The position numbers were made by a program, and so were the translations under genes. 64,000 nt of DNA from Ramlibacter sp. (GTDB lineage Bacteria; Pseudomonadota; Gammaproteobacteria; Burkholderiales; Burkholderiaceae_C): positions 62,001 to 126,000 of the forward strand of contig JAQZBU010000001.1 of assembly GCA_029237735.1 (NCBI GenBank), given 5' to 3'. The notes under the pieces were generated by a model. It worked only from the letters and a program-made list of their open reading frames with translations. It did not search any database and was not told where the DNA came from. This document shows positions 1-64,000 of this stretch, one piece after another. Numbering within the stretch: the first letter of the stretch is position 1; each line of letters starts with the position of its first letter.

Positions 1-1448
1 GCCGGACGCGCCAGCGGCAGCATGCGCACGGCCTCGGACAGCGGCGCCGGGATGTACGGCGCCGGCATCACCTTGGCCAGGCCCGGAGCTGCAGCAATCA
101 ACGCCTGATCCGGGTTGCCGATTTCGTTGGACAGGCCCGCCTGGCCCCACGACTCAATCACGCTGCGCATCAGGTTCAGGCGATCGGCCGCGACCGCCTC
201 AGTGTTGCCCCACGTGAAGAACAAGGCCCGGATCGCTACAGGCTTGTCGCCGGCGGAATTTCGTTCGCGCAGTTCCTTGTAGGCGCGCGCGACCTGCTGG
301 TTGTGCTCGCCGGCGGCGCCCATGATCGCCAGGAACATGGTCTCCATCTTGTTGTAACCCAGACCATTGGGCAACAGCTCCATGGACATCTGCCACGGCA
401 CCTGCCCCGACAGCGCAGTCGCCAGCTGGTTGAAATAGGGCACGGGGTCTTCCTGCGGGGCGACCTCCAGCACGAGCGGGGCGTACCAGAGGCGGTTGTG
501 CCGAGCGAGCTCCACGTCTCCGAAATGCGCCTTGATCGGGCCGACGATCAATTGCCGACCCACCGGCGGAGGCAACAGGCCGTCGGCGCTGCGCGTCGCA
601 CGCTGCAGTTCCGCCCCACCTGGCTTCGCGCCAATGAACTTCGCGTGCCACTCCGGAGCGTAGTGCGAGGCGTCGATGAAACGGCGCAGCTGCGTCGACG
701 CCTGCTCCACCGTGAGGGTGTCCAGCATCAAGCCGATGCGGTCCTCCATGTTTTCCTTGAAGGTCTTGCACGCGGCCTCATGGCGCGACATCAGCAGCGG
801 AGACGTGCCATAAGGCGTCTGCACGATCCGCGAATCCAGATTCGGCGCTTTGCTTTGCGCCAGCTTCTTGGCCGCCTCCTCGCGCTGCGCCGCGACCTTC
901 TCGCGCTCAGGACGGGAAAGACCACTCACATGGGAATGAACCGCCACCACGGCCAGCTCGTCTACCGCCCCAGTGCTCAGCGTTTGCAGCTTGTCGCCGA
1001 GCATCCAGCCGAGAACCGCCTTGTCGCAGCCGAAGCGTAGCGCCGTATTCAGAGAAGGCTCGAGGATGCGCTTGATCACCGCCTTGCCGTTGGCGGGGTC
1101 ACTGCGAAACCCGAATGAGAGCGTGTGCAGCCCGCTGCCCGCGCCGAAGAGCGTCGACACGACGTCGTTCAGCGCGGCGGCCTGGTCGAGCGCTTCCTGG
1201 GGGCCCATGAACTTGCGTGATCCCCGGATCAGAAAATAGGTGACCAGGCTCCCCGAATCTGTGGCGAAGGTGTAAGCGTCCACCGGCGAGGTGATGGTGC
1301 AGGACTGCGCGGCATCCTTGCCCGTCAGCGAATCGAACAGGTAAATCAGGCGCTCGAACGCCTCGGTAGACGGCCCCCCCAAGACGAACCAGATGCCGGC
1401 GACGGGGACAGCAATGAGGATCCCCAGCAAGATTGCGGTATCAGACAT
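1..1448 (-). CDS. icmB: IcmB/DotO-like conjugation ATPase, N-terminal part (runs off window)
   Basis: An open frame starts at the ATG at 1448 and stays open to base 1, so only the first ~480 residues are visible. There is a hydrophobic N-terminal segment (roughly residues 5-22) followed by a soluble region. No Walker A motif is in this part; in IcmB/DotO, the VirB4-like ATPase of type IVB secretion systems, the nucleotide site lies in the C-terminal half, outside the window. The assignment rests mainly on synteny: it follows icmL-K-E-G-C-D-J, and icmB comes next after icmJ in Legionella. If right, it is the energising cytoplasmic ATPase of the conjugation channel. Confidence is moderate because the diagnostic motifs are not visible. 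Confidence 0.6.
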   Translation of the reverse strand, partial: MSDTAILLGILIAVPVAGIWFVLGGPSTEAFERLIYLFDSLTGKDAAQSCTITSPVDAYTFATDSGSLVTYFLIRGSRKFMGPQEALDQAAALNDVVSTLFGAGSGLHTLSFGFRSDPANGKAVIKRILEPSLNTALRFGCDKAVLGWMLGDKLQTLSTGAVDELAVVAVHSHVSGLSRPEREKVAAQREEAAKKLAQSKAPNLDSRIVQTPYGTSPLLMSRHEAACKTFKENMEDRIGLMLDTLTVEQASTQLRRFIDASHYAPEWHAKFIGAKPGGAELQRATRSADGLLPPPVGRQLIVGPIKAHFGDVELARHNRLWYAPLVLEVAPQEDPVPYFNQLATALSGQVPWQMSMELLPNGLGYNKMETMFLAIMGAAGEHNQQVARAYKELRERNSAGDKPVAIRALFFTWGNTEAVAADRLNLMRSVIESWGQAGLSNEIGNPDQALIAAAPGLAKVMPAPYIPAPLSEAVRMLPLARP

Positions 1449-1561
1449 GCAATGAAACTCTCGAAGAAATGCTGGTGGACAGGCAAGCGTGGCTGAGACT
1501 CACCCCGCGCGAGGCGGGGCGCCTCCGGCTACTGGCGACGTTGCTTAGGGCCGGGTGGCGT

Positions 1562-1879
1562 TCAGGCGACGCGTTCGACTTCGCCGGCTGCCGCCGGTGT
1601 GCCAACCTCGTCCCGAAAGGCAGGTGGCAACTCGACTTCGCCGCCTCGGCGGGCGAGGATTTCGCCCTGGAGCGCCTCGCGCATTCCGGCCGCGCGGGAC
1701 CGCTCGAGCACGTCGGGGTACTCGTTGGCGAGGTTCGAGAGCGCCCGAGCGGCCGTGAAAGGCCGCATGGCTGCCTGCTGCATAGGCAGGAGGTCCAGCT
1801 CGGACGAGCTCCCGCGGTACAGCGAAATGCTGCACAGGAGGCGCATGCGCGCGGCGTCGAGATGGATAATTGCGTCCAT
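1562..1879 (-). CDS. hypothetical protein in the type IVB cluster (105 aa)
   Basis: This small frame fits between the gene ending at 1956 and icmB starting at 1448, on the same strand and with coding-like composition. I chose the ATG at 1879; a TTG two codons upstream (1885) is possible. The protein is soluble, with a Leu/Ala-rich helical middle and a Glu-rich C-terminus, and has no signal peptide or membrane segment. I do not recognise the family. Its position just before icmB suggests an accessory or chaperone-like role in the conjugation apparatus, which is inference only. Confidence 0.6.
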   Translation of the reverse strand: MDAIIHLDAARMRLLCSISLYRGSSSELDLLPMQQAAMRPFTAARALSNLANEYPDVLERSRAAGMREALQGEILARRGGEVELPPAFRDEVGTPAAAGEVERVA

Positions 1880-1888
1880 GTCCAAATT

Positions 1889-1908
1889 CTATTTTCCGGA
1901 CCCGCATA
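1889..1908. promoter_or_regulatory. CTATTTTCCGG palindromic motif, copy 1
   Basis: The 11-mer CTATTTTCCGG (1889-1899) is followed after two bases by CCGCATA, a near match to the CCGGATA half seen in the copies at 55671 and 58899. It lies immediately upstream of the minus-strand ATG at 1879. It may be an operator or part of a promoter or leader. Confidence 0.4.
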
Positions 1909-1955
1909 TTTGCAAACGGGCCTCGCGGCATCGCCAATTGGCAGGACGTAAGAAC

Positions 1956-3272
1956 TCACACGCCCTCCTCAGTCAGTAATCCGTGCTCATAAAAAATCGG
2001 TTCGAACGCCGGATGCGCAACTTCGTTTTGCATCGCCCATTCGAAGCATTCCTGCAAACGATGCCGCGGCAGGCTGATCTGCACCCCGCCGTTGCCGTAG
2101 CCCTGGACACCGAACCCGGCCTGGAACGCCTTGAGCGCGAGTTGAAAGCAAAGGGCACGGTCGGTCGCGCGCAGCCACGTGGCCCACAGGGTGGTCTCGC
2201 GCTTGTCTTCGGCCTTGGGGCTCCATGGCTGCTCCGCGATCGCGTGCCAGTGCACCTCGGCAACGAGGCCGGCCGGCACCGACAGCGCGAACAACGGGTC
2301 TGACGTGAGAAGCTCGGGCAGCTGTGCCTTCTGAGGCAGTGGGTGCGCGGCTTCGGACACCAGCACTTCGGTGATATGCACGCGGGCGAACTGAGACAGC
2401 CATCGCAGCTCGGGCTGTGAGATCCAGGCCCGCAGCCCCGAGCGCGGCCCGGCGGTCTCGCCGAAGGCGATCAACTTCGCCAGCTCCGGATCGATCTCCT
2501 GGAATTCGACTGTCGCCTTCACCAGGCAGGGGCGCTGGGGATCGAGTGCCTTCTCCATCGGATAGCTGAAGGTCACATCGCTCGCGCGGCTTCGATGTAC
2601 GAACATCGGGTCCGGCACCAGCGTGGCCATGACCCGCTTGGCGTGCTCGAGGCGATTGAAGCGCACCATCAGCATCACGTCGTGTTCCGGATGAATGCGC
2701 GAGGTCACCTTCGAATAGGACTGGTAGGCGGACTTCAGCGCCGCCGAATACTGGCTCAAATTTGGGGGCGCGATCAGAACCTTGCGCACGTCTTCCCACA
2801 GCCGGTTGCTGCGCAGGATCTGCGAGGGTGTTCGCCACGGGTAGCACTGCGCCGCGATCACCATGGCCCGATGCACCGTGAGACTCAGCTCGCGCGAGGC
2901 CTGCGTAGCGATGCGATCCATACGGCCGCGCGCGTCAACCCGCATGCCGTAGTCGGCGGCCAGGTACTTCAGCTTCGTTGAAAAGTAGTCGCCCGGGCGC
3001 AGGTTGTGCGTTGCGCTGTATTGCGCGAACTCCTCCAGACGCTCGGCCGAGACGATCCAGAAGCAATCGTTGCGAAGGTCGCTCGGGCTCGCGAAACGAA
3101 ACGGCTCCTGGGGCGATCGTGTGTCGCCCAGGCACGCCCAGCCAGACTCGCGCGACTCGTCCAGAAGCGCGACGCCAAACGTCGGCATCGGCTCACGCAT
3201 GACGGTGGGCTCCACCACCTCCGGCTTGCGCGGCCGCTCAAATGCCGGAGGCGGTTCTATTTTCAAGCCCAT
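1956..3272 (-). CDS. hypothetical protein between icmJ and icmB (438 aa)
   Basis: A long, clearly coding frame whose start region overlaps the end of icmJ by about 35 bases. The ATG at 3272 is preferred over an in-frame TTG at 3278. The protein has a Pro/Glu-rich N-terminus (residues 7-30), then a mixed alpha/beta soluble body of about 400 residues with many Trp and His, and no signal peptide or membrane helix. I do not recognise a family or catalytic motif. Legionella has no gene between icmJ and icmB, so this is an element-specific insertion into the conserved order. Overlap with icmJ implies translational coupling and a likely role with the cytoplasmic side of the channel. Confidence 0.8.
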   Translation of the reverse strand: MGLKIEPPPAFERPRKPEVVEPTVMREPMPTFGVALLDESRESGWACLGDTRSPQEPFRFASPSDLRNDCFWIVSAERLEEFAQYSATHNLRPGDYFSTKLKYLAADYGMRVDARGRMDRIATQASRELSLTVHRAMVIAAQCYPWRTPSQILRSNRLWEDVRKVLIAPPNLSQYSAALKSAYQSYSKVTSRIHPEHDVMLMVRFNRLEHAKRVMATLVPDPMFVHRSRASDVTFSYPMEKALDPQRPCLVKATVEFQEIDPELAKLIAFGETAGPRSGLRAWISQPELRWLSQFARVHITEVLVSEAAHPLPQKAQLPELLTSDPLFALSVPAGLVAEVHWHAIAEQPWSPKAEDKRETTLWATWLRATDRALCFQLALKAFQAGFGVQGYGNGGVQISLPRHRLQECFEWAMQNEVAHPAFEPIFYEHGLLTEEGV

Positions 3273-3960
3273 GGGCAACCTGTTTCCAATCCTTCACGGC
3301 CAGCGACGCAAACTCGGCCGCGAAGCGCTCACCGAGCGCCTTGACCGTGTTCACGTGCGGGATGATGCGAACGCCTGCGACTGCCTGAGCCCTGCCCTCG
3401 TACTCGTCGGGCGCCTGCTTCGCGAGCTCCGCAAGAGCAGCGGCCATGCTCGCCGGCGCGCCGGCCGGCTCAATAGCGAATGCATCGCCCAGGCTTTCGG
3501 TGCGCCGCGCGCCCACGAAGACCTCGCGCAGCACAGCCCAGGCGGTTTTCACCTCATCCCTGTCGTGCAGGGCGGCGCCAGCGGCCATGATGAAAAGGTT
3601 CAGGTCGACAGCGCTGATCTCGGGTATCAGGGCCACGCCTATGGGTTCGCCCTGCCCGGCACCGGCCATGCCCATGCCCAGGGCGCGCTGCCCCAGGTGG
3701 TGATAGCCGTGACACAGGTAGCACGCCGTCGCGAAATTCGACTCGTCGTTATTGGCGTGGTCGCCATCGCGGTGGTGGACTTCGTTAGACCGCATGCCCA
3801 GGCTGCAGAACGCGCAGCGGTAGCGAGTTCGTTCCAGGTGCGCCTTGCGCTTGGCCTGGAACTCCGCATCGGCCACGGCGGCCGACCCGGAGTTGTTGCG
3901 CATCGTGCCCGCGTCGGTGATGACGCCGACCAGCAGCGGCTTATGCTCGCCTGGACGCAT
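3238..3960 (-). CDS. icmJ: IcmJ/DotN-like protein with HNH-type zinc fold
   Basis: The 240-aa protein has two Cys-x2-Cys pairs (C49/C52 and C80/C83) bracketing a V-H-H-R-D segment (residues 61-65), the signature of an HNH-like zinc fold. DotN/IcmJ of Legionella is known to adopt an HNH-nuclease-like fold and to work with the DotL coupling complex rather than as a proven nuclease. Its location between icmD and icmB matches Legionella. The C-terminal half is Ala-rich and helical. The ATG at 3958-3960 has no in-frame competitor nearby. It probably acts on the cytoplasmic face of the type IVB coupling complex. Confidence 0.75.
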   Translation of the reverse strand: MRPGEHKPLLVGVITDAGTMRNNSGSAAVADAEFQAKRKAHLERTRYRCAFCSLGMRSNEVHHRDGDHANNDESNFATACYLCHGYHHLGQRALGMGMAGAGQGEPIGVALIPEISAVDLNLFIMAAGAALHDRDEVKTAWAVLREVFVGARRTESLGDAFAIEPAGAPASMAAALAELAKQAPDEYEGRAQAVAGVRIIPHVNTVKALGERFAAEFASLAVKDWKQVAHGLENRTASGI

Positions 3961-3996
3961 GCCCGCTCCCTGCGTTTTGCATTGGCGGGCGGCGCA

Positions 3997-4446
3997 TCAG
4001 GAACCGAGCGTCTTGCCGATGTCGCTGGCCGAGCCGCCGAGCGCAACCACGAACTGCGTGCCGAAGTACACGAGCGCCATGCAGACTGCGCCGGCCACCG
4101 CCTTCATCGTGATGTCGCCCCACGTGATGTCATCGCGGCTGTTGTTGTGCTTCTTGTACATCGCCGAAGCTGCAGCGAACATGAAGCCCAGCCCCGCCAG
4201 CACGCCCACCACGGCGATCAAGCCGATGAGGGCCTTCACGCCAGTCGTCGCGTTGGTGATACCGGTCAACAGACCGTTGCTCTGCGCGACCGCCAGGCTT
4301 TGCGCCAGGAGCATGGTGCCGACGACACCGGTCTTGGCCGCTGCGGACATGTCGCTCGCGGCAGGCACGATGCGCCGGGTCCACGAGGAAACGCCGAGCG
4401 CTCCCGCGCACAGTCCGGTCGCCAGTTGATTGATCTTTGATTTCAT
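3997..4446 (-). CDS. icmD: IcmD/DotP-like inner membrane protein (149 aa)
   Basis: Small membrane protein with an N-terminal hydrophobic, signal-like segment (about residues 40-56), a strong Gly/Ala/Ile-rich transmembrane helix (about 72-95) and a further hydrophobic C-terminal segment (about 112-135). IcmD/DotP and IncI TraR proteins are short, two- to three-helix membrane proteins encoded next to icmC, as here. It shares the F-x-A-A-x-A-M-Y-type helix end with its neighbour at 4496, which supports a common IcmC/IcmD-type ancestry. A minus-strand hairpin lies just upstream at 4479-4495. Confidence 0.7.
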   Translation of the reverse strand: MKSKINQLATGLCAGALGVSSWTRRIVPAASDMSAAAKTGVVGTMLLAQSLAVAQSNGLLTGITNATTGVKALIGLIAVVGVLAGLGFMFAAASAMYKKHNNSRDDITWGDITMKAVAGAVCMALVYFGTQFVVALGGSASDIGKTLGS

Positions 4447-4478
4447 TGCTTTCGCTCCTTCGTCACGTTGAAAAATTT

Positions 4479-4495
4479 GGGCTCGTTTCGAGCCC
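4479..4495 (-). terminator. intra-operon hairpin between icmC and icmD
   Basis: Perfect 7-bp stem GGGCTCG/CGAGCCC with a 3-nt loop, placed directly after the icmC stop codon. On the minus strand it is followed by AAATTTTTC, giving the form of a rho-independent terminator or attenuator inside the conjugation operon. It could reduce transcription of icmD, J and B relative to the upstream genes. Confidence 0.55.
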
Positions 4496-5029
4496 TTAAC
4501 CGAATAGTGCTCGCAGCGCTCCGGCCAGATTGACCATCGCAGCGCCGCCGATCAGGTGCCAAAAGCCGCCCCACATCAGGTCCCCGTTCTGGCCGGCGCT
4601 GCCGCCGCCCGAGATCGCCTTGTTCCACTGCAAGAGCCCGCGCAAGCCGAATATCCATCCCAGTGTCACCACCCACAGAAGGGCGACGTTCATGACCTCG
4701 GTCCATCTGCCCATGCCCTGCGCGGCGGGGAAGTACGCCATCACGGCGCTGGCGTCCTGGATGGGCGAACCGAAGGCCAACATGGAAACGTCTTGCATGG
4801 TGCGGGCGTACTGCAGCAGCATCGCCCCGATGAAAGCCTGGCCGGCGACCCGCCCCCAGGAAAGCGTCCCGATGCCCGGATCCGCGCCACGCCCGTTCAG
4901 CCGATACATCGCGCGGGCAGCACTGAACATCAACGCCAGCCCCATCAGAACCGCGAGCGCCCCCACGATGAAAGGCACAAGGTTCCTGGCGAGTGCGCCG
5001 AGTCCGCTGACTACGCTGTTGCCGTCCAT
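4496..5029 (-). CDS. icmC: IcmC/DotE-like inner membrane protein (177 aa)
   Basis: The 177-aa protein has three or four hydrophobic helices (about residues 17-38, 60-75, 110-132 and 155-172), separated by short loops. Family length, topology and position between icmG and icmD fit IcmC/DotE (IncI TraQ-like). The gene starts at an ATG at 5029 only a few bases after the upstream stop at 5038. It contains the A-R-A-M-Y helix end also seen in icmD. It is a predicted inner membrane channel component; no enzymatic motif is visible. Confidence 0.65.
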   Translation of the reverse strand: MDGNSVVSGLGALARNLVPFIVGALAVLMGLALMFSAARAMYRLNGRGADPGIGTLSWGRVAGQAFIGAMLLQYARTMQDVSMLAFGSPIQDASAVMAYFPAAQGMGRWTEVMNVALLWVVTLGWIFGLRGLLQWNKAISGGGSAGQNGDLMWGGFWHLIGGAAMVNLAGALRALFG

Positions 5030-5037
5030 GTCGTTCC

Positions 5038-6213
5038 TTAGCGAATGATGCCGGCGGGCGTGAGGACCTCGCCTCGCGCGCCATCCACGCGGAGCACCTG
5101 CAGCGTTCCGAGCCGGTCGCCTTTCCCTACGATCTGAAGCTTGCCGAGCGCGTCACGCACCCAGGCCTGCTGGTAATCGCCGGTTCGCGGGTTGATCGCG
5201 AGCAGCGTGTAGCCCACCAGCACCCCAGCGGTGTGCTCGGGGGCGCGCTCGGCTTCTACAGCTTGATTCGTCACCTTGGCCTTGGATCCACCGGTCGGCG
5301 CCTGCGATTTCGCGGCGCGTGAGGCGCGTGAGCGGACAGCGGCCGACCGGTTCGTGCGCTTGGCGCGATCTGCCTTCTTCGGCGGTGCCGCGCCCGGTAC
5401 TGGCTCTGCCGCAACCGCAGCCACCTTGGGGCCCGTCCCCTCTTCGACTTTCGGTGCAGGCTTAGCAGCAGCCGTCGCCACCGGCACCTGAGCCGCAGCA
5501 GCGACGGGTGCTGGTGGTGCCGCCGGCACAGGCACCGCGCGCTGCGCGTTGGCGAGCACAGCCGCGACCGCGCTCGCGGTGCTGGGGTCGCTGCTCGCAG
5601 CCTTGACGGCCGCAACCTGCGCCGGTTCTGCCGGCGCCGAAGCATTGGCCGCGGCGATGACGGCCGGAACCGTGGCCGAGGCGACCGGCGAAATTGCCGG
5701 CGCTGCGGGGGGCTCTATGCTGGCAACCGCTGGTGCAGGAGCTGCCGCGGCTACTGCAGCGACCGCCGCGGACGATGCGGCCTTGGCGGCCGCGCTCGCA
5801 GCCGTCTGAGCGCCATCCGTTTTCATGGCCTCGATGGCCATGATCGCGCCGCGGTTCGGCTTCACCTGGGCCGTGGGCGGGTTGAAGATGGCAAGCACCG
5901 GACTCAACGCGGCATACAGCCCGCCGAAAGTGACGGCGGCCATCGCGCCCATGGCGATCCAGATCCCCAGCCCCTTTTTCTTGGCCCGCTGGTCGTGCTC
6001 CTGATCGCCCATGCCACCATGCTCGTCATGGTCGAGATCGTGGTCACCAGCGGCGGCCTCGCTGCGCGCCTCCGGCGGGACCGAATCGACGAACACGGCA
6101 TCGCTGGCTCGCGAGCCAGCGAAATTGAAATCGGATACAGGATCGCCGCGCTCTTGCGGAGAGCGATCTGCTTCGACGACCGGTTCTTCCAGGCTTTCCC
6201 ATCCTGTGGTCAT
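5038..6213 (-). CDS. icmG: IcmG/DotF-like bitopic inner membrane protein (391 aa)
   Basis: The protein has an acidic, His/Asp-rich cytoplasmic N-terminus (residues 1-80), a Lys-Lys-Lys stop and a single transmembrane helix (about 83-107). A long Ala/Pro/Val-rich low-complexity linker (about 115-290) follows, then a compact C-terminal domain (about 328-391) of the PilP/TraP type. DotF/IcmG proteins have this layout and sit between icmE and icmC. The ATG at 6213 overlaps the icmE stop (ATGA). The C-terminal domain resembles the ends of the proteins at 44195 and 45471. It likely spans the periplasm and links inner and outer membrane parts of the channel. Confidence 0.7.
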   Translation of the reverse strand: MTTGWESLEEPVVEADRSPQERGDPVSDFNFAGSRASDAVFVDSVPPEARSEAAAGDHDLDHDEHGGMGDQEHDQRAKKKGLGIWIAMGAMAAVTFGGLYAALSPVLAIFNPPTAQVKPNRGAIMAIEAMKTDGAQTAASAAAKAASSAAVAAVAAAAPAPAVASIEPPAAPAISPVASATVPAVIAAANASAPAEPAQVAAVKAASSDPSTASAVAAVLANAQRAVPVPAAPPAPVAAAAQVPVATAAAKPAPKVEEGTGPKVAAVAAEPVPGAAPPKKADRAKRTNRSAAVRSRASRAAKSQAPTGGSKAKVTNQAVEAERAPEHTAGVLVGYTLLAINPRTGDYQQAWVRDALGKLQIVGKGDRLGTLQVLRVDGARGEVLTPAGIIR

Positions 6214-7439
6214 TGAGCGCTCCCCTTTTCGACAACTTCATTCAAGAACAGCACCCCGATGGGGGTCTGCGCCGGAATGGAGACAACGATCGGCGTAGTG
6301 GCCAGCTTGCTGGCATCGGCGGAGAGCACCTGCATGCCAGCAGCAATCCCAGCGGCAGCTGCCTGAGCGCTGGTAGCAGGCGGGACGGCCACACCGGCCA
6401 CAGTGCCGGACGATGAGCCGGAGCCGACACTCAGCCCCACCACTGTGCTGCCGACCGCAGCCTTGGCGGTGAAGTACCCCTGTGCTGCGGCCGCGGCGAT
6501 CGGGATGACATAGCGCTGGAACAGCTTGCGGTCGACCGAACCGGCGAGGATCTGGTCGGACGTGGCGCCGTCCAGCCCGATGGCCTGGACCGCATAGGGC
6601 TCCTTCCCGAAGCGTGCCTGGGTCAATCGAATTTCGATCCCCTCGTTCACAACACGAGCCGTGCCGGAGATGAAGGCGCCGCTCTGTGGGCCCGAGACCA
6701 CCTCCGCGAGAACGGTACCTGTGCCGTTTTCGGGGATGTTGAGTGGCAGCACGAGACGTGCGGCCATCACGGAGAATATTTCCACAAGCTTTCTCGCCGC
6801 GGCTGGCGGCGTGGTCACGACCACCGCAGGCGCGGCACCAGCGACGCGTTGCGCGGCACCCGGCTGGCCACGCCCGCCGTCGCCTGCGGCGCCGAAGCGG
6901 CGGCGCACCTCGTCCGGCCCCTGCGCTTCCTCGAAGGATGAGAGAAACTTCTCCAGTCCCTTGCGTCGCTCCTGCTCGTAGGCAGACCTGTCCACGAGCG
7001 CGGCGGCTGCAAACCCAGCCGCTGAGTTGCCCGCGTTGAGCGGCACTTGCGTGTTCGTCGTGGCGGGACCAGCGCTTACCTTCTCGATAGGGGCGTTGTC
7101 AGGAGGTATGTAGCTGCGGCCCTCGGACGCGGCAAGGTCGGCATCCTGCGTCTGTCGCTTCGCCAGTTCTTGCTGCATGCGAGGCGACAGTGCTTCTCCC
7201 GCATCTCGGCGATGCGCCGCGGGGTTGCCCAGCGCGATGGCGCTGGCGGCGCGGGTCACAGGCTCGTTGCTGCTGCGCAGTCCGAAGTACGCCACCGTGA
7301 ACACGATCAGCAACGCCACAACAATTCCGCCGCCCATGATCACCAGGTTGCGCTTGGCGGCGGGTTCAACACGCCCCACGGTGCCGCCGGCGCTGCCTGT
7401 CCCGATCACTGCTTCTTCTTCGGCCGCTGTCCGCATCAT
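6210..7439 (-). CDS. icmE: IcmE/DotG-like VirB10-type channel protein (409 aa)
   Basis: The ATG at 7437-7439 overlaps the icmK stop as ATGA, so the longer upstream extension of this frame is discarded. There is one transmembrane helix (residues 31-53), a periplasmic linker rich in Gln, Ala and Gly (55-210), and a conserved C-terminal domain (about 215-409) with beta-rich stretches typical of DotG/TraO, the VirB10-like core component. Legionella DotG is about 1000 residues because of a long pentapeptide-repeat insert. The short form here matches the lengths seen in plasmid IncI TraO. It forms the trans-envelope channel with DotH and DotF. Confidence 0.8.
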   Translation of the reverse strand: MMRTAAEEEAVIGTGSAGGTVGRVEPAAKRNLVIMGGGIVVALLIVFTVAYFGLRSSNEPVTRAASAIALGNPAAHRRDAGEALSPRMQQELAKRQTQDADLAASEGRSYIPPDNAPIEKVSAGPATTNTQVPLNAGNSAAGFAAAALVDRSAYEQERRKGLEKFLSSFEEAQGPDEVRRRFGAAGDGGRGQPGAAQRVAGAAPAVVVTTPPAAARKLVEIFSVMAARLVLPLNIPENGTGTVLAEVVSGPQSGAFISGTARVVNEGIEIRLTQARFGKEPYAVQAIGLDGATSDQILAGSVDRKLFQRYVIPIAAAAAQGYFTAKAAVGSTVVGLSVGSGSSSGTVAGVAVPPATSAQAAAAGIAAGMQVLSADASKLATTPIVVSIPAQTPIGVLFLNEVVEKGSAQ

Positions 7440-8500
7440 GGGGCCACCTTTGCAACAGGAGCTGGCACGGCCGTCGCGGACAAGCCGCTGATCCGAACCA
7501 GAGAAAGAGAGCCATCCACCGCGACCGTGACGACCGGTGACAGCGGGAGTTCGTAGACCGTCACGCCGGCGCCGCTGCTTTGGCGCCGCGTCCACGCAGG
7601 CGCGGCAAGCAACGCACTGGTGCGGACGATCATCCTGTTTGGCCCCGTCTGCCACGCCTTCACGACAGCGGAATCAGCGGTAAGCGCCCGCGCTTCCTTG
7701 GGCGGGGTCCCCAGCAGGAAATTCATCAGCTCGCTCGAATTGAGGCTCGCCATCTGTTGAGCCGCGCTCACCGGTGCGGGCAGGCTGGGCACATAACGCG
7801 GAACCTGCACTTCGAGCGCAACGTCCGTTTCCTCGCGGGCGGGCAACACGGAAAGCACCACCGGGGTGTCCAGGCCCTCCAACAACACTGCGAGGTTGGT
7901 GCGTCCGACAAGGCGCGCTTTCAGCCCCACGGACAAACTGTTCGCGCCGAAGGTCGCAACGTCGAGCGAGCGCGGCGAATAGCCGTCGCCCACGGTGATG
8001 GGCCAGGGACGGCCTGCCGCGTCGTAGAACGCGATGATCGCCCCTTGCCCCTGGGACAGCCGAATCACCTCCGGGGCACCCGTGGGCGACAGGTCAAGCG
8101 ACACGGCACGCCGAACGGGCTTTGCCACAGGCTCGATCGGCTGCTGCACGGCCTGCTGTCGGTTCAACAGCTCCCGGCGAAGTTCGAGAACCTCCGCCGA
8201 CGTCAACGGTGCGGTGCGGATCAACGCGTCTTCAGTGATGCTGATCTGCGGTGCGGCAACGGGTGCCGGAGCGCTGCCGCCGTGGCCTGGCAGAGGCTGG
8301 CCCGGCAGGGGCGTCGGGCGGGGCATGGAGTCCAAGGCGGGGGCCGGCAGGGCACGCTGCGCGCCCGGCTGCGACGTCGCCGCGACAGGAGCTGCTGCCC
8401 CCGCGCGACTGATGCCGCTTTGCGCATAGGCGAAGGAACACGCGCCCAACAGGCAGAGCACACCAAACCGCAGGAGGGCGCGGGTCGCGTCGCGAGTCAT
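7436..8500 (-). CDS. icmK: IcmK/DotH-like outer membrane channel protein (354 aa)
   Basis: The ATG at 8500 overlaps the upstream stop (ATGA) and gives a clean Sec signal: basic n-region, hydrophobic core (residues 9-20), possible signal peptidase I site after A-Y-A (27) and a weak lipobox L-G-A-C ending at C21. A Pro/Ala linker follows. The C-terminal two-thirds has the beta-rich, G-D-G-Y-S-P segment typical of DotH/IcmK and TraN. It occupies the expected place between icmL and icmE. It is the secretin-like outer membrane ring subunit of the type IVB system. Confidence 0.8.
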   Translation of the reverse strand: MTRDATRALLRFGVLCLLGACSFAYAQSGISRAGAAAPVAATSQPGAQRALPAPALDSMPRPTPLPGQPLPGHGGSAPAPVAAPQISITEDALIRTAPLTSAEVLELRRELLNRQQAVQQPIEPVAKPVRRAVSLDLSPTGAPEVIRLSQGQGAIIAFYDAAGRPWPITVGDGYSPRSLDVATFGANSLSVGLKARLVGRTNLAVLLEGLDTPVVLSVLPAREETDVALEVQVPRYVPSLPAPVSAAQQMASLNSSELMNFLLGTPPKEARALTADSAVVKAWQTGPNRMIVRTSALLAAPAWTRRQSSGAGVTVYELPLSPVVTVAVDGSLSLVRISGLSATAVPAPVAKVAP

Positions 8501-8847
8501 TCGTAGACGCGGCCGGTGCATGCCGCGATCTGCACGCGGAACATGTCGATACCCATGATGAGACCGCGCGCCCAGGCGTCAGGTGCCGTGTCCATCAGGC
8601 GCTGCACGACGGGCCGTGGGGCGATGAATGGATCACTTTCCTCGAAATCCTCGTGCCACTCGGGCGCGATCACCTTGATTCGCTGGATCTCATCGGCCCA
8701 GGTACCTGCGACGGCTTTGACCCCTGACTGGGCCGCGCCGGTCTCCTGCGGGTTGCCCTGCGTGTTTCTGGTGTTGTTCAATTCATCCTCCATCCAATGG
8801 GTTGTCTCAGGCGCGCTTGTGGCGCACGCGGTGGTTCGGTCGCTCAT
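8497..8847 (-). CDS. hypothetical protein between icmL and icmK (116 aa)
   Basis: The ATG at 8847 is the first after the icmL stop at 8865, and the stop overlaps the icmK start. The N-terminal half is polar and Thr/Asn-rich. The C-terminal half (about residues 55-116) has acidic W-H-E-D-F-E-E followed by a helical, Met/Ile-rich segment ending in C-T-G-R-V-Y-E. There is no membrane helix. I do not recognise it; Legionella has no gene at this point. Tight coupling on both sides suggests it is a specific part of this plasmid-type apparatus. Confidence 0.65.
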   Translation of the reverse strand: MSDRTTACATSAPETTHWMEDELNNTRNTQGNPQETGAAQSGVKAVAGTWADEIQRIKVIAPEWHEDFEESDPFIAPRPVVQRLMDTAPDAWARGLIMGIDMFRVQIAACTGRVYE

Positions 8848-8864
8848 GGTGTTCAGCTGGGGGT

Positions 8865-9488
8865 TCAGGTCAAAGCGGGTTTCACGAAGAATCGGCTCAC
8901 GGCCAGCCCGCGCGGGTCCTGATCGAGGCCAACGCGCTCCACGAGCATGTTCACTCTGTACTTCGTGGGCGCCATGCGGGTCGCAGTCCCCTCGCGGTAC
9001 AGGGTCATCTCGGTCTCCAAGCTCCATGTGTGCACGCCAGACACGGCCTCCGCCTTCAAGACTGCAGGCGGTCGCATGTTCAGGCTCATCACGAAGCGGT
9101 TCTTCACCAGCTCCTCAATGTGAGGCGAGATGGCGGCCACGTACTCGCGGTTTCCGTCGGGAGTGAAGCACGCGCTCGAATCGGACATCGTTCCGCGGTA
9201 GTTGACGAAGTCGTGGCTGAAGGCCCTGGTAATGCACTCCGTGGCAAAGGACACCACACGGCTGTCGTTCACATAGGGTTGGTCCAACGCGATCAGCGGA
9301 ACCACGCGGCCGGAGTCGGTGATGCCGACAACCACCGGCTTGCGCGAAAAGGCGATCGCCAGGGCGCCGACCGCGACCGCCAAGGCGACCAGCGTGACGA
9401 TTCCCTGGACCACCAGAAAGCGCGTCATGCGCGGAAACATCGCGGCGCGCGCTTCGAGAATCAGTTGCTCGGGGGTGCTTGAAGCCAT
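8865..9488 (-). CDS. icmL: IcmL/DotI-like inner membrane protein (207 aa)
   Basis: I chose the ATG at 9488, which puts a 23-residue cytoplasmic segment before a single transmembrane helix (about residues 24-47) and a periplasmic domain (50-207). DotI/IcmL and IncI TraM proteins are about 200-210 residues with exactly this layout, and their periplasmic domain is VirB8-like. The segment with F-S-H-D-F-V-N-Y-R (about residues 89-97) is characteristic of the family. It is a structural subunit of the inner-membrane part of the channel. Confidence 0.8.
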   Translation of the reverse strand: MASSTPEQLILEARAAMFPRMTRFLVVQGIVTLVALAVAVGALAIAFSRKPVVVGITDSGRVVPLIALDQPYVNDSRVVSFATECITRAFSHDFVNYRGTMSDSSACFTPDGNREYVAAISPHIEELVKNRFVMSLNMRPPAVLKAEAVSGVHTWSLETEMTLYREGTATRMAPTKYRVNMLVERVGLDQDPRGLAVSRFFVKPALT

Positions 9489-9516
9489 GAGTCGTGTAGT
9501 TGGTGGGGACGCCGCG

Positions 9517-10110
9517 CTAGGCGCGCGGGGAAGGAAAGGCACCAGCCGCGGGCGCCGGCAGACTGGCCTGCGCCGACTGGTTGTGTGCAAGGGCAAGCCG
9601 TTCGCGCGACGCGTCGGCCAGACCTCGGATCACGGGGGGCTCTATGCCCTGCACTTCAACCTGGGCGTGCGCCTGACTGAAGATTTCGAGGAAGCGCTTG
9701 CGAAATTGCGAATACGCGAACTCATTGCTGGAGTCGGGGGCTTCTTCGCAGAACTTGGCCCAGCCGCCCATGAGGCTCACGGCCTGGCGCAACGTAGCGT
9801 CCAGCGCCGGCGTCTCGTACGGGCCCACTTCTTTGACCTGGCGCATCACGTGCTCAAACGATTGCTCCGGGGTGGCCACGAGGCCGAGCGCTCTCGCGGC
9901 ATCGGCCACCTGGGGCATGAAGTTCGCTCGCGTACTCGTGAACGCCCAAGACCCGAGGAAGCGGATGAACTTGGTGGCGTCGACGCGTTCGATGAATTCG
10001 ACCCACATGCGCACTTCCATCTCGGTCATTTCGTAGCGCCGCGCACCAGCGAACTGCGCCAGCGCCTTCATTGCCGCCTCCACGGACGCCTCGGTGTTGC
10101 CCGCGTTCAT
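9517..10110 (-). CDS. putative replication accessory protein, helicase-loader-like (197 aa)
   Basis: Starts at an ATG at 10110 that overlaps the upstream stop (ATGA). The protein is alpha-helical throughout, without membrane segments, and has a Pro/Ala-rich C-terminus. The segment M-T-E-x-E-V-x-M-W-V-E-F-I-E (residues 28-41) and its all-helical character resemble phage helicase-loader type proteins. Translational coupling to a putative replication initiator and the nearby DnaB-like helicase support a role in loading the helicase. The family assignment is weak, and it could instead be a conjugation accessory protein because it lies 28 bp upstream of icmL. Confidence 0.45.
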   Translation of the reverse strand: MNAGNTEASVEAAMKALAQFAGARRYEMTEMEVRMWVEFIERVDATKFIRFLGSWAFTSTRANFMPQVADAARALGLVATPEQSFEHVMRQVKEVGPYETPALDATLRQAVSLMGGWAKFCEEAPDSSNEFAYSQFRKRFLEIFSQAHAQVEVQGIEPPVIRGLADASRERLALAHNQSAQASLPAPAAGAFPSPRA

Positions 10111-10943
10111 GCCGCGCTCCTCTGGCCGGGAGCCGCTTCCGCGCGGCGCTCGGCCATGACGGCGTCCATCGTCCCGAGGTTTCGATTGGTGGCGCTCTCG
10201 CCACCGTTGCCGTAGCGCGTCATGCGCTCGAAAACGCCGCCCGCCCCATTGCCGTTGGCCACCTGGCGTTGACGCGATGGCAGGCTGCGCAGGTTTTCGC
10301 GGCTTGCGAAGAGTTGAAAACCGGAAACCGGATCGGCGTACTTCTCGTTGTAGGAGCGCGCGTAGCTGATGAACTTGCCCATCAGGAATTTCTGATCATC
10401 CTCGTTGTCCACGAACAGCGTCTCGCGCAACCACTTTGCAATCTCGGGCGTCAGTCCGAAATTGGCGGGGAGGCGCTTTCGCCCCTTGAGCGGCGACGCA
10501 GCGACGGCCTCTTGCGGCAGGAGCTCGAAGGCCTCGGGGTCCTGACTCACCACGACAGCCTTGGAACTGAGGTGGTCCAGCGCGTCGGCTTGCGTTTTCC
10601 AGATGCGTTGCGCGAGCTCGTACATGCCTTCGTGCACGAGTCGGCCGTGGGCCAGGTGCCAGCCAGCCGACAGGATCTCGAAGTTGACGCCAAGCTCCTG
10701 GTCGGACAGCCCCAACATCGGGCCCAGCACACGGGGATTGCCCGGCAAGGTACCGGCGGGCATCGACTTCCATGCGCGCTCGTACATCAGAAAGGCCGCT
10801 CGCACCACCTTTGCATCCCCCGCCTGGAACGCAGGCGACTCCAGCAGCCAGGAGGAATGCAGCGGCATGTGCGGCATTGCTGCCATCGACATGCGCTCAA
10901 GGCCGACGCCATTGGCTGTTTCACGGGTGGAAGGGGTGGTCAT
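10107..10943 (-). CDS. putative replication protein with DUF1376/YdaU-like N-terminal domain (278 aa)
   Basis: Residues 24-130 have the pattern of winged-helix replication proteins of the DUF1376/YdaU type: W-L-L near the start, a P-A-G-T-L-P-G-N-P motif before a helix, then a W-H-L-A-H-G-R-L beta-wing. A C-terminal helical region (about 170-225) resembles DnaT/DnaD-type segments that contact DnaB or DNA. It is the first gene of the minus-strand operon and lies opposite the dnaB-like gene across a shared control region. It is likely the initiator or primosome organiser of the element; this is moderate inference from motif pattern and context. Confidence 0.5.
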   Translation of the reverse strand: MTTPSTRETANGVGLERMSMAAMPHMPLHSSWLLESPAFQAGDAKVVRAAFLMYERAWKSMPAGTLPGNPRVLGPMLGLSDQELGVNFEILSAGWHLAHGRLVHEGMYELAQRIWKTQADALDHLSSKAVVVSQDPEAFELLPQEAVAASPLKGRKRLPANFGLTPEIAKWLRETLFVDNEDDQKFLMGKFISYARSYNEKYADPVSGFQLFASRENLRSLPSRQRQVANGNGAGGVFERMTRYGNGGESATNRNLGTMDAVMAERRAEAAPGQRSAA

Positions 10944-11101
10944 GTACGGAGCGAAAGAATTGGTGCGCCGATTGTGGTCTGCTGGTTATGTGAATTCAAA
11001 AAACATTTTACTAAACGAATTTTACTGATTGGACGCACTTGTAAACATTCTGTTTCAGTTCGTGTTTGTACCAGCGGCGAAACGCATTCGCAAACGCAGC
11101 T

Positions 11102-11117
11102 CTGTCAAAGTTGACAG
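11102..11117. promoter_or_regulatory. palindromic operator over the dnaB -35 box
   Basis: Perfect inverted repeat CTGTCAA-AG-TTGACAG. The right arm contains the TTGACA -35 hexamer of the plus-strand promoter, so a dimeric repressor bound here would block RNA polymerase. Confidence 0.6.
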
Positions 11118-11138
11118 TTTTTCGCGGAAGCATATGAT
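11111..11138 (+). promoter_or_regulatory. sigma70-type promoter of the dnaB-like gene
   Basis: TTGACA (11111-11116) and TATGAT (11133-11138) with a 16-bp spacer, ending 29 bp before the GTG start at 11168. Confidence 0.65.
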
Positions 11139-11167
11139 GCGAAACACAATACCTCTCTGAAATCATC

Positions 11168-12565
11168 GTGACAACCGCCACCCAGGACGCCTCCCCTTCC
11201 ACCCAAGCCTCAGGCCAGACATCGGCATCGCTGGGAGGAGCGCACAGCCCCGGGAGCGAGCGGATGGTGTTGAGCGCCGTGCTTCGGCCGGAAAAGGTCC
11301 ACCTGCTGCCCGCGCTCATGGCGGAGCTGGCCGGCACGGACTTTTACTTGGAAGCCCACGCGGTAATGTGGGATTGCGCGCGCGCGATCGCGGAACTTGG
11401 CCAGCAAGTCGACGCTGTCAAGCTCCTGGACTACGCCAGCAGCAAGCAGCTGTTCGTCGGCGGTCCCGAGTACGTGATCGCGTTGCTGGACGACCCGCTC
11501 TGCCAGAACAGCACCGACAAGACCGTCACCGAGGCCGCCACGCGCGTCAAGGACTACTCGGTCACACGGCTCCTGGATTCCACCCTCAAGCGAGGGCGTG
11601 AACTGTGCGGGACCGCTGCGGAGCCACCTCAGTCCATCATTGCCAGAGTCGAGGACGACCTCATCAACTTGAAGACGATGGGAGCGTCAGCGCGGCGCGG
11701 GCCCAAGAAGCTGGTGACGATTCTTGATAGCCTCCTCGAGCACATTCAGAACGTCCAGGACGGCAACGCGGCGCTTGCCCTGCCCACAACCTTCAGCGCG
11801 ATCGACACCCTGATCGACGGGTTGTACGACGAGGACCTGATCGTGGTCGCCGCCCGCCCCAGCATGGGCAAGACCAGCCTTCTCTTGGGCATTGCGAAGA
11901 AACGCGCGCAGGTCTATCGGCGTCCGCAGCTAATTTTCTCGTGCGAAAGCAGAGACATCTCCTTGGCCACTCGGGTGCTCTCAAGCGAGTCGCGCGTGCC
12001 CAGCAGTGATATCCGTAACGCCCGCCTGGACGGCGAGGCCATGAACCGGATCTCCGATGCACTGCACCAAATAGGCGATCTGCCAGTCTGGATCGACGAC
12101 ACGCCAGGGCTCACCATCCATGAGATCCGCGCCCGGGCGCGCCGCTTTGTCGCCGAACACGGCAAGTGCGACATCTGGGTTGACTACCTCCAGAAGATCG
12201 CTCAAGGCCCCGACGCCAAGGGACGCTCCAGCGAGCGCAATGAACACGTCGGCGAGGTATCCAGCGCGCTGAAGCTGCTTGCGCGCGAGCTGGGGGTGCC
12301 GGTTGTCGCTCTCTCGCAGCTCTCACGCAACCTCGAGAGCCGGGCCAACAAGCGGCCGATGATGAGCGACCTGCGCGAGTCGGGGCAGATCGAGCAGGAC
12401 GCCGACGTGATCATGTTCATTTACCGCGACGAGGTCTACAACCCCGACTCGAAGGAACCGGGCATAGCCGAGATCATCGTTGCCAAGCAGCGGGAGGGCG
12501 CGATCGGCACCGCCAAGCTGGGCTGGGCTTCCCAGAGCACAACGTTCTACGACCTGAGCATCTGA
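11168..12565 (+). CDS. dnaB: DnaB-like replicative DNA helicase (465 aa)
   Basis: The N-terminal domain (about residues 25-130) is followed by a RecA-like helicase core. Walker A is A-R-P-S-M-G-K-T-S (229-237), Walker B is D-I-W-V-D-Y (335-340), and the DnaB motif L-S-Q-L-S-R-x-L-E-x-R and an S-G-x-I-E-Q-D-A-D motif follow toward the C-terminus. Length matches the DnaB family. The start is a GTG at 11168. Plasmid- or phage-encoded DnaB copies unwind the element's own replication fork. It is divergent from the putative initiator and loader genes and shares their control region. Confidence 0.95.
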   Translation: MTTATQDASPSTQASGQTSASLGGAHSPGSERMVLSAVLRPEKVHLLPALMAELAGTDFYLEAHAVMWDCARAIAELGQQVDAVKLLDYASSKQLFVGGPEYVIALLDDPLCQNSTDKTVTEAATRVKDYSVTRLLDSTLKRGRELCGTAAEPPQSIIARVEDDLINLKTMGASARRGPKKLVTILDSLLEHIQNVQDGNAALALPTTFSAIDTLIDGLYDEDLIVVAARPSMGKTSLLLGIAKKRAQVYRRPQLIFSCESRDISLATRVLSSESRVPSSDIRNARLDGEAMNRISDALHQIGDLPVWIDDTPGLTIHEIRARARRFVAEHGKCDIWVDYLQKIAQGPDAKGRSSERNEHVGEVSSALKLLARELGVPVVALSQLSRNLESRANKRPMMSDLRESGQIEQDADVIMFIYRDEVYNPDSKEPGIAEIIVAKQREGAIGTAKLGWASQSTTFYDLSI

Positions 12566-12613
12566 ACGCCCACAGGAGGCGCGCTTGAACGGCGCCCCCG
12601 ACGGGCCGCTGCG

Positions 12614-13327
12614 TTAGCCCTCGCGCGGAACGCCGATCTCCTCGCGGGCTTCCTCATCCTCTTCGCTCTCGTACCCCTCGGGGCCGAGCTGCGCCGCGGC
12701 AATGTCGTAGAGCAGCCCTGTCCACCAGGTCAGCCCCGGCGCCGCCGCTCGGGCCAACTTCGCGAGCCGGCATTGGCGGCGCTCCAACACCTGTTTCTGT
12801 TCTTCGTTGAACGCCTTCACCAACTGGGCATATCGTTCCCTGGCGGCCTGGCCGTCCCGATCCCATTCCGCACTCGTCGGCCAATCGACGCCGGCTCGGC
12901 TGACCACCTGATCGACCCATGCGGCGCGCGCACGAACTTTGTCGGGCTGACGCCATCGCAGCACGCGCTGCGCGGCGTCGAACATCTGGCTGCCGCGGTT
13001 GGCCTGCAGCGCAGCCTCCAGTCTGTGGTGGTCGAGGCTTCCTTGCACTACGCTATAGAGCGGCACGGGATTGGTGACGCCGAAGTAGTGCGGAGCAATC
13101 ACGCCCGCGCGGAACGCGCGCTCGGTTTCATCGAGAAGGCGCGGATCCAGCGCCAAGCGTCCCAGCAGCAGCAGAGTCACAGCGACGCTGTCGGCCGGAC
13201 CGTTAGGGCCTTCGAAGCTGGTGCGCTCGATGAATGCATCGCTAGCCAGGTATCCGCGCATTGGTACAAGGTGCTCGGGCAAGCGATTCTCGATGGCGGC
13301 GACGCGAACGGGCAAAAAAGTGTTCAT
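12614..13327 (-). CDS. hypothetical protein with acidic C-terminal block (237 aa)
   Basis: Translated from the ATG at 13327, preceded by an AGGA-type ribosome site; a TTG at 13345 is less likely. The protein is soluble and helical, with no recognised domain. The last 20 residues are strongly acidic (Ser-Glu-Glu-Asp-Glu-Glu then more Glu) and end V-P-R-E-G. This resembles the acidic Pro-Arg tails of other proteins on the element. It lies 28 bp downstream of the polyvalent-protein-like gene and is probably cotranscribed with it. Confidence 0.7.
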   Translation of the reverse strand: MNTFLPVRVAAIENRLPEHLVPMRGYLASDAFIERTSFEGPNGPADSVAVTLLLLGRLALDPRLLDETERAFRAGVIAPHYFGVTNPVPLYSVVQGSLDHHRLEAALQANRGSQMFDAAQRVLRWRQPDKVRARAAWVDQVVSRAGVDWPTSAEWDRDGQAARERYAQLVKAFNEEQKQVLERRQCRLAKLARAAAPGLTWWTGLLYDIAAAQLGPEGYESEEDEEAREEIGVPREG

Positions 13328-13354
13328 TGGCGAATTCCTATCCAAGGTTGGGCG

Positions 13355-15010
13355 TCAGCCTCGCGGCGCGGCGGTAGCAACCAGTTCCGGCTCCGCCGGC
13401 GCGAAGTCACCGCGCCGCACGCCTTCAAAGATCCCGAAGACATCCGAGGCTTCGATTCGCTCGCTGCTCTGGGAGCGCAGCCAGGCCGCGATGTCGCGAA
13501 ACGCCTGCCAGACTTGGGCGAACAGCCCGCGGGCCGTCGGCTCGCTCACATCCAGTGAGCCGCGCACAAACAGGGCGAAGCCGTGGGCCGCCGCCTCCTT
13601 CGCGTCGACGCACTGCCGCATGGCGGCAAGATCGCCGCGTTCCTGCAGCAGCTGGCGCACCTGCAGGTTGAGGATGGTTCCGGGTGCGAACTCTTCCTCC
13701 ACAATGCGCCGCTCGCCGGATGTGAGGAAGTACTCGTGCGCGTAGTGCCAGCACTCGTGGTTCAGCGCGAATTCCTTGTCGGCCGCGCGCAGGCTCACCA
13801 TCACCTGGTGGTTTCGCATGCGGCCGGCCACCTGGTGCCCTGCCGACGCATCGTAGAGCCGGTCGAGAAGCTGCACGTGGGCGCGCGAACCCAGCATCTT
13901 GCGGGCCGCGCCCTCCAGGTGTACCCAGTTCATCTGCTCGCGTTCGACGTCGACCTGCCAGCGCGGCACCAGTTGCGCGCGGGAATAGAGCGTCTGGGAC
14001 TGGGACAAGCCCTCACGCAAAGCGTCCGTCATCTCGAACTGGCAAAGGTCCGGCACCAGGGTCGAGCCGATCTGCAGAGACTGGACGCGCACCTGTCCTC
14101 CGTGCGGCTTGATCACCTTGTCGGCTATCCCGCGCAGGATCTCCATGTAGAAGTCGTCGTGACGCTCGCCGGGTTTCACGGTCAAGCCGCCGTTGTGCAG
14201 CCCAGAGCGGATCCACGCGACGCGCTGGATGCCCGGCGTGCTAGCCGCACGCTGAAGCAGCCTACGCAGCACAAGGCCGGCCCAGGTCTTGGTCTCAGTG
14301 ACAAACGCGCCCTTGGGAGTGCCGACCCAGTCGGTTCCTCGGCCGCGCTGCGCCCAGTCGGACTGAACCTCGTCGATCAGGTACAGCCCCTGCTCCGGAG
14401 CGATCACGACACGCGCGTGTGCGAACAGATTTTTGGCGTAGCGCTCTCCGTACTGGTCCTGCCCCGAGAAGTGGGGTGCATGGTATTCGTGGGCCGTGGG
14501 CAACACTTCGTAGAACTTGCGGCGGCGCTTTTCCAGCGCGAGCAGCTTTTCAGGGTCGTCAACCAGCAGTTCAGGGCTGAAGTTGAACTGCTCGATCTCC
14601 CATTCGATTTCCTCGAGTGAGTCTTCGATCACCATCTTTTCGCTACACGCGATGAACAGCAGCTCCTGGTAGCGGCTGCCGGCCAGGTGCTGGGCATGGG
14701 TCCAGCTCGCGTACTGCGGCTTTCCGAGCTGCACTTCCTTTACCGTCACCTTGGTGGCCTCGATCCGGTCGATGATCTCCTGGCGGGTGAGCTTGTCCTT
14801 GCCCAGTCCTTTGAGCCACTCCACCAGTTTGGATTCCTCCAGCTCGGTCGCACGCACCGCCCCCTTCTGCGGCAGCGCCTGAACGGTCTGAATCCATTGG
14901 CCGGCTGGCATCGTCTGGATCTTGGCCGGCAACGCAGCGATGGCGCTGGCCAACCCGGGCTTGAGTAGCGGAGCCTCTCCGGCGTTAAGATACGTGATCT
15001 TGTCGTTCAT
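13355..15010 (-). CDS. polyvalent-protein-like gene with EVQSDW domain and HExxH motif (551 aa)
   Basis: Residues 34-95 match the W-I/L..L-K-G-V-x-x-x-E-L-E..K-L-x-x-W-L pattern that begins the large polyvalent proteins of phages and conjugative elements, and L-I-D-E-V-Q-S-D-W (211-219) is the hallmark of that module. A second region carries N-H-E-C-W-H-Y-A-H-E (H418), an HExxH zinc-peptidase-like motif. Such modules are known from fused polyvalent proteins delivered by phages or conjugation; here two are combined in a short version. The protein ends A-A-P-R-G. The start is the ATG at 15010. The biochemical activity of the first module is not established. Confidence 0.65.
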   Translation of the reverse strand: MNDKITYLNAGEAPLLKPGLASAIAALPAKIQTMPAGQWIQTVQALPQKGAVRATELEESKLVEWLKGLGKDKLTRQEIIDRIEATKVTVKEVQLGKPQYASWTHAQHLAGSRYQELLFIACSEKMVIEDSLEEIEWEIEQFNFSPELLVDDPEKLLALEKRRRKFYEVLPTAHEYHAPHFSGQDQYGERYAKNLFAHARVVIAPEQGLYLIDEVQSDWAQRGRGTDWVGTPKGAFVTETKTWAGLVLRRLLQRAASTPGIQRVAWIRSGLHNGGLTVKPGERHDDFYMEILRGIADKVIKPHGGQVRVQSLQIGSTLVPDLCQFEMTDALREGLSQSQTLYSRAQLVPRWQVDVEREQMNWVHLEGAARKMLGSRAHVQLLDRLYDASAGHQVAGRMRNHQVMVSLRAADKEFALNHECWHYAHEYFLTSGERRIVEEEFAPGTILNLQVRQLLQERGDLAAMRQCVDAKEAAAHGFALFVRGSLDVSEPTARGLFAQVWQAFRDIAAWLRSQSSERIEASDVFGIFEGVRRGDFAPAEPELVATAAPRG

Positions 15011-15063
15011 GTTTCGCAATGAAGGTTATTACGCACTTCATTCTATGGACGCCCTCTCCAAAA

Positions 15064-15083
15064 CATAAACGACCCCGTTTATG
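15064..15083. promoter_or_regulatory. palindromic operator between divergent genes
   Basis: Perfect inverted repeat CATAAACG-ACCC-CGTTTATG between the polyvalent-like gene (minus) and the Wadjet operon (plus). It lies just upstream of the plus-strand promoter, a suitable place for a repressor that controls both transcription units. Confidence 0.55.
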
Positions 15084-15101
15084 CGTCTTCACGTTTTCCG
15101 G

Positions 15102-15130
15102 TTGCTTTAATTCATTTCGCCGCGTATAGT
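15102..15130 (+). promoter_or_regulatory. promoter of the RecG/Wadjet operon
   Basis: TTGCTT (15102-15107) and TATAGT (15125-15130) with a 17-bp spacer, 40 bp upstream of the ATG at 15171. Confidence 0.55.
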
Positions 15131-15170
15131 TCCCGCGCAGGACGAACGAAAACCATGAACCGGGCAAAAC

Positions 15171-15671
15171 ATGAACGACTCACCCCCGCGGGGCGGTGTC
15201 GCGCAGTTGCGGGCAGCAACTGCGCCGGCAGTCGACGAGCAGCGCTCTGAGAAGAGCTCTCGCCGAACTCCGCCGCCGAAAGCCGGCGGCACCCAAGCCA
15301 AACCGCCCTCTCCAGCGGCGGAACCTCAGAAGCGCTCGCGCGGCCGGCCCGCAGTCGGCAAGGCCACCAAGATTCGCCTGGGCGACAGCCAGGAAAAATT
15401 CGCGTTGCAACTCGGTGAAGGCAACCTCGCCGAGGGCGTTCGCCGGGCGCTGGAGTTCTATCAAGGAAGAATCCCGGGAGCCAAGGAAGCCGCCGCGGCG
15501 CCCGATCTTGAATCCGTATTACTCAGCAAGGCGCTGGTCGAGCGAGTCAAGAACTTCGGCTCCTCGACGAGCAAGGGCATAGAGACGTTGCTGTCCGTGG
15601 CGGACAGCCTGGGACGAGAAGCAGTGAGGCGGCTGGCAGGAGATTCAGATGGCCCTCGTCGGAAAGGCTGA
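15171..15671 (+). CDS. hypothetical basic protein, first gene of the Wadjet operon (166 aa)
   Basis: The N-terminal 60 residues are disordered and Pro/Arg/Lys/Ala-rich. A short segment (about residues 66-92, K-I-R-L-G-D-S then E-G-V-R-R-A-L) looks like a compact DNA-binding fold of ribbon-helix-helix type, and a helical C-terminus follows. The stop overlaps the RecG-like start by 23 bases. Because it lies directly behind an operator-containing promoter it may be the operon's own regulator, or a DNA-binding partner of the helicase. I do not recognise the family. Confidence 0.6.
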   Translation: MNDSPPRGGVAQLRAATAPAVDEQRSEKSSRRTPPPKAGGTQAKPPSPAAEPQKRSRGRPAVGKATKIRLGDSQEKFALQLGEGNLAEGVRRALEFYQGRIPGAKEAAAAPDLESVLLSKALVERVKNFGSSTSKGIETLLSVADSLGREAVRRLAGDSDGPRRKG

Positions 15672-17919
15672 CCTGGTCCAGCGGCCGCCCGCGGGGCGCC
15701 AGCGTGGTCCTGCGGCGAAGGGCCGGCCGGCCGTGAAGCGCGCACCACGCGATCCCCTCAAGCTCCTGGGGCTTTCCGATCCAGCGCACGCGCTACTGGT
15801 GGCGCCCGCTCAATACATCGATTGCCGCCATCCCGTGACACGGGTGCCCGCGCACCTTGCAGGCGACCCGACCCCGCGCACCTTCATGCTGCGCTTTTCC
15901 GGAGAGGCATTCGGCCGCGATGACAAGAAGACCGCACTCTGGCAGGTTCCATCGCCGGAGGTGCCGCAGTTGGCAGACCTCGCTGGCAACAGCCTCTACA
16001 GGACCAGGAGCAGCCGGCTCACACTACTCGACGACGCCAACAATGAGGTGACAACCTGGGTCTTCGGCCTCCCGTCGGCCTGGGTCGACCTCAAGCCAGG
16101 TGACCAGGTCTGGGTGGTCGGCACCATCGAGCGGTTCGGCGCCGGACTGTCCCTGCAGATTCAGCACCGGCTACCCAGTCATGCCATCGGCTCGGTATGG
16201 GCGCGCTACGGCGGCCGCGCCGGAGTCATCACTGGCGAGCGGGTCGAACGGTGCGTTCGGGCCGCCCTGGTTTCCGCCGATTCCGTCGCCCGATGCGTCA
16301 CATGGATCTGCGAACAAACCGGTCGAAGCGAAGCCGACCTGATGGACGCATGCGTGTGCGCCGAGGGCTTCGATAGTGTTGGCCAGATGCTGCTGGCCAT
16401 GCATGCCGCGTCTTCAGCGCAGCAGGGCGAAGCAGCAGTCCGCGGCGCGCGGCGTTTGTCGGCCATCGCCATGGAGCACGCCGCGGCGCGCCGTCACAGC
16501 CGCGCCCCTTCGCAACAGGCGCCGATCGCCGTCGACCCGCGGGTGATGGAGCAGTTGATTTCATCAATGGCCGCTCAGGGCCGCGCCTTGACCTCGGACC
16601 AGCGGCGCGCCGCATTGCACATTGCGAGGCGTTTGACAGAGGAGCACCCGCTGTCCGCCCTCCTGAGCGGCGACGTGGGCACGGGCAAGACGCTGGCATT
16701 TCTGATTCCGGCGGTAGCGGCGCATCTTGCGGGCGCACAGGTGGCGATCGTCGCACCGTTGCGCCTGCTGGCCGACCAGCTTGCGCGCGAGCTGGTCGAG
16801 CGCTTCGGGCGTTTTGTTACCGCAGTGCAGCGGGTAGAGTCAGGCGGCAGCATCAACGACCCCCGAGCCATCCTCGTAGGCACGCAGGGCCTGTTGAACG
16901 CCGCTCAGCGCGTGGGGTACCTTCCGAACTTCCTCATCTTCGATGAGCAGCATCGGCTCTCGGCCGAACAACGCGAGGCCTGCGTTGCGGCGCGGACGCA
17001 CACCCTTGAAGTGTCTGCCACCCCCATCCCACGAACCCTCGCGGCGTCGATCTACGCGAGCATCGAGCAGCTCCAACTGGCGGAGAGCCCCGTCAAGAAA
17101 GCGATCTCGTCGGCGATCATCGGTATTGGCGAGAAACAGCTCGTGCTGTCGGCACTGCGCGGCGCCTTGGCGCGCGGCGAACGCTGCGCCGTCATCTACC
17201 CGCGGGTCGACCCAGCCGAAGGGACGCCCGCGCACGAGTGCGTCACCGGCGCCTTCGCTTCGTTTCGCAACGCTTTCCCTCAAGACGCGGTGATGATCCA
17301 CGGCGACCTGCCTCAGGCGGAGATCGATGCCAACCTGGAGATGTTTCGCGGTGGCCAACGGCGCTTGGCAATCGCCTCCTCCATCCTGGAGGTCGGCATC
17401 GACGTGCCATCCATTTCCGTGATGGTCGTCCGGGACGCCGACAGTTTCGGCATGAGCCAGCTCCACCAGATGCGTGGTCGCCTCGCGCGCAACGGCGGCG
17501 CGGGCCAGTTCTTCATGGTGGTCGACGACCCGGACAGCCTTCCGGAGGACACGCTCAAGCGGCTGCAGAGCGTGCGCGCAACGTTGGACGGCTTCGCCAT
17601 CGCGGAGCAGGATTTGCTCCTTCGCGGTTTCGGAGAGTTGGACGGCGCGGCGCAGTCCGGATCGTCCGACACGCTTTTCAAGCTGGTCAAGCTCACCGCG
17701 CGCGACTTCCTGGGCAAACAGATCGACCAACGTCAGCATCAGCAGCAAGCTCAAAAGGCGCCGAGTACTGCGCGACGACAACCTCCTGCTGCTGCGAGCA
17801 CGCCATGGAGGGTTCCCGCCTCAATGCGCCGGTCCACGCCGGCAAGCACCCCACCGGCGTCCCCGGGTCACCTGGATGCTCCGGCGGCAGATCCGGGCGG
17901 CCAGTGCAAACTCTTCTAG
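15649..17919 (+). CDS. RecG-like superfamily 2 DNA helicase (756 aa)
   Basis: The start ATG at 15649 has an AGGAG site. An N-terminal region of about 290 residues includes an OB-fold-like segment (about 120-175). The helicase core has Walker A G-D-V-G-T-G-K-T (341-348), the RecG-type D-E-Q-H box (432-435), S-A-T-P-I-P-R-T-L (456-464) and motif VI Q-L-H-Q-M-R-G-R-L-A-R (about 604-614). RecG remodels forks and R-loops. This version has a disordered Pro/Ala tail (about 705-756) and a diverged N-terminus, so it is a plasmid-specific homologue rather than the housekeeping gene. It is 86 bp upstream of the SMC-like ATPase on the same strand, probably in one operon. Confidence 0.85.
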   Translation: MALVGKADLVQRPPAGRQRGPAAKGRPAVKRAPRDPLKLLGLSDPAHALLVAPAQYIDCRHPVTRVPAHLAGDPTPRTFMLRFSGEAFGRDDKKTALWQVPSPEVPQLADLAGNSLYRTRSSRLTLLDDANNEVTTWVFGLPSAWVDLKPGDQVWVVGTIERFGAGLSLQIQHRLPSHAIGSVWARYGGRAGVITGERVERCVRAALVSADSVARCVTWICEQTGRSEADLMDACVCAEGFDSVGQMLLAMHAASSAQQGEAAVRGARRLSAIAMEHAAARRHSRAPSQQAPIAVDPRVMEQLISSMAAQGRALTSDQRRAALHIARRLTEEHPLSALLSGDVGTGKTLAFLIPAVAAHLAGAQVAIVAPLRLLADQLARELVERFGRFVTAVQRVESGGSINDPRAILVGTQGLLNAAQRVGYLPNFLIFDEQHRLSAEQREACVAARTHTLEVSATPIPRTLAASIYASIEQLQLAESPVKKAISSAIIGIGEKQLVLSALRGALARGERCAVIYPRVDPAEGTPAHECVTGAFASFRNAFPQDAVMIHGDLPQAEIDANLEMFRGGQRRLAIASSILEVGIDVPSISVMVVRDADSFGMSQLHQMRGRLARNGGAGQFFMVVDDPDSLPEDTLKRLQSVRATLDGFAIAEQDLLLRGFGELDGAAQSGSSDTLFKLVKLTARDFLGKQIDQRQHQQQAQKAPSTARRQPPAAASTPWRVPASMRRSTPASTPPASPGHLDAPAADPGGQCKLF

Positions 17920-18005
17920 GCGCGCATGGGCGTTCGATCGTCGCGCGTCCGCTGACGGGCCGCCCCCAGCCCTGACAATGGAGCACAGAGAATTGAGGGA
18001 ACCCT

Positions 18006-21000
18006 ATGCCGCACCAGCTACGCCGAATCATCGGCATTAACCTCCGGAATCCGAAGAGCGACTTGCCGTCGCTCCACATTGCGGAGCTGAACCCGCGCGG
18101 CGGGATCATTGCCGCGGGCGAGAACGGCGTCGGCAAGACGACTTTCCTGCGCCTGCTGCCGCTTTTCTATGGAGCGACCCCCACGCAGATCCTGCGCGGG
18201 ACGGGGCTGGTGTCGCTGGTGAAGCACACCCTGCCCGACCCGAGCAGCGCGGTGGCCTACGAATACGAGCGTCACACCGAGGAGGAGGTGCGCTGCGTGG
18301 TGATGCACTGTCACCCCGACAAGGACGCGCCCCAGTTCATGATCGTCGAGGGGCCGTTCGAGCAGCGCTTCTTCGTCGACGAGCAAGGCGAGTTCGTGCG
18401 CCGCGAGGAGTTCAAAGCCCGCGTGGAGGCTATGGGATTCGCCGTATCGCGCATCTTGTCGCTGAGCGAATGGCGCGCGGTGGTGTTGAAGGAAGGGGCC
18501 CAAACCAAGGACAGCGCCCAGCTGCGCGATCTCGCCCATGTGCACTCGCTGGGCCCCAAATCGCTGCACGGCCTCGACCAGATCGCGGCCAGCATGGCCA
18601 ACGAGAGACTCTCGTTTCGCGACCTCCAGAACATCGTCTTGGACCGGGTAATGGACAGCCGCGGCGAGGACGCGCCCAAGCAGAATACGCGCGAGCTGAA
18701 ACAAAGCCGAGAGGCGGTCACCGGTTGGCTGGAGAACCGGGAACACCTGGTGCGGCTTCGCGACCGGCGGCCGGATGCGCGGAAACTGCGCGAGATGTGC
18801 GAGGTCATTCGCACCAACCATCACCAACTGTGCGCGATACACGCCGCGGTGAAGGAGTTGCTGTTGCAGATGGAGGACGATGCGCGGGCATTGACGCGGC
18901 GCCAGCCCGCCTTGCGTGAAGAGTTCAGCGCATTTGCCGAGGACCAGAAGGAAGTAATCGCAGGACTGAAGGGCGCTGAAGACGAGGCACTCGTCACATT
19001 CCGCGATTTCCAGGAAGTCGTCTCAAGCACCGCGGCGCGTTTGAAGGAGTTCAACGCCATGGGGGTCGAGGCGATGGCCACTGCTCAGGATGGCGAGTCC
19101 GCGCTGCAACGCCAGCGACAGGACGCCGAGCAGGAGCGCAACACCCTGAACGAAGCTGCCGGCGGAGTTGCCGTCACCCACGAGGCAAAGGTGCGTCGGA
19201 TAGAAGCGTCCTTCGCTACGGAGTCGGGCCGGATCAGCGCCGACCGCGTCACCCTCGCCGATGACTCCGCGCAGCGGCAGGAGCGAATCCGGATCAAGGA
19301 AAACGCTGCATTGACGGACCTGGCGCCGCCGGCGCGCTTGTCTCAGCTGCCGGCCGCGCGCGCAAAGGCGACGACGACGCTCGCGGAACTGCGATACGAA
19401 CAACGCCACCCACTGCCTGACGCCAAGGCGGCGGCGGCCGTCACCGATGCCGAGGGGCGCGCAGCAGTCGCGCGCCAGGAGCGCGATGAGGCCGAGAACT
19501 CGCGCCGGGCGGCGGACAAAGAGGCCGCCACGGCTCGCCAGCAGCACGATGACGGGCTGACGCGCCTGGCTCAGGCCCAGTCTGCCGCAGCCGCGGCGCG
19601 CGCCACGATCGACGCGATCCAGGCGCAGATGACACCGCCCAAGGGCTCCTTGCTCGAGTACTTGCGCAGTCAGCCTGCCGAGACATGGGCCGCCGCCTCG
19701 CGCGTGCTGGACCTGAACGTCACTTTGCGCACAGATCTCGCCCCGGACATGTTCGATGTGGGGCAGGGCCTTGTGACGGCCGAGTCCAGCCTTATGGTGG
19801 GAAGCCTCCAACTGGACGTCCGCCAGGTACCGGTGCCGGGATGGGTGGACATGCAGGAGTTGCGAACTCGCCTCGCCAAAGCCCAGTCGGAGCTGGGCAC
19901 GGTCAACAAACAGGAATCGGACGCGAGGTCCGAGTCCGGTCGCCTGCTCGGTGCGTTCGAACAGGCGATCGAGAATGCCAGCCGCGCGGCGGCGCATTCG
20001 GAATTGGCGAGGGAAGCGGTCGTCCGCGCCGAAAGCGACCTACGCTCGGCCAAGTCAGCCGCCGGCGACCAGGTGGCCGAGCGCGTGAAGGTGCTGCGCG
20101 GGTTGATCGAGGCTGCGCAGGCCGCGCTGACCGCCCTGGACGACGAGGAGAACGCGTTGCGCCAGCAGGCGCAGCAGGCGATCGCCTCCATCCGCGCAGG
20201 TTTCGAGAACATGAGACTGGCGGCGACGGCCGACCTGGCGGCGGCGACGCAGCGCCTGAACCAAGAGGCCGATGCGGTCGCACAACGCCGCAAAAAAGCC
20301 CTCGCCGAAGCCGAAGCCGAGCGCGACACCGAGTTGGCCGCCGCGGGCGTGGACCCAGCCCGGGTGCAGAAGCTGACCGAAGAGCTCGCCGCGCTGGCCA
20401 AATCCCTGGACGGCATTTCGCGCAACCGGCACCACGTCAAGGCGTGGCGCGAGTTCCAAGTGGGACTGCTGCCGGCGCTGCCGGCGAACAAGATCAAGCT
20501 GGAACAGGCGAGCCAGGCGCTGGCCGCCGCCCGCGACGCCCACAATGTCGCAACCGAGGCACTCGCCTCGCGGGCCCGCGCCGTGGACGAAGACGTGTCG
20601 GGCATCGAAACGTCCCTGTCCGCTCTCGCCACCCAGCGCGGACAACTGCAGACGCTCCTCGATCAGGGGCTGGATAGCTTTGTAGGCCCAGTCACCAAGA
20701 AACTGTCGCGGCAGTGGACGCCTGAGGAGATCATCGCCGCCGTCGAATCCGCACGCATGGAGATCTACCGCAAGACCGAGGAGGTGAACAACCTGCGCCG
20801 GTCGCTGCGCAACGTGATGACCCAGGTGCCGGGCTCCGTCGACGACTGGGTCACCGAGCTGGACAAGCAGATCGCCGCGAACCCGGAGCAGGTCTTGGTC
20901 CACCAGGAGGCGTGCAACCGCGCCGATGAGATCGCCCGCTGGTTCGAGACCGAGTATGGGCAGCCCGTCATGGCGCTGAACGACTCGTTGGCGCGCTTCC

Positions 21001-21707
21001 TGGACCTGGCCGGGAACTTCGTCCGTTCGCTCGAAGGGTTCGACCGGCGCATCAGCCACTTCAACCGCGAGCTGCAGGGCGCGCTGCGCAACATCGCGCA
21101 CTTCGAGCGCTTCGGCGACCTCTCGGTTGTGATCAAGTCGTCGGTGAACCAGATCGGCTACCTGCAGGTGCTTCGGGAGATGCAGCTGCTGTCCGACAGC
21201 CGACATTCGACCCTGCGTTCTTCGTCCGCGGCCATGGCGCGGGATTTCGAGCTGCCTTCCGACGAAGTCGTGGGCCTGATCCGCAGCTTCCGGGACATGC
21301 TGCAGCGCGAGGGAGGCGTGCGGGTCAACCTGGCCGACCAGGTGCAAATCGAGTGCTCCCTCACGATCGATTCGAAAAGCGTCGTCATTACCAATGAGGA
21401 CGAGTTCCGGGCCCGGGCCTCGAACGGCAACAATGCCGTCATCATGGCGCTGTTCCTCCTCGGCTTCGCCGCGATGGTTCGGCAGGACGCGCCGGTGCGC
21501 CTGACCTGGGTGACGGACGAGATCTCGCGCGTGGACGGCAGGAACCTCGCCGCGTTCCTCCAGACGCTGCAGACCAATTCGATCGACGTCATCAGCGCGG
21601 CGCCGAGTGGCGATCCTTCGATCCTCGCGCTGTTCGCGCGCAGGTGCATCTTCGAGAACACCGGTGCTATCCGCACCCACCAGCCAAGGGAGGCCGTCCA
21701 TGTATAG
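18006..21707 (+). CDS. jetC: Wadjet JetC / MksB-like SMC ATPase (1233 aa)
   Basis: The start ATG at 18006 has a GAGGGA site. The N-terminal ATPase half has Walker A G-E-N-G-V-G-K-T-T (38-46). Long Ala/Glu/Arg/Gln-rich coiled-coil arms (about 270-520 and 620-900) flank a central hinge-like region (about 540-610). The C-terminal half has the ABC-signature-like S-N-G-N-N (1139-1143) and Walker B ending in D-E (1171-1172). This is the layout of MukB/MksB/JetC condensin-like ATPases, which extrude DNA loops; in Wadjet systems they direct cleavage of smaller circular plasmids. Overlapping jetB, jetA and jetD genes follow. The other reading, a plain MksB chromosome condensin, is less likely because of the downstream nuclease gene. 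Confidence 0.88.
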   Translation: MPHQLRRIIGINLRNPKSDLPSLHIAELNPRGGIIAAGENGVGKTTFLRLLPLFYGATPTQILRGTGLVSLVKHTLPDPSSAVAYEYERHTEEEVRCVVMHCHPDKDAPQFMIVEGPFEQRFFVDEQGEFVRREEFKARVEAMGFAVSRILSLSEWRAVVLKEGAQTKDSAQLRDLAHVHSLGPKSLHGLDQIAASMANERLSFRDLQNIVLDRVMDSRGEDAPKQNTRELKQSREAVTGWLENREHLVRLRDRRPDARKLREMCEVIRTNHHQLCAIHAAVKELLLQMEDDARALTRRQPALREEFSAFAEDQKEVIAGLKGAEDEALVTFRDFQEVVSSTAARLKEFNAMGVEAMATAQDGESALQRQRQDAEQERNTLNEAAGGVAVTHEAKVRRIEASFATESGRISADRVTLADDSAQRQERIRIKENAALTDLAPPARLSQLPAARAKATTTLAELRYEQRHPLPDAKAAAAVTDAEGRAAVARQERDEAENSRRAADKEAATARQQHDDGLTRLAQAQSAAAAARATIDAIQAQMTPPKGSLLEYLRSQPAETWAAASRVLDLNVTLRTDLAPDMFDVGQGLVTAESSLMVGSLQLDVRQVPVPGWVDMQELRTRLAKAQSELGTVNKQESDARSESGRLLGAFEQAIENASRAAAHSELAREAVVRAESDLRSAKSAAGDQVAERVKVLRGLIEAAQAALTALDDEENALRQQAQQAIASIRAGFENMRLAATADLAAATQRLNQEADAVAQRRKKALAEAEAERDTELAAAGVDPARVQKLTEELAALAKSLDGISRNRHHVKAWREFQVGLLPALPANKIKLEQASQALAAARDAHNVATEALASRARAVDEDVSGIETSLSALATQRGQLQTLLDQGLDSFVGPVTKKLSRQWTPEEIIAAVESARMEIYRKTEEVNNLRRSLRNVMTQVPGSVDDWVTELDKQIAANPEQVLVHQEACNRADEIARWFETEYGQPVMALNDSLARFLDLAGNFVRSLEGFDRRISHFNRELQGALRNIAHFERFGDLSVVIKSSVNQIGYLQVLREMQLLSDSRHSTLRSSSAAMARDFELPSDEVVGLIRSFRDMLQREGGVRVNLADQVQIECSLTIDSKSVVITNEDEFRARASNGNNAVIMALFLLGFAAMVRQDAPVRLTWVTDEISRVDGRNLAAFLQTLQTNSIDVISAAPSGDPSILALFARRCIFENTGAIRTHQPREAVHV

Positions 21708-22353
21708 CCTGAGCTCCGCGCTGAAGCGCCTGGCCGAGGGCGAATTCGTCTGCGCCGTCGCCTACCCCGACGAATTCGCGGCCCTGCAGGACGCCGCTGG
21801 CCGCGCGCAGGCGGAGACGTGGCTGGAAGCCATCGGCTACCGCCTGGCGAGGCTTTCAGACGAAGGCGCCTTCTTCATGGCGCACGGCACCGTCACCACG
21901 GACGTGCGCGCCAAGGTGCGCGAAGAACTGCGCACCATCCGTGATCGCCTGCAGCCCGCCGTCGAGTTCCTGGAAACCCTGCGGCAGGCCCAGGGCCGAA
22001 GCCCCCAGCTGCAGCCCGGCGACACATTCTGGGAATCAGAAATCGTGGAAGCAGTGCGCGGCAACGTAATGCTCGAGCGGCGGATGAACGAGATGCGAGA
22101 CGTCCACGGGGCACGGGTGAGCGAAGCCGCCGTCGACCGGGTCAAGCGGATCCTGGCGCTGCTGGAGCAGAGCGGCTACCTGAAGGAAACGAATCCGAAC
22201 CACAAGGCCTTTCAGGTGACCGGCAAGGTGTTGTACGTGTACCAGCTGCTGGCCTTCGTCAACGAAAACACGCCACACCTGGCGGACAGCTCCGTGGTCG
22301 ACCAGGTGGACGCGCAACCCGACCTGCTGGCCCCGCCCGCGGCCCCCGTATGA
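21700..22353 (+). CDS. jetB: Wadjet JetB / MksE-like winged-helix subunit (217 aa)
   Basis: I chose the ATG at 21700, which overlaps the jetC stop by 8 bases and has a strong AAGGGAGG site at 21686-21693. The protein has an N-terminal helical region, a middle helix rich in Arg/Glu, and a C-terminal winged-helix-like part ending in an acidic, Pro-rich tail. Size and position match MksE/JetB, the KITE-type subunit that bridges kleisin and ATPase. It acts only as part of the complex with the flanking gene products. Confidence 0.75.
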   Translation: MYSLSSALKRLAEGEFVCAVAYPDEFAALQDAAGRAQAETWLEAIGYRLARLSDEGAFFMAHGTVTTDVRAKVREELRTIRDRLQPAVEFLETLRQAQGRSPQLQPGDTFWESEIVEAVRGNVMLERRMNEMRDVHGARVSEAAVDRVKRILALLEQSGYLKETNPNHKAFQVTGKVLYVYQLLAFVNENTPHLADSSVVDQVDAQPDLLAPPAAPV

Positions 22354-23588
22354 GCGCTGGGCCCATCAAGGACGCGATGAGCGCCCTAAACCGCCACTCC
22401 GATGTGGTGGAGCTGGCGCTGCAAGGCGTGGTGTCCGTGGACGCCGACGTCAGCAAGTCGTCGATCGCCGGGCTGCGCCAGGCCAGCGCGTTGCGCGCGG
22501 CCGGCCACGACGGCTTCCGGCTGCACCCGAGGCTTCGCGACTACCTGTATGACCACCTTCAGATGTTCCCGGCCTACCAGAGCCTGACGGAGGTGGGGTC
22601 CCGCATCGCGCAGCTGCAGGCGCTGTGGAGCGAACTGGAGATGACCCGCCGCGAAGGCGATCGCGAGACGCTCGCCTCGCTCAACGATTCGCTGGTCTCC
22701 GCTGTCTACGACATCGCCGACTCCATCGAGCGGAACCTCCAGTTCATGTCGGGCCTGTTGTCCACGAAGTACGGCAACGTGAAGTCGCTGGCCGCCAAGG
22801 TTTCGCAGAACCGCTTCTATCAGCGGCAGATGGAAGTGCTGGCGATCGACGTAAACCGGCTTGAGAAGGCCGCAAGCAAGATCGAGCAAGAAGCGGAGAC
22901 CCGCCGCATGCCCGTGATGGCGCACCTGCTGCGCACCGCGCTGCTGGAGAGATCGATGCTGTGGCAGCACGCTCTCTCCGAAATGACCAACGTCATCCGA
23001 CGCGAGTTGTTCCAGACGCGCCAGATGCATCAAGCCATGCGGCACCTTGCGCGGGCTGACGCGTTCTTGCGGCAGCAACCTTCCTGGAAGGGCTTCGAGG
23101 CCGAACTTCCCGAGAAGATTCCCGACTTCTTGCTCAAGGCCGCATTGCCGCGGCTGGTCGCGCATATCGAGCCTTTCGATCCCGAGCCGGACGTGCGGCG
23201 CGAGCTCGAAGCCTTGGCGCGCGCGCTGCCGCCTCGGCAGACGAGCAAAGCCGAGCAAGCCCCGCCCAAGCGGCTCAAGCTAGTCGTGGACGAGCCCAAA
23301 GAGGAAGTCGAACCCGCGCTCGCGCAAGCCCAGAAAGCCCTGGCCGACCAGGTGTCGGCATCTCGCTCGCCCGACGGTGTGAGCTTGCTGCAGTGGCGGG
23401 AAACCAGCGACGCGGCGCTCGAGCTGGAGGCTGGCGTCTGGCTGGTGTTCGCGATCATGGCGCTGCGCGGACGAGGGCTGCACGTTCGGCTGCTCATGAA
23501 TGGCGCTCGCCCCGGAGAGATCGAGAGTCAGACCTTCTATGACGCGCTCGCGTATGCGCGCGACCCGCTGCTGGGCCCTGCCCCATGA
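22350..23588 (+). CDS. jetA: Wadjet JetA / MksF-like kleisin (412 aa)
   Basis: The ATG overlaps the jetB stop (ATGA). The protein begins with a winged-helix-like region (about residues 15-75) and continues with long Glu/Arg/Leu helices (about 80-230). A disordered Lys/Pro/Glu linker (about 290-325) and a second small folded region at the C-terminus (about 335-400) follow. This arrangement fits the kleisin MksF/JetA, which closes the SMC ring through its two ends. In known Wadjet operons jetA is usually first; here it is third, so the order is unusual. Identification relies on architecture and context. Confidence 0.75.
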   Translation: MSAGPIKDAMSALNRHSDVVELALQGVVSVDADVSKSSIAGLRQASALRAAGHDGFRLHPRLRDYLYDHLQMFPAYQSLTEVGSRIAQLQALWSELEMTRREGDRETLASLNDSLVSAVYDIADSIERNLQFMSGLLSTKYGNVKSLAAKVSQNRFYQRQMEVLAIDVNRLEKAASKIEQEAETRRMPVMAHLLRTALLERSMLWQHALSEMTNVIRRELFQTRQMHQAMRHLARADAFLRQQPSWKGFEAELPEKIPDFLLKAALPRLVAHIEPFDPEPDVRRELEALARALPPRQTSKAEQAPPKRLKLVVDEPKEEVEPALAQAQKALADQVSASRSPDGVSLLQWRETSDAALELEAGVWLVFAIMALRGRGLHVRLLMNGARPGEIESQTFYDALAYARDPLLGPAP

Positions 23589-24388
23589 CGCCGAGGCAGC
23601 TCCATTTCCTGCAGCGGCTGGTCGCGCAAAAGCCGGCCGAGCGCCGCAATGAAGGCACGGCCGCGGAGATGGCTGTCCACGAGGGCGTCGGCCGCCGCGA
23701 CCGGTCCCGCATCCAGTACGCCGCAGCGGACTTCGTGAAAGCCCAGAACATTCTCATCACGCGCGGTTATCCGGTGGAGGCGCCGGCCAGCGGATTCACG
23801 CGCAGCTCCGCGCCGGCGGGCGGCTCGGAAAAGACCGGTGCGCGGGCCGTGAGCCAGGACCTGGTCGCCGCCGTTCCGCTGAACATGGCGTTCCAACTGC
23901 CGCCCGGCACCAACTTCGTGGCGATGGCTTGGCAAGATGCCGTGAAACTCCCATTCAGCGCCGTGCTCCTGTGCGAGAACCTTGAGGCGCTACGCGACAT
24001 TCGGTCGTACGCGTGGCTGGATGGATTTGTTCGAGGACGGCCGACCCTCGCCGTGTTCCGCGGCGCGCCGGGATACTTTCGCACCGATGCTCCGGCGGCT
24101 TTGCTGCGCGCGACCGACGCGCCGGTCCTGGGATTCTTCGACCTGGATCCGCAGGGGCTTTGCTTCGCCGCCGGAACACTGCGGCTCGAGGCCTTGCTGC
24201 TTCCGCCTGTGGACGTGCTCGAGCAGCGCCTCCTGCAATTGAAACGCCGCCACCTGTTTACGCAACAATTCCAGAAAGCCCAAGCCCAGCTCGAGCAGTT
24301 GCCCGAAGGGCAGCTTCGAGACCTTTGGCAGCTGCTGAAGCGCCATTCGCTGGGCCTGGACCAGGAAGGGTTTCCGCGGGAACTTTAG
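23585..24388 (+). CDS. jetD: Wadjet JetD / MksG-like Toprim nuclease (267 aa)
   Basis: The ATG overlaps the jetA stop (ATGA). An N-terminal DNA-binding-like part (about residues 1-68) precedes a Toprim-like domain. Its predicted catalytic glutamate lies in L-L-C-E-N-L-E (E131), and the metal-binding pair is F-F-D-L-D-P-Q-G (D186, D188). JetD is the topoisomerase-VI-like nuclease of Wadjet that cuts the looped circular DNA. At 267 residues this is shorter than canonical JetD (about 380-400). An orphan paralogue lies at 36087-37010. Confidence 0.8.
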   Translation: MTPRQLHFLQRLVAQKPAERRNEGTAAEMAVHEGVGRRDRSRIQYAAADFVKAQNILITRGYPVEAPASGFTRSSAPAGGSEKTGARAVSQDLVAAVPLNMAFQLPPGTNFVAMAWQDAVKLPFSAVLLCENLEALRDIRSYAWLDGFVRGRPTLAVFRGAPGYFRTDAPAALLRATDAPVLGFFDLDPQGLCFAAGTLRLEALLLPPVDVLEQRLLQLKRRHLFTQQFQKAQAQLEQLPEGQLRDLWQLLKRHSLGLDQEGFPREL

Positions 24389-24427
24389 CCCCGCGGGAGC
24401 TCTGTGCAGGACCCGTGCGAGGACGGC

Positions 24428-25405
24428 TCAGCCGAACCGCGGCGCGTGCGCCGGTGTCTCTTGCGCCTCCTCCAGAGGAACGGCCCCCGGGTCCCGCAGC
24501 CGTTCCCGTATCGCGGGCACCGCGGCGACAAATCGTCCCCAAGCGTCAAAATCAACACCGCCCGCCGGGCCGCTCGTCCACCAATTCACATTGGGCAGCG
24601 CGTGCACCTCGAGCTGCGCGCGGAATCCTTCCTGCATCAGCCTCCAGCGCGTCGCCCATGGACTCGCATCACCTACTGCAATGGCATGCGCGCAGCCTTG
24701 TGTGAGCTCCAGGAGCTGCGCTAGCTCGCCTTGCTCCTGCGGCAGCTGCAGGGTACGGAGCTCAACGCCGCGCTCGGCGGCGCCGACGAGATCCGATGCC
24801 GTTTTCTCCATCAGGCCCGAGCGTCCCTTGCGGGCCCAGCCCGAGTGGATCGTGCTGCGCGCCTTGGCCAGTCCTTCGGCAATCCGCTGCGGCTCGACGT
24901 AGAGCACTTCCAGCACGCCCAGCAGCGCGTACGCCTTCGGGCTGGCGCGCAGGCCGCCGATCGTGACATGAAGGCTGTGCCGGCGGTCTCGAGGCAGAAC
25001 CCCCGCCTCGGTCAGCAGGCGCACCTGCTCCACGAGCAAGCCCACGCTTCGCACCGGTGCGAAGGAAAATTCCCAATACCGATCCGCTCCCCTGGGCACA
25101 CCGCATTCGACGGTAAGTGCCAGGCGCCGGCGAAGAGTAACCTCTGCGGCCGCGCACTCGGTGGAGAAAGCATGCAATTCATGGGCTTCCATGTCACGCA
25201 ACGGGCGCCTGTCCAGCCCGTAGCTGCGCCACAGGCCCGGAAAGTAGGAGGAGAAGGGGACCTCCACCTCGATGCCGATCGTGGGCAGCGTGTCAGGCAC
25301 CCCCTCGTCGCGCAGCACGGTGGCGCACGTGACCAGGTTGAACGCAGCCGCGAGCCGCTGGCACACAAGTACCCCGTTGTCGTCGAGCGCTCGGCCTTCG
25401 TTCAC
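24428..25405 (-). CDS. possible amidoligase-like protein (325 aa)
   Basis: Starts at a GTG that overlaps the end of no upstream gene but whose GTGA is shared with the stop side of its neighbour at 25402. Residues 42-48 read T-I-G-I-E-V-E and a later segment reads Y-W-E-F-S-F-A-P, followed by H-S-L-H-V-T-I-G-G. The spacing of G-x-E-x-E, W-E-F and H-x-H-like motifs recalls the glutamine-synthetase-fold amidoligases found in phages and mobile elements. I see this only by pattern. There is no signal peptide. The C-terminus is H-A-P-R-F-G, close to the shared Pro-Arg tail. If correct, it would ligate carboxylates to amines on an unknown substrate. Confidence 0.5.
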   Translation of the reverse strand: MNEGRALDDNGVLVCQRLAAAFNLVTCATVLRDEGVPDTLPTIGIEVEVPFSSYFPGLWRSYGLDRRPLRDMEAHELHAFSTECAAAEVTLRRRLALTVECGVPRGADRYWEFSFAPVRSVGLLVEQVRLLTEAGVLPRDRRHSLHVTIGGLRASPKAYALLGVLEVLYVEPQRIAEGLAKARSTIHSGWARKGRSGLMEKTASDLVGAAERGVELRTLQLPQEQGELAQLLELTQGCAHAIAVGDASPWATRWRLMQEGFRAQLEVHALPNVNWWTSGPAGGVDFDAWGRFVAAVPAIRERLRDPGAVPLEEAQETPAHAPRFG

Positions 25406-25851
25406 GGGCGCTCGGGCGGGATCTCGCCGACGTCCGCTTCGGTTTCAAGCGGCGGCGGGCCCGGCCGGCGCAGCCGCGGATAGTGCTGCGCCAGGTCGGG
25501 CGGGTAACTGGCTGCGTTGGCCAGCACGTCGTCCAGATATAGCGGCCCCGTGAAGCGTTTGTCGCGCCAGGATTCCGCCGGCCACGGGTCGCTATCCAGC
25601 ATCTCCTCCTGCGGACACAGCCAGCGGTAGGCCTGCGCCGCGTTGGCGAACTCGCGCGCGCCCTGGTAGCCCAGGCTCGGGTTGATACTGACCCCGACGA
25701 TCGCGGCACGGTCCCGGGGCGAGACCTGCCGCAGCAGCTCCACCAGCGGCCCGCCCGGCCGCACCAGCCGCGGTAGCTGACCGGATGCGCGAAACCGCAG
25801 AAAGTCGGTGGGGCTGGTGGCGAGGCGGCGCAGCTGTGAGGGCTTGACCAT
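25402..25851 (-). CDS. hypothetical protein (149 aa)
   Basis: Soluble protein with a basic N-terminus and Pro-rich C-terminus (ending P-P-E-R-P after an acidic stretch). The gene shares a GTGA overlap with the amidoligase-like gene and follows the DNA ligase gene after two bases, so the three are probably translated together. The middle contains many Trp, Tyr and Asp residues. I do not recognise a domain. Confidence 0.6.
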   Translation of the reverse strand: MVKPSQLRRLATSPTDFLRFRASGQLPRLVRPGGPLVELLRQVSPRDRAAIVGVSINPSLGYQGAREFANAAQAYRWLCPQEEMLDSDPWPAESWRDKRFTGPLYLDDVLANAASYPPDLAQHYPRLRRPGPPPLETEADVGEIPPERP

Positions 25852-25853
25852 GA

Positions 25854-27014
25854 TCAGGCCCGCATTGTCTCGCGCAGGTCCTCATCCTCGCCAGCGTCTT
25901 CGGAGGCCCCCCACAACTCTGCGGGCATACGTGTTTCGGGCTTGAGCCTCACGAGCTGGCCGAAGTGGCATTCCTCGCGGGCTACGTCGGTTCGCCGGCC
26001 CAGGTACACCGGCTGCTCGAAGGCGCCGTGAGGGTTGTAATACAGGCACTGGACATCCACGATCTCGCCCACTTCCGGAACCTGGTGGTTGGCCGGAATG
26101 GTCACATTGCCCACGGCCCGTATTTCGCCCGAGCTGGTCAGAAGGCCGATCCTCACCGAACGCTGCCGATTGCGCTCCAGTACCAGACAGCTGGGGCTGT
26201 CGACGAACTTGACCTTGTAAGCAGCAGTGGACCGACCGGCGTCATACGGCGCGTCGCGGTGCTTGAGCACGTAGCCCTCGCCCTTTCGCGCCTCGATCTC
26301 CTGCACGGCCGCCGCTTTCTCCTCCGGGGTGCGCGACACTGGCAGCACCCGCAGAACGTCCAGCAACCCATGTGCGCCGTGGTGAGCGACCAGCCGCTCG
26401 ATCTGCTTCGCGCGGAAGTCGAAGCCCTTGTCGTGGATATCGTTGCCGTACATGGACAGCACGTCGAACGCGTGGAAGTGATCGCCGACCTGCTCCCCAT
26501 CGATCACCGCGCCGCCATCGAGCGCGACACGTTCGAACGCCTTGGGCCAATGGGCGGGAATCGGGCAAAAGAGCCCCAGCTTGTTGATTCCCTTCACTTG
26601 GCCGTCAGGTGTAATGACCAAGCTTCTGCGTTCCCCGTTCGCCTTCTCCTGCAAATACCACCCAGGGCTACGCAGCAACTCGGCCGCGCGCTCGGCGCTG
26701 ATCGGCGTGGGCAGCTGCTGCCGGTGGCCACTCGCCTGCCCGGCCAGCTCGCCGGAGCTGTACGCCTGGCCTTGTTCTCCCTCGTGATAGCCCTTGCGCA
26801 GCTGCTCCTTGAGCTTCTGCTCGAATATCTTGGTTGCCGCGGCAAGATCAATCGGCGCTTCGGTCATCGTTCCCATGCGCAGCGCCTTGCCGCGCGGGCC
26901 GTTGCCGCGGTCGACCACCCAGCCGGCGCCGGCGGGCGCGGCATGCAGGTGCAACTGGTAGACCTTGTCAGAGCCGCCTTCACGGCAATAGAGGGTCACG
27001 AGACGTTCGGACAT
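25854..27014 (-). CDS. ATP-dependent DNA ligase with N-terminal WGR domain (386 aa)
   Basis: From the ATG at 27014, residues 1-75 form a WGR-type domain (V-Y-Q-L-H-L, then W-V-V-D-R-G-N-G-x-R-G). The nucleotidyltransferase domain carries motif I E-K-A-N-G-E-R-R with the candidate adenylated lysine K124, motif III around D-G-E (172-174) and F-D-V-L, motif IV E-G-Y-V-L-K (246-251) and motif V K-V-K (267-269). An OB-like domain follows (about 285-350) before an acidic tail. Motif I has Asn where most ligases have Asp (K-x-D-G), as in a minority of viral and plasmid enzymes. It probably seals nicks during plasmid establishment or replication. Confidence 0.85.
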   Translation of the reverse strand: MSERLVTLYCREGGSDKVYQLHLHAAPAGAGWVVDRGNGPRGKALRMGTMTEAPIDLAAATKIFEQKLKEQLRKGYHEGEQGQAYSSGELAGQASGHRQQLPTPISAERAAELLRSPGWYLQEKANGERRSLVITPDGQVKGINKLGLFCPIPAHWPKAFERVALDGGAVIDGEQVGDHFHAFDVLSMYGNDIHDKGFDFRAKQIERLVAHHGAHGLLDVLRVLPVSRTPEEKAAAVQEIEARKGEGYVLKHRDAPYDAGRSTAAYKVKFVDSPSCLVLERNRQRSVRIGLLTSSGEIRAVGNVTIPANHQVPEVGEIVDVQCLYYNPHGAFEQPVYLGRRTDVAREECHFGQLVRLKPETRMPAELWGASEDAGEDEDLRETMRA

Positions 27015-27030
27015 TGGGATTCCTCGGTGG

Positions 27031-27480
27031 TTAGGGACGCGGAGCAGCGACATCGCTGTCATGCTGCGCAGAGTGGGCGGATTCGAATTCGGTCTCGGTG
27101 AAGACGGGCGGCATGCGGTGCAGCACGCACCAGGCATTGAGCTGATCCCAGAACGAGTCAGGCTCGGGGGCGTACTCGCTGGTGGCGATGCGCAGCACCG
27201 CATCGTGGGCAGGACCCGGGGGGCGGAGGTTTGCGGCCAGCGACAGCAGATTGCGCTCCTTCTGGTCCTCGCCAAGCCAATCCCAGATCCGCTCGAGATC
27301 GCCGTCGAAGTCTTCGGCCACCTTCTCGAGCAGCTCCACGTCGCTCGCCTGGTTCCACCCGCGAAACCCGTCGCGCGCAACCTCGCTCACGAACTCCACG
27401 CGGTCGACCTTGTCCTGGAAGTGTTCGACGATCGCATCGACGAGCTCCGTTCGCACGCGCTGGGACAGAAATGAATCCAT
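27031..27480 (-). CDS. hypothetical acidic protein (149 aa)
   Basis: The ATG at 27480 opens a soluble, acidic, helical protein with several Trp residues and no known motif. The tail is His/Asp-rich and ends A-A-P-R-P, one of the recurring Pro-Arg endings. It lies 16 bp upstream of the ligase gene on the same strand. Function unknown. Confidence 0.6.
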   Translation of the reverse strand: MDSFLSQRVRTELVDAIVEHFQDKVDRVEFVSEVARDGFRGWNQASDVELLEKVAEDFDGDLERIWDWLGEDQKERNLLSLAANLRPPGPAHDAVLRIATSEYAPEPDSFWDQLNAWCVLHRMPPVFTETEFESAHSAQHDSDVAAPRP

Positions 27481-27495
27481 ATCGACCTCAGCTAG

Positions 27496-28083
27496 TTAGG
27501 CGGGAACGCAGCGCACGGTCTCCGCCGGCTCCGCGCAAAGAGAGACCACGGCATCGAAGCTGAGCCATTGCGCATCGGGTACTGCCACTTTCGCGGCCCC
27601 GAGCTGCTGAAGTGCGGCGGGTGCGCTGCAGTCGTGAAGCAACAACGCTTCATCAGCCCCTCCCCAGCCGCCGTCGGCGCCACCCGTGTAGAACCCGCCA
27701 CGGTCGGGGCTGTAGATCGCCTGCGGCGGCAGGCCCAGGGGCACTGGCTCGCGCGCAAGCTCGTGATAGATCCGTGCACATTCGTCCGTTGCGTCGCAGC
27801 CGCTGATGCTCTCATCGCCTCCGTTGTAGAAGCCCAGATTCAACAGCGGCGTGAACGCAGTGGAGGCGGCCACGAACAAGTGCGGGTCGGAGCCCTGGGG
27901 TCCGGCTTTAACGGCCGCGTGAAACGCCTTCCAAAGCACCGGCGCCTGTTCGTTGAGGAAGTCGACCAGGTCTGCTCCATTGACCGGCCCTTCCCGCGCG
28001 AACCCCAGCCTGGCCAGGCCGTCGAGCAGGCTCACAAGACTCGTACGCAGCTGGGCATTCACATCCACTTTTGCGAAGAACAT
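27496..28083 (-). CDS. hypothetical protein (195 aa)
   Basis: The ATG at 28083 opens a soluble protein with an N-terminal helical half and a Gly/Asp/Tyr-rich middle (about residues 88-150, with the repeats Y-N-G-G-D and Y-T-G-G-A-D-G-G-W-G-G-A-D). The paired Gly-Gly-Asp segments suggest a small beta-rich or metal-binding fold, but I do not recognise the family. It lies 11 bp after the phosphatase gene and is likely cotranscribed. Confidence 0.6.
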   Translation of the reverse strand: MFFAKVDVNAQLRTSLVSLLDGLARLGFAREGPVNGADLVDFLNEQAPVLWKAFHAAVKAGPQGSDPHLFVAASTAFTPLLNLGFYNGGDESISGCDATDECARIYHELAREPVPLGLPPQAIYSPDRGGFYTGGADGGWGGADEALLLHDCSAPAALQQLGAAKVAVPDAQWLSFDAVVSLCAEPAETVRCVPA

Positions 28084-28094
28084 GGTTCGCCTCC

Positions 28095-28919
28095 TTATGC
28101 AGAGCAGCGCAGGCTGCTGAAGGCGCCCTCGCCCTCACTGTCCACGGCAACAACCTGACGCAGCGCGGCGTCCACCACCGGCTGGATGTCCGCGGTCTTG
28201 CACACCGCATTCATCATGGTGAGGTGATGGGCACCCTCCACGCCCAGCTCACGCAGCACGGCGCCGGTGTCGATCGCGACGACGTTGCCGAACATCCGCG
28301 CACCTTGGCTCAGGGTTGTATGGCCGACATAGATGCGGCCCACCCCTTCCACGATGCTGGTGTCGCCACCCTGGACCCGCTCGCGGGCCGTCAGCGCACA
28401 GTCGATCACGGCTGCGTCGCGCCGCTCAAGCGCGGCGGTGAACTGGGACCAGGTCATCCCCGCCGGCGGCTGCGCGTGGACGACACCGACCAGACCGCGG
28501 GCCGTAGGGATTTCGATGGCGATGGGCAGCAAGCGCAGGGCGTCGCGGATCTCTATCACCGCTTCGTCGCTCAGGTTTTGCGCCCACCCCATACCAAGCC
28601 GCGGCAGGCCGGCCAGGATGTGAACCGCTTCCGGATCCAGGCTGGCGAACTCGTGGTCGTGGTTGCCTCGCACGGCAAAGACATAGGGTTGCTTCAGGAA
28701 TCCCACGACACGAGCGGAACCCCGGCCGCGGTCGATGAGGTCTCCGACGCTGATGATGCGGTCGGCGCTGCGGTCGAACCCAACCTGGCGCATGGCGGCC
28801 AGCACGCTGTCGAATGCGCCATGAATGTCGCCGATCAGGAAGTCCCGACCAGTCTCATTGCGGGGGAGACGCAGCACCATTTCCTTGGGCAGTCCGGCAT
28901 CGATCTGTGTGGTTCTCAA
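28095..28919 (-). CDS. PPP-family metallophosphatase (274 aa)
   Basis: The metallophosphoesterase signatures are complete: G-D-I-H-G (30-34), G-D-L-I-D-R-G (59-65), G-N-H-D-H-E (85-90), a later V-V-H-A-Q and Y-V-G-H-T. These place it with the lambda/PrpA-type bacterial Ser/Thr phosphatases; diadenosine tetraphosphatase-like activity is also possible. The start is a TTG at 28919 with an AGGAG site a few bases upstream. It is soluble and cytoplasmic. Phage and plasmid copies may dephosphorylate host proteins after entry; the target here is unknown. Confidence 0.85.
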   Translation of the reverse strand: MRTTQIDAGLPKEMVLRLPRNETGRDFLIGDIHGAFDSVLAAMRQVGFDRSADRIISVGDLIDRGRGSARVVGFLKQPYVFAVRGNHDHEFASLDPEAVHILAGLPRLGMGWAQNLSDEAVIEIRDALRLLPIAIEIPTARGLVGVVHAQPPAGMTWSQFTAALERRDAAVIDCALTARERVQGGDTSIVEGVGRIYVGHTTLSQGARMFGNVVAIDTGAVLRELGVEGAHHLTMMNAVCKTADIQPVVDAALRQVVAVDSEGEGAFSSLRCSA

Positions 28920-28939
28920 GATGGGTTCTCCTATTGGGC

Positions 28940-29968
28940 TCAGCCGCGCGGGCGAGGCAGATCACCCGCCTCGTCGTTCTCGTCGCGAACGGCCTGCAAT
29001 TGATAACCGGGCTGCGCCGGCGTCGCCTTCCAGGCGTTCACGGCTGCGGCATTCACCCAGACGTTGCGTTCGCCGAGCGATCGGATATGACCGCGTCGGA
29101 GGTGAGCCCGCGGGCTCGCGTGTGAACCGGCGCCGCCCGCGTCCGCAGTTCCCCGGCGGACGTAGCCGCCATCCGCGACCTGCAGGATGCGGGTGTCAAA
29201 GAACGGCGTCTTGCCGGACGCTTCGCGTTTTCGGTTGAGCGGAGCTGGCGCGCGGACAGTCTCCATCGCAACATTTGCGCAAGTCGTCAGCGCGGCGAAC
29301 GCAAGCGCCGCGGAAAGCTCATCCCCCGAATCCGCGCGAAAGATCGCGTCCGCAGCCGCTTCACCGCCCAAGTGGTCCAGGAAGAAGTCATCGTGCGCGA
29401 TGAACTGCACGGGGAAAGCAGGACTGCGTTCGAAGCCCGGGCGAAGCCTGTGGCGCACAAGCTCCAGCTCGAGCTCGGACACATCCCCGGGCTCCGGAAT
29501 CACCGGCTCACGCGCGAGGTCCACGTAGGCCGTCGCCATCACAGGCATCCACGCCTCGTAGTCGTCCATGTAGCTGATCGACTGCACGTAGAGACCTGGG
29601 GCACCAGGCAGGACTCCGCGGGAGGCCGCCGTGCCTTCCAGCAGCGCCGGTTCGGCTTGACGGGCGTCCCAGATCAAGGAAATCCGCTTGCTGGACGGCG
29701 TCTCATGTGCCGCTACGACGCCGGTTGAGCGGTACTCGAGCGCCACCACGGGAAACGGCAGGCGCAGATCATGGAACACGCGGGCCACGCTCCGGTCGTC
29801 ATCCATAAGGCGGCCGCCTTCAGGCAGCACAAACTTCACGGCACGTTCCAGGTCACGGGCGATGCCGCTGAGGACCCGGCGGTGAAGCGCCCCGGGCGCG
29901 CCGGCGAGCTCCTCCCGCCACTGCTGCAGGCAATGGGTCGAGAGGTTGAGGACATCGTTGCGCATCAC
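28940..29968 (-). CDS. hypothetical phage/plasmid-type protein (342 aa)
   Basis: Start is a GTG (29968, followed by an ATG) whose GTGA overlaps the upstream stop. A long helical body is followed by a C-terminal segment (about residues 290-310) with R-A-H-L-R-R-G-H-I-R-S-L. This R-R-G-H-x-R pattern recurs near the ends of unannotated phage and plasmid proteins. The tail is acidic and ends L-P-R-P-R-G. I know of no assigned activity. Confidence 0.65.
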   Translation of the reverse strand: MMRNDVLNLSTHCLQQWREELAGAPGALHRRVLSGIARDLERAVKFVLPEGGRLMDDDRSVARVFHDLRLPFPVVALEYRSTGVVAAHETPSSKRISLIWDARQAEPALLEGTAASRGVLPGAPGLYVQSISYMDDYEAWMPVMATAYVDLAREPVIPEPGDVSELELELVRHRLRPGFERSPAFPVQFIAHDDFFLDHLGGEAAADAIFRADSGDELSAALAFAALTTCANVAMETVRAPAPLNRKREASGKTPFFDTRILQVADGGYVRRGTADAGGAGSHASPRAHLRRGHIRSLGERNVWVNAAAVNAWKATPAQPGYQLQAVRDENDEAGDLPRPRG

Positions 29969-31215
29969 CCGCCTGGTCTGGGGACGGCTGACCCGGCCTC
30001 CCCGGTGTCTTCGTGCGCCTGGATCTGTTCGCGCAGGTCCACCAAGTCCCCCACCAGGTCACCCGCCACCTCGCAATATTCTTTTGCGGCGGTGGCGATG
30101 TTGTGGTCCAGTTGCTGATCGCGGGTCACCCACAGGTCGGTTATGAGCCCCTCATGGGTGAAGTTGAAATCCAGTTGCCCGGGCATGTCCTCCCCCGGCA
30201 CGGGCGTATCTCGCAGCGAGACGCGGATTCCCTCATGAGCGTGCTGCCACGTCACTCCGCCGTCGATGCTGAACTGCATCGCGACGCCTGGCTGGGAGGC
30301 GCCTGCCGCGGCAGCGCCACCCGGGAAAACTGCCGCGGCCAGGTCTTTGATCTCGGAGACCCGCTGATCGACGACCATCGCAAGGGTCGCGCGCTTACCG
30401 GCATCCTCGCGCTGTTGCATTTCCGGTTGGGTGTACGCGCGTTCGGGCTGCAACAGGCCCTCATCTGCCATGTCGCCCAGGAACTTGCGGAAATCCGCGT
30501 CGCGCTCGGCATAGTGTTGCTCCATCGCCGGGGCCAGCCAGGGCAGGTTGAGCTCGAGCAGTCGCCTGCCCTGGCTGCTTAGGTGGCCCTGCCCCAAGAC
30601 GACCTGCAGCATGCTCACCAGCGAGCGCTCACGCGCGGCCGCCGGAGTGGACACCGGCAGGGTATGAAGGACGCCACGCCCGTCAGGCCAGACGCACAGA
30701 TCCCTCAGCAACTGGGGCACAGCCATGCCGGCGCGCGACTTGGCCGTGGGCGAGTCGATCGGAGTCATTGCGCCCCGGTCGCCGACATCGACCCACTCGG
30801 CAGGGGGATTCGCGCCCGCCGGCGCTTTCCAAACGCCGACGAAGCTCCAGCCGTTCGACTCCGCGAATGCGGAAACCATGCGCACATCGAAGGCGCACGC
30901 CACGGCCCCCTGGTCATCCCCGGTCTCGTCTGCATAGGAGCGCCACACCGGGGCTCTGAGCGATCCGCACAGATCGTCGCCGCCCCATGCAACGTCTTCT
31001 GCCGGGGCCGGCCGCGGACGGGTGGCCAGCCGCATGCGCTGGCCGGCGGCCGTGTTCACGATTTGGCATGTCCAGGCCTCGCCCGCACTGAGAGGGTCGG
31101 GGCGAATGCTGGCTGGCAAATGAAGGACCCCGGCGAAGATCACGGCGCCCTCCCCCACACGACGCGTGACGAAGCGCCCGCTTTCAACCTCGACGGTTTC
31201 GATCGACCGGCTCAT
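29965..31215 (-). CDS. hypothetical protein (416 aa)
   Basis: The ATG at 31215 overlaps the upstream stop (ATGA), so the upstream extension of this frame is rejected. The N-terminal half is beta-rich, with Trp residues, and the C-terminal half is helical with Gln/Glu/Asp-rich stretches. No signal peptide or membrane helix is seen. The tail has H-E-D-T-G-E then ends A-V-P-R-P-G-G. It is coupled to both neighbours by stop/start overlaps. Family not recognised. Confidence 0.65.
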   Translation of the reverse strand: MSRSIETVEVESGRFVTRRVGEGAVIFAGVLHLPASIRPDPLSAGEAWTCQIVNTAAGQRMRLATRPRPAPAEDVAWGGDDLCGSLRAPVWRSYADETGDDQGAVACAFDVRMVSAFAESNGWSFVGVWKAPAGANPPAEWVDVGDRGAMTPIDSPTAKSRAGMAVPQLLRDLCVWPDGRGVLHTLPVSTPAAARERSLVSMLQVVLGQGHLSSQGRRLLELNLPWLAPAMEQHYAERDADFRKFLGDMADEGLLQPERAYTQPEMQQREDAGKRATLAMVVDQRVSEIKDLAAAVFPGGAAAAGASQPGVAMQFSIDGGVTWQHAHEGIRVSLRDTPVPGEDMPGQLDFNFTHEGLITDLWVTRDQQLDHNIATAAKEYCEVAGDLVGDLVDLREQIQAHEDTGEAGSAVPRPGG

Positions 31216-31520
31216 GCACGCATCCGCTCGATTTCCCCGTGCTCTCCGGGATCCTCGCTGGCATCGCACGAATCCGAGGCTGTGGGCTCGGGAGTCACGA
31301 GCTTCAAGACCCGCAAGACGTCGTCGCGCCGGGCGCTGGGGCCGTACGTCGAGCGAATGCGGTCAGCCAGCTCGGCGGGCTTGAGTTGCTCGCCACGCCG
31401 CACGAGGAAGCCGAAGTTCTCGGCGGCATGCCGCAGCGTGAGCGCATGCTCGGGATGCATCCCATCGGGAAGCTGCAGGCGGACCTGGCCGATGGGTGTT
31501 TTGCAAAAGCGGATGGGCAT
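31212..31520 (-). CDS. hypothetical protein (102 aa)
   Basis: The ATG at 31520 is the first gene of a minus-strand run reaching down to 24.4 kb. The small protein has a short beta-rich N-terminus, a helical middle and an acidic C-terminal 30 residues with several Glu and Asp before E-R-M-R-A. It is divergent from the plus-strand gene at 31646 across 125 bp. Function unknown. Confidence 0.55.
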   Translation of the reverse strand: MPIRFCKTPIGQVRLQLPDGMHPEHALTLRHAAENFGFLVRRGEQLKPAELADRIRSTYGPSARRDDVLRVLKLVTPEPTASDSCDASEDPGEHGEIERMRA

Positions 31521-31645
31521 CGAGCTCGCTCCTCGGGTTTCGTCCCGAAATCGTGCCAGCCCGAAATTCGATTCGCAAACGACACGAAGTCGAGGCGCAA
31601 GTGCTGCGTTTGCTTTTCAACGAAACAGTAGATCCAATTTCGTCG

Positions 31646-32173
31646 ATGAACCACGCCCGGGAAATTCCCTCATTGGCCGAACTTGTTGTGGCGATCGCGA
31701 GACGGGTCGGCGCGCGCCGCCTCTCACGCTCCGCGAGCGCTCTTGGCGATGCAGAGTTGTTCGGCCTATGGGCTGGGCAGTTTCAGGCGGAGGTGCGCGC
31801 CGCTGCCCGGAAGGGAGAAGACGACATCGGCGGACTTGAGCCGGCACTCGACCAGTTCGTCCAGGAGCAGGCCCGCGAGGCTGGCTTCCGGGCAGTGGAC
31901 CCCTGGCTGCCCATCAGCCTGCCCGCTTTGAAGGCCCATGGCCAGGGCGATGACAGCAGGCTGTGGCTATTTCACCGAAGTGCCGGCGTGATGCTCGGGA
32001 AGTACGAATGGCGGCAAGGATGGGATCCCGATCGACTGCTGTGTGACGGGGGTGACTATCACGCCTTAGACGAGCAGTTCACCCACTACCTGCCATACAG
32101 CCAGCCGCAGCCGCCTGCCGAGGAGCCCGAGGAAGAGCCGGTCGCCGACCGGCCGGGGCAGCCCAGAAGCTAG
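31646..32173 (+). CDS. hypothetical protein (175 aa)
   Basis: The ATG at 31646 is preferred over an earlier one at 31496 that would overlap the divergent gene. The protein is soluble; its middle reads as a compact alpha/beta domain with W-L-P-I-S-L-P-A-L and a Trp/Asp-rich segment. The tail is Pro/Glu-rich and ends P-G-Q-P-R-S. It converges on and overlaps the regulator gene at 32170 by 4 bases. Family not recognised. Confidence 0.55.
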   Translation: MNHAREIPSLAELVVAIARRVGARRLSRSASALGDAELFGLWAGQFQAEVRAAARKGEDDIGGLEPALDQFVQEQAREAGFRAVDPWLPISLPALKAHGQGDDSRLWLFHRSAGVMLGKYEWRQGWDPDRLLCDGGDYHALDEQFTHYLPYSQPQPPAEEPEEEPVADRPGQPRS

Positions 32174-32643
32174 CGCCCGCGCGTCTTTTTCTGCGCCTTA
32201 GTGTCCAGCGCGGCCAATCGTTCCCCCGCTTCGCGCTTGCCAAGCGCGCGCACGACGGCCAAGCTTTCGAGCTGGCGTGCGCGAGGGCGCACCTTCCCGC
32301 TTTCCCACTTGTAGATCGACAGCGCAGAGACGCCCACCAGGCGCCCGTAATCCAGGGCCGAAAGTCCGAGGTGGGCGCGGTGCGCGGCAAGCCGCTGAGC
32401 ACTGAAGCGGCGCTGGGGCAACGGGGCTTCTGGATCCTCGCCTCTGGCGGGCAAAGTCGCGCCTGCACTCCGCTTCTGGAGGGCTTTGAGCTGTTTGCGC
32501 AGGGATTCCAGCTCCCGCTTCATCGCGGCGATGTACACGCGCTGCTGCGCGAGCACTTTTTTCATCGGATCGAGCTCGGCGCGCAATTGCTTGCGTGCCA
32601 GTCGGGCAATTTCGGCCTTCAGGACCGTGTCGATGGTGGGCAT
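32170..32643 (-). CDS. XRE-family regulator with coiled-coil N-terminus (157 aa)
   Basis: From the ATG at 32643, residues 10-60 form a basic Lys/Arg/Gln-rich coiled coil. Residues about 84-125 form a helix-turn-helix of the XRE/Cro type (A-H-R-A-H-L-G-L-S-A-L-D-Y-G then S-A-L-S-I-Y-K-W-E-S-G-K). The Y-K-W-E-S-G-K recognition-helix end is typical of this family. It probably dimerises through the coiled coil and binds a palindrome; the candidates are the inverted repeats at 11102 and 15064, but no match can be proven here. It is divergent from a small plus-strand gene at 32760. Confidence 0.8.
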   Translation of the reverse strand: MPTIDTVLKAEIARLARKQLRAELDPMKKVLAQQRVYIAAMKRELESLRKQLKALQKRSAGATLPARGEDPEAPLPQRRFSAQRLAAHRAHLGLSALDYGRLVGVSALSIYKWESGKVRPRARQLESLAVVRALGKREAGERLAALDTKAQKKTRGR

Positions 32644-32759
32644 GGGACACGATTGTGCCCCAGCCCCGCAGGCAGCTCCAAAGCCACCTCTTATGCATTT
32701 GCAAAGCCCGCACGCTCTCGCTAGCCTTCTCGCATCCACCTACAACCCCCAATGAATCC

Positions 32760-33053
32760 ATGGCCTGTGTCGTCGTCCACCCTGAGCACGGAATCTTTCT
32801 GGGCACCGCCCTTGGCTTGGCATTCTGGTCGCGGTTGGATCCGGTCGGGCAACCGGCAGCTCCCACGTTCGCCAGCGAATCCGAGGCGCGCGAGATGCTC
32901 GCGACGTGGGTTGAACCACCCACGGACAACTTGATGTTCTGCGACGTCATCGCCGACGACGGCATCTATGCATCGGTTGCCGCCTGCGCAGCAGCCGGAC
33001 TGGAACCGTGGCAGGACGAAATCACCCCAGTGGCCAACGAACGCCCCTGCTGA
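32760..33053 (+). CDS. hypothetical protein (97 aa)
   Basis: Small soluble protein beginning with a beta-hairpin-like segment (V-V-V-H-P-E-H-G-I-F-L-G) and containing W-S-R-L-D-P-x-G-Q then a helix with F-x-S-E-x-E-A-R. This layout recurs in unannotated plasmid and phage proteins that are small and monodomain. The ATG at 32760 is the only start consistent with coding bias. Function unknown. Confidence 0.55.
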   Translation: MACVVVHPEHGIFLGTALGLAFWSRLDPVGQPAAPTFASESEAREMLATWVEPPTDNLMFCDVIADDGIYASVAACAAAGLEPWQDEITPVANERPC

Positions 33054-33378
33054 CCCTTGATATCGATGGAGCGCTCGAAGCCCTTGCGTGGCGATTCTGA
33101 AGGCACCGCTACCTGCTGGCATCTGGGGCTCGGCATGTTCAATGACGACCGACCGCTACCCATAGTCGACAAACACCCGCCTCGATACAGTTCCGCCTGA
33201 CGGGCCCGTACTCCCAGCAGTACATGGGAGAAACCCCAGTGTGGACGCTAAATGGACGGAGGTTTGCGCAAGCAGATGCCCGGGCGCGTCTCGCTTTGAC
33301 GACAAGGCCCTGCACTCTCGTGCGTAACAGCCGCCGGCGCCCGCAGAAATTTTCCTGTCGGGCGGAGACAATATCGTC
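33054..33378. other. intergenic region without a recognised gene (325 bp)
   Basis: Between the small plus-strand gene and the sensor kinase gene I see no convincing coding frame, RNA gene or strong promoter match. It presumably contains the kinase promoter. Confidence 0.5.
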
Positions 33379-34740
33379 ATGGAAAACGTACACGGCGAGC
33401 AAAGTTCGAAGCCACGAAGGCTGTGGGCCGCATTGACACATTGGTTCAAGCAGGAAGTCATCGACACGCCGCTTACACCCACACTTCAGCCGACGCGCCT
33501 GCGCCTGCAGCTGTTCGGAGCGGCCATGGTGGTGGGTCATCCCCTGTTCTGGGCGATTTGGAGCTTGTGGCTGCCACAGCCGTACGAGAACCTGCCTTTG
33601 CGTCTGGTGATGTCTGGCGTGGGGCTGTTGTTCTTTACCCGACACGTCTTGGCCGATCCGACCAGCGCATCGTCAGGGCGCGTGGTGAGCACCGTCTTGT
33701 GGCTCAACTTGCCGTTCAGCTTCTGGTGGATGTATCTGGCCAACGGTGGTAACCACGTCTGGCTGGCCAGCATGGCGGCCATGACGCTGATTTACTACGC
33801 AGTCACGGATTGGCGGTTAGCGACGTTCGGTATCTTGAGCGCTGGCGTGGTGAGCTTTGCACTTCTCCAATTCGTGCCCAACACAGGGCTGCAAACGCCC
33901 ATGCCCCTATTCCTCATTCTGGTGAACACGGTGGTGATCGGATTCTGTGTGGTGATGGGAATGATCCTGGGACTGTCGGCGGCCAATCTTCGCCGCGAGC
34001 AGCTGGCAGCCACGCTGATCACCATGGGCATCATGGCCCATGAATTGCGGACGCCGCTCGCGACCATCACACTCATTGGGACAGCTGTGCGGGGCTCTGC
34101 CAGCCGCATTTCACAAACCGAGGAAGCCACAGAGCTCGAAGGCTTGGCCCATCGTCTCGAGGACCTAGTCCGCAGCATGAACCACCAGCTCAACACCCAG
34201 ATGGCCAATGCTCGGCTGCTGCGGCTTCCCGAGTCGAAGGACGTGATCCGTGCGAGCTCCCTGGTCAAAGACAGGATCGCTCAGTTTCCTTTCCGAAGCG
34301 CACGCGAGCGCGCATGCGTCATCATCGAGGCCCTCGGCGACTTCCGCTTCTTCGGCAGCCAGCCGCTCTTCGGCCAGGTCATCGACAACCTGGTGAAAAA
34401 CGCGCTGCGCTCTCAGGCGGCCATAGGGGGGCGGCTGGCCCCGGGTGACGTGGTGATCCGGATCGAAGCGCACCACGACCACGGGCGGATTGCGGTCACC
34501 GACCGTGGGGTCGGTATTGAGCGAGCTCACATCAACCGGATCTTCGAGCCATTCTTCTCGACAAATCACCTCACTGGCCACGGGCTGGGCCTGGCGTTCT
34601 GCAAGCGAGTGGTCGACGCCGCCGGCGGCGCCATCTCCGTAACGTCCCAACCCGGTGAAGGCGCGCGCTTCGAGGTGGAGCTCCCGTTGGCAAGCGAGAC
34701 GCCTCAGACGACGCCCGCCATGCTGCGTAGCATTACCTAG
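33379..34740 (+). CDS. CqsS-like quorum-sensing sensor histidine kinase, no receiver domain (453 aa)
   Basis: The N-terminal part has about six transmembrane helices (residues 42-200). It includes the segment W-x-P-Q-x-Y-E-N-L-x-L-R (64-75), which I recognise from CqsS-type receptors for alpha-hydroxyketone signals. An H-box M-A-H-E-L-R-T-P-L-A-T-I (H221), an N-box (N-L-V-K-N-A-L-R) and a G-H-G-L-G-L-A-F-C ATP lid follow. CqsS itself ends with a receiver domain, which is absent here, so phosphate would go to a separate regulator. No synthase or response regulator gene lies nearby. It would let the element sense host cell density; the ligand is inferred. Confidence 0.8.
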   Translation: MENVHGEQSSKPRRLWAALTHWFKQEVIDTPLTPTLQPTRLRLQLFGAAMVVGHPLFWAIWSLWLPQPYENLPLRLVMSGVGLLFFTRHVLADPTSASSGRVVSTVLWLNLPFSFWWMYLANGGNHVWLASMAAMTLIYYAVTDWRLATFGILSAGVVSFALLQFVPNTGLQTPMPLFLILVNTVVIGFCVVMGMILGLSAANLRREQLAATLITMGIMAHELRTPLATITLIGTAVRGSASRISQTEEATELEGLAHRLEDLVRSMNHQLNTQMANARLLRLPESKDVIRASSLVKDRIAQFPFRSARERACVIIEALGDFRFFGSQPLFGQVIDNLVKNALRSQAAIGGRLAPGDVVIRIEAHHDHGRIAVTDRGVGIERAHINRIFEPFFSTNHLTGHGLGLAFCKRVVDAAGGAISVTSQPGEGARFEVELPLASETPQTTPAMLRSIT

Positions 34741-34837
34741 TCCGAATATCAAACGCGGCGTTGGACGCGCCGTTTGAAATCGCGATCTCTAGAAGGGACG
34801 ATCTGCAGCAGACCATCCACTCGCGTCTGCTCGCAGA

Positions 34838-35986
34838 ATGTCCGCCGTCCTTTCCTCGCCTGAGCCACTCGAACCCGATAGCATCGAATGGAAAGTCGCG
34901 CGAGCACAGTCCGTCCTCACGCAACTTCTGCGCTCGGGAGCGCCCGTGCTCTGCAGTTTTTCAGCAGGGAAGGATTCCAGTACCGCGCTGAACTTGCTGC
35001 TCACCACGGCAGCCGCGCTTCGGCGCCGGGCCCAGCCAGTACCGCCCATCATCGTCACACACGCCAACACCGGCATCGAAAATCCCTCGATGGTCCAGTA
35101 CGCGAAGCGCGAGATGCAACTTGTGCTGGCCTACGCCCGAAAGCACGACCTTGATGTGAAGGTCCAAGTCGCGCATCCGAACCTCACCGAGACCTGGCCC
35201 GTGCGCGTCATCGGTGGGCGCGCGCTGCCCACATTTCCTGGCACGAACCGGGATTGCACGTCCGAACTCAAGATAAACGGCATGACGCGACTGCGCAAAG
35301 CTCTGCTCAAGCGCCTGAAGGACGCCCCTGCTCGCCCTGAACCTGTGGTGTTGCTCGGGACCCGGTACGAGGAGTCGGCAGTACGAGCCGCCAACATGCG
35401 CGAACGCGGCGAGTCGCATGTCGAAGTGCGACGCGGCGTGAGCGAAACGGGCAAGCCGTCCAATCTCTTCCTTTCGCCGATCTGTTGGTGGACCAGCGAC
35501 GATGTCTGGGGCTACCTCGGGCTCGTTCGGGCGGGCGAACTGGACGGATATTCCACGTTCGAGGAAACGATGCGCGTATACGCAGATGCGATGGGCGTTT
35601 CATGTGTGATCGTGGCCGAGGACATGAGCAAGACAGCCAAGACCAGCAAGGCATGCGGCGCCCGCCACGGGTGTGCACTCTGCACGGCCTCAGATCGCGA
35701 TGCCAGCATGGAGAACATGCTGGCGATCGACCCGCGCTATACATTCATGCGTCCGCTCAACTCCCTGCGCAACTTCTTGTCCGCCACGCGTTGGGACATG
35801 GACCGCAGGTCGTGGCTGGGCCGCACCATCAAGGAAGGCTACGTGCGCATCGGGCCCGACGCCTATTCGCCCTCGATGATGGAGGAGCTGCTTCGCTACG
35901 CCCTCACGATCGACGAGCAGGAGCGTGAGGCATCCGTTACGCCCAGCCCAGCGAGATCAAGGACTACCCGCCCGCAGCCGTCGTAG
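34838..35986 (+). CDS. DndC/PAPS-reductase-family sulfurtransferase-like protein (382 aa)
   Basis: The N-terminal PP-loop motif is C-S-F-S-A-G-K-D-S-S-T (39-49). A conserved Cys lies in N-R-D-C-T-S-E-L-K-I, and a later cluster C-G-A-R-H-G-C-A-L-C-T matches the S-R-F-G-C-W-x-C-T iron-sulfur ligand segment of DndC. DndC activates sulfur for DNA phosphorothioation, but the dndB, D and E partners are not in the window. The reading frame ends in a stretch that looks non-coding, while a different frame continues in a coding-like way to 36057, so the 3' end may be frameshifted. Alternative roles are tRNA or nucleotide thiolation. Confidence 0.75.
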   Translation: MSAVLSSPEPLEPDSIEWKVARAQSVLTQLLRSGAPVLCSFSAGKDSSTALNLLLTTAAALRRRAQPVPPIIVTHANTGIENPSMVQYAKREMQLVLAYARKHDLDVKVQVAHPNLTETWPVRVIGGRALPTFPGTNRDCTSELKINGMTRLRKALLKRLKDAPARPEPVVLLGTRYEESAVRAANMRERGESHVEVRRGVSETGKPSNLFLSPICWWTSDDVWGYLGLVRAGELDGYSTFEETMRVYADAMGVSCVIVAEDMSKTAKTSKACGARHGCALCTASDRDASMENMLAIDPRYTFMRPLNSLRNFLSATRWDMDRRSWLGRTIKEGYVRIGPDAYSPSMMEELLRYALTIDEQEREASVTPSPARSRTTRPQPS

Positions 35987-36057
35987 CCGCCGCATACCGC
36001 CTGCTCGAATGGGCGCGCGAGCATTGGGACGACATCACCTGGTCGCCGACCCAGTAA
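35929..36057 (+). pseudogene. displaced C-terminal coding segment of the DndC-like gene
   Basis: After the apparent stop side of the DndC-like gene, a shifted frame reads as a plausible protein end with the motif Y-P-P-A-A-V-V-A-A-A-Y-R-L-L-E-W and a terminal T-W-S-P-T-Q before TAA at 36055-36057. It has no start codon of its own and is preceded by a TGA at 35926-35928. The authentic C-terminus probably lies in this frame, displaced by a one-base indel or sequencing error. Confidence 0.45.
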
Positions 36058-36086
36058 GCTGGGCGTCCACTCGGCGATGGGCCTTT

Positions 36087-37010
36087 TCAGCCAGCATTGG
36101 CGAGCCCGGTCGGTCCTGAGTCGCGCCGATCAAAGAGCGACTCCGTTGCCACTCCTCGTGGGTACCAGCGCAAGACCTTCCAGGCGCGTGCGATGTCGGG
36201 GTGGGTTGCACTATCCAGCACCTGGTACTTGGAGGGTACGGGCTCGGCGCTGCCGGCGCGCAGTTGCCGCTCCAGATGGGTCCAGGATGGGACGCACAAC
36301 CGTTCGAGACGGGGCAGGCGCGCCGCCGCGGACAGGCCCGCCACAGTGATGTCAACCAGTGCCATGACAGGCGCCCCGCTCTCGGCAATCACGCGATCTG
36401 AGGCAAATACGTTGAATCTCGGTACGCCGGCGCCGCCGCGCCAAAGTGCAAGCACGCGCCGGCCGCGCAGCGCCTCCATCACCCATTTGTTCTGCTGCAA
36501 CTGCGTCAGCGACAGCAAGTTCTGGCAATACATCACCACGTCGTGGGGCACCGCCGCGGCATCGGCGGCAGTCATCACCAGGTACATCGATCCGGCGGGA
36601 AGATCGATGGCGCCGTTCAAGCCGGAAACCGCCACCGGCTCGCTGTCAGACGACTTCGACGTGTCGACGGCGGGCTGTACGCTGCGGTTGAGCGAAGCGG
36701 GCCGCATCGACGGCGTCACCTTTTCGGGCTCAGGGCACACCAGCGGCAAGCCGGCGGCACGCAGCAGATGCTCAGCGCGCTCAAAGTGCTCCTCGGCGTA
36801 GACGATATAGCGGGGGTCCTCTGGATCGGTCGCGCCCACTCCCTGCTTTTTCAAGTAGCCCGCGATACCGGGGCTGCGCCGGCGACGGGGTCGCTCCTGC
36901 AACAGCTTCTGCAGGAAGCGCCCCATGGAATTCATACGGCCTGGCAGCGCGTGGTCGGCGCCTGCCGCTTTCATCGGAATTCCACGAAAGTCGCCCACCA
37001 CAACGCTCAC
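36087..37010 (-). CDS. orphan JetD-like protein with degenerate Toprim residues (307 aa)
   Basis: The GTG at 37010 overlaps the upstream stop as GTGA. Residues 55-95 align with residues 33-67 of the JetD at 23585 (G-V-G then an A-E/D-x-F helix, then G-x-P), and residues 143-245 align with its Toprim domain. The catalytic E-N-L-E of JetD is C-Q-N-L-L-S here (Gln163), and the D-L-D pair is D-I-T (Asp220, Thr222), so two of three key acids are lost. The fold seems kept while nuclease activity is probably lost. No SMC partners are adjacent. It may antagonise, regulate or scaffold the Wadjet complex; this is inference. Confidence 0.75.
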   Translation of the reverse strand: MSVVVGDFRGIPMKAAGADHALPGRMNSMGRFLQKLLQERPRRRRSPGIAGYLKKQGVGATDPEDPRYIVYAEEHFERAEHLLRAAGLPLVCPEPEKVTPSMRPASLNRSVQPAVDTSKSSDSEPVAVSGLNGAIDLPAGSMYLVMTAADAAAVPHDVVMYCQNLLSLTQLQQNKWVMEALRGRRVLALWRGGAGVPRFNVFASDRVIAESGAPVMALVDITVAGLSAAARLPRLERLCVPSWTHLERQLRAGSAEPVPSKYQVLDSATHPDIARAWKVLRWYPRGVATESLFDRRDSGPTGLANAG

Positions 37011-37521
37011 CCGCGCGGCGCGGCCACAGCGCCAGGCTCCTGCAGCGCCTCCGCCAAAGGCGCAAACTCGTGGGCCTCGAAGAATGACAACTTGTCAGCG
37101 CGCCTGAGCTGCTTCAACGCGTACTCCGCGCGCAGCGCCGCCCCTCTGGACGGATACTCTCGCGCCGCGAGCATCTGCAGAGGCAGGTGGGAACGGGTGT
37201 ATGCAGCTCCCTTGCCCTCTTGATGCAGCTCGAGGCGGGCGCGAAGATCCTTGGTGATGCCCGCGTAGTAGCTACCGTCATCGCATTGCCGTCGCCTGCA
37301 TCTGGCTTCACCACTGTGGCCTTGGGCAGCTTGCCCGCGGCCCGATCCGCGAGAAGCTGCTGCTGGATCTGGTGCAGGTGCTCGGCTAATGCGCGCGCGG
37401 TCGCGAGGCCGGCTTCGTCACGCGTGATCGACCCTCCTCCGATCGTGATGCGGTCGAGACGGTTTTGCAGTTCAAAGTCGCCAACACGGCGGACATCCGA
37501 TGCGTTCGAGAAGTAATCCAT
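37007..37521 (-). pseudogene. frameshifted GIY-YIG-type endonuclease region
   Basis: Two coding-like frames abut. From the ATG at 37521 the first encodes about 75 residues of a small helical protein (F-E-L-Q-N-R-L-D-R-I-T-I-G-G-G-S-I then a long helix). From about 37285 down to the stop at 37007 a different frame encodes a GIY-YIG-like domain (D-D-G-S-Y-Y-A-G-I-T, then R-A-R-L-E-L-H and A-Y-T-R) ending V-A-A-P-R-G. That frame has no start codon, and the usual first GIY strand is not visible. Either an indel fused two genes or one gene is frameshifted. The stop overlaps the JetD-like start (GTGA), so the pair was once an operon. Confidence 0.6.
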
Positions 37522-37530
37522 GCCGCAATC

Positions 37531-38400
37531 CTAATCTGGGGCCATTTCGCGCCTGCGCGCGCGCATGCGGGGCTGCGTAAGCGCGTCCGCGCGCTGGCGC
37601 GCAGGCCCGCTCAGCGCCGGAAAAGGGTCGATGCCGGTGCGAGCAACAAGTTCATCGATCGAAATGAATTCCCAATCCCGAGATCCTGTCGGTTTCCGGT
37701 TCACGGTCCACCAGGCGCCTGCCCGTCCTGAGCCGGGCAGGAAGACTGCTTTCCACACGTGGGAGGGAATGGCAACACGGCCTATCCGCTTCGTGTCTCC
37801 CAGGAATGCCGGTCCGGTGACGACATAGACGCTTTCTCCGCGCAGCACCAGCCCGCGGGTCGCGTGCTCGATGGAGCCCCAGAGGTTCTGGTTGTGCAAG
37901 GGCTCCTGAGGGATCATGTTGGACAGCAGGAAGGATGCCTTCTGGGACTCACGATCTGCCATATCCTTGTTGGGGCTCATGTGCCCGCGATCCCATTCCG
38001 ATCCGGCGTAGTCCTCGAGCTGAGCACGCTCGGCAGCCGGCAGACGATGATCGGGTCTGAACGTTTTCTTGCGCGACAGATGGATCGACGCACGGATGCG
38101 TTCGGGATGCAGGTGCTCCGCACTCCATAACGGCGTCCGAGTGATGCCCGAGTGCAGCACGGCGTAGCCTGGCGAGCACAGCTCACGGACCGTTTGGGCG
38201 AGCTGGTCGAGCATCAGCCGCGGCGCCTGGCCATCAAGGTAGTTCTCAGCACAATTGCCATTCGGCTCCGCGCCTGGCCAGCCGGCCGACTGGCCAAGCG
38301 ATCGCGCAGCGCGTGCGGCGAAGTCAAGGGCTTGGCGCGCGTCCGCAGCCGAAGCCTGCAGCGCGCAGACCGCTGCGAGTGCCCACAGGATGCGTCGCAT
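37531..38400 (-). CDS. secreted DNA/RNA non-specific endonuclease (NucA type, 289 aa)
   Basis: A Sec signal peptide (residues 1-18, cut near A-S-A-A) exports the protein. The beta-beta-alpha metal nuclease motif D-R-G-H-M-S-P-N (137-144) supplies the general base H140, and N-M-I-P-Q-E then N-x-x-x-W supply the metal-binding Asn region. NucA/Serratia-type nucleases act in the periplasm or outside the cell. Plasmid-borne copies may degrade incoming or external DNA. An ATG at 38400 overlaps the upstream stop (TGATG); a GTG one codon earlier is also possible. Confidence 0.85.
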   Translation of the reverse strand: MRRILWALAAVCALQASAADARQALDFAARAARSLGQSAGWPGAEPNGNCAENYLDGQAPRLMLDQLAQTVRELCSPGYAVLHSGITRTPLWSAEHLHPERIRASIHLSRKKTFRPDHRLPAAERAQLEDYAGSEWDRGHMSPNKDMADRESQKASFLLSNMIPQEPLHNQNLWGSIEHATRGLVLRGESVYVVTGPAFLGDTKRIGRVAIPSHVWKAVFLPGSGRAGAWWTVNRKPTGSRDWEFISIDELVARTGIDPFPALSGPARQRADALTQPRMRARRREMAPD

Positions 38401-38882
38401 CACTCACCGGCACCGGTGATGGCCTGCTCGGCCACGCAGACCTCTCCTTCGAGCATCTCGCCGAGCCGCCCGAGCCGGCCCGCGATTTCCTCGCCCGTGG
38501 GCGCCGAATCGCGATCTTCGACGCTCGTGGGCTCGTTGGGTACTGCCCGCAATGCGGCGAGCAACTGCACCTGCGCGCGCAGAACGGGAAGTGGCTGCGG
38601 GCAAGTGAGCGAGTCCAATGCGGAAAGGGCGCCTTCGAAGTCCGCCCCAGGAGGCAACGTACGGGCGACGCAGACGGCGATCAGGACATCGGTCGCTGCA
38701 TGGACGAGCGCCGCCGCCAGCATGCCGGCGGGTTCGATGCCGATGGCGCGCAACGCGTCCGTCGCAGCGGCCGTATCGACGACGAGGCCCGCCAGCGCAT
38801 GCGAACGCCCATTCGATTCAAGTTCCTCCGACCCTGATTCTTGCGTTGCGGTTATCAACATAGGTTGTGGAAAACTGGTCAT
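38400..38882 (-). CDS. hypothetical Ala/Leu-rich protein (160 aa)
   Basis: The ATG at 38882 opens an acidic, Ala/Leu-rich, all-helical protein without export signals. The end of the gene overlaps the start of the secreted nuclease gene, which raises the possibility of an immunity or chaperone partner, but there is no sequence support for that. A helical repeat-like pattern (L-x-x-L, A-x-x-A) is the only visible feature. Family not recognised. Confidence 0.55.
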   Translation of the reverse strand: MTSFPQPMLITATQESGSEELESNGRSHALAGLVVDTAAATDALRAIGIEPAGMLAAALVHAATDVLIAVCVARTLPPGADFEGALSALDSLTCPQPLPVLRAQVQLLAALRAVPNEPTSVEDRDSAPTGEEIAGRLGRLGEMLEGEVCVAEQAITGAGE

Positions 38883-38975
38883 CCGAAAAATCGAGCCAGC
38901 ACCGGCGCGGGTTTCCCGAGGGGACCTGGGTTGCTCAAATATGCCGCACGCTTCGGCGCGTACTGTTCAAAACGC

Positions 38976-39521
38976 TCACGGCCGCGGATAGTTGACCTGC
39001 TCGCTGGTCTGAGACCCTTGAGCGCGGCCGTTGCGCTGCTGCCACTCGCGCAGGAGGGCTGCCTGTTGCGCGTCCACGGAAGCGAACGCACTCGCACCGG
39101 TCGACCACAGCCCGATGCTCGCGGAACCACGCTGGGAAGCGGCCGAATAGGGTTGGTAGCTGGGGTCAAGCCGGCGGCGCTCTGCTTCATACGCGGCATC
39201 GGCTCGCGCCTTGTCGATGGCCTGCTGCTCCAGCCGCTGCTCATCGTCGACGATCTTCCCTACCTGGCCGCCGAGCAGCTGCGCCATGACAGAGGCGACA
39301 CCTTGAGCCGCCGGACTTTTGGCACCAACCGCTCGACCGACTTCATAGCCCACCGAACTGCCGGCACGCTCGTACGTCCCACCGAACTGCGCCTGGGCAG
39401 AACCCGCGCAAGCGAGGGCTGCGATCGCGAGCAATGCGCGCGGAGAGCTGCGCAGGCCCGAGGCCGTGCGGGAGAGCGAGCGCTGCAATGCGCCCATGTC
39501 GACTGTATGCGTGGCGTTCAT
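38976..39521 (-). CDS. hypothetical exported protein (181 aa)
   Basis: From the ATG at 39521 a long basic n-region (about 28 residues) precedes a hydrophobic core and an A-Q-A-Q cleavage site near residue 45. The mature part is Ala/Gln/Ser-rich and helical (about residues 75-120), with Y-Q-P-Y-S and a C-terminal Y-P-R-P. It resembles uncharacterised secreted proteins of conjugative elements. Periplasmic location is predicted; the role is unknown. Confidence 0.6.
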   Translation of the reverse strand: MNATHTVDMGALQRSLSRTASGLRSSPRALLAIAALACAGSAQAQFGGTYERAGSSVGYEVGRAVGAKSPAAQGVASVMAQLLGGQVGKIVDDEQRLEQQAIDKARADAAYEAERRRLDPSYQPYSAASQRGSASIGLWSTGASAFASVDAQQAALLREWQQRNGRAQGSQTSEQVNYPRP

Positions 39522-39586
39522 GGCATGGTCCTTTCAAGCGAGGTCCGAAGTAGCGTGAGTCCTGCTACCCAGCGCCACTCCGGAAT

Positions 39587-40273
39587 TCAAACGCTCGCGG
39601 CCACGGGCGCGTTACCGAGCCGAAGGGCATCGGCCTTGCCAGGCACGGCGCGCCGGCGCAACCAGGCTCGCATCGACTGGGCATTCTTTGTCCCCAGGAG
39701 CAGCTCGAACCGCGTGATGTCTTCGATGGCGAGTGGGTGGCGCGCCTGGCCGTCGCACGCAGCGAGCTCCAACGCGTACAACAGCGCATGTTGCCGCGAC
39801 AGGCGGCGCCCCCCATTGGAGTGCTCCAAGAACTTGCGCGCCAGCCCCGAGCGGACTTGCACGCCGCTGCCGGGGACTCCCAATGCAGTCGCAAGATCGG
39901 AGTCCAGAGCAACCCGCAGCATCGGTGCGGCCGCTATGCCGTCTCCGCAGCCCATCAGGCTGATACGGGCCACTTCGGCGGCAGCTGCATCCAACAATTC
40001 ACGCTCGCTCTTCACGAAATGCGCGCGCGGGACCTTGCGCAGCTCCGCGACCCAGCCCTTGGGCTGTTCACCATGAGGCAGTAGTGCGCCGGGCGGCTCC
40101 ATCTGTTCGAGGTACGTCCAGGCCTGGACTTGCGGGGCGACGAGTGCGACGGATATCCATTGACCGCTGGCCCTCACACCGCCCGCGTAAATGTCGATCG
40201 TTGTTTGCGTGCCGGCACAGGCGCCGGCGCTGTTGACACCTTCAGGATGAAGCGCGGACGAAGTGTTTTCCAT
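39587..40273 (-). CDS. hypothetical protein (228 aa)
   Basis: The ATG at 40273 fits a well-placed minus-strand promoter at 40283-40310, so the longer frame reading is rejected. The protein is soluble, alpha/beta, with several Trp residues in the first half and a helical Arg/Leu-rich C-terminus. No motif is recognised. It lies 65 bp upstream of the exported protein gene and forms the head of a short minus-strand run. Confidence 0.55.
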   Translation of the reverse strand: MENTSSALHPEGVNSAGACAGTQTTIDIYAGGVRASGQWISVALVAPQVQAWTYLEQMEPPGALLPHGEQPKGWVAELRKVPRAHFVKSERELLDAAAAEVARISLMGCGDGIAAAPMLRVALDSDLATALGVPGSGVQVRSGLARKFLEHSNGGRRLSRQHALLYALELAACDGQARHPLAIEDITRFELLLGTKNAQSMRAWLRRRAVPGKADALRLGNAPVAASV

Positions 40274-40282
40274 TTCGTATCG

Positions 40283-40310
40283 AGTATATCTAACGCACCA
40301 GTTTACGCAA
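40283..40310 (-). promoter_or_regulatory. minus-strand promoter for the gene at 39587-40273
   Basis: On the minus strand TTGCGT (40310-40305) and TATACT (40288-40283) are separated by 16 bp, 10 bp ahead of the start codon. The TTGCG-type -35 recurs in the promoters at 42114 and 56065. Confidence 0.5.
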
Positions 40311-40397
40311 CATTTTTGGCGCAGCTGGTCTGCCCCGCGCGCGCGCGCCGCCACCCCGGTGGGAAGCTCAGCACAGGGCTGGCGGGTGCGCCTGGCC

Positions 40398-41024
40398 TCA
40401 AGTAGCGTCAGTGCCGGTCACCAAGCTCAAGCCGCCCTGGCCGGACGCGATCTCCACCGCACGAAGTTGGCGCGCCTCGCCTCCAACACGCCTCTCACGC
40501 AGGATCGGGATCGGCCGGGCGCCGCCAGAGGATGCTGCGTCGGGGGCGCATATCGCCTCGGAGTACTCGGGAAGCGCATCGACGAAGGGGAGCCGCCCTG
40601 TCGCGTAGAGCTCATGAAAGAAGCTCGAGGCAAACGGGACGAGGACACCGGCCAGCGCGGCGCCCCGTTCGGTATGGAGGCTCTCGTAGACGGCACTGCA
40701 CTCAAGCGATCCGGTGGCCGCCAGGGCCAACTCACCGTCGACGACGACGCCGTCGTCGTCCGTGCGCCGGGTGATGCGGCCGGCAATTGTCAAACGGGGC
40801 GCCCTTACTGACCCCTCCACCAGGCCACCTGCCAGTACAACAACGGGACTGGCCGAGCGGATCGTACCGATGAGCTTTCCAGCCACGACGATGACCCGGT
40901 CCCGCGCGTCGCAGGAGATGTCGCCGGCAAGGGTGCAGCTGCTGTCGATCAGCGTGTGAGGATCCCGCGGGTCGTAAAAGAGCAACTCATCCACACGGCG
41001 GGTGTCGTCATTCGAGGGGGTCAT
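40398..41024 (-). CDS. bactofilin-like protein (208 aa)
   Basis: Residues about 27-85 show the repeating short beta-strand pattern of bactofilins (V-I-V-V-A-G-K-L-I-G-T-I, V-V-V-L-A-G-G-L-V-E-G-S-V, L-T-I-A-G-R-I), which form a right-handed beta-helix that polymerises into filaments. A second half (about 110-208) is not bactofilin-like. I start at the ATG at 41024. Bactofilins scaffold membrane-associated structures; a plasmid copy may position the conjugation apparatus. A related gene lies at 44929. Confidence 0.7.
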   Translation of the reverse strand: MTPSNDDTRRVDELLFYDPRDPHTLIDSSCTLAGDISCDARDRVIVVAGKLIGTIRSASPVVVLAGGLVEGSVRAPRLTIAGRITRRTDDDGVVVDGELALAATGSLECSAVYESLHTERGAALAGVLVPFASSFFHELYATGRLPFVDALPEYSEAICAPDAASSGGARPIPILRERRVGGEARQLRAVEIASGQGGLSLVTGTDAT

Positions 41025-41094
41025 TGCTGGGCAAAGCTCCTGCTTTATGTTGCGCACAAGGTTACTACCCGCAACGCATTTAATGCAAGAAGAA

Positions 41095-41129
41095 TCTTTC
41101 CTGCGCCCGTTTCAGGGCGGCAGGAAAGA
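41095..41129 (-). terminator. rho-independent terminator after the gene at 41187
   Basis: Two-part stem: TCTTTCCTGC/GCAGGAAAGA (41095-41104 with 41120-41129) and GCCC/GGGC inside, with a GTTTCA loop and one bulged base. On the minus strand it is followed by ATTCTTCTT. It separates the genes at 41187-41991 from the bactofilin gene. Confidence 0.6.
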
Positions 41130-41186
41130 CAGGCGAACAGGAGGAGGAGGGAACGAAGGGGCGGTCGGCCGCGCCGGCCGCCGCGA

Positions 41187-41618
41187 TCAGGCTGCGCCGG
41201 CTACTGCCGCGAAGGACACAGGGCCCGCGGCGCCCCAGAAATAGGCCGCTGACTGGGCGTCCGCGTCCAGGAGATCCAGGGCTTGGCCGTTGACCAGCTC
41301 AAGGGCGTCCGTCGCGTCCAGTCTCGGATCCGCAGCCATGGCGGAAACCGCACGGGCAGCGATCGTCGGGCTGATCTCTCCGGCGCCCGCCAACAGCACG
41401 CGCCGAGCGATCGACTTGTGGGCGTCCATGAAGGTTTCGAAGTCCGTCAACAACTTGGTGGATGACACCGCGGACAACGGAATGACCACCGGGTCTTGCG
41501 CGTTGACGCCGTCCACCCAAAGCAACATCTCACCGTCTACGGTGAGGCTCTGGCAAATCAGCTGCACAGGCGGCTCGCGCAGGCCTGGCTTCACGGAGAT
41601 CTGGAAGAGTGGAATCAT
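41187..41618 (-). CDS. hypothetical protein (143 aa)
   Basis: Start set at the ATG at 41618, just after the upstream stop. The N-terminal 50 residues are beta-rich (L-F-Q-I-S-V-K, L-L-W-V-D-G-V) and the C-terminal half is helical and Ala-rich. Soluble and without a recognised domain. It forms a small operon with the gene at 41626 and ends before a terminator. Confidence 0.5.
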   Translation of the reverse strand: MIPLFQISVKPGLREPPVQLICQSLTVDGEMLLWVDGVNAQDPVVIPLSAVSSTKLLTDFETFMDAHKSIARRVLLAGAGEISPTIAARAVSAMAADPRLDATDALELVNGQALDLLDADAQSAAYFWGAAGPVSFAAVAGAA

Positions 41619-41625
41619 GGACTGG

Positions 41626-41991
41626 TCACCCGCGCGGCCGGCTTGCGTCGCCTTCGGCATCGTCCTCACCGTCGGCGTCGGCGGTGGATTGGAGGCCACC
41701 GATCGCCTTGGCCGAGGTCTCACGGGCGATCAGCTGCATGTCGGCGTCGCCGGCCCACAGGTTCTCGATGGAGGTCGCCGCCATGATCTGCTGGTGTGCC
41801 AGTCCCTGCGTGACGCTCGCTCGCGACAGGCTGATGCCAGGTGCAAGGCCGGCGGCCCGGGTGCGCAGGCTCTCGAGTTCCGCTTCCGGAACATCGCGGC
41901 CGGCGGCGCTGGCCCCCTGGGAGAGCATTCTGCGGGCGATCGCAGCGGCGAACGGCTCGCCGCTCGCTTGGCGTTGTGGGGCCACTTGCAT
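41626..41991 (-). CDS. hypothetical protein with acidic PRG tail (121 aa)
   Basis: The ATG at 41991 opens an Ala/Gln/Arg-rich helical protein. The last 25 residues are Asp/Glu-rich (A-D-A-D-G-E-D-D-A-E-G-D) and close with S-R-P-R-G, one of the clearest examples of the shared tail. No other motif is seen. It starts the short operon that runs toward 41187. Confidence 0.5.
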   Translation of the reverse strand: MQVAPQRQASGEPFAAAIARRMLSQGASAAGRDVPEAELESLRTRAAGLAPGISLSRASVTQGLAHQQIMAATSIENLWAGDADMQLIARETSAKAIGGLQSTADADGEDDAEGDASRPRG

Positions 41992-42113
41992 GGTAGGTGC
42001 CTTCCGGTTGTGTTTCAGGCGGATGCCTGTGTTGGTAGATGGGTCAGTGTCGTTATCGTGCCACGACGTTCGCCGGACTGCAAACGGGTCGTGTGAGAAT
42101 TGTACGAATGGCG

Positions 42114-42142
42114 TTGCGCGGAAGTGTAATCGTTCATAATGC
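42114..42142 (+). promoter_or_regulatory. plus-strand promoter for the gene at 42192
   Basis: TTGCGC (42114-42119) and CATAAT/TAATGC (42135-42142) at 15-17 bp spacing, about 50 bp upstream of the ATG at 42192. Confidence 0.45.
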
Positions 42143-42191
42143 ATTTCGGAGACTTGACCGTCCACATCACGCCAACCTGCAAAGCTTTCGC

Positions 42192-42533
42192 ATGACTATG
42201 AGCCCTCCGAACCGAATCGAACGCAGCCGCGAAGAAATGGAAGAGATCAGCGCGGAAGGTCATGACTGGTACGCCGAAGGCTACGACTTCGCCGATCAGT
42301 ACGTGAAGGACTGGAAGGACGGCAAGATCGCCCTGGGTAAGCCCGTCGAGCAACAGCCCGAGTCCGGCTTCGCCAATCAGAAATGGCGCCAGGGTTTCAA
42401 CGCGCGAGTCAACGAGCACCTGATGGCGACATTGAGTCGCTCCGGCTTGAGCGCCGGCCAGCACGAGGTGCAACGCTGGCAGCAGGGCATCGCCACCGCA
42501 CTCGGCGGCCAGGAACGCAACCTGGACAGCTAG
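42192..42533 (+). CDS. hypothetical protein (113 aa)
   Basis: The ATG at 42192 (or one two codons later) fits the promoter at 42114. The protein is small, acidic and helical, with Trp/Tyr/Asp-rich segments (H-D-W-Y-A-E-G-Y-D-F-A-D) and a Gln/Arg-rich C-terminus. It converges with the next gene by a 4-bp overlap. Family not recognised. Confidence 0.55.
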   Translation: MTMSPPNRIERSREEMEEISAEGHDWYAEGYDFADQYVKDWKDGKIALGKPVEQQPESGFANQKWRQGFNARVNEHLMATLSRSGLSAGQHEVQRWQQGIATALGGQERNLDS

Positions 42534-43423
42534 GCGGCCCGCCTTCCGGCTTCGGCCCAGCGCGAACTGCCGCGAACAACCTGCAGCTCCTCAAGCCACA
42601 GCGAATGCAGCAGATCCCAGAGTAGCCCGGCGAAGCGCTTACGGCTGGCGAGATCGCCGGCGGGCGCACTTACTTCCACAGGCTGTATCAGCGTCATCCC
42701 CGCCTCGGCCCCGCCGTCGTCGACGAACGTCACTTCGAGAGGTGACTGCAATTGGCTGCACATCTGCAGGAACAGGTGTTCAGCGCCCCCATGGGTGAAT
42801 TCCAGTCGCCAAATGCTCCTGCGACGGTGCTCGCTCTCACGAACCTGCACGCCCCATGGCAAGTCCCACTTGCGAGCGACGAGGCGGCCGAGCAGTCCCG
42901 GCTTGCCGTTACCGAACGAGAGCAATGCGGCCCGCGCTGCCGAACCTTCGGGCGTCGCGCTGAAGCGCAGCTCGTCTGCGCTGGCTGGCGCAGCCTGAGG
43001 GATATCCACCTGGGGATTGGCCTGCGCAGTAGACGTGCCTTCCGCGCGGAGATCCGAGGCCGCCCTGGACTCCGAAAAGTCACTCGCAACACCGGCCATG
43101 TCAACGACCAGCACCTCCATGCGTTCCCGGTGGGACCAAGGGGCTAACACCATGAGCTCCCCCGTCTCCGAAACGCGCGAATGCAGCAGGTCGACCTGGC
43201 CATCCAGGACGCTCAGCAAATCGGCTGGCGCGACGCCCGCGGGGCGGATCACCATCGCCGCGACGCGCTGGGCACCCCACAGCACGGGGCGAAGGCAAAG
43301 CCATGCAGCAAACCCGCTCTGCGTTGATCGGTATAGCTGCGCACGCAGTGTCGATGCTGCCCCTGCAGACGCGATTGCCTCTGCCGGCATCAAATCCGTC
43401 GAGATCACCAGGGTAGCGTTCAT
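42530..43423 (-). CDS. hypothetical protein (297 aa)
   Basis: Start set at the ATG at 43423 beside the divergent HAD gene; the longer frame extends across that gene and is rejected. The protein is soluble, alpha/beta and Trp/Leu-rich, with the C-terminal 100 residues predicted beta-rich and a basic end. Several segments (L-S-F-G-N-G-K-P-G-L-L-G, then W-D-L-P-W-G-V) suggest a compact domain, but I do not recognise it. Confidence 0.55.
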   Translation of the reverse strand: MNATLVISTDLMPAEAIASAGAASTLRAQLYRSTQSGFAAWLCLRPVLWGAQRVAAMVIRPAGVAPADLLSVLDGQVDLLHSRVSETGELMVLAPWSHRERMEVLVVDMAGVASDFSESRAASDLRAEGTSTAQANPQVDIPQAAPASADELRFSATPEGSAARAALLSFGNGKPGLLGRLVARKWDLPWGVQVRESEHRRRSIWRLEFTHGGAEHLFLQMCSQLQSPLEVTFVDDGGAEAGMTLIQPVEVSAPAGDLASRKRFAGLLWDLLHSLWLEELQVVRGSSRWAEAGRRAA

Positions 43424-43582
43424 CGTGGTTCCGAACAGGAGGCAATCGGAGGTCGCAGCAGCGCGAATTGTGCGGCGAGGACATGATACCTTGCGAAATG
43501 TAAACAGCGACAGCACTGCGGCGGCAACGCAACAGAGCTGAACGCGCTCGCTTCGAATGGGGCCGTGTGGCATCATGCCCAC

Positions 43583-44167
43583 ATGTCTCTCGCCACCGTG
43601 AAAACCGCGCCCGACGCCTACGCGGTTGAACCCACCGAAAAGTACCTGTTTCTGGACTTCGACGGCCCGATGCATCCAACGACGACGCTTCAGGGAAAGA
43701 ACGTGGCGTTGTTGGCCTCCAGCCCAAGCGCGTTGCGCGAAGCAGGATTCTTCGTGTGGGCGGACGCGCTCGAGCAGCTGCTGGCCCAGGCCGAAGCCGA
43801 CCATTGCGGTGCGTTAAGAATCAATGTCGTCGTGCACAGCTCGTGGCGGGCTCAGCCCTGGTTCTCCACGCCCGTGATTCGCCAGGCGCTGGGCGCTCTC
43901 GGGGATCGCATCTGCGGCTTCACGCGCTCGGAGCTGCCTCGCGGCCAGGCCGTCGAGGATACTTGCGAGCGCATGGGGATCGAGGACTACGTCGTGCTCG
44001 ATGACGACATCGACGCCTTTAGAGATTGCCCCATGGTGCAGCAGCACCTGATAGCTGTTAGCCCGTTGCGCGGCGTGTGCGATGACGCGGTGGCCAGCTC
44101 ACTCTCCCAGTGGGCTCACGCCGTGTACGCGGCGCCCAGCGGCACCCCCTCCCCGTCGCAGTACTAG
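43583..44167 (+). CDS. HAD-fold protein of the RNA-repair/Swiss-army-knife type (194 aa)
   Basis: Starts at the ATG at 43583. Motif I is L-F-L-D-F-D-G-P-M-H-P (nucleophile and acid Asp of HAD phosphatases). V-V-V-H-S-S-W-R supplies the motif II Ser region, and V-V-L-D-D-D-I-D the motif IV acids. The H-S-S-W-R element and size recall the HAD domains found in RNA-repair and polyvalent proteins of mobile elements. Likely a cytoplasmic phosphatase or nucleic-acid-end phosphatase. The C-terminus is disordered. Confidence 0.7.
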   Translation: MSLATVKTAPDAYAVEPTEKYLFLDFDGPMHPTTTLQGKNVALLASSPSALREAGFFVWADALEQLLAQAEADHCGALRINVVVHSSWRAQPWFSTPVIRQALGALGDRICGFTRSELPRGQAVEDTCERMGIEDYVVLDDDIDAFRDCPMVQQHLIAVSPLRGVCDDAVASSLSQWAHAVYAAPSGTPSPSQY

Positions 44168-44194
44168 GCGCTGAGCGCTGCCGCTGGCCGGCAC

Positions 44195-44929
44195 TCAGTG
44201 AGACGCCTGCTGCCCAAAAAGCAAGATCTGGCGCTGATTCGTGATGATTCGCGAGTTGTCGGGATCGATGGCCAACAGCTTCTCGCCGGATGGGAAGCTA
44301 CCCCCCACGGGGATCTGCCGCCCGTCGCGCAGGTGGACCGCACCCCGTTCCAACTTTGCCACAGCCGCCTTGTCGAAGCTCACGCCCTCCACCGGCACGC
44401 TGGCCAACACCCGAGCTATGTCCGCAGCCGGCGGCGCTGGCGTCTGCGCCGCGGCGACGACCGCAGTTGCAGGCGCCGGGGCCAGGGCGCTTGTCGCCCC
44501 GCCTGCGGCAGTGGCCTGCGCGCGGACCTCCCGAGGGCGCACGTCGCTCCCACCCGGGCGCCCCTTCGGGCGATCCTCCGTCACAAGAGGAGGCTTGGCC
44601 AGGTGCGCCAGCTGCATCGACCGCGCGGCGCTAGCTGCAGACGGCGGCGGCGCGGCCTGAGGTGCTTGCGCGATAGTTGCCTGAACCGCGGCCGCGGCGC
44701 CTTGCTCGGCGTCCACCGCTGCCACGGGCAAAGACTCTGCAGCCGCCAGCAGGAGAGGATTTCGCAAGGCGTTTTCGGCTACGCGCAGCAGCGCCGCAGT
44801 CTGCGCTTCCCGGGCGGCGTTGCCTTCGGCCGCAGACACCGAAGCCTGGTGCGCGATGGCAAGCGCACCCACCGTCGCTGTGCCGGCGCCCAGCGCGAAA
44901 GCCGCAGTCAAGCTCGCCAGAACTCTCAT
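44195..44929 (-). CDS. membrane-anchored protein with PilP/DotF-like C-terminal domain (244 aa)
   Basis: The ATG at 44929 shares a base with the upstream bactofilin stop (TGATG). An N-terminal hydrophobic helix (about residues 3-28) anchors the protein, a long Ala/Pro/Val linker follows, and a C-terminal domain (about 180-240) has the V-x-L-R-D-G-R-x-x-P-V-G then P-S-G-E-K-L-L-A-I-D pattern seen in PilP, TraP and DotF proteins. The same pattern ends the protein at 45471. Probably periplasmic and part of an envelope-spanning assembly with the bactofilin between them. Confidence 0.6.
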   Translation of the reverse strand: MRVLASLTAAFALGAGTATVGALAIAHQASVSAAEGNAAREAQTAALLRVAENALRNPLLLAAAESLPVAAVDAEQGAAAAVQATIAQAPQAAPPPSAASAARSMQLAHLAKPPLVTEDRPKGRPGGSDVRPREVRAQATAAGGATSALAPAPATAVVAAAQTPAPPAADIARVLASVPVEGVSFDKAAVAKLERGAVHLRDGRQIPVGGSFPSGEKLLAIDPDNSRIITNQRQILLFGQQASH

Positions 44930-45474
44930 CAGACGCCGACCGAGTTCGGCAGCGGAAGATATCGGGCCGCGAAGTTCTTGCCGTGAACGGCAAAGCTCTT
45001 CGATGCGATGTCCGCTTTGCCGCTGGCCGCGTTCGAGACCGCGATGCACTCACGCCCTACGATGCGACTCAGTGAGCCCGCGACCAGCCTCTGCGTATAA
45101 ACGCCAGACAGGCCAGCCAACGCCGGGGCCGCGCCGGGCGGCGTCGATCGACTGAGCAGCGAAAGCATGACGACGGTATTGGCCGACATAGGCCGTATCT
45201 CGCCGTCGATCCACACTTGGTCCGCCTCGATCTCGCCCTCAAACGTGGCGCCCTTCTTGATGATGACGCTGCCATGCGAGCAAACCAGCCGGCCGCAAAA
45301 ACTTCCGATGATGAGCGCCCCTGAAGAAAGCAGCACCTCGCCGCGGACTAGCGAGTTGGGGGGAACGACGTAGCCAATTTGGTGCTCGCGAAGGTCGAGC
45401 GCCACCGCGTTCTCGCCATATTCCTCGTCCGATGCGGGCAGCGAAATGGGCGCCTGGGTCTGCAAGTCCATCAT
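44929..45474 (-). CDS. bactofilin-like protein (181 aa)
   Basis: Residues about 35-95 carry the bactofilin beta-helix pattern (L-V-R-G-E-V-L-L-S-S-G-A-L-I-I-G-S-F, V-I-I-K-K-G-A-T-F-E-G-E-I, V-W-I-D-G-E-I). An N-terminal polar extension and a C-terminal variable part flank it. The start is within an ATGA overlap with the upstream gene, and the stop overlaps the downstream one, so three proteins are made together: two membrane proteins and a cytoskeletal scaffold. This is the second bactofilin in the window. Confidence 0.7.
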   Translation of the reverse strand: MMDLQTQAPISLPASDEEYGENAVALDLREHQIGYVVPPNSLVRGEVLLSSGALIIGSFCGRLVCSHGSVIIKKGATFEGEIEADQVWIDGEIRPMSANTVVMLSLLSRSTPPGAAPALAGLSGVYTQRLVAGSLSRIVGRECIAVSNAASGKADIASKSFAVHGKNFAARYLPLPNSVGV

Positions 45475-46028
45475 GGCGCTCCTGCCGCACCCGGGGCCGG
45501 CGCCACCAGCTTGAAAACTCCGGTGTCCGTCACGATGGTCAGCGACTGCGCGTTCACCTTGACGAGACGCTCACCATTTGGCATGCGGTCGCCCGGGTGG
45601 ATCGGCCACAAGCGTTCGCCGAACCGAACTGTGACCGTGTTCGGGGCTATCGATTCGATACGCCAGTCGGCCCGCGGCATCACGCCCGCAGAAGCTTCCA
45701 GTGCCGAATGAGCGCGCCACCAACCGCCAGCAGCACCGACGCAGACGCCGATGGCAAAAACAGCCGCCGAAGAAAGAATGAAGCCAGCGCGAACCCAGGC
45801 AGCGCGCTGAAATCGTGCCCCACGCGAGATCACCTTCTGTGCGGTGGTGAAATTCAGATCCAGTTCGCGAAGGCTCTGCGCCGAGGCGACGCGCGGCCGG
45901 CGCGCGAGATCGGGCGGATAGCTTCCGGCGAATGCGGTCGGCCCGCCGATCATGAGGCGGACCAAGTCCGAAGCATCGAGTGGCTGCCGGGCCGCGGGGT
46001 CCGTCTGCGTCAGGGTGGAAGCGGTCAT
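45471..46028 (-). CDS. membrane protein with PilP/DotF-like C-terminal domain (185 aa)
   Basis: An N-terminal cytoplasmic segment of about 78 residues precedes one transmembrane helix (about 80-103). The periplasmic C-terminus (about 120-180) has I-x-P-G-D-R-M-P-N-G-E-R-L then a Val/Thr beta strand, alike in pattern to the proteins at 44195 and 5038. It starts at the ATG at 46028, divergent from the endopeptidase gene, and overlaps the bactofilin gene at its end. Likely an inner-membrane partner of the bactofilin. Confidence 0.6.
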   Translation of the reverse strand: MTASTLTQTDPAARQPLDASDLVRLMIGGPTAFAGSYPPDLARRPRVASAQSLRELDLNFTTAQKVISRGARFQRAAWVRAGFILSSAAVFAIGVCVGAAGGWWRAHSALEASAGVMPRADWRIESIAPNTVTVRFGERLWPIHPGDRMPNGERLVKVNAQSLTIVTDTGVFKLVAPAPGAAGAP

Positions 46029-46112
46029 TGGATGAAGAATATTTGCGCGAAAGGGCTGGCCTTCGCGTTACGCGGAATACTATACTTCGGAACGCAATTA
46101 GGCAATATCCGC

Positions 46113-46751
46113 GTGCAGCACCCTACCCCACCCCACCAACCCCCCTCGCCCGCCGGCCTGGCGCCAGCGGACTTCAGCCGTAGGCAAGTTCTGGTGTACG
46201 CAGGGGCGGCGCTGGTCGCGGGCGCCGCACTGGGCACCTGCCAGCCAGCCTGGTCGCAGCAGGCCGCCGAAGCTGGGGCGCCGCCTCTCGGCGAGGCGTT
46301 CTGGGCGGGCGACCGCAAAGTGCGTCTGCGGCACTCCAGCGGCGATTTCATCGAGCAGCCATACGTGCTCGGCGGAAGGATCTTCCCGACTGGTTATGTA
46401 TCGCTGTGCTGGTTCCTGCGCGATCGAGTGGTTGGCGATGCCGTGACGATCGACGTGACGCTACTGGACATACTCTACGGAATCAGGGGCTGGCTGGACT
46501 ACTTTGACGTGCGTAGCGAGATCGTGGCCACGAGTGGCCACCGCAACCGCCGGCGCAACGCGCGGATCGAGGGTGCAGCACTGGACTCGCGCCACATCAC
46601 CGGTCAAGCGGTCGACCTGTACATCCCCGGCGTCGATCCCCTGCTCGTCGCGCGCTTCGCCCGCTGGCTCGGCGCCGGCGGCATTGGCTGGTATCCGCAA
46701 CGCGGGTTCGTTCACCTGGACACCGGAACGCGGCGCAGCTGGCGGGGCTGA
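46113..46751 (+). CDS. TAT-exported MepK/YcbK-like murein endopeptidase (212 aa)
   Basis: I prefer the GTG at 46113. An ATG at 46032 would leave only 3 bp to the divergent gene and no room for a promoter, while a TATACT -10 candidate lies at 46081-46086. A twin-arginine signal (S-R-R-Q-V-L then a hydrophobic core, near residues 23-45) exports a folded protein. The body matches the DUF882/MepK peptidoglycan endopeptidases: S-G-H-R-N then D-S-R-H-I-T-G-Q-A-V-D-L and a terminal G-F-V-H-L-D, supplying the zinc-binding His/Asp. It would open peptidoglycan cross-links, useful for assembling a trans-envelope channel. Confidence 0.8.
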   Translation: MQHPTPPHQPPSPAGLAPADFSRRQVLVYAGAALVAGAALGTCQPAWSQQAAEAGAPPLGEAFWAGDRKVRLRHSSGDFIEQPYVLGGRIFPTGYVSLCWFLRDRVVGDAVTIDVTLLDILYGIRGWLDYFDVRSEIVATSGHRNRRRNARIEGAALDSRHITGQAVDLYIPGVDPLLVARFARWLGAGGIGWYPQRGFVHLDTGTRRSWRG

Positions 46752-46770
46752 GAGCCCCTGAGGGCGGCAA

Positions 46771-48294
46771 TTACCGCGCGGAAGGCTTCTCTACAGCGCT
46801 GCCCGTGTCCTCGAGGAAGCCGAAGGCATCACTCACCACCTTTTCGATCTCGTCAAAGTACTCCACGGGCACTGTGTCCTTGAACTGCTTTCGGCGATTG
46901 TTGGAAACAACACCTCGCTGCTCCTGGCACATGACAATCAGCTTGTGCAACAGCGGCGCAGGCAGATCGAGTTTGCGATCCAGGGCTTTGAATGCGCGAT
47001 CGAAGCTGGCCAGGTAGTGCGCTTCGCCCAGCAGGTCCACATCCATCGCCTGCGCGGCCATCCGAACCGAGAACTCGGCTTGCGCCGTGGCGTCCCAATA
47101 GCGATAGACACTGTCGCGGCAGCGGGCCGTGAAATCGAAATTGTTGCCGTCGATCCAGCGCACGTCCCAGAACTGCCGGGCCTGGCGCGAGAAGCTCTCC
47201 AGCGCCTGCAGGTACCCTTGCTCGTTCCGGTGCATGGCGATCGACACCGGCAGGATCAATCCGTCGGGCAACGCCCGTTTCACGCACAACGCGTGATGAA
47301 AGAGAAACCTGGAGAGCCGGCCGTTGCCGTCCATGAACGGATGAAGGTAGACGAAGCCGAACGAACACAGCGTCGCATGCAGCAACGGGTTGTCCGCTTG
47401 CGGCGCGTTGCACATCTGCTCGAGTCCGGCCATCAGCGCAGGCAATGCGCCCGGCGCGGGTGGCACGTAGCGTACCTGCGCGGCACCCCGGCCGCCGCGA
47501 GCGAGCCAGTTCTGCTCGCCCCGATACGCCGCCTCACGCCACAGCGGATTGGTGATGATCAGGTTCTGCAGCTCGACCAGATATTGCTCGTTGATCGCGC
47601 CCGCATCGTGCGCGTTCTTCAGCACCGCGGCGAAGGCCTGCTGCTTGTCGAGCGGAGGATCCTCTCCTTCAATCTCGAAGGAGCTCTTCGTCTCATCCAG
47701 GTAGGCCCAGGAAAGGATGCGATCCAGAACGCCCTGATCACGAGCGGCCTGCGCGAACTCATGGACCTCGGCGATCAGGTCGCGCTGCAGCAGCCGGTCC
47801 AGCTCGGCCGTCCTGCGAATGACGGGGCAGTACGCCGGCACGCCGAGTCCGTTGAAGTCCACGCGCCATTTGACGTTGCGCTGCGGGCGGGCGCCCGTGT
47901 AGTACAGCTCGGGATCGAACATGTCCGCGTAGCCGCCCAGAGGCGCGACATCTTGAATCTCCTGGCCAGTGACCAACTCCCAGGCGAAACCGAGCTTGCG
48001 CGCGAACGCGCCCATGGGGGTCGCAAGGTTGGCCTCTCGCACCTGGGCGGCCGTCAACGCGCCGGCGGCGGCGAGGGCATCGATGACCGCGAGATCCAGG
48101 CCCTCGTACCGCAGGGCAAACAGCAGGTGCTCGACTGTCGGGGCGTCAGGCGCCGGCGCGACGTGGCGCGGCACCAGAAATTCATCATCCGAGCGCACAA
48201 TACGGGTGACCGGCTTCACCTCCGCCGGCACGGCGGGGCGCAGGCAACTCAGGGAGTGCCTTTCGATCAGGTGCGCATAGCCGGCAGTAGGCAT
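46771..48294 (-). CDS. class II Fic-domain protein (507 aa)
   Basis: The core motif H-P-F-M-D-G-N-G-R-L-S-R (about residues 316-327) is a full Fic motif, so AMP transfer to a protein hydroxyl is likely. An N-terminal inhibitory helix carries S-F-E-I-E-G (near residue 204), matching the S/T-x-x-x-E-G rule of class II, self-inhibited Fic proteins. The C-terminal part is helical. It starts at an ATG at 48294 behind an AT-rich region with poly-T direct repeats. It is soluble. The target is unknown, and no separate antitoxin gene is next to it. Confidence 0.9.
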   Translation of the reverse strand: MPTAGYAHLIERHSLSCLRPAVPAEVKPVTRIVRSDDEFLVPRHVAPAPDAPTVEHLLFALRYEGLDLAVIDALAAAGALTAAQVREANLATPMGAFARKLGFAWELVTGQEIQDVAPLGGYADMFDPELYYTGARPQRNVKWRVDFNGLGVPAYCPVIRRTAELDRLLQRDLIAEVHEFAQAARDQGVLDRILSWAYLDETKSSFEIEGEDPPLDKQQAFAAVLKNAHDAGAINEQYLVELQNLIITNPLWREAAYRGEQNWLARGGRGAAQVRYVPPAPGALPALMAGLEQMCNAPQADNPLLHATLCSFGFVYLHPFMDGNGRLSRFLFHHALCVKRALPDGLILPVSIAMHRNEQGYLQALESFSRQARQFWDVRWIDGNNFDFTARCRDSVYRYWDATAQAEFSVRMAAQAMDVDLLGEAHYLASFDRAFKALDRKLDLPAPLLHKLIVMCQEQRGVVSNNRRKQFKDTVPVEYFDEIEKVVSDAFGFLEDTGSAVEKPSAR

Positions 48295-48411
48295 AAAAAT
48301 CTGTTTACTTACACGTTTTTTTGCTTAGCAAGCCTATTTAGCCATTTTTTTTGCTCACCTTCAACCATCTCAACTGAGCAACTGAGTCGGTGCTGTATAA
48401 ACGTAAGGGGT
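48295..48411. promoter_or_regulatory. AT-rich control region of the Fic gene
   Basis: Contains a palindrome TTGCTTAGCAA (48321-48331) and two direct TTTTTTTGCT repeats, in otherwise GC-rich DNA. Likely holds the Fic promoter and operator. It ends at the left inverted repeat of the insertion element. Confidence 0.4.
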
Positions 48412-49318
48412 ATCCGCTTAGCTCCACTAGGCGATTTCCAGAGGTTCTTCGGCGGGCAGGACGATGTCGGCGTAGGTCACCGGATCGGTGACGACGGCTT
48501 GCTGCATCAGCCTGTAGAACAGCATCCCGCGGGAGCTGGAGGTGCGGCGGTTGAAGCGGAAGACGAACTCGTCCAGGTAAGCATCCAGGTGTTCGGGCTG
48601 AACCGAGCCATGATGCGTGCCCAGAATCCAGCGCTTGATCAGCGAGGCCACCCGATGGACCCCGGCCATGGAGACGTGGGCCGGCACATCCGAGCCGAGC
48701 ATGACGTTGCGCTGGTGCTCATAGCCCAGCTCCGGCAGTGATCGGTAAGCGGCCGAGCCATCGGTCTTGAGCGTAGAGCCCGGCTCGATGCAGGCTTGAA
48801 CGAACGGCACGATGAACTCTTTGGAGTCCTTGTCGATGCGGCGCAGACGAATCCGCCCGAACCCCTTGGGCTGCAGTATTTCCACCGCCAGCACGATCAG
48901 GACTTTGCTCGTGTTGTTCTTGCGCCCCTCTGGGGAAATGGGCTGTTTGCGGTCCGTGATGGCCAGGTAGGTCTCGTCAAGTTCGACCACGCCTTTGAGC
49001 CGATCGCGGTCGGGGCGCACCATCGCTCGGCGGAACCGGTGCAGCATGGTCCAGGCCGTCTGGTAGCTGCCCAAGCCGAGCACCCGTTGCAGCCCCAAGG
49101 CGCTGACGCCTTGCTTCTGGTTGGTCACGTACCAGGCGGCGGCCAGCCAGATGAAACCCTGCGGCCAGCGCAGGCGCTCCAGGTAGGCCAGGCAGGCGTC
49201 TTCGGAGGAAAACCAATCAAGGAATTCGCTCCAAGTGCGCGGGTAGTCATTGACAGGGGCTGGACTCATTGCTGTATATTTGTCCAGTGTATTCTACGCT
49301 CCGTGGAGCTAAGCGGAT
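48412..49318. mobile_element. IS1595-family-like insertion sequence (907 bp)
   Basis: The ends are perfect 16-bp inverted repeats, ATCCGCTTAGCTCCAC (48412-48427) and its complement (49303-49318), around a single transposase gene. I see no 8-bp target duplication in the immediate flanks (TAAGGGGT against GTGGGATG), which could mean decay or rearrangement after insertion. It lies between the Fic gene and the gene at 49456. Confidence 0.8.
48427..49269 (-). CDS. IS1595/ISXO2-type transposase lacking the zinc ribbon (280 aa)
   Basis: After an N-terminal segment (R-T-W-S-E-F, then L-R-W-P-Q-G-F near residue 38), the protein jumps straight to W-Y-V-T-N-Q-K-Q-G-V-S-A-L. The Cys-rich zinc ribbon (C-P-x-C-G...C-x-x-C) that family members have at this point, about 50 residues, is missing. 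The rest is full: V-E-L-D-E-T-Y, T-D-G-S-A-A-Y, and the R-F-N-R-R-T-S C-terminal signature. The in-frame deletion may make it defective in DNA recognition. Confidence 0.85.
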   Translation of the reverse strand: MSPAPVNDYPRTWSEFLDWFSSEDACLAYLERLRWPQGFIWLAAAWYVTNQKQGVSALGLQRVLGLGSYQTAWTMLHRFRRAMVRPDRDRLKGVVELDETYLAITDRKQPISPEGRKNNTSKVLIVLAVEILQPKGFGRIRLRRIDKDSKEFIVPFVQACIEPGSTLKTDGSAAYRSLPELGYEHQRNVMLGSDVPAHVSMAGVHRVASLIKRWILGTHHGSVQPEHLDAYLDEFVFRFNRRTSSSRGMLFYRLMQQAVVTDPVTYADIVLPAEEPLEIA

Positions 49319-49455
49319 GTGGGATGGCGCCGCACGCCCGGGTAGCCCCACCGCGCGCGGCTGACCGGGACACAGCGCATGTTTTCTGCAGCTGCTTGAT
49401 CGGCAGCACCGGCCGCCGGGTCAACGAAAGATTGCAGAGAAATGGAGCCCCAGTT

Positions 49456-49950
49456 TCAAACCGCGCCGGGTGCCTTGCCGGACAACTCCATCGCTTTGCC
49501 GAACGCTTCGTCTACCGGCATGCCGGCCATCACGAGCTGCACGATCTCCTCTTTCACGGAGACCGCGTCGAGGTAGCTGGCCTTGTTCGCCATGTAGAAC
49601 GCGAAGACACTCGCGCGCGCGGCGGCTTCGGTGGCTTTCTTGCCTTTCAGCGGCGCGGCCGGCTGGTCGAGCTTGCTATAGGTGAGGATCAGCTTGCTCT
49701 TTTGCGCCGGCGTCTGGCCCGATGTGCCGGTGCGGTCGACCGCGTTCGCAATCCAGTAACCGCCCCAGCTGTTGAGGGTGGTCTGACCGTGCTTCTGCGT
49801 GAGGCTGTCGTAGCGCGCGCGCCATTGCGGGGTTGTCTCGATCGCGAAGAAGACGTCGTCGGTGACGTCCTCGGTGAGCGGGCGCGGCAGGCTGTCGAGC
49901 GCTTCGGTGACGAGGTCCTTGATGTCGGCGGTCAAGAGCGGCTTTTTCAT
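49456..49950 (-). CDS. hypothetical protein (164 aa)
   Basis: The ATG at 49950 gives a soluble helical protein, with W-G-G-Y-W-I-A-N-A-V (about residues 62-71) and Lys/Ala-rich segments. It is separated from the IS by 137 bp without genes and from the DUF2591-like array by 35 bp. Not recognised; composition is less GC-extreme (more Lys and Thr) than its neighbours. Confidence 0.55.
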   Translation of the reverse strand: MKKPLLTADIKDLVTEALDSLPRPLTEDVTDDVFFAIETTPQWRARYDSLTQKHGQTTLNSWGGYWIANAVDRTGTSGQTPAQKSKLILTYSKLDQPAAPLKGKKATEAAARASVFAFYMANKASYLDAVSVKEEIVQLVMAGMPVDEAFGKAMELSGKAPGAV

Positions 49951-49985
49951 TTGATGGCCTTTGTGTGGTCGGCATTATCGGATGG

Positions 49986-50706
49986 CTACCAGTCCTCGGC
50001 ACTCATCTGCTCGAACTGGCGCGTTGCGGCAAGGACGCGCTCCTGGTGGTCGATCAGCGGCCGCGTGCGCGGCGGCGCTTCGCACCACCACCGCTGCACG
50101 TCGGCGATCGAATGCTTCCTTCCTTTCTTGCGGTATTGGATGCCCTCGATGAGGGCGCCGGACCGTCCGCGGCAGGTCACCAGGCGCGCGTGCTCCAGCC
50201 AGGGCAACAGGTCCTTGCCGTCTTCGCGCAGCAGCCTGGCGCGGCACTGGTCGCGGCGCCGGTTCGCCGGCGCAAGCCTCGTCGTGGTGCGATGAGCCGT
50301 CGAGCTCGCGGTCGACCAGGGCGAGCAGCTCGTCGGGCACGTCGACTTCTGCGCCCAGCTTCGAGGCGACGCGGCAGCGCAAGGCGGCGATGAGAGGAGT
50401 GGGACCGTAATAGAAGCCGTTGGGCCAGTCCAGAGAGGCCCTGCACTTGTTTTCCGGCTTGCCGCTCGGGCCGCGTATGAGGTGCAGTCCTTCATCCATC
50501 ATCCGATCGATGACCGTCCCGCCCTGAGACCAGTCGAGGTCTGGGCGAAATGAGGCCCGATGCACACGCTGTCCGTGCGGCGTGCCGCTTGGGTGTAGCC
50601 AGTCACCCTGTTCGGCCGAGTCCGTCCAGTAACAGGTCCAGCCCTCCGCGATGGCCGCCATGTACGCGAGCACCGGCCCGGAGAGTTCACTAGTCTTCAT
50701 TTGCAT
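49986..50706 (-). pseudogene. NinX/DUF2591-like copy 1 fused out of frame to a second coding segment
   Basis: From the ATG at 50706, about 150 residues match the NinX/DUF2591 pattern: K-T-S-E-L-S-G near the start, P-D-L-D-W-S-Q-G-G, then G-P-T-P-L-I-A-A-L-R-C-R-V-A-S-K-L-G-A-E-V-D-V-P-D-E-L. The match ends in a P-A-P-R-P end-like stretch near 50250 with no stop. Coding bias then moves to another frame that reads L-P-W-L-E-H-A-R and ends M-S-A-E-D-W at 49986, without its own start codon. A deletion probably joined two genes here. The function of the family is unknown; NinX is a phage-lambda-type protein. Confidence 0.65.
50326..50361. repeat. 36-bp segment identical to 50803-50838
   Basis: The stretch from CAGCTCGTCGGGCACG to GCGCCCAGCTT is identical in DUF2591-like copies 1 and 2, encoding the conserved E-V-D-V-P-D-E-L region. 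Identity at nucleotide level suggests recent duplication or gene conversion. Confidence 0.75.
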
Positions 50707-50721
50707 ATTGAAGTTCTCCCG

Positions 50722-51171
50722 TTAGCCGCGCGGCTGGCAATGAACAGCGATCGCCTCATCGGCGTCGTGGCGGACGCGGGCCCTTTCGTCGGCGGTGTTG
50801 AACAGCTCGTCGGGCACGTCGACTTCTGCGCCCAGCTTGAACGTCACCCAACAACGCATGGCAGCAATCAATACCGTCTCCCCGATAGCGCTCAAGAACT
50901 GATCGCCGTTGGACCGAAAGACCTGAACCCGACCACTGAACGTGGCTTCCTGTATGGCAAAGCCCTGCGCGATCATCGTGTCCAAGATCGGACCGCCATG
51001 ATCCCAACGTTCGCAGTAGCGCGCCTGTTGATGCAACGGGTGCCCGGATCGCAGGTCCAGGAAGCTCTTGACGTGCTCCGGGTTATTCGCGTCCCACCTA
51101 CCGTGCAACGCGACGATCACCGCCCAATCAAGGGCGGGGCCGGCCGGGAGCTCACTCGATTTGACCTTCAT
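50722..51171 (-). CDS. NinX/DUF2591-like protein, copy 2 (149 aa)
   Basis: The ATG at 51171 begins with K-V-K-S-S-E-L-P-A-G-P-A-L-D-W. The signature middle (W-D-H-G-G-P-I-L-D) and end (A-A-M-R-C-W-V-T-F-K-L-G-A-E-V-D-V-P-D-E-L) follow, then an acidic stretch and V-H-C-Q-P-R-G. It is intact and 15 bp from each neighbour. It shares a 36-bp identical segment with copy 1. The family comes mostly from phages; activity unknown. Confidence 0.75.
   Translation of the reverse strand: MKVKSSELPAGPALDWAVIVALHGRWDANNPEHVKSFLDLRSGHPLHQQARYCERWDHGGPILDTMIAQGFAIQEATFSGRVQVFRSNGDQFLSAIGETVLIAAMRCWVTFKLGAEVDVPDELFNTADERARVRHDADEAIAVHCQPRG
50803..50838. repeat. 36-bp segment identical to 50326-50361
   Basis: Second member of the identical pair described at 50326-50361, inside DUF2591-like copy 2. 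Confidence 0.75.
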
Positions 51172-51185
51172 GGGTACCCGCTTGG

Positions 51186-51575
51186 CTAGTTCCGGGGCCT
51201 AGCGCCAACGTCATGCTCCTCGTCCGCTTCAAGGCACACAACCAACTCGCTAGGCACCTTGACCTCATCGCCCTTGATGCTGATGACCCAGCAACGCATC
51301 GCCGCAACCAGGGCATTGGGCCCAAACGCGTTGAGCGGGCTCTGGCCCCGAATCGTTGCCTCGACATCGTTCCAGGGATGCGGGCGGTGGCGAATATCGA
51401 TCTTCTCGCGGTCCATGATCGGCCAGGCCAAAGCCGCGTCGCTGGAATAGCGCCCGAGGTACGACATCGGCCGATCGATGATCTGCCGCATCATCCCGGA
51501 TGCGTGCGGAACGCACGAGCACGCCAGCCAGTCGAGGATGCGGCCCTCAGCCTCACTCACCTTGATCTTCACCAC
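51186..51575 (-). CDS. NinX/DUF2591-like protein, copy 3 (129 aa)
   Basis: Starts at a GTG (51575, or the next codon, also GTG) and begins V-K-I-K-V-S-E-A-E-G-R-I-L-D-W. It keeps N-A-L-V-A-A-M-R-C-W-V and E-V-K-V-P-S-E-L, and is shorter because the loop after the W-P-I-M-D region is reduced. The tail is acidic and ends G-A-R-P-R-N. It is the most diverged of the array but still complete. Confidence 0.7.
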   Translation of the reverse strand: MVKIKVSEAEGRILDWLACSCVPHASGMMRQIIDRPMSYLGRYSSDAALAWPIMDREKIDIRHRPHPWNDVEATIRGQSPLNAFGPNALVAAMRCWVISIKGDEVKVPSELVVCLEADEEHDVGARPRN

Positions 51576-51597
51576 GTCTAAATCTCCCAGTTATGTT

Positions 51598-52149
51598 TCA
51601 GTTCCGCGGCGCAGCTTCGCCGGCACCGGATTCGTCGTCATGAGACGCATGGTCGACCTCGCGGTCGAGATGAGCGAGCAACTCGTCGGGCACGTCGACT
51701 TCTTCGCCGAGGCGAGAAGCAACCAAGCACCTCAGCTTGGCGACCAGTTCAGTCGGGCCCTCGAAACGTTGGCGCCGCGGGTGAACCTCATACGACAAGA
51801 TCCCGTAGCGCTGGCCGCCGATGTACGTGAGCTCATTCCAGCTCGCCCTCTGGCCATCGCCGAGATCTTTCATCGCGATCGCGTACCAGATGCCACTCTT
51901 TGCCTGCTTGCGCACGGCAATGCCCTCTTGTTCGCTGATCGGGCCGCCTTGAGCCCAGTTGGTGGAAGGCTTCCAGCGCAAGCCGCTCCCGCATACCTCC
52001 ACGCCGTCGACGATCTTCGAGGGCCGGAAGAAGCACTCTTCAGGCGTTCCATCTTCGTAGGCCGTGATCTGGACGTCGGTCCAACCGAGCGCTGCGGCCG
52101 CCGCCCAATCCAGAGCGTCGTCGATGAGGACTGCTGTTTTGATTTTCAC
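51598..52149 (-). CDS. NinX/DUF2591-like protein, copy 4 (183 aa)
   Basis: Homology with the other copies and an AAAGG site place the start at the GTG at 52149 (K-I-K-T-A-V-L-I-D-D-A-L-D-W). It has the longest version of the domain, with S-T-N-W-A-Q-G-G-P-I-S-E-Q-E-G-I and L-R-C-L-V-A-S-R-L-G-E-E-V-D-V-P-D-E-L. The acidic end reads G-E-A-A-P-R-N. This copy is closest to the phage NinX form, so it may be the parent of the array. Confidence 0.75.
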   Translation of the reverse strand: MKIKTAVLIDDALDWAAAAALGWTDVQITAYEDGTPEECFFRPSKIVDGVEVCGSGLRWKPSTNWAQGGPISEQEGIAVRKQAKSGIWYAIAMKDLGDGQRASWNELTYIGGQRYGILSYEVHPRRQRFEGPTELVAKLRCLVASRLGEEVDVPDELLAHLDREVDHASHDDESGAGEAAPRN

Positions 52150-52162
52150 AGGGGCCTTTGAA

Positions 52163-52591
52163 CTAGCCGCGGGGCACCGGATCATCGGTGCCTGGCTCTT
52201 CGATCGGCGTGATGCGCCGTCGCGTCATGCGGGCGTAGATCTCGCTCGCGGGGCTGGTCGCAGCGGAAGGGGCTGATGACGACGAGGGAACGGCAAGCGC
52301 AGCACGCGCCGCCAAGCGCTCGAGCCACCTGACCTGGTCGTCGCTGATGTAGAGAAGTTTGCCGCCGTCTCGTCCACCGGCGACGTCATGCTGGGTAGCG
52401 CGAGAACGCAGGTCGTTCAGAAAGTCCAGTTCACGCGCATTCAGGCCCATCAAGCCAAACGCCGCATCGAGGTCGCGCTTTCTCTTCGCAAGGAGTAGAT
52501 CCTGCCGCTCATCGAACTCGCGCTGAGCGCGGTCGATGTCGGCTTGGCGCTCTGCAGGACTCCGGTTCAAGAGTTTGGTGAAATCGACCAT
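52163..52591 (-). CDS. hypothetical protein (142 aa)
   Basis: The ATG at 52591 begins a basic-acidic helical protein (residues 10-45 coiled-coil-like, R-S-P-A-E-R-Q-A-D-I-D-R-A-Q), followed by a compact segment with W-L-E-R-L-A-A-R-A and a Ser/Ala linker. It ends D-D-P-V-P-R-G. It lies between the RecD2-like operon end and the DUF2591 array. Function unknown. Confidence 0.55.
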   Translation of the reverse strand: MVDFTKLLNRSPAERQADIDRAQREFDERQDLLLAKRKRDLDAAFGLMGLNARELDFLNDLRSRATQHDVAGGRDGGKLLYISDDQVRWLERLAARAALAVPSSSSAPSAATSPASEIYARMTRRRITPIEEPGTDDPVPRG

Positions 52592-52599
52592 CGGACGCC

Positions 52600-52848
52600 C
52601 TACAAGCCCGCCGGAGCAGCGAGGCGCCCGCGCTCTTCGCGGGTGGCCCGCACGGCATCATCAAAGGCGCGCAAGGCCTCGCCGCCGGCTACGAGTTGCT
52701 CTACGCATCGAGCGATCGTCTCGCCGCGGCTGCGCGACATCGGCCGGCTGACTCGTACTGGCGCCTCGTGTGCCTGGCCAATAAGGAGCGCCAGCCCGCG
52801 GCCCAGGGACCGCGACGCGTGAATGCCGGAGTGATCGAGCTTGTTCAT
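52600..52848 (-). CDS. hypothetical small protein (82 aa)
   Basis: The ATG at 52848 overlaps the RecD2-like stop (ATGA). The protein is Arg/Ala-rich and helical, with no motif I recognise. Its tight coupling to the helicase suggests a small partner, which is only context. Confidence 0.5.
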   Translation of the reverse strand: MNKLDHSGIHASRSLGRGLALLIGQAHEAPVRVSRPMSRSRGETIARCVEQLVAGGEALRAFDDAVRATREERGRLAAPAGL

Positions 52849-55610
52849 GCGCTGCACCTCTCGCGAACGGGCTCGTCGTTTTCGTCGCTCTCCTCGCCAT
52901 CGGCTGTGAACTTGTCCACCAGCTCGACCAGCCGGCTATTGCGCGGAGGCATCGGCGTGGCAGCGACTTTGCGCAGGACGGCATCGTCTGCATGGACCTT
53001 CATCAGCTGCCGGGCCCGGGAGAGCTGGGTGCGCAGCATGACGCGATTGACGAATGATTCGTGGCCAGGCGTGACCACGGCAATGACGCGCCGGTACTCG
53101 CCACCCTGGGCCGAGTGCACGGTGATCGCGTAGGCGTGGTCGATCGAAGAATCCATCGGGTAGTGCACGTCACGGCCGTCATCGAGCTTCACGCGCACCC
53201 ACTTGGCGCCGCTGATGTTGCCCTTGCCTTTGGTGAAACCCGTGATGGTGCCGGTGTCGCCGTTGACGACACTCACCTTGCTGGAAGGCGCCGCGGCGTC
53301 CTCGCCGTCGCTGCCTTCGTCTGGATCGTTGGTTCCGCGCGGCACCTTCAGGTTTTCGCGGAAGATCACGCGATCGTTCAGGTGGAAGCGTGTTCCAGGA
53401 ATCTTTGGCGCGTTCGGATTGCACAACTCGCGCAGTCGCGCGTTCGCGTACGTCACGTTCCAATCGGGCTTTGCCGCATCGCCCTTGCGCCGGCTCATGA
53501 GCAGTGCGACCTGCGAGAAGCCGAATTCGCCCACGGCTTCCACATATTCCTGCGCGACGAGATCGAAGCCGTTCTGCGCGCTGGGCAGTCCGTGGCTGAA
53601 CTTCACGTCGTCGCGGTCGACGCAGTCGATCGTGCCCTTGTCGAGCTGCGCCAGAATTTCCAGCAGTCCGCCTGCTGCACGATGCGAGGACTTGAGGCGG
53701 TGCTTGTCGACTTGCGCCATGCGCATCAAGTCTTCCAGCACGACGCCTGGCTCGATGGAAGGCAACTGCCCCACGTCGCCCAGGACGATTGCGTGCTGGC
53801 TTTCGTTGAGGCCGGCGAGAATCGCGTCCCACAGCGAAGTGGGGGGCATGCTGCCCTCGTCGACCACCAGGATCTCGGACTCGAGTGGGTTCTCCTCATT
53901 GACCTGGAACTCGCGGCCGCCACCCTTGAACAGCGAGTGGATGGTGCTGGCAGAGCCGCCGACCTCGGACAACCGGTTGCTGAGCACCAGTGCGGCGCGG
54001 CCCGTGGGTGCGCAATAGTCGAAGCGTTCGGCTCCGAGATGCGCCGTCAGCACCTCCATGATGCTGGTCTTGCCGCAGCCCGGCCCGGCGGTGATCGTGT
54101 GCAGGCGGGTCCTCGAGGTCAAGATGCCAACCAGCGCATCGAGCTGGGATTCGTCGAGCCCCTTGGCGAGATTCGGGTTCAGGCGTTTGGCCGTTGCCTG
54201 CAGCTTCTCGCGCAGCTGCTGCGGCGAGTCCTTGGACAGCGGTTTGCAGCGATCGCTGAGCATGGTCGCCAGGCGCTTGGCCAGTGACTCTTCGATGTCC
54301 TTGAGCTCGGCCTCGTAGTAGATGTGGGTCGCCGCGGCACCGTCCCCGCCGACGCGAACCTCAGCGATGTCCTCGCTGGCCACGCCGGCCTTGATCACCT
54401 CGGCGAACGAAACCGCCGGATCCGCCCGCTTTACCGCCTCGGCCATCTGCTCGGCGGTCAGGAACATGTGGCCACCGCTGGAGCAAGCCGTCGAGATCGC
54501 GTACGCGGCCAGCGCGCCGAGGCGTTTCGGATCGTCCTTCGGGATGTTCAGGGCTCTCCCCAGTGCATCGGCCGACTTGAAACCGTACCCCAGGACGTCG
54601 CGAATCGGCGCGTAAGGATTCGTGGCCAGGCGAGCCCAGCACTTTTCCACCACGTCAGGCGAAATTCCCTTGTCACGTGCTCGCCGGTCGCCGGCCGCGA
54701 GTTGCTGGGTCATCAGCCAGCTGGCCAACGCCTTGAGCACCGGCTCTTTCATGCCCTCGTACTGGCCAACCCGAGTGGCCAGGTCGCGCTTCACGGCCTC
54801 GACCATCATTTCGCTGTGCTCGCCGTCGTACTGTCCCTTTTTGGTGACTCCGGAGAGGTCGAGCGTCCATGGCGACGTGACCAGGGTCTTGCGGATCTCC
54901 TCGAGCAACTCGGGCTCCGCACGCCCTTGCGCCGCGGCGGCCTTCAGTTGCTGGTCCAGGAACTTGTCGGCCGTGCGTTCGCCAACGCCCTTGAAGCTGC
55001 GAGCAATGAACCGGACGATCGCCTTGCGGTCGCAGTCCAGGTGCGGCTTGGCCAGGGCCGCGATGAAGCTCTCACCGTGCGGGCCAGTTCGAAATCCACC
55101 CTCGAATTCGTAACTCAGCCCATCCTTCAAGCCGCCGACGATGTCACCGGTCACCTTGACGCTTTTGCGGTCTTCCGTCCAGATGTGGGCAACGCCCCAG
55201 GTGCCGTTGAATACTTGGGTACGCTCCACCAGGCCGCGGATGGTCTCGCCCCTGGGCACGTTCGCTGCGGCAACGCCACCGGCGTCTTCGTCGACGTCGT
55301 CACCGCCGGACCTCGGAGGCGCTTCAGCATCCGCCGGCGCATACGCGCGCATGCGCTCGAACAGTGATCCGCCGGCCTTCGGGAGGCTCGAACCTGCAGC
55401 AGGCTCGGCTGACGGCGCCACCTTTGGTTGAGCGCGGCCTGTGAGTCTGGCCATCACGGACAGGGCGTCGCTTTGCCGAGTCGAGGGCTGCCCGACAGGC
55501 GGCACCTGCACGGCCGCACTTACCGGACGGCTAATGTTGCGGTTGATTCGCGCCAGACGGGCGAATATGTCCGGCTGACCAGTAGTGGCATGCGAATTGG
55601 TGTCGGGCAT
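52845..55610 (-). CDS. RecD2-like superfamily 1B DNA helicase (921 aa)
   Basis: The N-terminal 110 residues are disordered and hold repeated short F/M-A/E-R-L/M segments (near 16, 50 and 84). An OB-like region and a helix-hairpin-helix pair (F-K-G-V-G-E-R-T-A-D-K-F-L) precede the helicase core. Walker A is G-P-G-C-G-K-T-S (about 506-513), Walker B V-V-D-E-G-S-M, and motif VI lies in T-V-H-S-A-Q-G-G-E-Y. This is the RecD2/TraA-helicase arrangement. It ends in an acidic tail. It may process ends or forks during plasmid replication or establishment. A relaxase domain is not present. Confidence 0.88.
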   Translation of the reverse strand: MPDTNSHATTGQPDIFARLARINRNISRPVSAAVQVPPVGQPSTRQSDALSVMARLTGRAQPKVAPSAEPAAGSSLPKAGGSLFERMRAYAPADAEAPPRSGGDDVDEDAGGVAAANVPRGETIRGLVERTQVFNGTWGVAHIWTEDRKSVKVTGDIVGGLKDGLSYEFEGGFRTGPHGESFIAALAKPHLDCDRKAIVRFIARSFKGVGERTADKFLDQQLKAAAAQGRAEPELLEEIRKTLVTSPWTLDLSGVTKKGQYDGEHSEMMVEAVKRDLATRVGQYEGMKEPVLKALASWLMTQQLAAGDRRARDKGISPDVVEKCWARLATNPYAPIRDVLGYGFKSADALGRALNIPKDDPKRLGALAAYAISTACSSGGHMFLTAEQMAEAVKRADPAVSFAEVIKAGVASEDIAEVRVGGDGAAATHIYYEAELKDIEESLAKRLATMLSDRCKPLSKDSPQQLREKLQATAKRLNPNLAKGLDESQLDALVGILTSRTRLHTITAGPGCGKTSIMEVLTAHLGAERFDYCAPTGRAALVLSNRLSEVGGSASTIHSLFKGGGREFQVNEENPLESEILVVDEGSMPPTSLWDAILAGLNESQHAIVLGDVGQLPSIEPGVVLEDLMRMAQVDKHRLKSSHRAAGGLLEILAQLDKGTIDCVDRDDVKFSHGLPSAQNGFDLVAQEYVEAVGEFGFSQVALLMSRRKGDAAKPDWNVTYANARLRELCNPNAPKIPGTRFHLNDRVIFRENLKVPRGTNDPDEGSDGEDAAAPSSKVSVVNGDTGTITGFTKGKGNISGAKWVRVKLDDGRDVHYPMDSSIDHAYAITVHSAQGGEYRRVIAVVTPGHESFVNRVMLRTQLSRARQLMKVHADDAVLRKVAATPMPPRNSRLVELVDKFTADGEESDENDEPVRERCSA

Positions 55611-55670
55611 AGTGACTCAGTTCGGACGGTGGGTTGGATCTGGCGCGAAGGTATCGCATTTCGCAAGGAC

Positions 55671-55689
55671 CTATTTTCCGGACCGGATA
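55671..55689. promoter_or_regulatory. CTATTTTCCGG palindromic motif, copy 2
   Basis: CTATTTTCCGG-A-CCGGATA, 61 bp upstream of the RecD2-like start. It shares all 11 bases of the left part and the CCGGATA right part with the copy at 58899. Confidence 0.5.
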
Positions 55690-56064
55690 GCGCAGATGCA
55701 AACGACCGGGCACCCGCCTCGACTTCGCCACAGCCACCCCTCGATGCGCCGAACCCGGCCCAAACATGGTGGGGGCCTCTTTTTGAGCGGCCGGCTCCTT
55801 AAATACTAGGTCCCTTAAAGAGTAGGACTCCGGTGAGACCCCTTCTCCTCCCAGGCATAGATTAAGAAATTCCTGCGAGAAATAGGGTTGCCAAGGGGAA
55901 GCGGCCTGCTTTCGAATCTCGTTCCAAATCAGAACCGATTTCAGAATCCGGGCGGAAAACTGCAGGCGGTGCCCCTCGAATCCGCCGGCCGGCCCTCAAT
56001 CGAGGCGCTTTGCGGGCAGTCGCATTCCAATTTGAAACAAGAGTTGAAATCGAAGCGCATCCCC

Positions 56065-56092
56065 TTGCGCCGCCGCTGGGCTGCGGCATAAT
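56065..56092 (+). promoter_or_regulatory. promoter of the putative small RNA
   Basis: TTGCGC (56065-56070) and CATAAT (56087-56092) with 16 bp between, directed toward the hairpin terminator at 56141. Confidence 0.45.
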
Positions 56093-56098
56093 GGATCC

Positions 56099-56170
56099 CG
56101 ACGTCCAGTCCTGCCCGGTTTGTACGTCGCTTCGTCCGGGAAAGGGAGCTTCGGCTCCCTTTCTTCTTTT
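56099..56170 (+). ncRNA. putative ~70-nt small RNA
   Basis: Begins about 7 nt after a TTGCGC/CATAAT promoter and ends at a strong terminator. It includes a CCCGG...CCGGG stem-loop (56115-56140) and the terminator hairpin. It would be antisense to any transcript reading from the minus-strand gene at 56254 into the RecD2-like leader, as in plasmid antisense control RNAs. There is no similarity that I recognise; this is a structure-based prediction. Confidence 0.4.
56141..56170 (+). terminator. rho-independent terminator
   Basis: Perfect 9-bp stem AAAGGGAGC/GCTCCCTTT with a TTCG tetraloop (56150-56153), followed by CTTCTTTT on the plus strand. Confidence 0.7.
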
Positions 56171-56253
56171 CCGGGCTATGAAGAGGCGGGCCTTCCCGCG
56201 GCGCCGGCGTCCAGCAAGTGTGGTGCGGCGCGGGGACGCGGGGAATTGGCCGG

Positions 56254-56943
56254 TCAGCCGCCGCGGGGCGCCGGCGTGGGTTCTGCGGCCTGGTCGACTG
56301 CACCGCCCGTGCGAAGGCGCGCCCCACGCAACCCCAGAACCCGCTCGTGCGCCTCTGCTGCGTGCACGACACGATATGTCCAGCGGACCGTGTCCTGCCC
56401 GACGTGCTCCAGGCGCGCGCTGGCGTTGTGCCAGGCCTCATGGGCCCCGAGGCGTTCGTCGATCAACAGGGCCTGCTCCAGGAACATGGCGTGGACCGCG
56501 GCCAGGTTCGCGGCGTCGAGTACTACCAGGCCGCGTTCGGCTGCCTTGTGGAGCTCGAAGACGATAGGACGCGCGAACGCGCTCTCGGCGCGCGTCGCCT
56601 CCCACTCTTCGCGGCTGAAGGCGCTGCCCGCGGGCCGGGTCGGATCGTCCCAGGCTAGGAGTCTCGACTCGACGGCGGCCGCTTGCGGTACGGGCGGACG
56701 GGCGCTCACCTTCGCAAGGCGATCGAACACAGATTCGGCTGCCCGTGGAGCAGTACGTGGCGGGGCAGGACGCTCTTTCTTTCCGGTGACTTCGGCGTAA
56801 CTGCGTGATGGTGCAACGGGTGCGGCCTCTGCGAGCGCGAGCTCGAGCTCGTCAAGTGCAGCATCCTGCTCGGCCTGCACCATGGCCGGCGCCGCCCGCA
56901 TCCTGCGGAGGCGTTCGGTGATGGAAAGGGTCTGCTCTGTCAT
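56254..56943 (-). CDS. hypothetical protein (229 aa)
   Basis: The ATG at 56943 starts a Glu/Ala/Arg-rich protein with a disordered Pro-rich N-terminal third, carrying I-T-E-R-L and V-F-D-R-L segments similar to those in the neighbouring helicase's N-terminus. A helical core follows (about residues 130-210) with H-A-M-F-L-E-Q-A-L-L-I-D and H-E-A-W-H-N. It ends P-T-P-A-P-R-G-G. It is 11 bp after the primase-like gene's stop side on the same strand and likely belongs to the replication operon. Confidence 0.6.
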   Translation of the reverse strand: MTEQTLSITERLRRMRAAPAMVQAEQDAALDELELALAEAAPVAPSRSYAEVTGKKERPAPPRTAPRAAESVFDRLAKVSARPPVPQAAAVESRLLAWDDPTRPAGSAFSREEWEATRAESAFARPIVFELHKAAERGLVVLDAANLAAVHAMFLEQALLIDERLGAHEAWHNASARLEHVGQDTVRWTYRVVHAAEAHERVLGLRGARLRTGGAVDQAAEPTPAPRGG

Positions 56944-56954
56944 GGAAGGACGCC

Positions 56955-58826
56955 CTAACTGGTGCTCGGGGGCGGTGCCGACGCCGGCGGCGCCAGCGAT
57001 GACAGTCTGCCAAGACGGACGCCCGGTTTCAAATGGGCAGGCTCGACGCCGCGGTTGCGCGGCGGCAGTTCATGACGCAGGTGCTCGATGATTCTCATGA
57101 GGCGCACCTGCATGCGCAGCTGCACCTGCGCGCTCTCGGCGGCCGCTGCGGCGCGCTCCAGGCGCTGGTTGGCCTCACGACGCGCAGAGCCGACGGCGGC
57201 GCTTTCGCGGATTTGCTCAAGGCGATGTTCGACCCAGGCGGCCAGTTGCTGGCCGGCCAACGCGGGCGCAGACGGCTGCGGTGGTGCGGCCCCGCGCCTT
57301 CGCAGCTCGCGTTCGGTGAGTTGCTCTGGGTTCGTCTTCGGGGGAGAGGCACTGCCTTCGCGTCCATCGGCTGATCGACGTCCAGGCAGGTGTTGTTGGT
57401 GCACGGCGTAAGGACTTCGCCTTCCGCGACGTTCGAAATTCGCAGGTGCTTCGGCCGCGGCGCCGGGGGTGGCTTCCTGCTTTGCCGCAGCCAGCCAGCG
57501 GTAAACCGTCGCGGTGCTCCTGCCGACGGTAGCGGCGATCTCGTCGATCTTGGCGCCCTCCCCTGCCAACGCGATCGCGGCGGCCCGTGATTCCACCCGC
57601 TGCGTCCGGCGCTCGGCACGTCCTGGCACCTTCAGGTCGGCACGCCGCAGCCGCTCGGCGCCCGAGATCAGGGTGCGAAGGCGCTGTTCCTCGTCGGGTG
57701 TGACCTGGAAGAGATTGAGCAAGTGGTCATTGGTCGGGGTGTAGATCGGGCTGAGGCGCGCACCCTGGTGATAGACGAACTTCCCCGCGTGGGCCGCTTC
57801 GATCCGCCGCTTGATCGTGCTGAGGCTCCCATCCGTGATCGGCTGGAAGTCCTGGGCCAGCGGAAACGCCTGCACCACCTGTCCGACCTCGTGCCAGAAG
57901 TTTGCCGGGGTGATCACGCCGGAGTGGCCCAGGAAGCAGACCATCCAGAAGAGGAAGCTGTCGCGGCTGCCGCGGGCAAAGCCGCCGCGCGCCATGGCAA
58001 GGTCGCGCAGGTCCAGAAAGCGGGCCCAGTTCAGCGACTGCGCGGTCATCTGGCGCATCATCACGGGCTCGCGCCTGGCGCTGTAGTTCACCAGCTGGCC
58101 CAAATCGCTGACGTCGCAGGCGCCCAGCAGCTTGTTCTGCCGTTCGCGGGCACTGCGCGTGACTTTCGCGCCGGTGGCCACCGCTGCGGCAATCGAAATC
58201 GTCCCGACCTGCTCGCACAGGTCAGCGAAGGCCCAGGTGCGGCCGGTGTCCAGCACGACCTTCACTTCGCCGCCGCTCTTGCTGTTGATGGAACTGGCCG
58301 GCCGCAACACGCGCGCCGCGTCGCGCACCTTCGGGTCGCAGCCGAACTGGGTGTACAGCGAAATGAGGGAGGCCTGCAGCGCGTTCCACTGTGGCATCAG
58401 CGTGCTGGTGATGGGCTGATCGAAGATCCACTTCGCATAGAGCCCGCGCCCTGAGGAGACGATCAGCGACGGCTCGGGCACGCCGTGGCGCCGCGCATGC
58501 TCCATGACGGCCTCGATCGAGGCCCCATCGGCGATGAGATCTAGGTTGTACAGGTCCAGGTCCACGAACGCGCAGCGCAGCGTGTGGGCCAGGCTGGAGG
58601 CGCGCCGACGGGAGATGAAGGTCGCCTGGCTGACGTAGGTGTCGCACGACCCCCCAAGCGCGCGCATGACCGGCTCGGCCACGTCGACGCTGTAGGACTT
58701 CTCACGCCACTTGCCCTCGCTGACGCGAGCGACAGTGAAGTAGCCTGGTGAGTTGTCGGGCGCCCGCGGGTGGAGCAGGCGCGCCTCCGCCAATGCCGGC
58801 GGCAAGCTCGGATCAAGCAATAGCAC
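56955..58826 (-). CDS. primase-like replication protein with C-terminal HTH (623 aa)
   Basis: Starts at a GTG at 58826. Residues about 85-195 have the archaeo-eukaryotic-primase-type pattern C-A-F-V-D-L-D-L-Y (metal Asp pair), S-L-I-V-S-S-G-R-G-L-Y-A-K-W and D-A-A-R-V-L-R-P-A-S-S-I-N-S-K, as in plasmid and phage primase/Rep proteins. A helical middle region and a short helix-turn-helix (I-D-E-I-A-A-T-V-G-R-S-T-A-T-V-Y-R-W) near residue 440 follow, then a disordered, basic C-terminus. It probably primes or initiates replication of the element. Confidence 0.75.
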   Translation of the reverse strand: MLLLDPSLPPALAEARLLHPRAPDNSPGYFTVARVSEGKWREKSYSVDVAEPVMRALGGSCDTYVSQATFISRRRASSLAHTLRCAFVDLDLYNLDLIADGASIEAVMEHARRHGVPEPSLIVSSGRGLYAKWIFDQPITSTLMPQWNALQASLISLYTQFGCDPKVRDAARVLRPASSINSKSGGEVKVVLDTGRTWAFADLCEQVGTISIAAAVATGAKVTRSARERQNKLLGACDVSDLGQLVNYSARREPVMMRQMTAQSLNWARFLDLRDLAMARGGFARGSRDSFLFWMVCFLGHSGVITPANFWHEVGQVVQAFPLAQDFQPITDGSLSTIKRRIEAAHAGKFVYHQGARLSPIYTPTNDHLLNLFQVTPDEEQRLRTLISGAERLRRADLKVPGRAERRTQRVESRAAAIALAGEGAKIDEIAATVGRSTATVYRWLAAAKQEATPGAAAEAPANFERRGRRSPYAVHQQHLPGRRSADGREGSASPPKTNPEQLTERELRRRGAAPPQPSAPALAGQQLAAWVEHRLEQIRESAAVGSARREANQRLERAAAAAESAQVQLRMQVRLMRIIEHLRHELPPRNRGVEPAHLKPGVRLGRLSSLAPPASAPPPSTS

Positions 58827-58894
58827 TTCTCGTTGTCGGGCAACAACGAAGTGGGTGCGGTCACAGGGGGGCCAATGCGCGGGCTGATATTCGC

Positions 58895-58922
58895 TTGACT
58901 ATTTTCCGGCGCCGGATATTAT
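58895..58922 (+). promoter_or_regulatory. plus-strand promoter overlapping motif copy 3
   Basis: TTGACT (58895-58900) and TATTAT (58917-58922) with a 16-bp spacer that contains the CCGG palindrome. It points away from the primase-like gene into the intergenic region, so it may drive a leader or regulatory RNA. Confidence 0.45.
58899..58918. promoter_or_regulatory. CTATTTTCCGG palindromic motif, copy 3
   Basis: CTATTTTCCGG-CG-CCGGATA, 73 bp upstream of the primase-like GTG start. With copies 1 and 2 it marks possible sites of one DNA-binding regulator. Confidence 0.5.
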
Positions 58923-59340
58923 TGGGACATAGGTCATTTGCGGTGCTTTTCACCTGTACTCGGCGAAAGCTGTTTATGGTGTCCCGGCGCTTCAGATGTT
59001 TAGTCAGGCCTGTGGAATATCAGGCACGCGTGTCGCTCTCACATTTCCCTGTGGCAGCGGCACTTTTTTTGCCCGTTCCTTTCCTTTTTCGCTCCTGGTT
59101 GATGGGAATGTCCGGTGGAGAATGCCTCTGCTGGGGCCTTAGCCGCGGACGCCACTTTCGGGTGTCCGCTCAGTAGCTGACGGGGTACTTCATTAGGTCT
59201 GCTCCTCGGTCTTCTATGGGGCCAATCCGCTGCTTCTGCTTCGCGGAATAGTCCATTGCGAAATGTATTTCTTTGCGGCCATCATAGGGTTGAGCGGGCG
59301 GGAATGCAAGCGGGGTCCCGCCGGCGGCCTGTCAATGTTG

Positions 59341-59823
59341 TCAGCCGCCGCGGGGAGCCTGATCCGTTTGGCCGGGCTCCTCGGGCTGTTCCTGCCTCTG
59401 GAACCGTGCTTGGGCCACCTGCGCGTCCCATGAGGGCTTGTCCATGAGCCTGACGAACGGGGTCATGGCGTCCACGCCCCACTGCTGCGCGACGATCATG
59501 TTGGCCACGAAGAGCTTCGGCCGGTTTTGCTCGCTGTGGCGAGTTTGCGCGCTCCAGGCGGCGCTGACTGCTTCAGCAACGCACCGCCGGAGAAATTCGG
59601 GGGTGCCCTCCCCGACCTGCGTTCGAGTTCGGTTGAAGGCGACCCAGGCCGCCTCGATCTGCTCCTCGGCCGGGGGCTGCAGCCCGGTCGCGCAGGCGCT
59701 GCGCAGCGCCATGAAGCGCCGGCGCAGGGCGATCCGCGCCGCATCGACCTGCGCGCTGTCGCCCGCAAGGGCGGCCGTCATCAAGTTGTCGATGAGGAGC
59801 CTGTCGTTGGATTCGTCGTTCAA
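59341..59823 (-). CDS. hypothetical protein with QAPRGG tail (160 aa)
   Basis: Start set at a TTG at 59823 with an AAAGGG site, since the longer frame runs over three other genes. The protein is helical and Ala/Arg/Gln-rich (A-A-L-A-G-D-S-A-Q-V, then W-V-A-F-N-R-T-R) with a conserved-looking F-V-R-L-M-D-K-P-S-W segment. It ends in a Gln/Glu/Pro stretch and Q-A-P-R-G-G. Function unknown. Confidence 0.6.
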   Translation of the reverse strand: MNDESNDRLLIDNLMTAALAGDSAQVDAARIALRRRFMALRSACATGLQPPAEEQIEAAWVAFNRTRTQVGEGTPEFLRRCVAEAVSAAWSAQTRHSEQNRPKLFVANMIVAQQWGVDAMTPFVRLMDKPSWDAQVAQARFQRQEQPEEPGQTDQAPRGG

Positions 59824-59848
59824 GAGGTGCCCTTTCGCGGTTGCAACC

Positions 59849-60133
59849 TCACACCCCGGGGCGCGGTGCGGCTTCGAGCTGCTGCTCCTGCTCCAGCTCT
59901 GCATCCGCTCGCTCGAGTTGGCGCAACCGCTCCTCCTCCGTGCCCGAGCCGTCGTCGGAAAAGTACGCCGAAATGGATCGCATACCGCACTCCGGGCAGT
60001 CGTCATCGACTTGCGCATCCCAGCCGTCATCCCACTGGTGACGGCAGCACGGGCACCGGTAGTGGTTGGTCCACCAGGTGCTTTCCTCGGCGGGTTCCTG
60101 CCCGCCAGTGGGGCCGCTAGACGGTTGCGCCAT
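59849..60133 (-). CDS. small zinc-ribbon protein (94 aa)
   Basis: The ATG at 60133 overlaps the previous gene by 17 bp. A Gly/Pro/Ser N-terminus leads to Y-R-C-P-C-C-R-H-Q-W and D-D-D-C-P-E-C-G, two Cys pairs that can bind zinc. The C-terminal 40 residues are an acidic Glu/Gln/Leu helix ending E-A-A-P-R-P-G-V. A nucleic-acid or protein adaptor is plausible. Confidence 0.6.
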   Translation of the reverse strand: MAQPSSGPTGGQEPAEESTWWTNHYRCPCCRHQWDDGWDAQVDDDCPECGMRSISAYFSDDGSGTEEERLRQLERADAELEQEQQLEAAPRPGV

Positions 60134-60443
60134 CGGCCGGCTCGTACCAGGATTCGGGGATATAGCCAAGGGCGCCGAGGAGGTCCCAGCCGCGCGTGTC
60201 GAGTTCGTCCAGTGCCGCCTCGTTCACCGAGCCGCCGATCAAGGCATGCAGGTACGCGGGCTCCTTGCAAGCGCGCCACCAGTCGTACTCCTGGCTCCAC
60301 TCGCCGGCCAGGAGAAACGACACCGTCACCGGCGGCGTGTTCTCGCCTTCCCCTGCGCGGATGCGTGTCGTGAGCGAGAGCGCCTTGTTGCCCGAGTGAC
60401 GGATCTCGCGGGGCAAGCCGCTGGGTTGTAGAAGCATGGTCAT
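60117..60443 (-). CDS. hypothetical protein (108 aa)
   Basis: The ATG at 60443 (or the one at 60437) gives a soluble protein with W-S-Q-E-Y-D-W-W-R-A-C-K in the middle and an acidic helical end. It overlaps the zinc-ribbon gene. No known domain. It belongs to a run of small coupled genes between 59.3 and 63.2 kb. Confidence 0.55.
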   Translation of the reverse strand: MTMLLQPSGLPREIRHSGNKALSLTTRIRAGEGENTPPVTVSFLLAGEWSQEYDWWRACKEPAYLHALIGGSVNEAALDELDTRGWDLLGALGYIPESWYEPADGATV

Positions 60444-60459
60444 TGGGGTTCCTGTAAGT

Positions 60460-60765
60460 TCAGCCGCGCGGTGCCGGCGCGACGCTTGCGTCGTCGGCTT
60501 CTTCCGACTCGCCAGCGTCATTTCTGGACGTTTCCACAAGGCGCGCCCGCGACGCCCAGCCGATTCCTGTGAGCTCGTGACGGGAGCCGTCGTAGGCTTT
60601 GACCGTGAGGCTGTCCACCGAGCTGATGCCGGTCACTTCGCAGGTTCCGAGCGTGGCCGTCTCCACCAGGTCGCCGCGCGCCAGCCTGCCTTCCTTGGCC
60701 AGGCGCACGATCTTGATGTGTCCCGGCTTGACGGGATCCAGAGGGTGCGAGGAGTTTGCTGTCAT
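60460..60765 (-). CDS. hypothetical small beta-rich protein (101 aa)
   Basis: The ATG at 60765 overlaps the neighbour at 60762 (ATGA). Residues 15-75 look like a small beta-barrel (H-I-K-I-V-R-L, G-D-L-V-E-T-A-T-L-G-T-C-E-V, L-T-V-K-A-Y-D-G-S), possibly SH3- or KOW-like. An acidic tail with S-E-E-A-D-D ends A-P-A-P-R-G. Unknown function. Confidence 0.55.
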   Translation of the reverse strand: MTANSSHPLDPVKPGHIKIVRLAKEGRLARGDLVETATLGTCEVTGISSVDSLTVKAYDGSRHELTGIGWASRARLVETSRNDAGESEEADDASVAPAPRG

Positions 60766-61277
60766 CGTTGCCTCTCTTGTGCGGACTCCTCGGAGAGGTG
60801 CGGCTCTTCCCGCGCGCGCTCAACGAATGGATGAAATCCCGTCGAACGCAGGCGCTCGTCCCAAAGCAAGTCGACGGCCGCGTCGGCCATCTCCTTCAGG
60901 TCGACGCCACCCACCGAGACGGTACCGAGATCGCGGTCCTCCCGCCCACCCTTCGCCACGACCCGGAAAGCCGCGACTTTCCAGGCAGCTACGTGCGGTC
61001 CGTCGACATCGCCTGTTCCGGTGAACGAATAGGGCTCGGCGTCGCCCGAGTCCATGACCTTGTTGCCCTGGCGGGGGTCCAGCACATAGAACTCGAACGA
61101 GTCGAGCTCCCTGACCGCGATGCGGCAATGGAAGACGTCGAGCGCCGCGTCCGCAATGTGCTTCGCGGGCACGGCGGTGGCGTCGAACGAAACGATGTAG
61201 CCGCCGGGCACAGCGGCATCGTCGTCGTGCAGGTCGGGGCCAGCCAGCGCCAGCACGATCACGGTTTTGAATTTCAT
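60762..61277 (-). CDS. hypothetical protein (171 aa)
   Basis: The ATG at 61277 overlaps the previous stop (ATGA), so the longer frame is rejected. It has alternating beta and helix segments (F-K-T-V-I-V-L-A-L-A, S-F-E-F-Y-V-L-D-P) and an Arg/Glu-rich end. No signal peptide is convincing, although the start is hydrophobic. Family not recognised. Confidence 0.55.
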   Translation of the reverse strand: MKFKTVIVLALAGPDLHDDDAAVPGGYIVSFDATAVPAKHIADAALDVFHCRIAVRELDSFEFYVLDPRQGNKVMDSGDAEPYSFTGTGDVDGPHVAAWKVAAFRVVAKGGREDRDLGTVSVGGVDLKEMADAAVDLLWDERLRSTGFHPFVERAREEPHLSEESAQERQR

Positions 61278-61546
61278 CCTTGGAGCCTTTCCGTGAGCCC
61301 ATCCTGTTCGACGAAGTGCTCGTCTTCGGTCAACTCCACTTCGCTGGAATGGATCGCCAGGCCTGGGGCATGGCCCGGATCGAGCAGCATCTGCACGCAC
61401 GCGTCTTGCTCGATCTGGCCGCCCGCCATCAGCAGTTCCTGGGCCGCCTGCGGCGAGAGTCCGTCGACCTCGACGGCGTGCTTGAAGGCGGCGTCGTAAA
61501 GGGTCTGCTCGTCCACCACTTTGAAGTCCAAGATGAATCGGCTCAT
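61274..61546 (-). CDS. hypothetical small protein (90 aa)
   Basis: The ATG at 61546 starts an acidic, alpha/beta protein (F-I-L-D-F-K-V-V-D-E, then a helix and E-V-E-L-T-E-D-E-H-F). It is coupled to the next gene by ATGA. No similarity recognised. Confidence 0.5.
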   Translation of the reverse strand: MSRFILDFKVVDEQTLYDAAFKHAVEVDGLSPQAAQELLMAGGQIEQDACVQMLLDPGHAPGLAIHSSEVELTEDEHFVEQDGLTERLQG

Positions 61547-61573
61547 ACGATTGCTTTCATGATGTCTGGTGTG

Positions 61574-62170
61574 TCACCCACCCGACTCGATGGGCGCCTC
61601 AACAGACCTGTTGCATTCCGTGAGGTGGGTGCGTGCGAACTGGGCGAGAACGTCGAACGCCTCTCCGACGCCGAGCCGCTCGATCAGATAACAGGCCACC
61701 CCATGCGCACCTTGGTTCGACGCACTTACCGCCTGGGCGACCTCTGCGTTGAGTTCGCCGGCGTCGCCGGCGGACCCCTGAATGCGTTCGGCCACGGTGA
61801 TGGCCACATCGGCCAGCGCGTTGCATTCCCAGGAGAACCACGCCCTGCCCTGCTGCTGCATGAGAGATTCCAGGCCAAGGGCCTCGTCAAGGCGCACCAG
61901 CATCTGGCTCGCGAGGTCTTCCGGGGTCACCTTCAGCCTCACCGAGACCTCGAGGCTCTGGAGATCCTGGCCGCTCATGATCGGCTTGATCTGCATGTCT
62001 TGTGCAGCATGGACCTCCACGTCCGGCGCGATCAGCTTGGCGATCACGTCACGCGCGAGCACCTCGCTGATATGGCGGTGGCGCTGCGCGCTCGTGCGCA
62101 GCAGGTCCTGCCGGTCGACAGCGCGCGACGGGCCCGCGGCGACAGTTTGGCCGAGCGTGGGCATGATCAC
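61574..62170 (-). CDS. hypothetical protein (198 aa)
   Basis: The GTG at 62170 overlaps the upstream stop (GTGA); an ATG at 62164 is an alternative. The protein is mostly helical, Ala/Glu/Gln-rich, with a beta-rich middle (V-E-V-H-A-A-Q-D, L-E-V-S-V-R-L-K-V) and no membrane segment. It ends E-A-P-I-E-S-G-G. Family not recognised. Confidence 0.55.
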   Translation of the reverse strand: MIMPTLGQTVAAGPSRAVDRQDLLRTSAQRHRHISEVLARDVIAKLIAPDVEVHAAQDMQIKPIMSGQDLQSLEVSVRLKVTPEDLASQMLVRLDEALGLESLMQQQGRAWFSWECNALADVAITVAERIQGSAGDAGELNAEVAQAVSASNQGAHGVACYLIERLGVGEAFDVLAQFARTHLTECNRSVEAPIESGG

Positions 62171-63186
62171 CGGTCCGTGTCGTAGCCGCTGTCTTGGAAG
62201 TCTTCGTCGCCGAGTTCATTGCTCAGGGCGAGATCCTCCCGTTGCAGGTCGCGCACGGCGGCGACATCGACCGGTTCCAGGTGCAGGCCTGCGGCGTCGT
62301 TCTTGTACGCTTGGTGCATGTAGTCGATGGCGCGCGGCAGCGCCTCGAGGTTCGGTGCCACGACGTACATGAGGGCGCGCACCGTCGCATCCACGCCCTG
62401 GAAGCCGCGCCACGCGTCGGGCGTGATGTCGACGCGTGCCGCCTGCTCGACCGCTTCGGGGGCTTGCGCCTGGGGCGCTTCCTCCGGCTGTGCGCCGGGC
62501 CCGTCGAAGAAGCTGCGGATGAAGCTGCGAACGGGCGGTGCCATCGGCGCCGGGGCCGCCGTCGGGGCGGGCGCGATCTCAGCGGGGTGCGCATCCAGGC
62601 GGGCGGCCTCGATCGCGCGGGCATCACCCGTGAGTGCAGAGCGAACCAGAACGCGTGCGCGGCCGGCCGGATCGACTTCGATCGAGCGCTCCTTCGCGCG
62701 CATCGAGCCGATCATCGTGGCCGCCCCGTCCAGATAGCTGCCGTGGCTGTGTACCTCGCCTTTGACCAGCACAGGCACTTCGTAGACGTTCATGCCCACG
62801 CTTTCCAGGTGCTCGCGAACCCCGCGGGAGACGGCCGCACCCTCGCCGGCGAGCAGCGCCTGGCCAATGTCGGGCATCGCGCCTTCTTGCGTGCTGGAGC
62901 GCGCCGCGTACAGACTTGCCCAGCGGGCGCCCAGTCCGAACAGGATCTGCGCTTTGGCGATGTCAGCGTCGGCATCGGGTACGTCGCGCATCTCGATGCC
63001 GGAGGCGCGCACCGGAATCTGCGGCAGTTGCGTGAAGAGATGCGAAACGCGGCGGAACTCGGGTGCCGGCGTGAAGATCAAGGCGTCGGGCGCCTCGGGC
63101 TTGGCGGCCGCCGTGCCGTACACGCCGCGCAGGACTTGGTCGTACAAGTAATTGCCGGTCGAGGTGACGATGGCGATGGTGGTCAT
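62167..63186 (-). CDS. hypothetical protein (339 aa)
   Basis: From the ATG at 63186 an N-terminal alpha/beta region (I-A-I-V-T-S-T-G-N-Y then a helix) continues to a conserved-looking segment with F-G-L-G-A-R-W-A-S-L-Y, a V-H-S-H-G-S-Y-L-D-G-A motif and a Pro/Ala linker (about 210-250). The C-terminus is acidic. No domain is recognised. It lies 62 bp downstream of the UvrD-like gene on the same strand. Confidence 0.6.
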   Translation of the reverse strand: MTTIAIVTSTGNYLYDQVLRGVYGTAAAKPEAPDALIFTPAPEFRRVSHLFTQLPQIPVRASGIEMRDVPDADADIAKAQILFGLGARWASLYAARSSTQEGAMPDIGQALLAGEGAAVSRGVREHLESVGMNVYEVPVLVKGEVHSHGSYLDGAATMIGSMRAKERSIEVDPAGRARVLVRSALTGDARAIEAARLDAHPAEIAPAPTAAPAPMAPPVRSFIRSFFDGPGAQPEEAPQAQAPEAVEQAARVDITPDAWRGFQGVDATVRALMYVVAPNLEALPRAIDYMHQAYKNDAAGLHLEPVDVAAVRDLQREDLALSNELGDEDFQDSGYDTDR

Positions 63187-63248
63187 GAGGAAGCCTTTCT
63201 TTCGGAACGTGAACGGTTGAGTGGGAAGTAGTGGAGCGGGAGCCCCGC

Positions 63249-64000
63249 TTACGGTGGAACTGCGAAGGTCACTCGCGATTGCCGGGCCTCGTGTTGCTGG
63301 CGCGCCCGCTCGCGGTTCTCGCGATGCTTGGGCAGGTCCTTCAGCCAGCGGCGGGTGTCCTCGTTGAGGGTGAGCGTTTTTCGCGCGCGGGTGAATGCGA
63401 CGTACAGGAGGTTGATTTCCTGCTCCTGGATCTGGGCGTTGGGATCCTGGGCGAGCTCCGCTTCGGCCTCGGCCAGGTACTCGAAGTCCGGCGCGATCTG
63501 CACGTGGTCGTAGTCGAGGCCCTTGACGCCGTGCGCTGTGGCCAGGATCAGGCTCGCGTCCGCCTGAACGCGGACCTCGTTGCGCTCCAGATCTTCCACC
63601 AGGTGCGGCGTGTCGCCTTTGTATTGGTCGACGAGCTCGGCCATGATGCGCAGCTGGCCGTCGCGGGTCGCCTCCGCGTAATCCTTCATCTCCTGCCAGC
63701 TGCCGAAGCGGCGCAGCAGCGGGTCCTTGATCTCCGACAGGTTGTTGATGAAGAGCGCGTAGCCATCGAGCAGCGATCGCACGTGATACTTCTTGATGCC
63801 GCCCACCCAGTGGACGCCGGCGCCGCGGTCCTGCGCCGCGATCTTGAAGAGCTGCGAATTGGTGCGGGCCAACGTCGTGATGGTCGCCCCAGGCGAGAGA
63901 GCCCCGTCGGAGGCCATGCCCTGGATTGGGATGTGCTCGCCCTTCAACTCGCGCAGCAGGGTGTTGGCGATCGCCGCGATGCGCGGGCCGAAGCGCCAGG
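63249..64000 (-). CDS. UvrD/Rep-like helicase, C-terminal part (5' end outside window)
   Basis: The frame is open to base 64000, and its beginning lies beyond the right edge. The visible ~250 residues hold W-R-F-G-P-R-I-A-A-I-A near the entry, an A-T-A-H-G-V-K-G-L-D-Y motif (motif V) and L-L-Y-V-A-F-T-R-A-R-K-T-L (motif VI), the C-terminal signatures of superfamily 1A helicases. A basic tail ends F-A-V-P-P. With the RecD2- and primase-like genes it suggests a replication and processing module. Confidence 0.8.
   Translation of the reverse strand, partial: WRFGPRIAAIANTLLRELKGEHIPIQGMASDGALSPGATITTLARTNSQLFKIAAQDRGAGVHWVGGIKKYHVRSLLDGYALFINNLSEIKDPLLRRFGSWQEMKDYAEATRDGQLRIMAELVDQYKGDTPHLVEDLERNEVRVQADASLILATAHGVKGLDYDHVQIAPDFEYLAEAEAELAQDPNAQIQEQEINLLYVAFTRARKTLTLNEDTRRWLKDLPKHRENRERARQQHEARQSRVTFAVPP

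What the first reader, a model, noticed from the sequence alone, without database searches (positions are those of the whole stretch)
12614..63186. A recurring acidic plus Pro-Arg-Gly/Asn C-terminal tail on many unrelated proteins
Sixteen proteins of different families end with Pro-Arg followed by Gly, Asn, Pro or Ser within the last five or six residues: the genes at 13355, 27031, 28940, 29965, 31646, 37007, 38976, 41626, 50722, 51186, 51598, 52163, 56254, 59341, 59849 and 60460. Close variants end 12614 (PREG) and 24428 (PRFG). Many have an Asp/Glu-rich block just before. The tails use different codons (CCG CGA GGC, CCG CGC GGG, CCC CGG AAC, CCG CGG AAC, CCG CGT CCC) and all three stop codons, so selection looks to be on the peptide, not a DNA repeat. 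None of the recognised dot/icm genes at the left has it. Acidic C-terminal blocks (E-block) are known in Dot/Icm substrates, so one hypothesis is that these are passenger proteins sent to the recipient by the type IVB channel. Alternatives are a protease or adaptor tag, or a compositional bias of GC-rich ends.
Basis: partly seen in the sequence, partly recalled or inferred. Interest (0 to 1): 0.82.

Follow-up and report, generated by a model that had tools for sequence, protein, structure and literature searches.

The report
Shared C-terminal tag on plasmid proteins
Many unrelated proteins encoded by a family of large bacterial plasmids end in the same short tag, which may be the address label that sends them, with the plasmid's DNA, through the plasmid's Dot/Icm-type channel into the next cell.

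Summary
All 16 listed ends are in the sequence. On the contig that holds the window, 11 of 229 called genes end exactly in PRG, against 0 of 434 on 25 other contigs of the draft genome. "xxxPRG" is the most enriched C-terminal motif there and in two other elements, unnamed relative G377 and Variovorax RA8 plasmid 3. Codon choice is ordinary, so the peptide is selected. In eight Dot/Icm-type elements, 67 acidic+PRx ends fall into 53 clusters.

Tagged proteins are predicted soluble and rarely machinery. Two more distant Cupriavidus plasmids use RxRM, so the tag follows plasmid lineage, not host genus. DNA ligases on four DotM-bearing plasmids end PRG, PRG, PRA and MRA; none of four on DotM-less plasmids ends so, though one ends RLAA.

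Best reading: an address read by the plasmid's type IVB coupling complex (0.55). Transport is untested; another plasmid-encoded reader is the main rival. On ColIb-P9 1 of 26 ends read is PRx, orthologues often lack the tag, and in five of the eight elements PRG is not significant.

The parts
12614..13327 (-). tag-bearing protein (variant), ends EEDEEAREEIGVPREG
   Evidence: no Pfam, NCBIfam or PHROGs match
13355..15010 (-). tag-bearing protein, ends VATAAPRG; family found in all eight elements, with an EIQSDWAQ-like motif; 4 of 8 members have a PR- or RM-type end (AAPRG, APRMAA, AAQRMAA, RPRMR)
24428..25405 (-). tag-bearing protein (variant), ends AHAPRFG
25854..27014 (-). ATP-dependent DNA ligase-like protein, variant end EDEDLRETMRA; orthologues on related DotM-bearing plasmids end DQPRA, DRPRG, ERPRG
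   Evidence: Pfam DNA_ligase_A_M, PHROG 114
27031..27480 (-). tag-bearing protein, ends SDVAAPRP
28940..29968 (-). tag-bearing protein, ends GDLPRPRG; a W01 homologue ends SHPRPRG, a pEMT1 homologue ends RPLKP
29965..31215 (-). tag-bearing protein, ends GSAVPRPGG
31646..32173 (+). tag-bearing protein, ends ADRPGQPRS
37007..37260 (-). frame ending GAVAAPRG with a GIY-YIG-like stretch (by eye); no standard start, probably the 3' part of a frame-shifted gene
38976..39287 (-). tag-bearing protein, ends VNYPRP, little acid
41626..41991 (-). tag-bearing protein, ends DASRPRG
50722..51171 (-). NinX-like protein with tag beyond the domain, ends HCQPRG
   Evidence: Pfam PF10765 residues 6-110 of 149
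51186..51575 (-). NinX-like protein with tag beyond the domain, ends GARPRN
   Evidence: Pfam PF10765 residues 5-99 of 129
51598..52149 (-). NinX-like protein with tag beyond the domain, ends GEAAPRN
   Evidence: Pfam PF10765 residues 4-93 of 183
52163..52591 (-). tag-bearing protein, ends DDPVPRG
56254..56730 (-). tag-bearing protein, ends PTPAPRGG, little acid
59341..59823 (-). tag-bearing protein, ends TDQAPRGG
59849..60169 (-). probable tag-bearing protein (TTG start, not called by my gene caller), ends EAAPRPGV
60460..60765 (-). tag-bearing protein, ends SVAPAPRG
3238..3960 (-). IcmJ/DotN-like protein, no tag; relatives found in six of nine elements compared, itself included
   Evidence: NCBIfam NF038221, below cut-off
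6210..7439 (-). IncI1 TraO-like type IVB protein, no tag
   Evidence: NCBIfam NF033884 below cut-off
7436..8500 (-). DotH/IcmK type IVB protein, no tag
   Evidence: Pfam PF12293
8865..9488 (-). DotI/IcmL type IVB protein, no tag
   Evidence: Pfam PF11393

Best explanation
The tail is a short C-terminal address tag. An acidic, low-complexity linker is followed by Pro-Arg-Gly (also PRA, PRN, PRP; MRA-type ends may be variants), or by RxRM in a more distant Cupriavidus pair. It is appended to soluble proteins encoded by a family of large Dot/Icm-type (type IVB) plasmids of Burkholderiales. Most likely the plasmid's coupling complex (DotL- and DotM-like proteins, in some elements with a DotN-like one) reads it and sends these proteins into the recipient during mating, where ligase, primase, recombinase and antirestriction-like proteins would help the incoming DNA establish itself. 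Shown here: the tag exists, acts at peptide level, is shared by unrelated predicted-soluble proteins, is rare on the machinery, follows plasmid lineage and not host genus, and in one protein family goes with DotM-bearing plasmids. Inferred: recognition by the coupling complex, and transport.
For: Data-driven motif scan: xxxPRG is the top C-terminal motif in three of eight elements (11 found vs 0.08 expected, 12 vs 0.05, 13 vs 0.12; Bonferroni 6e-17, 3e-21, 1e-18); RxRM is top in W07 (3e-6) and W09 (7e-6); no significant Arg motif in 515 genes of other contigs or in the DotM-less Rhodoferax T118 plasmid. PRx ends: 85 of 1,644 element genes against 5 of 516 genes of other contigs. 67 acidic+PRx ends in 53 clusters. 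Codon and stop use of 43 PRG ends from seven elements is close to average, with 31 different 12-mers. Membrane-like segment: 1 of 67 tagged against 270 of 1,559 without a PRx end (hydropathy only). Machinery 1 of 177 against 66 of 1,467 others (p=0.008); with an RxRM-type pattern in W07/W09, 0 of 41 against 15 of 169. Ligases: PRx in 3 and MRA in 1 of 4 on DotM-bearing plasmids of this group, neither in any of 4 on DotM-less plasmids, including the two plasmids of Variovorax WDL1. DotM and DotL homologues are in all eight elements and W07. Cargo types fit: YqaJ-like, weakly PrimPol-like. Legionella DotM binds acidic C-termini (PMC5802825, passages).
Against: No translocation or binding was measured. 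On ColIb-P9, a type IVB plasmid (IncI1), only 1 of 26 protein ends read fits PRx (a DUF4942 protein ending PPRV) and none is PRG; three further DotM-bearing plasmids (W10-W12, read in part) show no PR- or RxR-type motif below 0.05. So the tag is not general to type IVB conjugation. PRx is not significant after Bonferroni in W04 and W05, not among the top motifs in G236 and W06, and weak in W01 (0.012). Orthologues often lack it: where one member of an orthologue pair ends PRx, the other does too in 12 of 80 pairs. The strawberry-notch protein of this contig ends VAPAA. The supposed variants are not convincing on their own: RMAA/RLAA ends 11 of 1,644 against 1 of 516, MR-type ends 11 of 1,644 against 1 of 516. 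One DotM-less ligase (Rhodanobacter) ends ARLAA, which would count if RLAA were taken as a variant. No relaxase was recognised in the window's element, so the one obligatory substrate could not be checked. Of the DotM patches named as binding sites in PMC5802825 only R314/R315 could be placed, and only the first Arg is kept (by eye).
Confidence: 0.55

Rival explanations
1. The tag is a recruitment tag read by another plasmid-encoded protein, for example a replication, partition or establishment scaffold, and has nothing to do with transport.
For: The acidic tip of SSB, which recruits partners, is a precedent (recalled).
Against: Tagged families are functionally mixed (NinX-like, a relative of a Fic protein, a methyltransferase). 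The ligase comparison ties the tag to DotM-bearing plasmids, but such plasmids share other genes too, so this does not separate the two readings.
Confidence: 0.23
2. The tag is a degradation signal read by a protease or adaptor, for example to limit these proteins in the donor.
For: Some possible variants end RMAA, RLAA or QRMAA, close to the LAA end of ssrA-type tags (the ClpX motif is recalled).
Against: The commonest end, PRG, is not such a signal. Plasmids of one host genus (Cupriavidus W01 against W07 and W09) differ in tail while plasmids of different hosts share it, which a host protease does not predict. No plasmid protease or adaptor was looked for.
Confidence: 0.1
3. The ends are a by-product of G+C-rich sequence, of gene calling or of a dispersed DNA repeat.
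For: Pro, Arg and Gly codons are G+C-rich; the element has somewhat more acidic ends than the other contigs (72 of 229 against 84 of 434).
Against: 0 of 434 genes of other contigs at similar G+C end PRG; internal Pro-Arg rates predict 0.7 ends where 17 are seen; ordinary mixed codons; of 18 annotated gene ends re-read on Variovorax RA8, 12 end PRx; T118 has one PRx end and none with acid among 191 genes.
Confidence: 0.02
4. The tag directs proteins elsewhere than the recipient, for example to a membrane site or phage-like particle.
For: DarB, an archetype of the helicase proteins of this kind, is packaged in the phage P1 head (PMC5512222, passages).
Against: A Dot/Icm machine is present on every element compared. 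Phage packaging genes were not searched for.
Confidence: 0.05

Closest known systems
E-block / acidic Glu-rich C-terminal signal of Legionella Dot/Icm effectors, bound by DotM (PMC5802825, passages seen)
   Same: acidic stretch near the C-terminus; a DotM homologue on the same replicon
   Different: here the last three residues, PRG, are the conserved part; carriers are plasmid proteins, many with DNA functions where known, not effectors for eukaryotic hosts; in W07 and W09 the end is RxRM
C-terminal positively charged signals of type IVA substrates (VirF, VirE2; recalled)
   Same: short C-terminal end with Arg; R-x-R spacing in the W07/W09 tails
   Different: the window's tails are acidic before the end and carry usually one or two Arg
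Proteins transferred by F-type plasmid pED208 (PMC8406263, start of abstract in a search listing) and the F 'conjutome' (PMC11288057, passages)
   Same: a conjugation machine delivers many proteins, among them DNA-metabolism proteins
   Different: not a Dot/Icm system, and the passages describe varied C-terminal and internal signals rather than one shared short tag
Polyvalent proteins of conjugative elements and phages (PMC5512222, passages)
   Same: DarB-like and strawberry-notch helicases, primases and LPD1 proteins, proposed to be delivered with DNA
   Different: no delivery signal in the passages seen; here a possible one is found, mainly on smaller proteins

Membership tests
Dot/Icm (type IVB) acidic C-terminal translocation signal | acidic block within about 25 residues of the C-terminus | tested here: met
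   18 of 21 tailed proteins of the contig have at least 3 Asp/Glu in -24..-4, against 101 of 208 others
Dot/Icm (type IVB) acidic C-terminal translocation signal | encoded together with DotM and a DotL-type coupling protein | tested here: met
Dot/Icm (type IVB) acidic C-terminal translocation signal | DotM keeps the Arg patches that bind acidic peptides | tested here: inconclusive
   only the R314/R315 site aligned; first Arg kept, second replaced in the profile (by eye)
Dot/Icm (type IVB) acidic C-terminal translocation signal | hydrophobic residue at -3 or -4 (recalled) | tested here: not met
   of the 16 listed tails, -3 is Pro in 14 and Arg in 2, and -4 is mostly Ala, Arg, Gln or Pro; so it is not filed as this signal, only as working like it
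Dot/Icm (type IVB) acidic C-terminal translocation signal | translocation depends on the tail | not testable with these tools
   needs a mating assay
ssrA-like / ClpX C-terminal degron | ends in Leu-Ala-Ala or close variant (recalled) | tested here: not met
   PRG is the main end; RMAA/RLAA ends are 11 of 1,644 element genes
Type IVA Arg-rich C-terminal signal | net positive C-terminal 20-25 residues (recalled) | tested here: inconclusive
   window tails are rich in Asp/Glu, but net charge was not computed, nor were W07/W09 tails scored
Polyvalent proteins | large multi-domain proteins with known polyvalent domains beside a type IV secretion system | tested here: inconclusive
   fits a few carriers or near-carriers: strawberry-notch protein (untagged on this contig), DarB-like, LPD1 and KfrB proteins on W09/W11; most tagged window proteins searched have no known domain

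The most novel reading that the evidence does not exclude
These plasmids mark an injected proteome with a plasmid-lineage-specific peptide address. In the best cases some 15-20 otherwise unrelated proteins per plasmid carry the same short C-terminal tag, the tag has changed together with the type IVB coupling apparatus in different plasmid lineages, and it can be gained by new proteins, so that the cargo carried to the recipient can be read from sequence.
Probability: 0.5. Interest if true: 0.9.

Novelty: new variant of a known kind. Interest (0 to 1): 0.8.

Why it matters
Conjugation machines are known to carry proteins as well as DNA, but in the passages I read the signals are described as varied. 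A short shared tag would let one list candidate passenger proteins of a whole plasmid family from sequence, suggest a role for dozens of unknown genes, and supply a simple handle (three residues and one receptor) for testing how a type IVB channel chooses its cargo.

Tried and rejected
Rejected: G+C composition, dispersed DNA repeat, and gene-calling artefact. A genome-wide DNA pattern count (CCNCGNGGNTGA) was of little use because it ignores frame: 16 of 197 matches on this contig, which is 4.1% of the bases. Pfam, NCBIfam and PHROGs give no function for most tagged window proteins given to them. The 1,853-residue protein of pEMT1 was first suspected to be the relaxase; it is a DarB-like methylase-helicase, and its 511-residue neighbour is PezT-like. 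No relaxase family appeared among the element proteins given to Pfam or NCBIfam; the element was not annotated completely. On ColIb-P9 only 1 of 26 ends read fits PRx. A phage search with 13355 found nothing. A Variovorax RA8 GIY-YIG protein read for comparison with 37007 has no tag. A comparison of the last three residues in pairs where both members end PRx is circular and is not used as evidence. No structure was predicted: the tool takes relatives only from certain sources, and a single-sequence model would not bear on the question.

Dropped before counting: ORFs without a stop inside the contig, under 40 residues or under a codon score of 12 are not called by my script. W06 genes were re-called with a looser trainer, because only 51 were called at first. 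W06 was read to 160,000 of 160,419 bases, W10 80,000 of 82,083, W11 100,000 of 100,133, W12 80,000 of 103,148. The machinery list (30 genes) is my own choice from family hits, operon position and pilus gene order.

Literature: six searches of the PubMed Central library listed no paper whose title or shown abstract describes such a tag; only listings and, for four papers, passages were seen. bioRxiv is not held.

Full report
What was checked. The window is bases 62,001-126,000 of a 237,590-base contig (C197) of a 5.75 Mb draft genome, given as 94% complete and 8% contaminated. I read all of C197 and called genes with a codon-usage method of my own. Two are weak as genes: 37007 has no standard start and looks like the end of a frame-shifted gene (by eye), and 59849 was not called but is plausible.

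Is it more than chance? On C197, 21 of 229 genes have PR[GNPS] within the last six residues against 5 of 434 genes on 25 other contigs of the draft (p=1.1e-6); 11 of 229 against 0 of 434 end exactly PRG. Inside the window it is 14 of 66, on the rest of the contig 7 of 163. G+C is similar (0.645 against 0.605-0.695). Pro-Arg inside the same proteins is rare enough that 0.7 such ends are expected where 17 are seen. A blind scan of two- and three-residue motifs in the last six positions put xxxPRG first among 6,257 motifs (11 found, 0.08 expected); the null model treats residues as independent. Codons and stops in 43 PRG ends from seven elements are close to average use, with 31 different 12-base endings, so selection is on the peptide.

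Is it conserved? A tagged protein (13355) had matches in 4 of 399 genomes searched in the family, its own included and one of them weak. Two lie on contigs with the same Dot/Icm backbone (G236:C22, 177,743 b; G377:C139, 235,300 b), which I read whole. Of 3,917 plasmid records with a coupling-protein match (40 listed), the eight closest are 41-52% identical; I read five of these eight: Cupriavidus pinatubonensis p1 (W01), Variovorax RA8 plasmid 3 (W02), two Achromobacter plasmids (W04, W05) and Janthinobacterium pJAB4160 (W06). Acidic+PRx ends number 15 in C197, 5 in G236, 18 in G377, 3 in W01, 19 in W02, 2 in W04, 3 in W05, 2 in W06; together 67, in 53 clusters joined by any BLAST hit below 1e-6. 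PRG is the top motif also in G377 (12 vs 0.05 expected) and W02 (13 vs 0.12). In W01 the PRx motif has a Bonferroni value of 0.012; in W04 and W05 it is not significant, and in G236 and W06 it is not among the top motifs. On W02, 12 of 18 gene ends re-read at annotated coordinates end PRx.

Orthologues. Where one member of an orthologue pair ends PRx, the other does too in 12 of 80 pairs, four of the 12 being the close relatives W04 and W05. So the tag is often gained or lost. Some families seem to exchange end types: 13355 (4 of 8 members: AAPRG, AAQRMAA, RPRMR, APRMAA), the DNA ligase (ETMRA, DQPRA, DRPRG), a methyltransferase family (SERMAA, IERMRA, AEAPRG). Taken alone, however, RMAA/RLAA ends (11 of 1,644 element genes against 1 of 516 genes of other contigs) and MR-type ends (11 against 1) are not convincing. 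NinX-like proteins here carry the tail beyond the domain, while the W01 homologues have none.

More distant relatives use a different end. In Cupriavidus gilardii (W07) and C. oxalaticus (W09) plasmids, whose coupling protein is about 35% identical, unrelated neighbours around the strawberry-notch helicase end RMRM, RPRM, SAPRM, RRPKM, RPAKLRM; the top motif is RxRM (Bonferroni 3e-6 and 7e-6). W07 and W09 are related to each other, so this is not two independent cases. A Candidatus Burkholderia verschuerenii locus has ends ARPRM, PRMRL, PRARFRPA in the same gene neighbourhood. W01, also from Cupriavidus, uses PR-type ends, so the tail follows the plasmid lineage, not the host genus. Three further DotM-bearing plasmids (W10-W12, read in part) show no PR- or RxR-type motif below 0.05; their DarB-like protein ends RMRLRM, RFRMRA or IRLRM (three orthologues, not independent), while its relative on the T118 plasmid, which lacks DotM, ends LTEAFC.

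Which proteins carry it? Predicted soluble ones: by hydropathy 1 of 67 tagged proteins has a membrane-like segment against 270 of 1,559 without a PRx end. Of 177 genes homologous to 30 machinery genes of C197, chosen by me, 1 carries an acidic PRx end (W02 390225), against 66 of 1,467 others (p=0.008). Recognisable carriers of PRx ends include DNA ligase in relatives, a YqaJ-like recombinase, a primase with weak PrimPol similarity (E=0.0012), NinX-like proteins, a methyltransferase and a G236 relative of the window's Fic protein. Most tagged window proteins searched have no known family.

Link to the channel. DotH, DotI, DotM and a DotL-like coupling gene are on the element; DotM matches solved IcmP (DotM) chains (E about 3e-19), and the own genome has one DotM match, on C197. 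The cleanest natural comparison is the ligase family. On DotM-bearing plasmids of this group it ends ETMRA, DQPRA, DRPRG and ERPRG; on DotM-less plasmids it ends DEADEA, ELLAA, ARLAA and RRQCA, including plasmid 3 (tag, DotM) and plasmid 2 (no tag, no DotM) of one strain, Variovorax WDL1. The ARLAA end would count as a tag if RLAA were accepted as a variant. A plasmid with a distant DotM match (Acidiphilium) ends PEPGM. I fetched 5 of the 18 plasmid hits for this and already held two others (W02, T118); the four tagged ligases are close relatives.

Reading. A peptide tag shared by unrelated predicted-soluble proteins, specific to a plasmid lineage, mostly absent from the transport machinery and from a homologue on another plasmid of the same strain, points to a plasmid-encoded reader. 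The coupling complex is the best candidate: Legionella DotM binds acidic C-termini, and its authors suggested that other DotMs may have co-evolved with other tails (PMC5802825, passages). Proteins of these kinds are proposed or known to travel in conjugation (PMC5512222 and PMC11288057, passages). What is missing is any measurement of binding or transfer, and a relaxase to check. ColIb-P9 suggests that a type IVB plasmid can do without this tag: of 26 protein ends read there, one (a DUF4942 protein, PPRV) fits PRx and none is PRG.

Noticed in passing
window 18006-24388 (+): Four-gene operon led by a DUF3584 ATPase (1233 aa); four genes in the same order and of similar sizes lie on the Rhodoferax T118 plasmid. 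It resembles an SMC-like plasmid or defence system (recalled); not identified.
   Followed up: partly
window 50722-52149 (-): Three neighbouring paralogues of phage NinX-like proteins (PF10765), all with the tail.
   Followed up: partly
window 37007-37521 (-): A GIY-YIG-like stretch (by eye) is split between two frames; an assembly error or a real frame shift.
   Followed up: no
window 46771-48294 and contig position 172887-174344 (window +110887): Two Fic-domain proteins on one element; a G236 relative of the first ends GGPAPRN and a W02 relative of the second ends SDRLAA.
   Followed up: partly
window 48427-49269 and contig position 184520-185497: IS1595-family transposase in the window and a second gene with a near-identical C-terminus elsewhere on the contig.
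   Followed up: no
L003:9551-15853 (-): 2100-residue strawberry-notch helicase protein beside the type IVB operon; the G377 relative has matches on 442 plasmid records, several of those examined being type IVB plasmids.
   Followed up: partly
L170 and L171 (ColIb-P9): Sog primase ends HSPGR and the relaxase NikB ends PPSPG: both end near SPG, possibly chance.
   Followed up: no
L175:7982-8533 (Bordetella flabilis plasmid): A gene annotated as type IV secretion protein IcmW lies directly beside a strawberry-notch gene.
   Followed up: no
window 13355-15010 (-): Family found in all eight elements; the stretch Q-S-D-W-A-Q is invariant in the seven members aligned and resembles a motif of large phage and plasmid polyvalent proteins (recalled); no match in Pfam, NCBIfam, PHROGs or phages.
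   Followed up: partly
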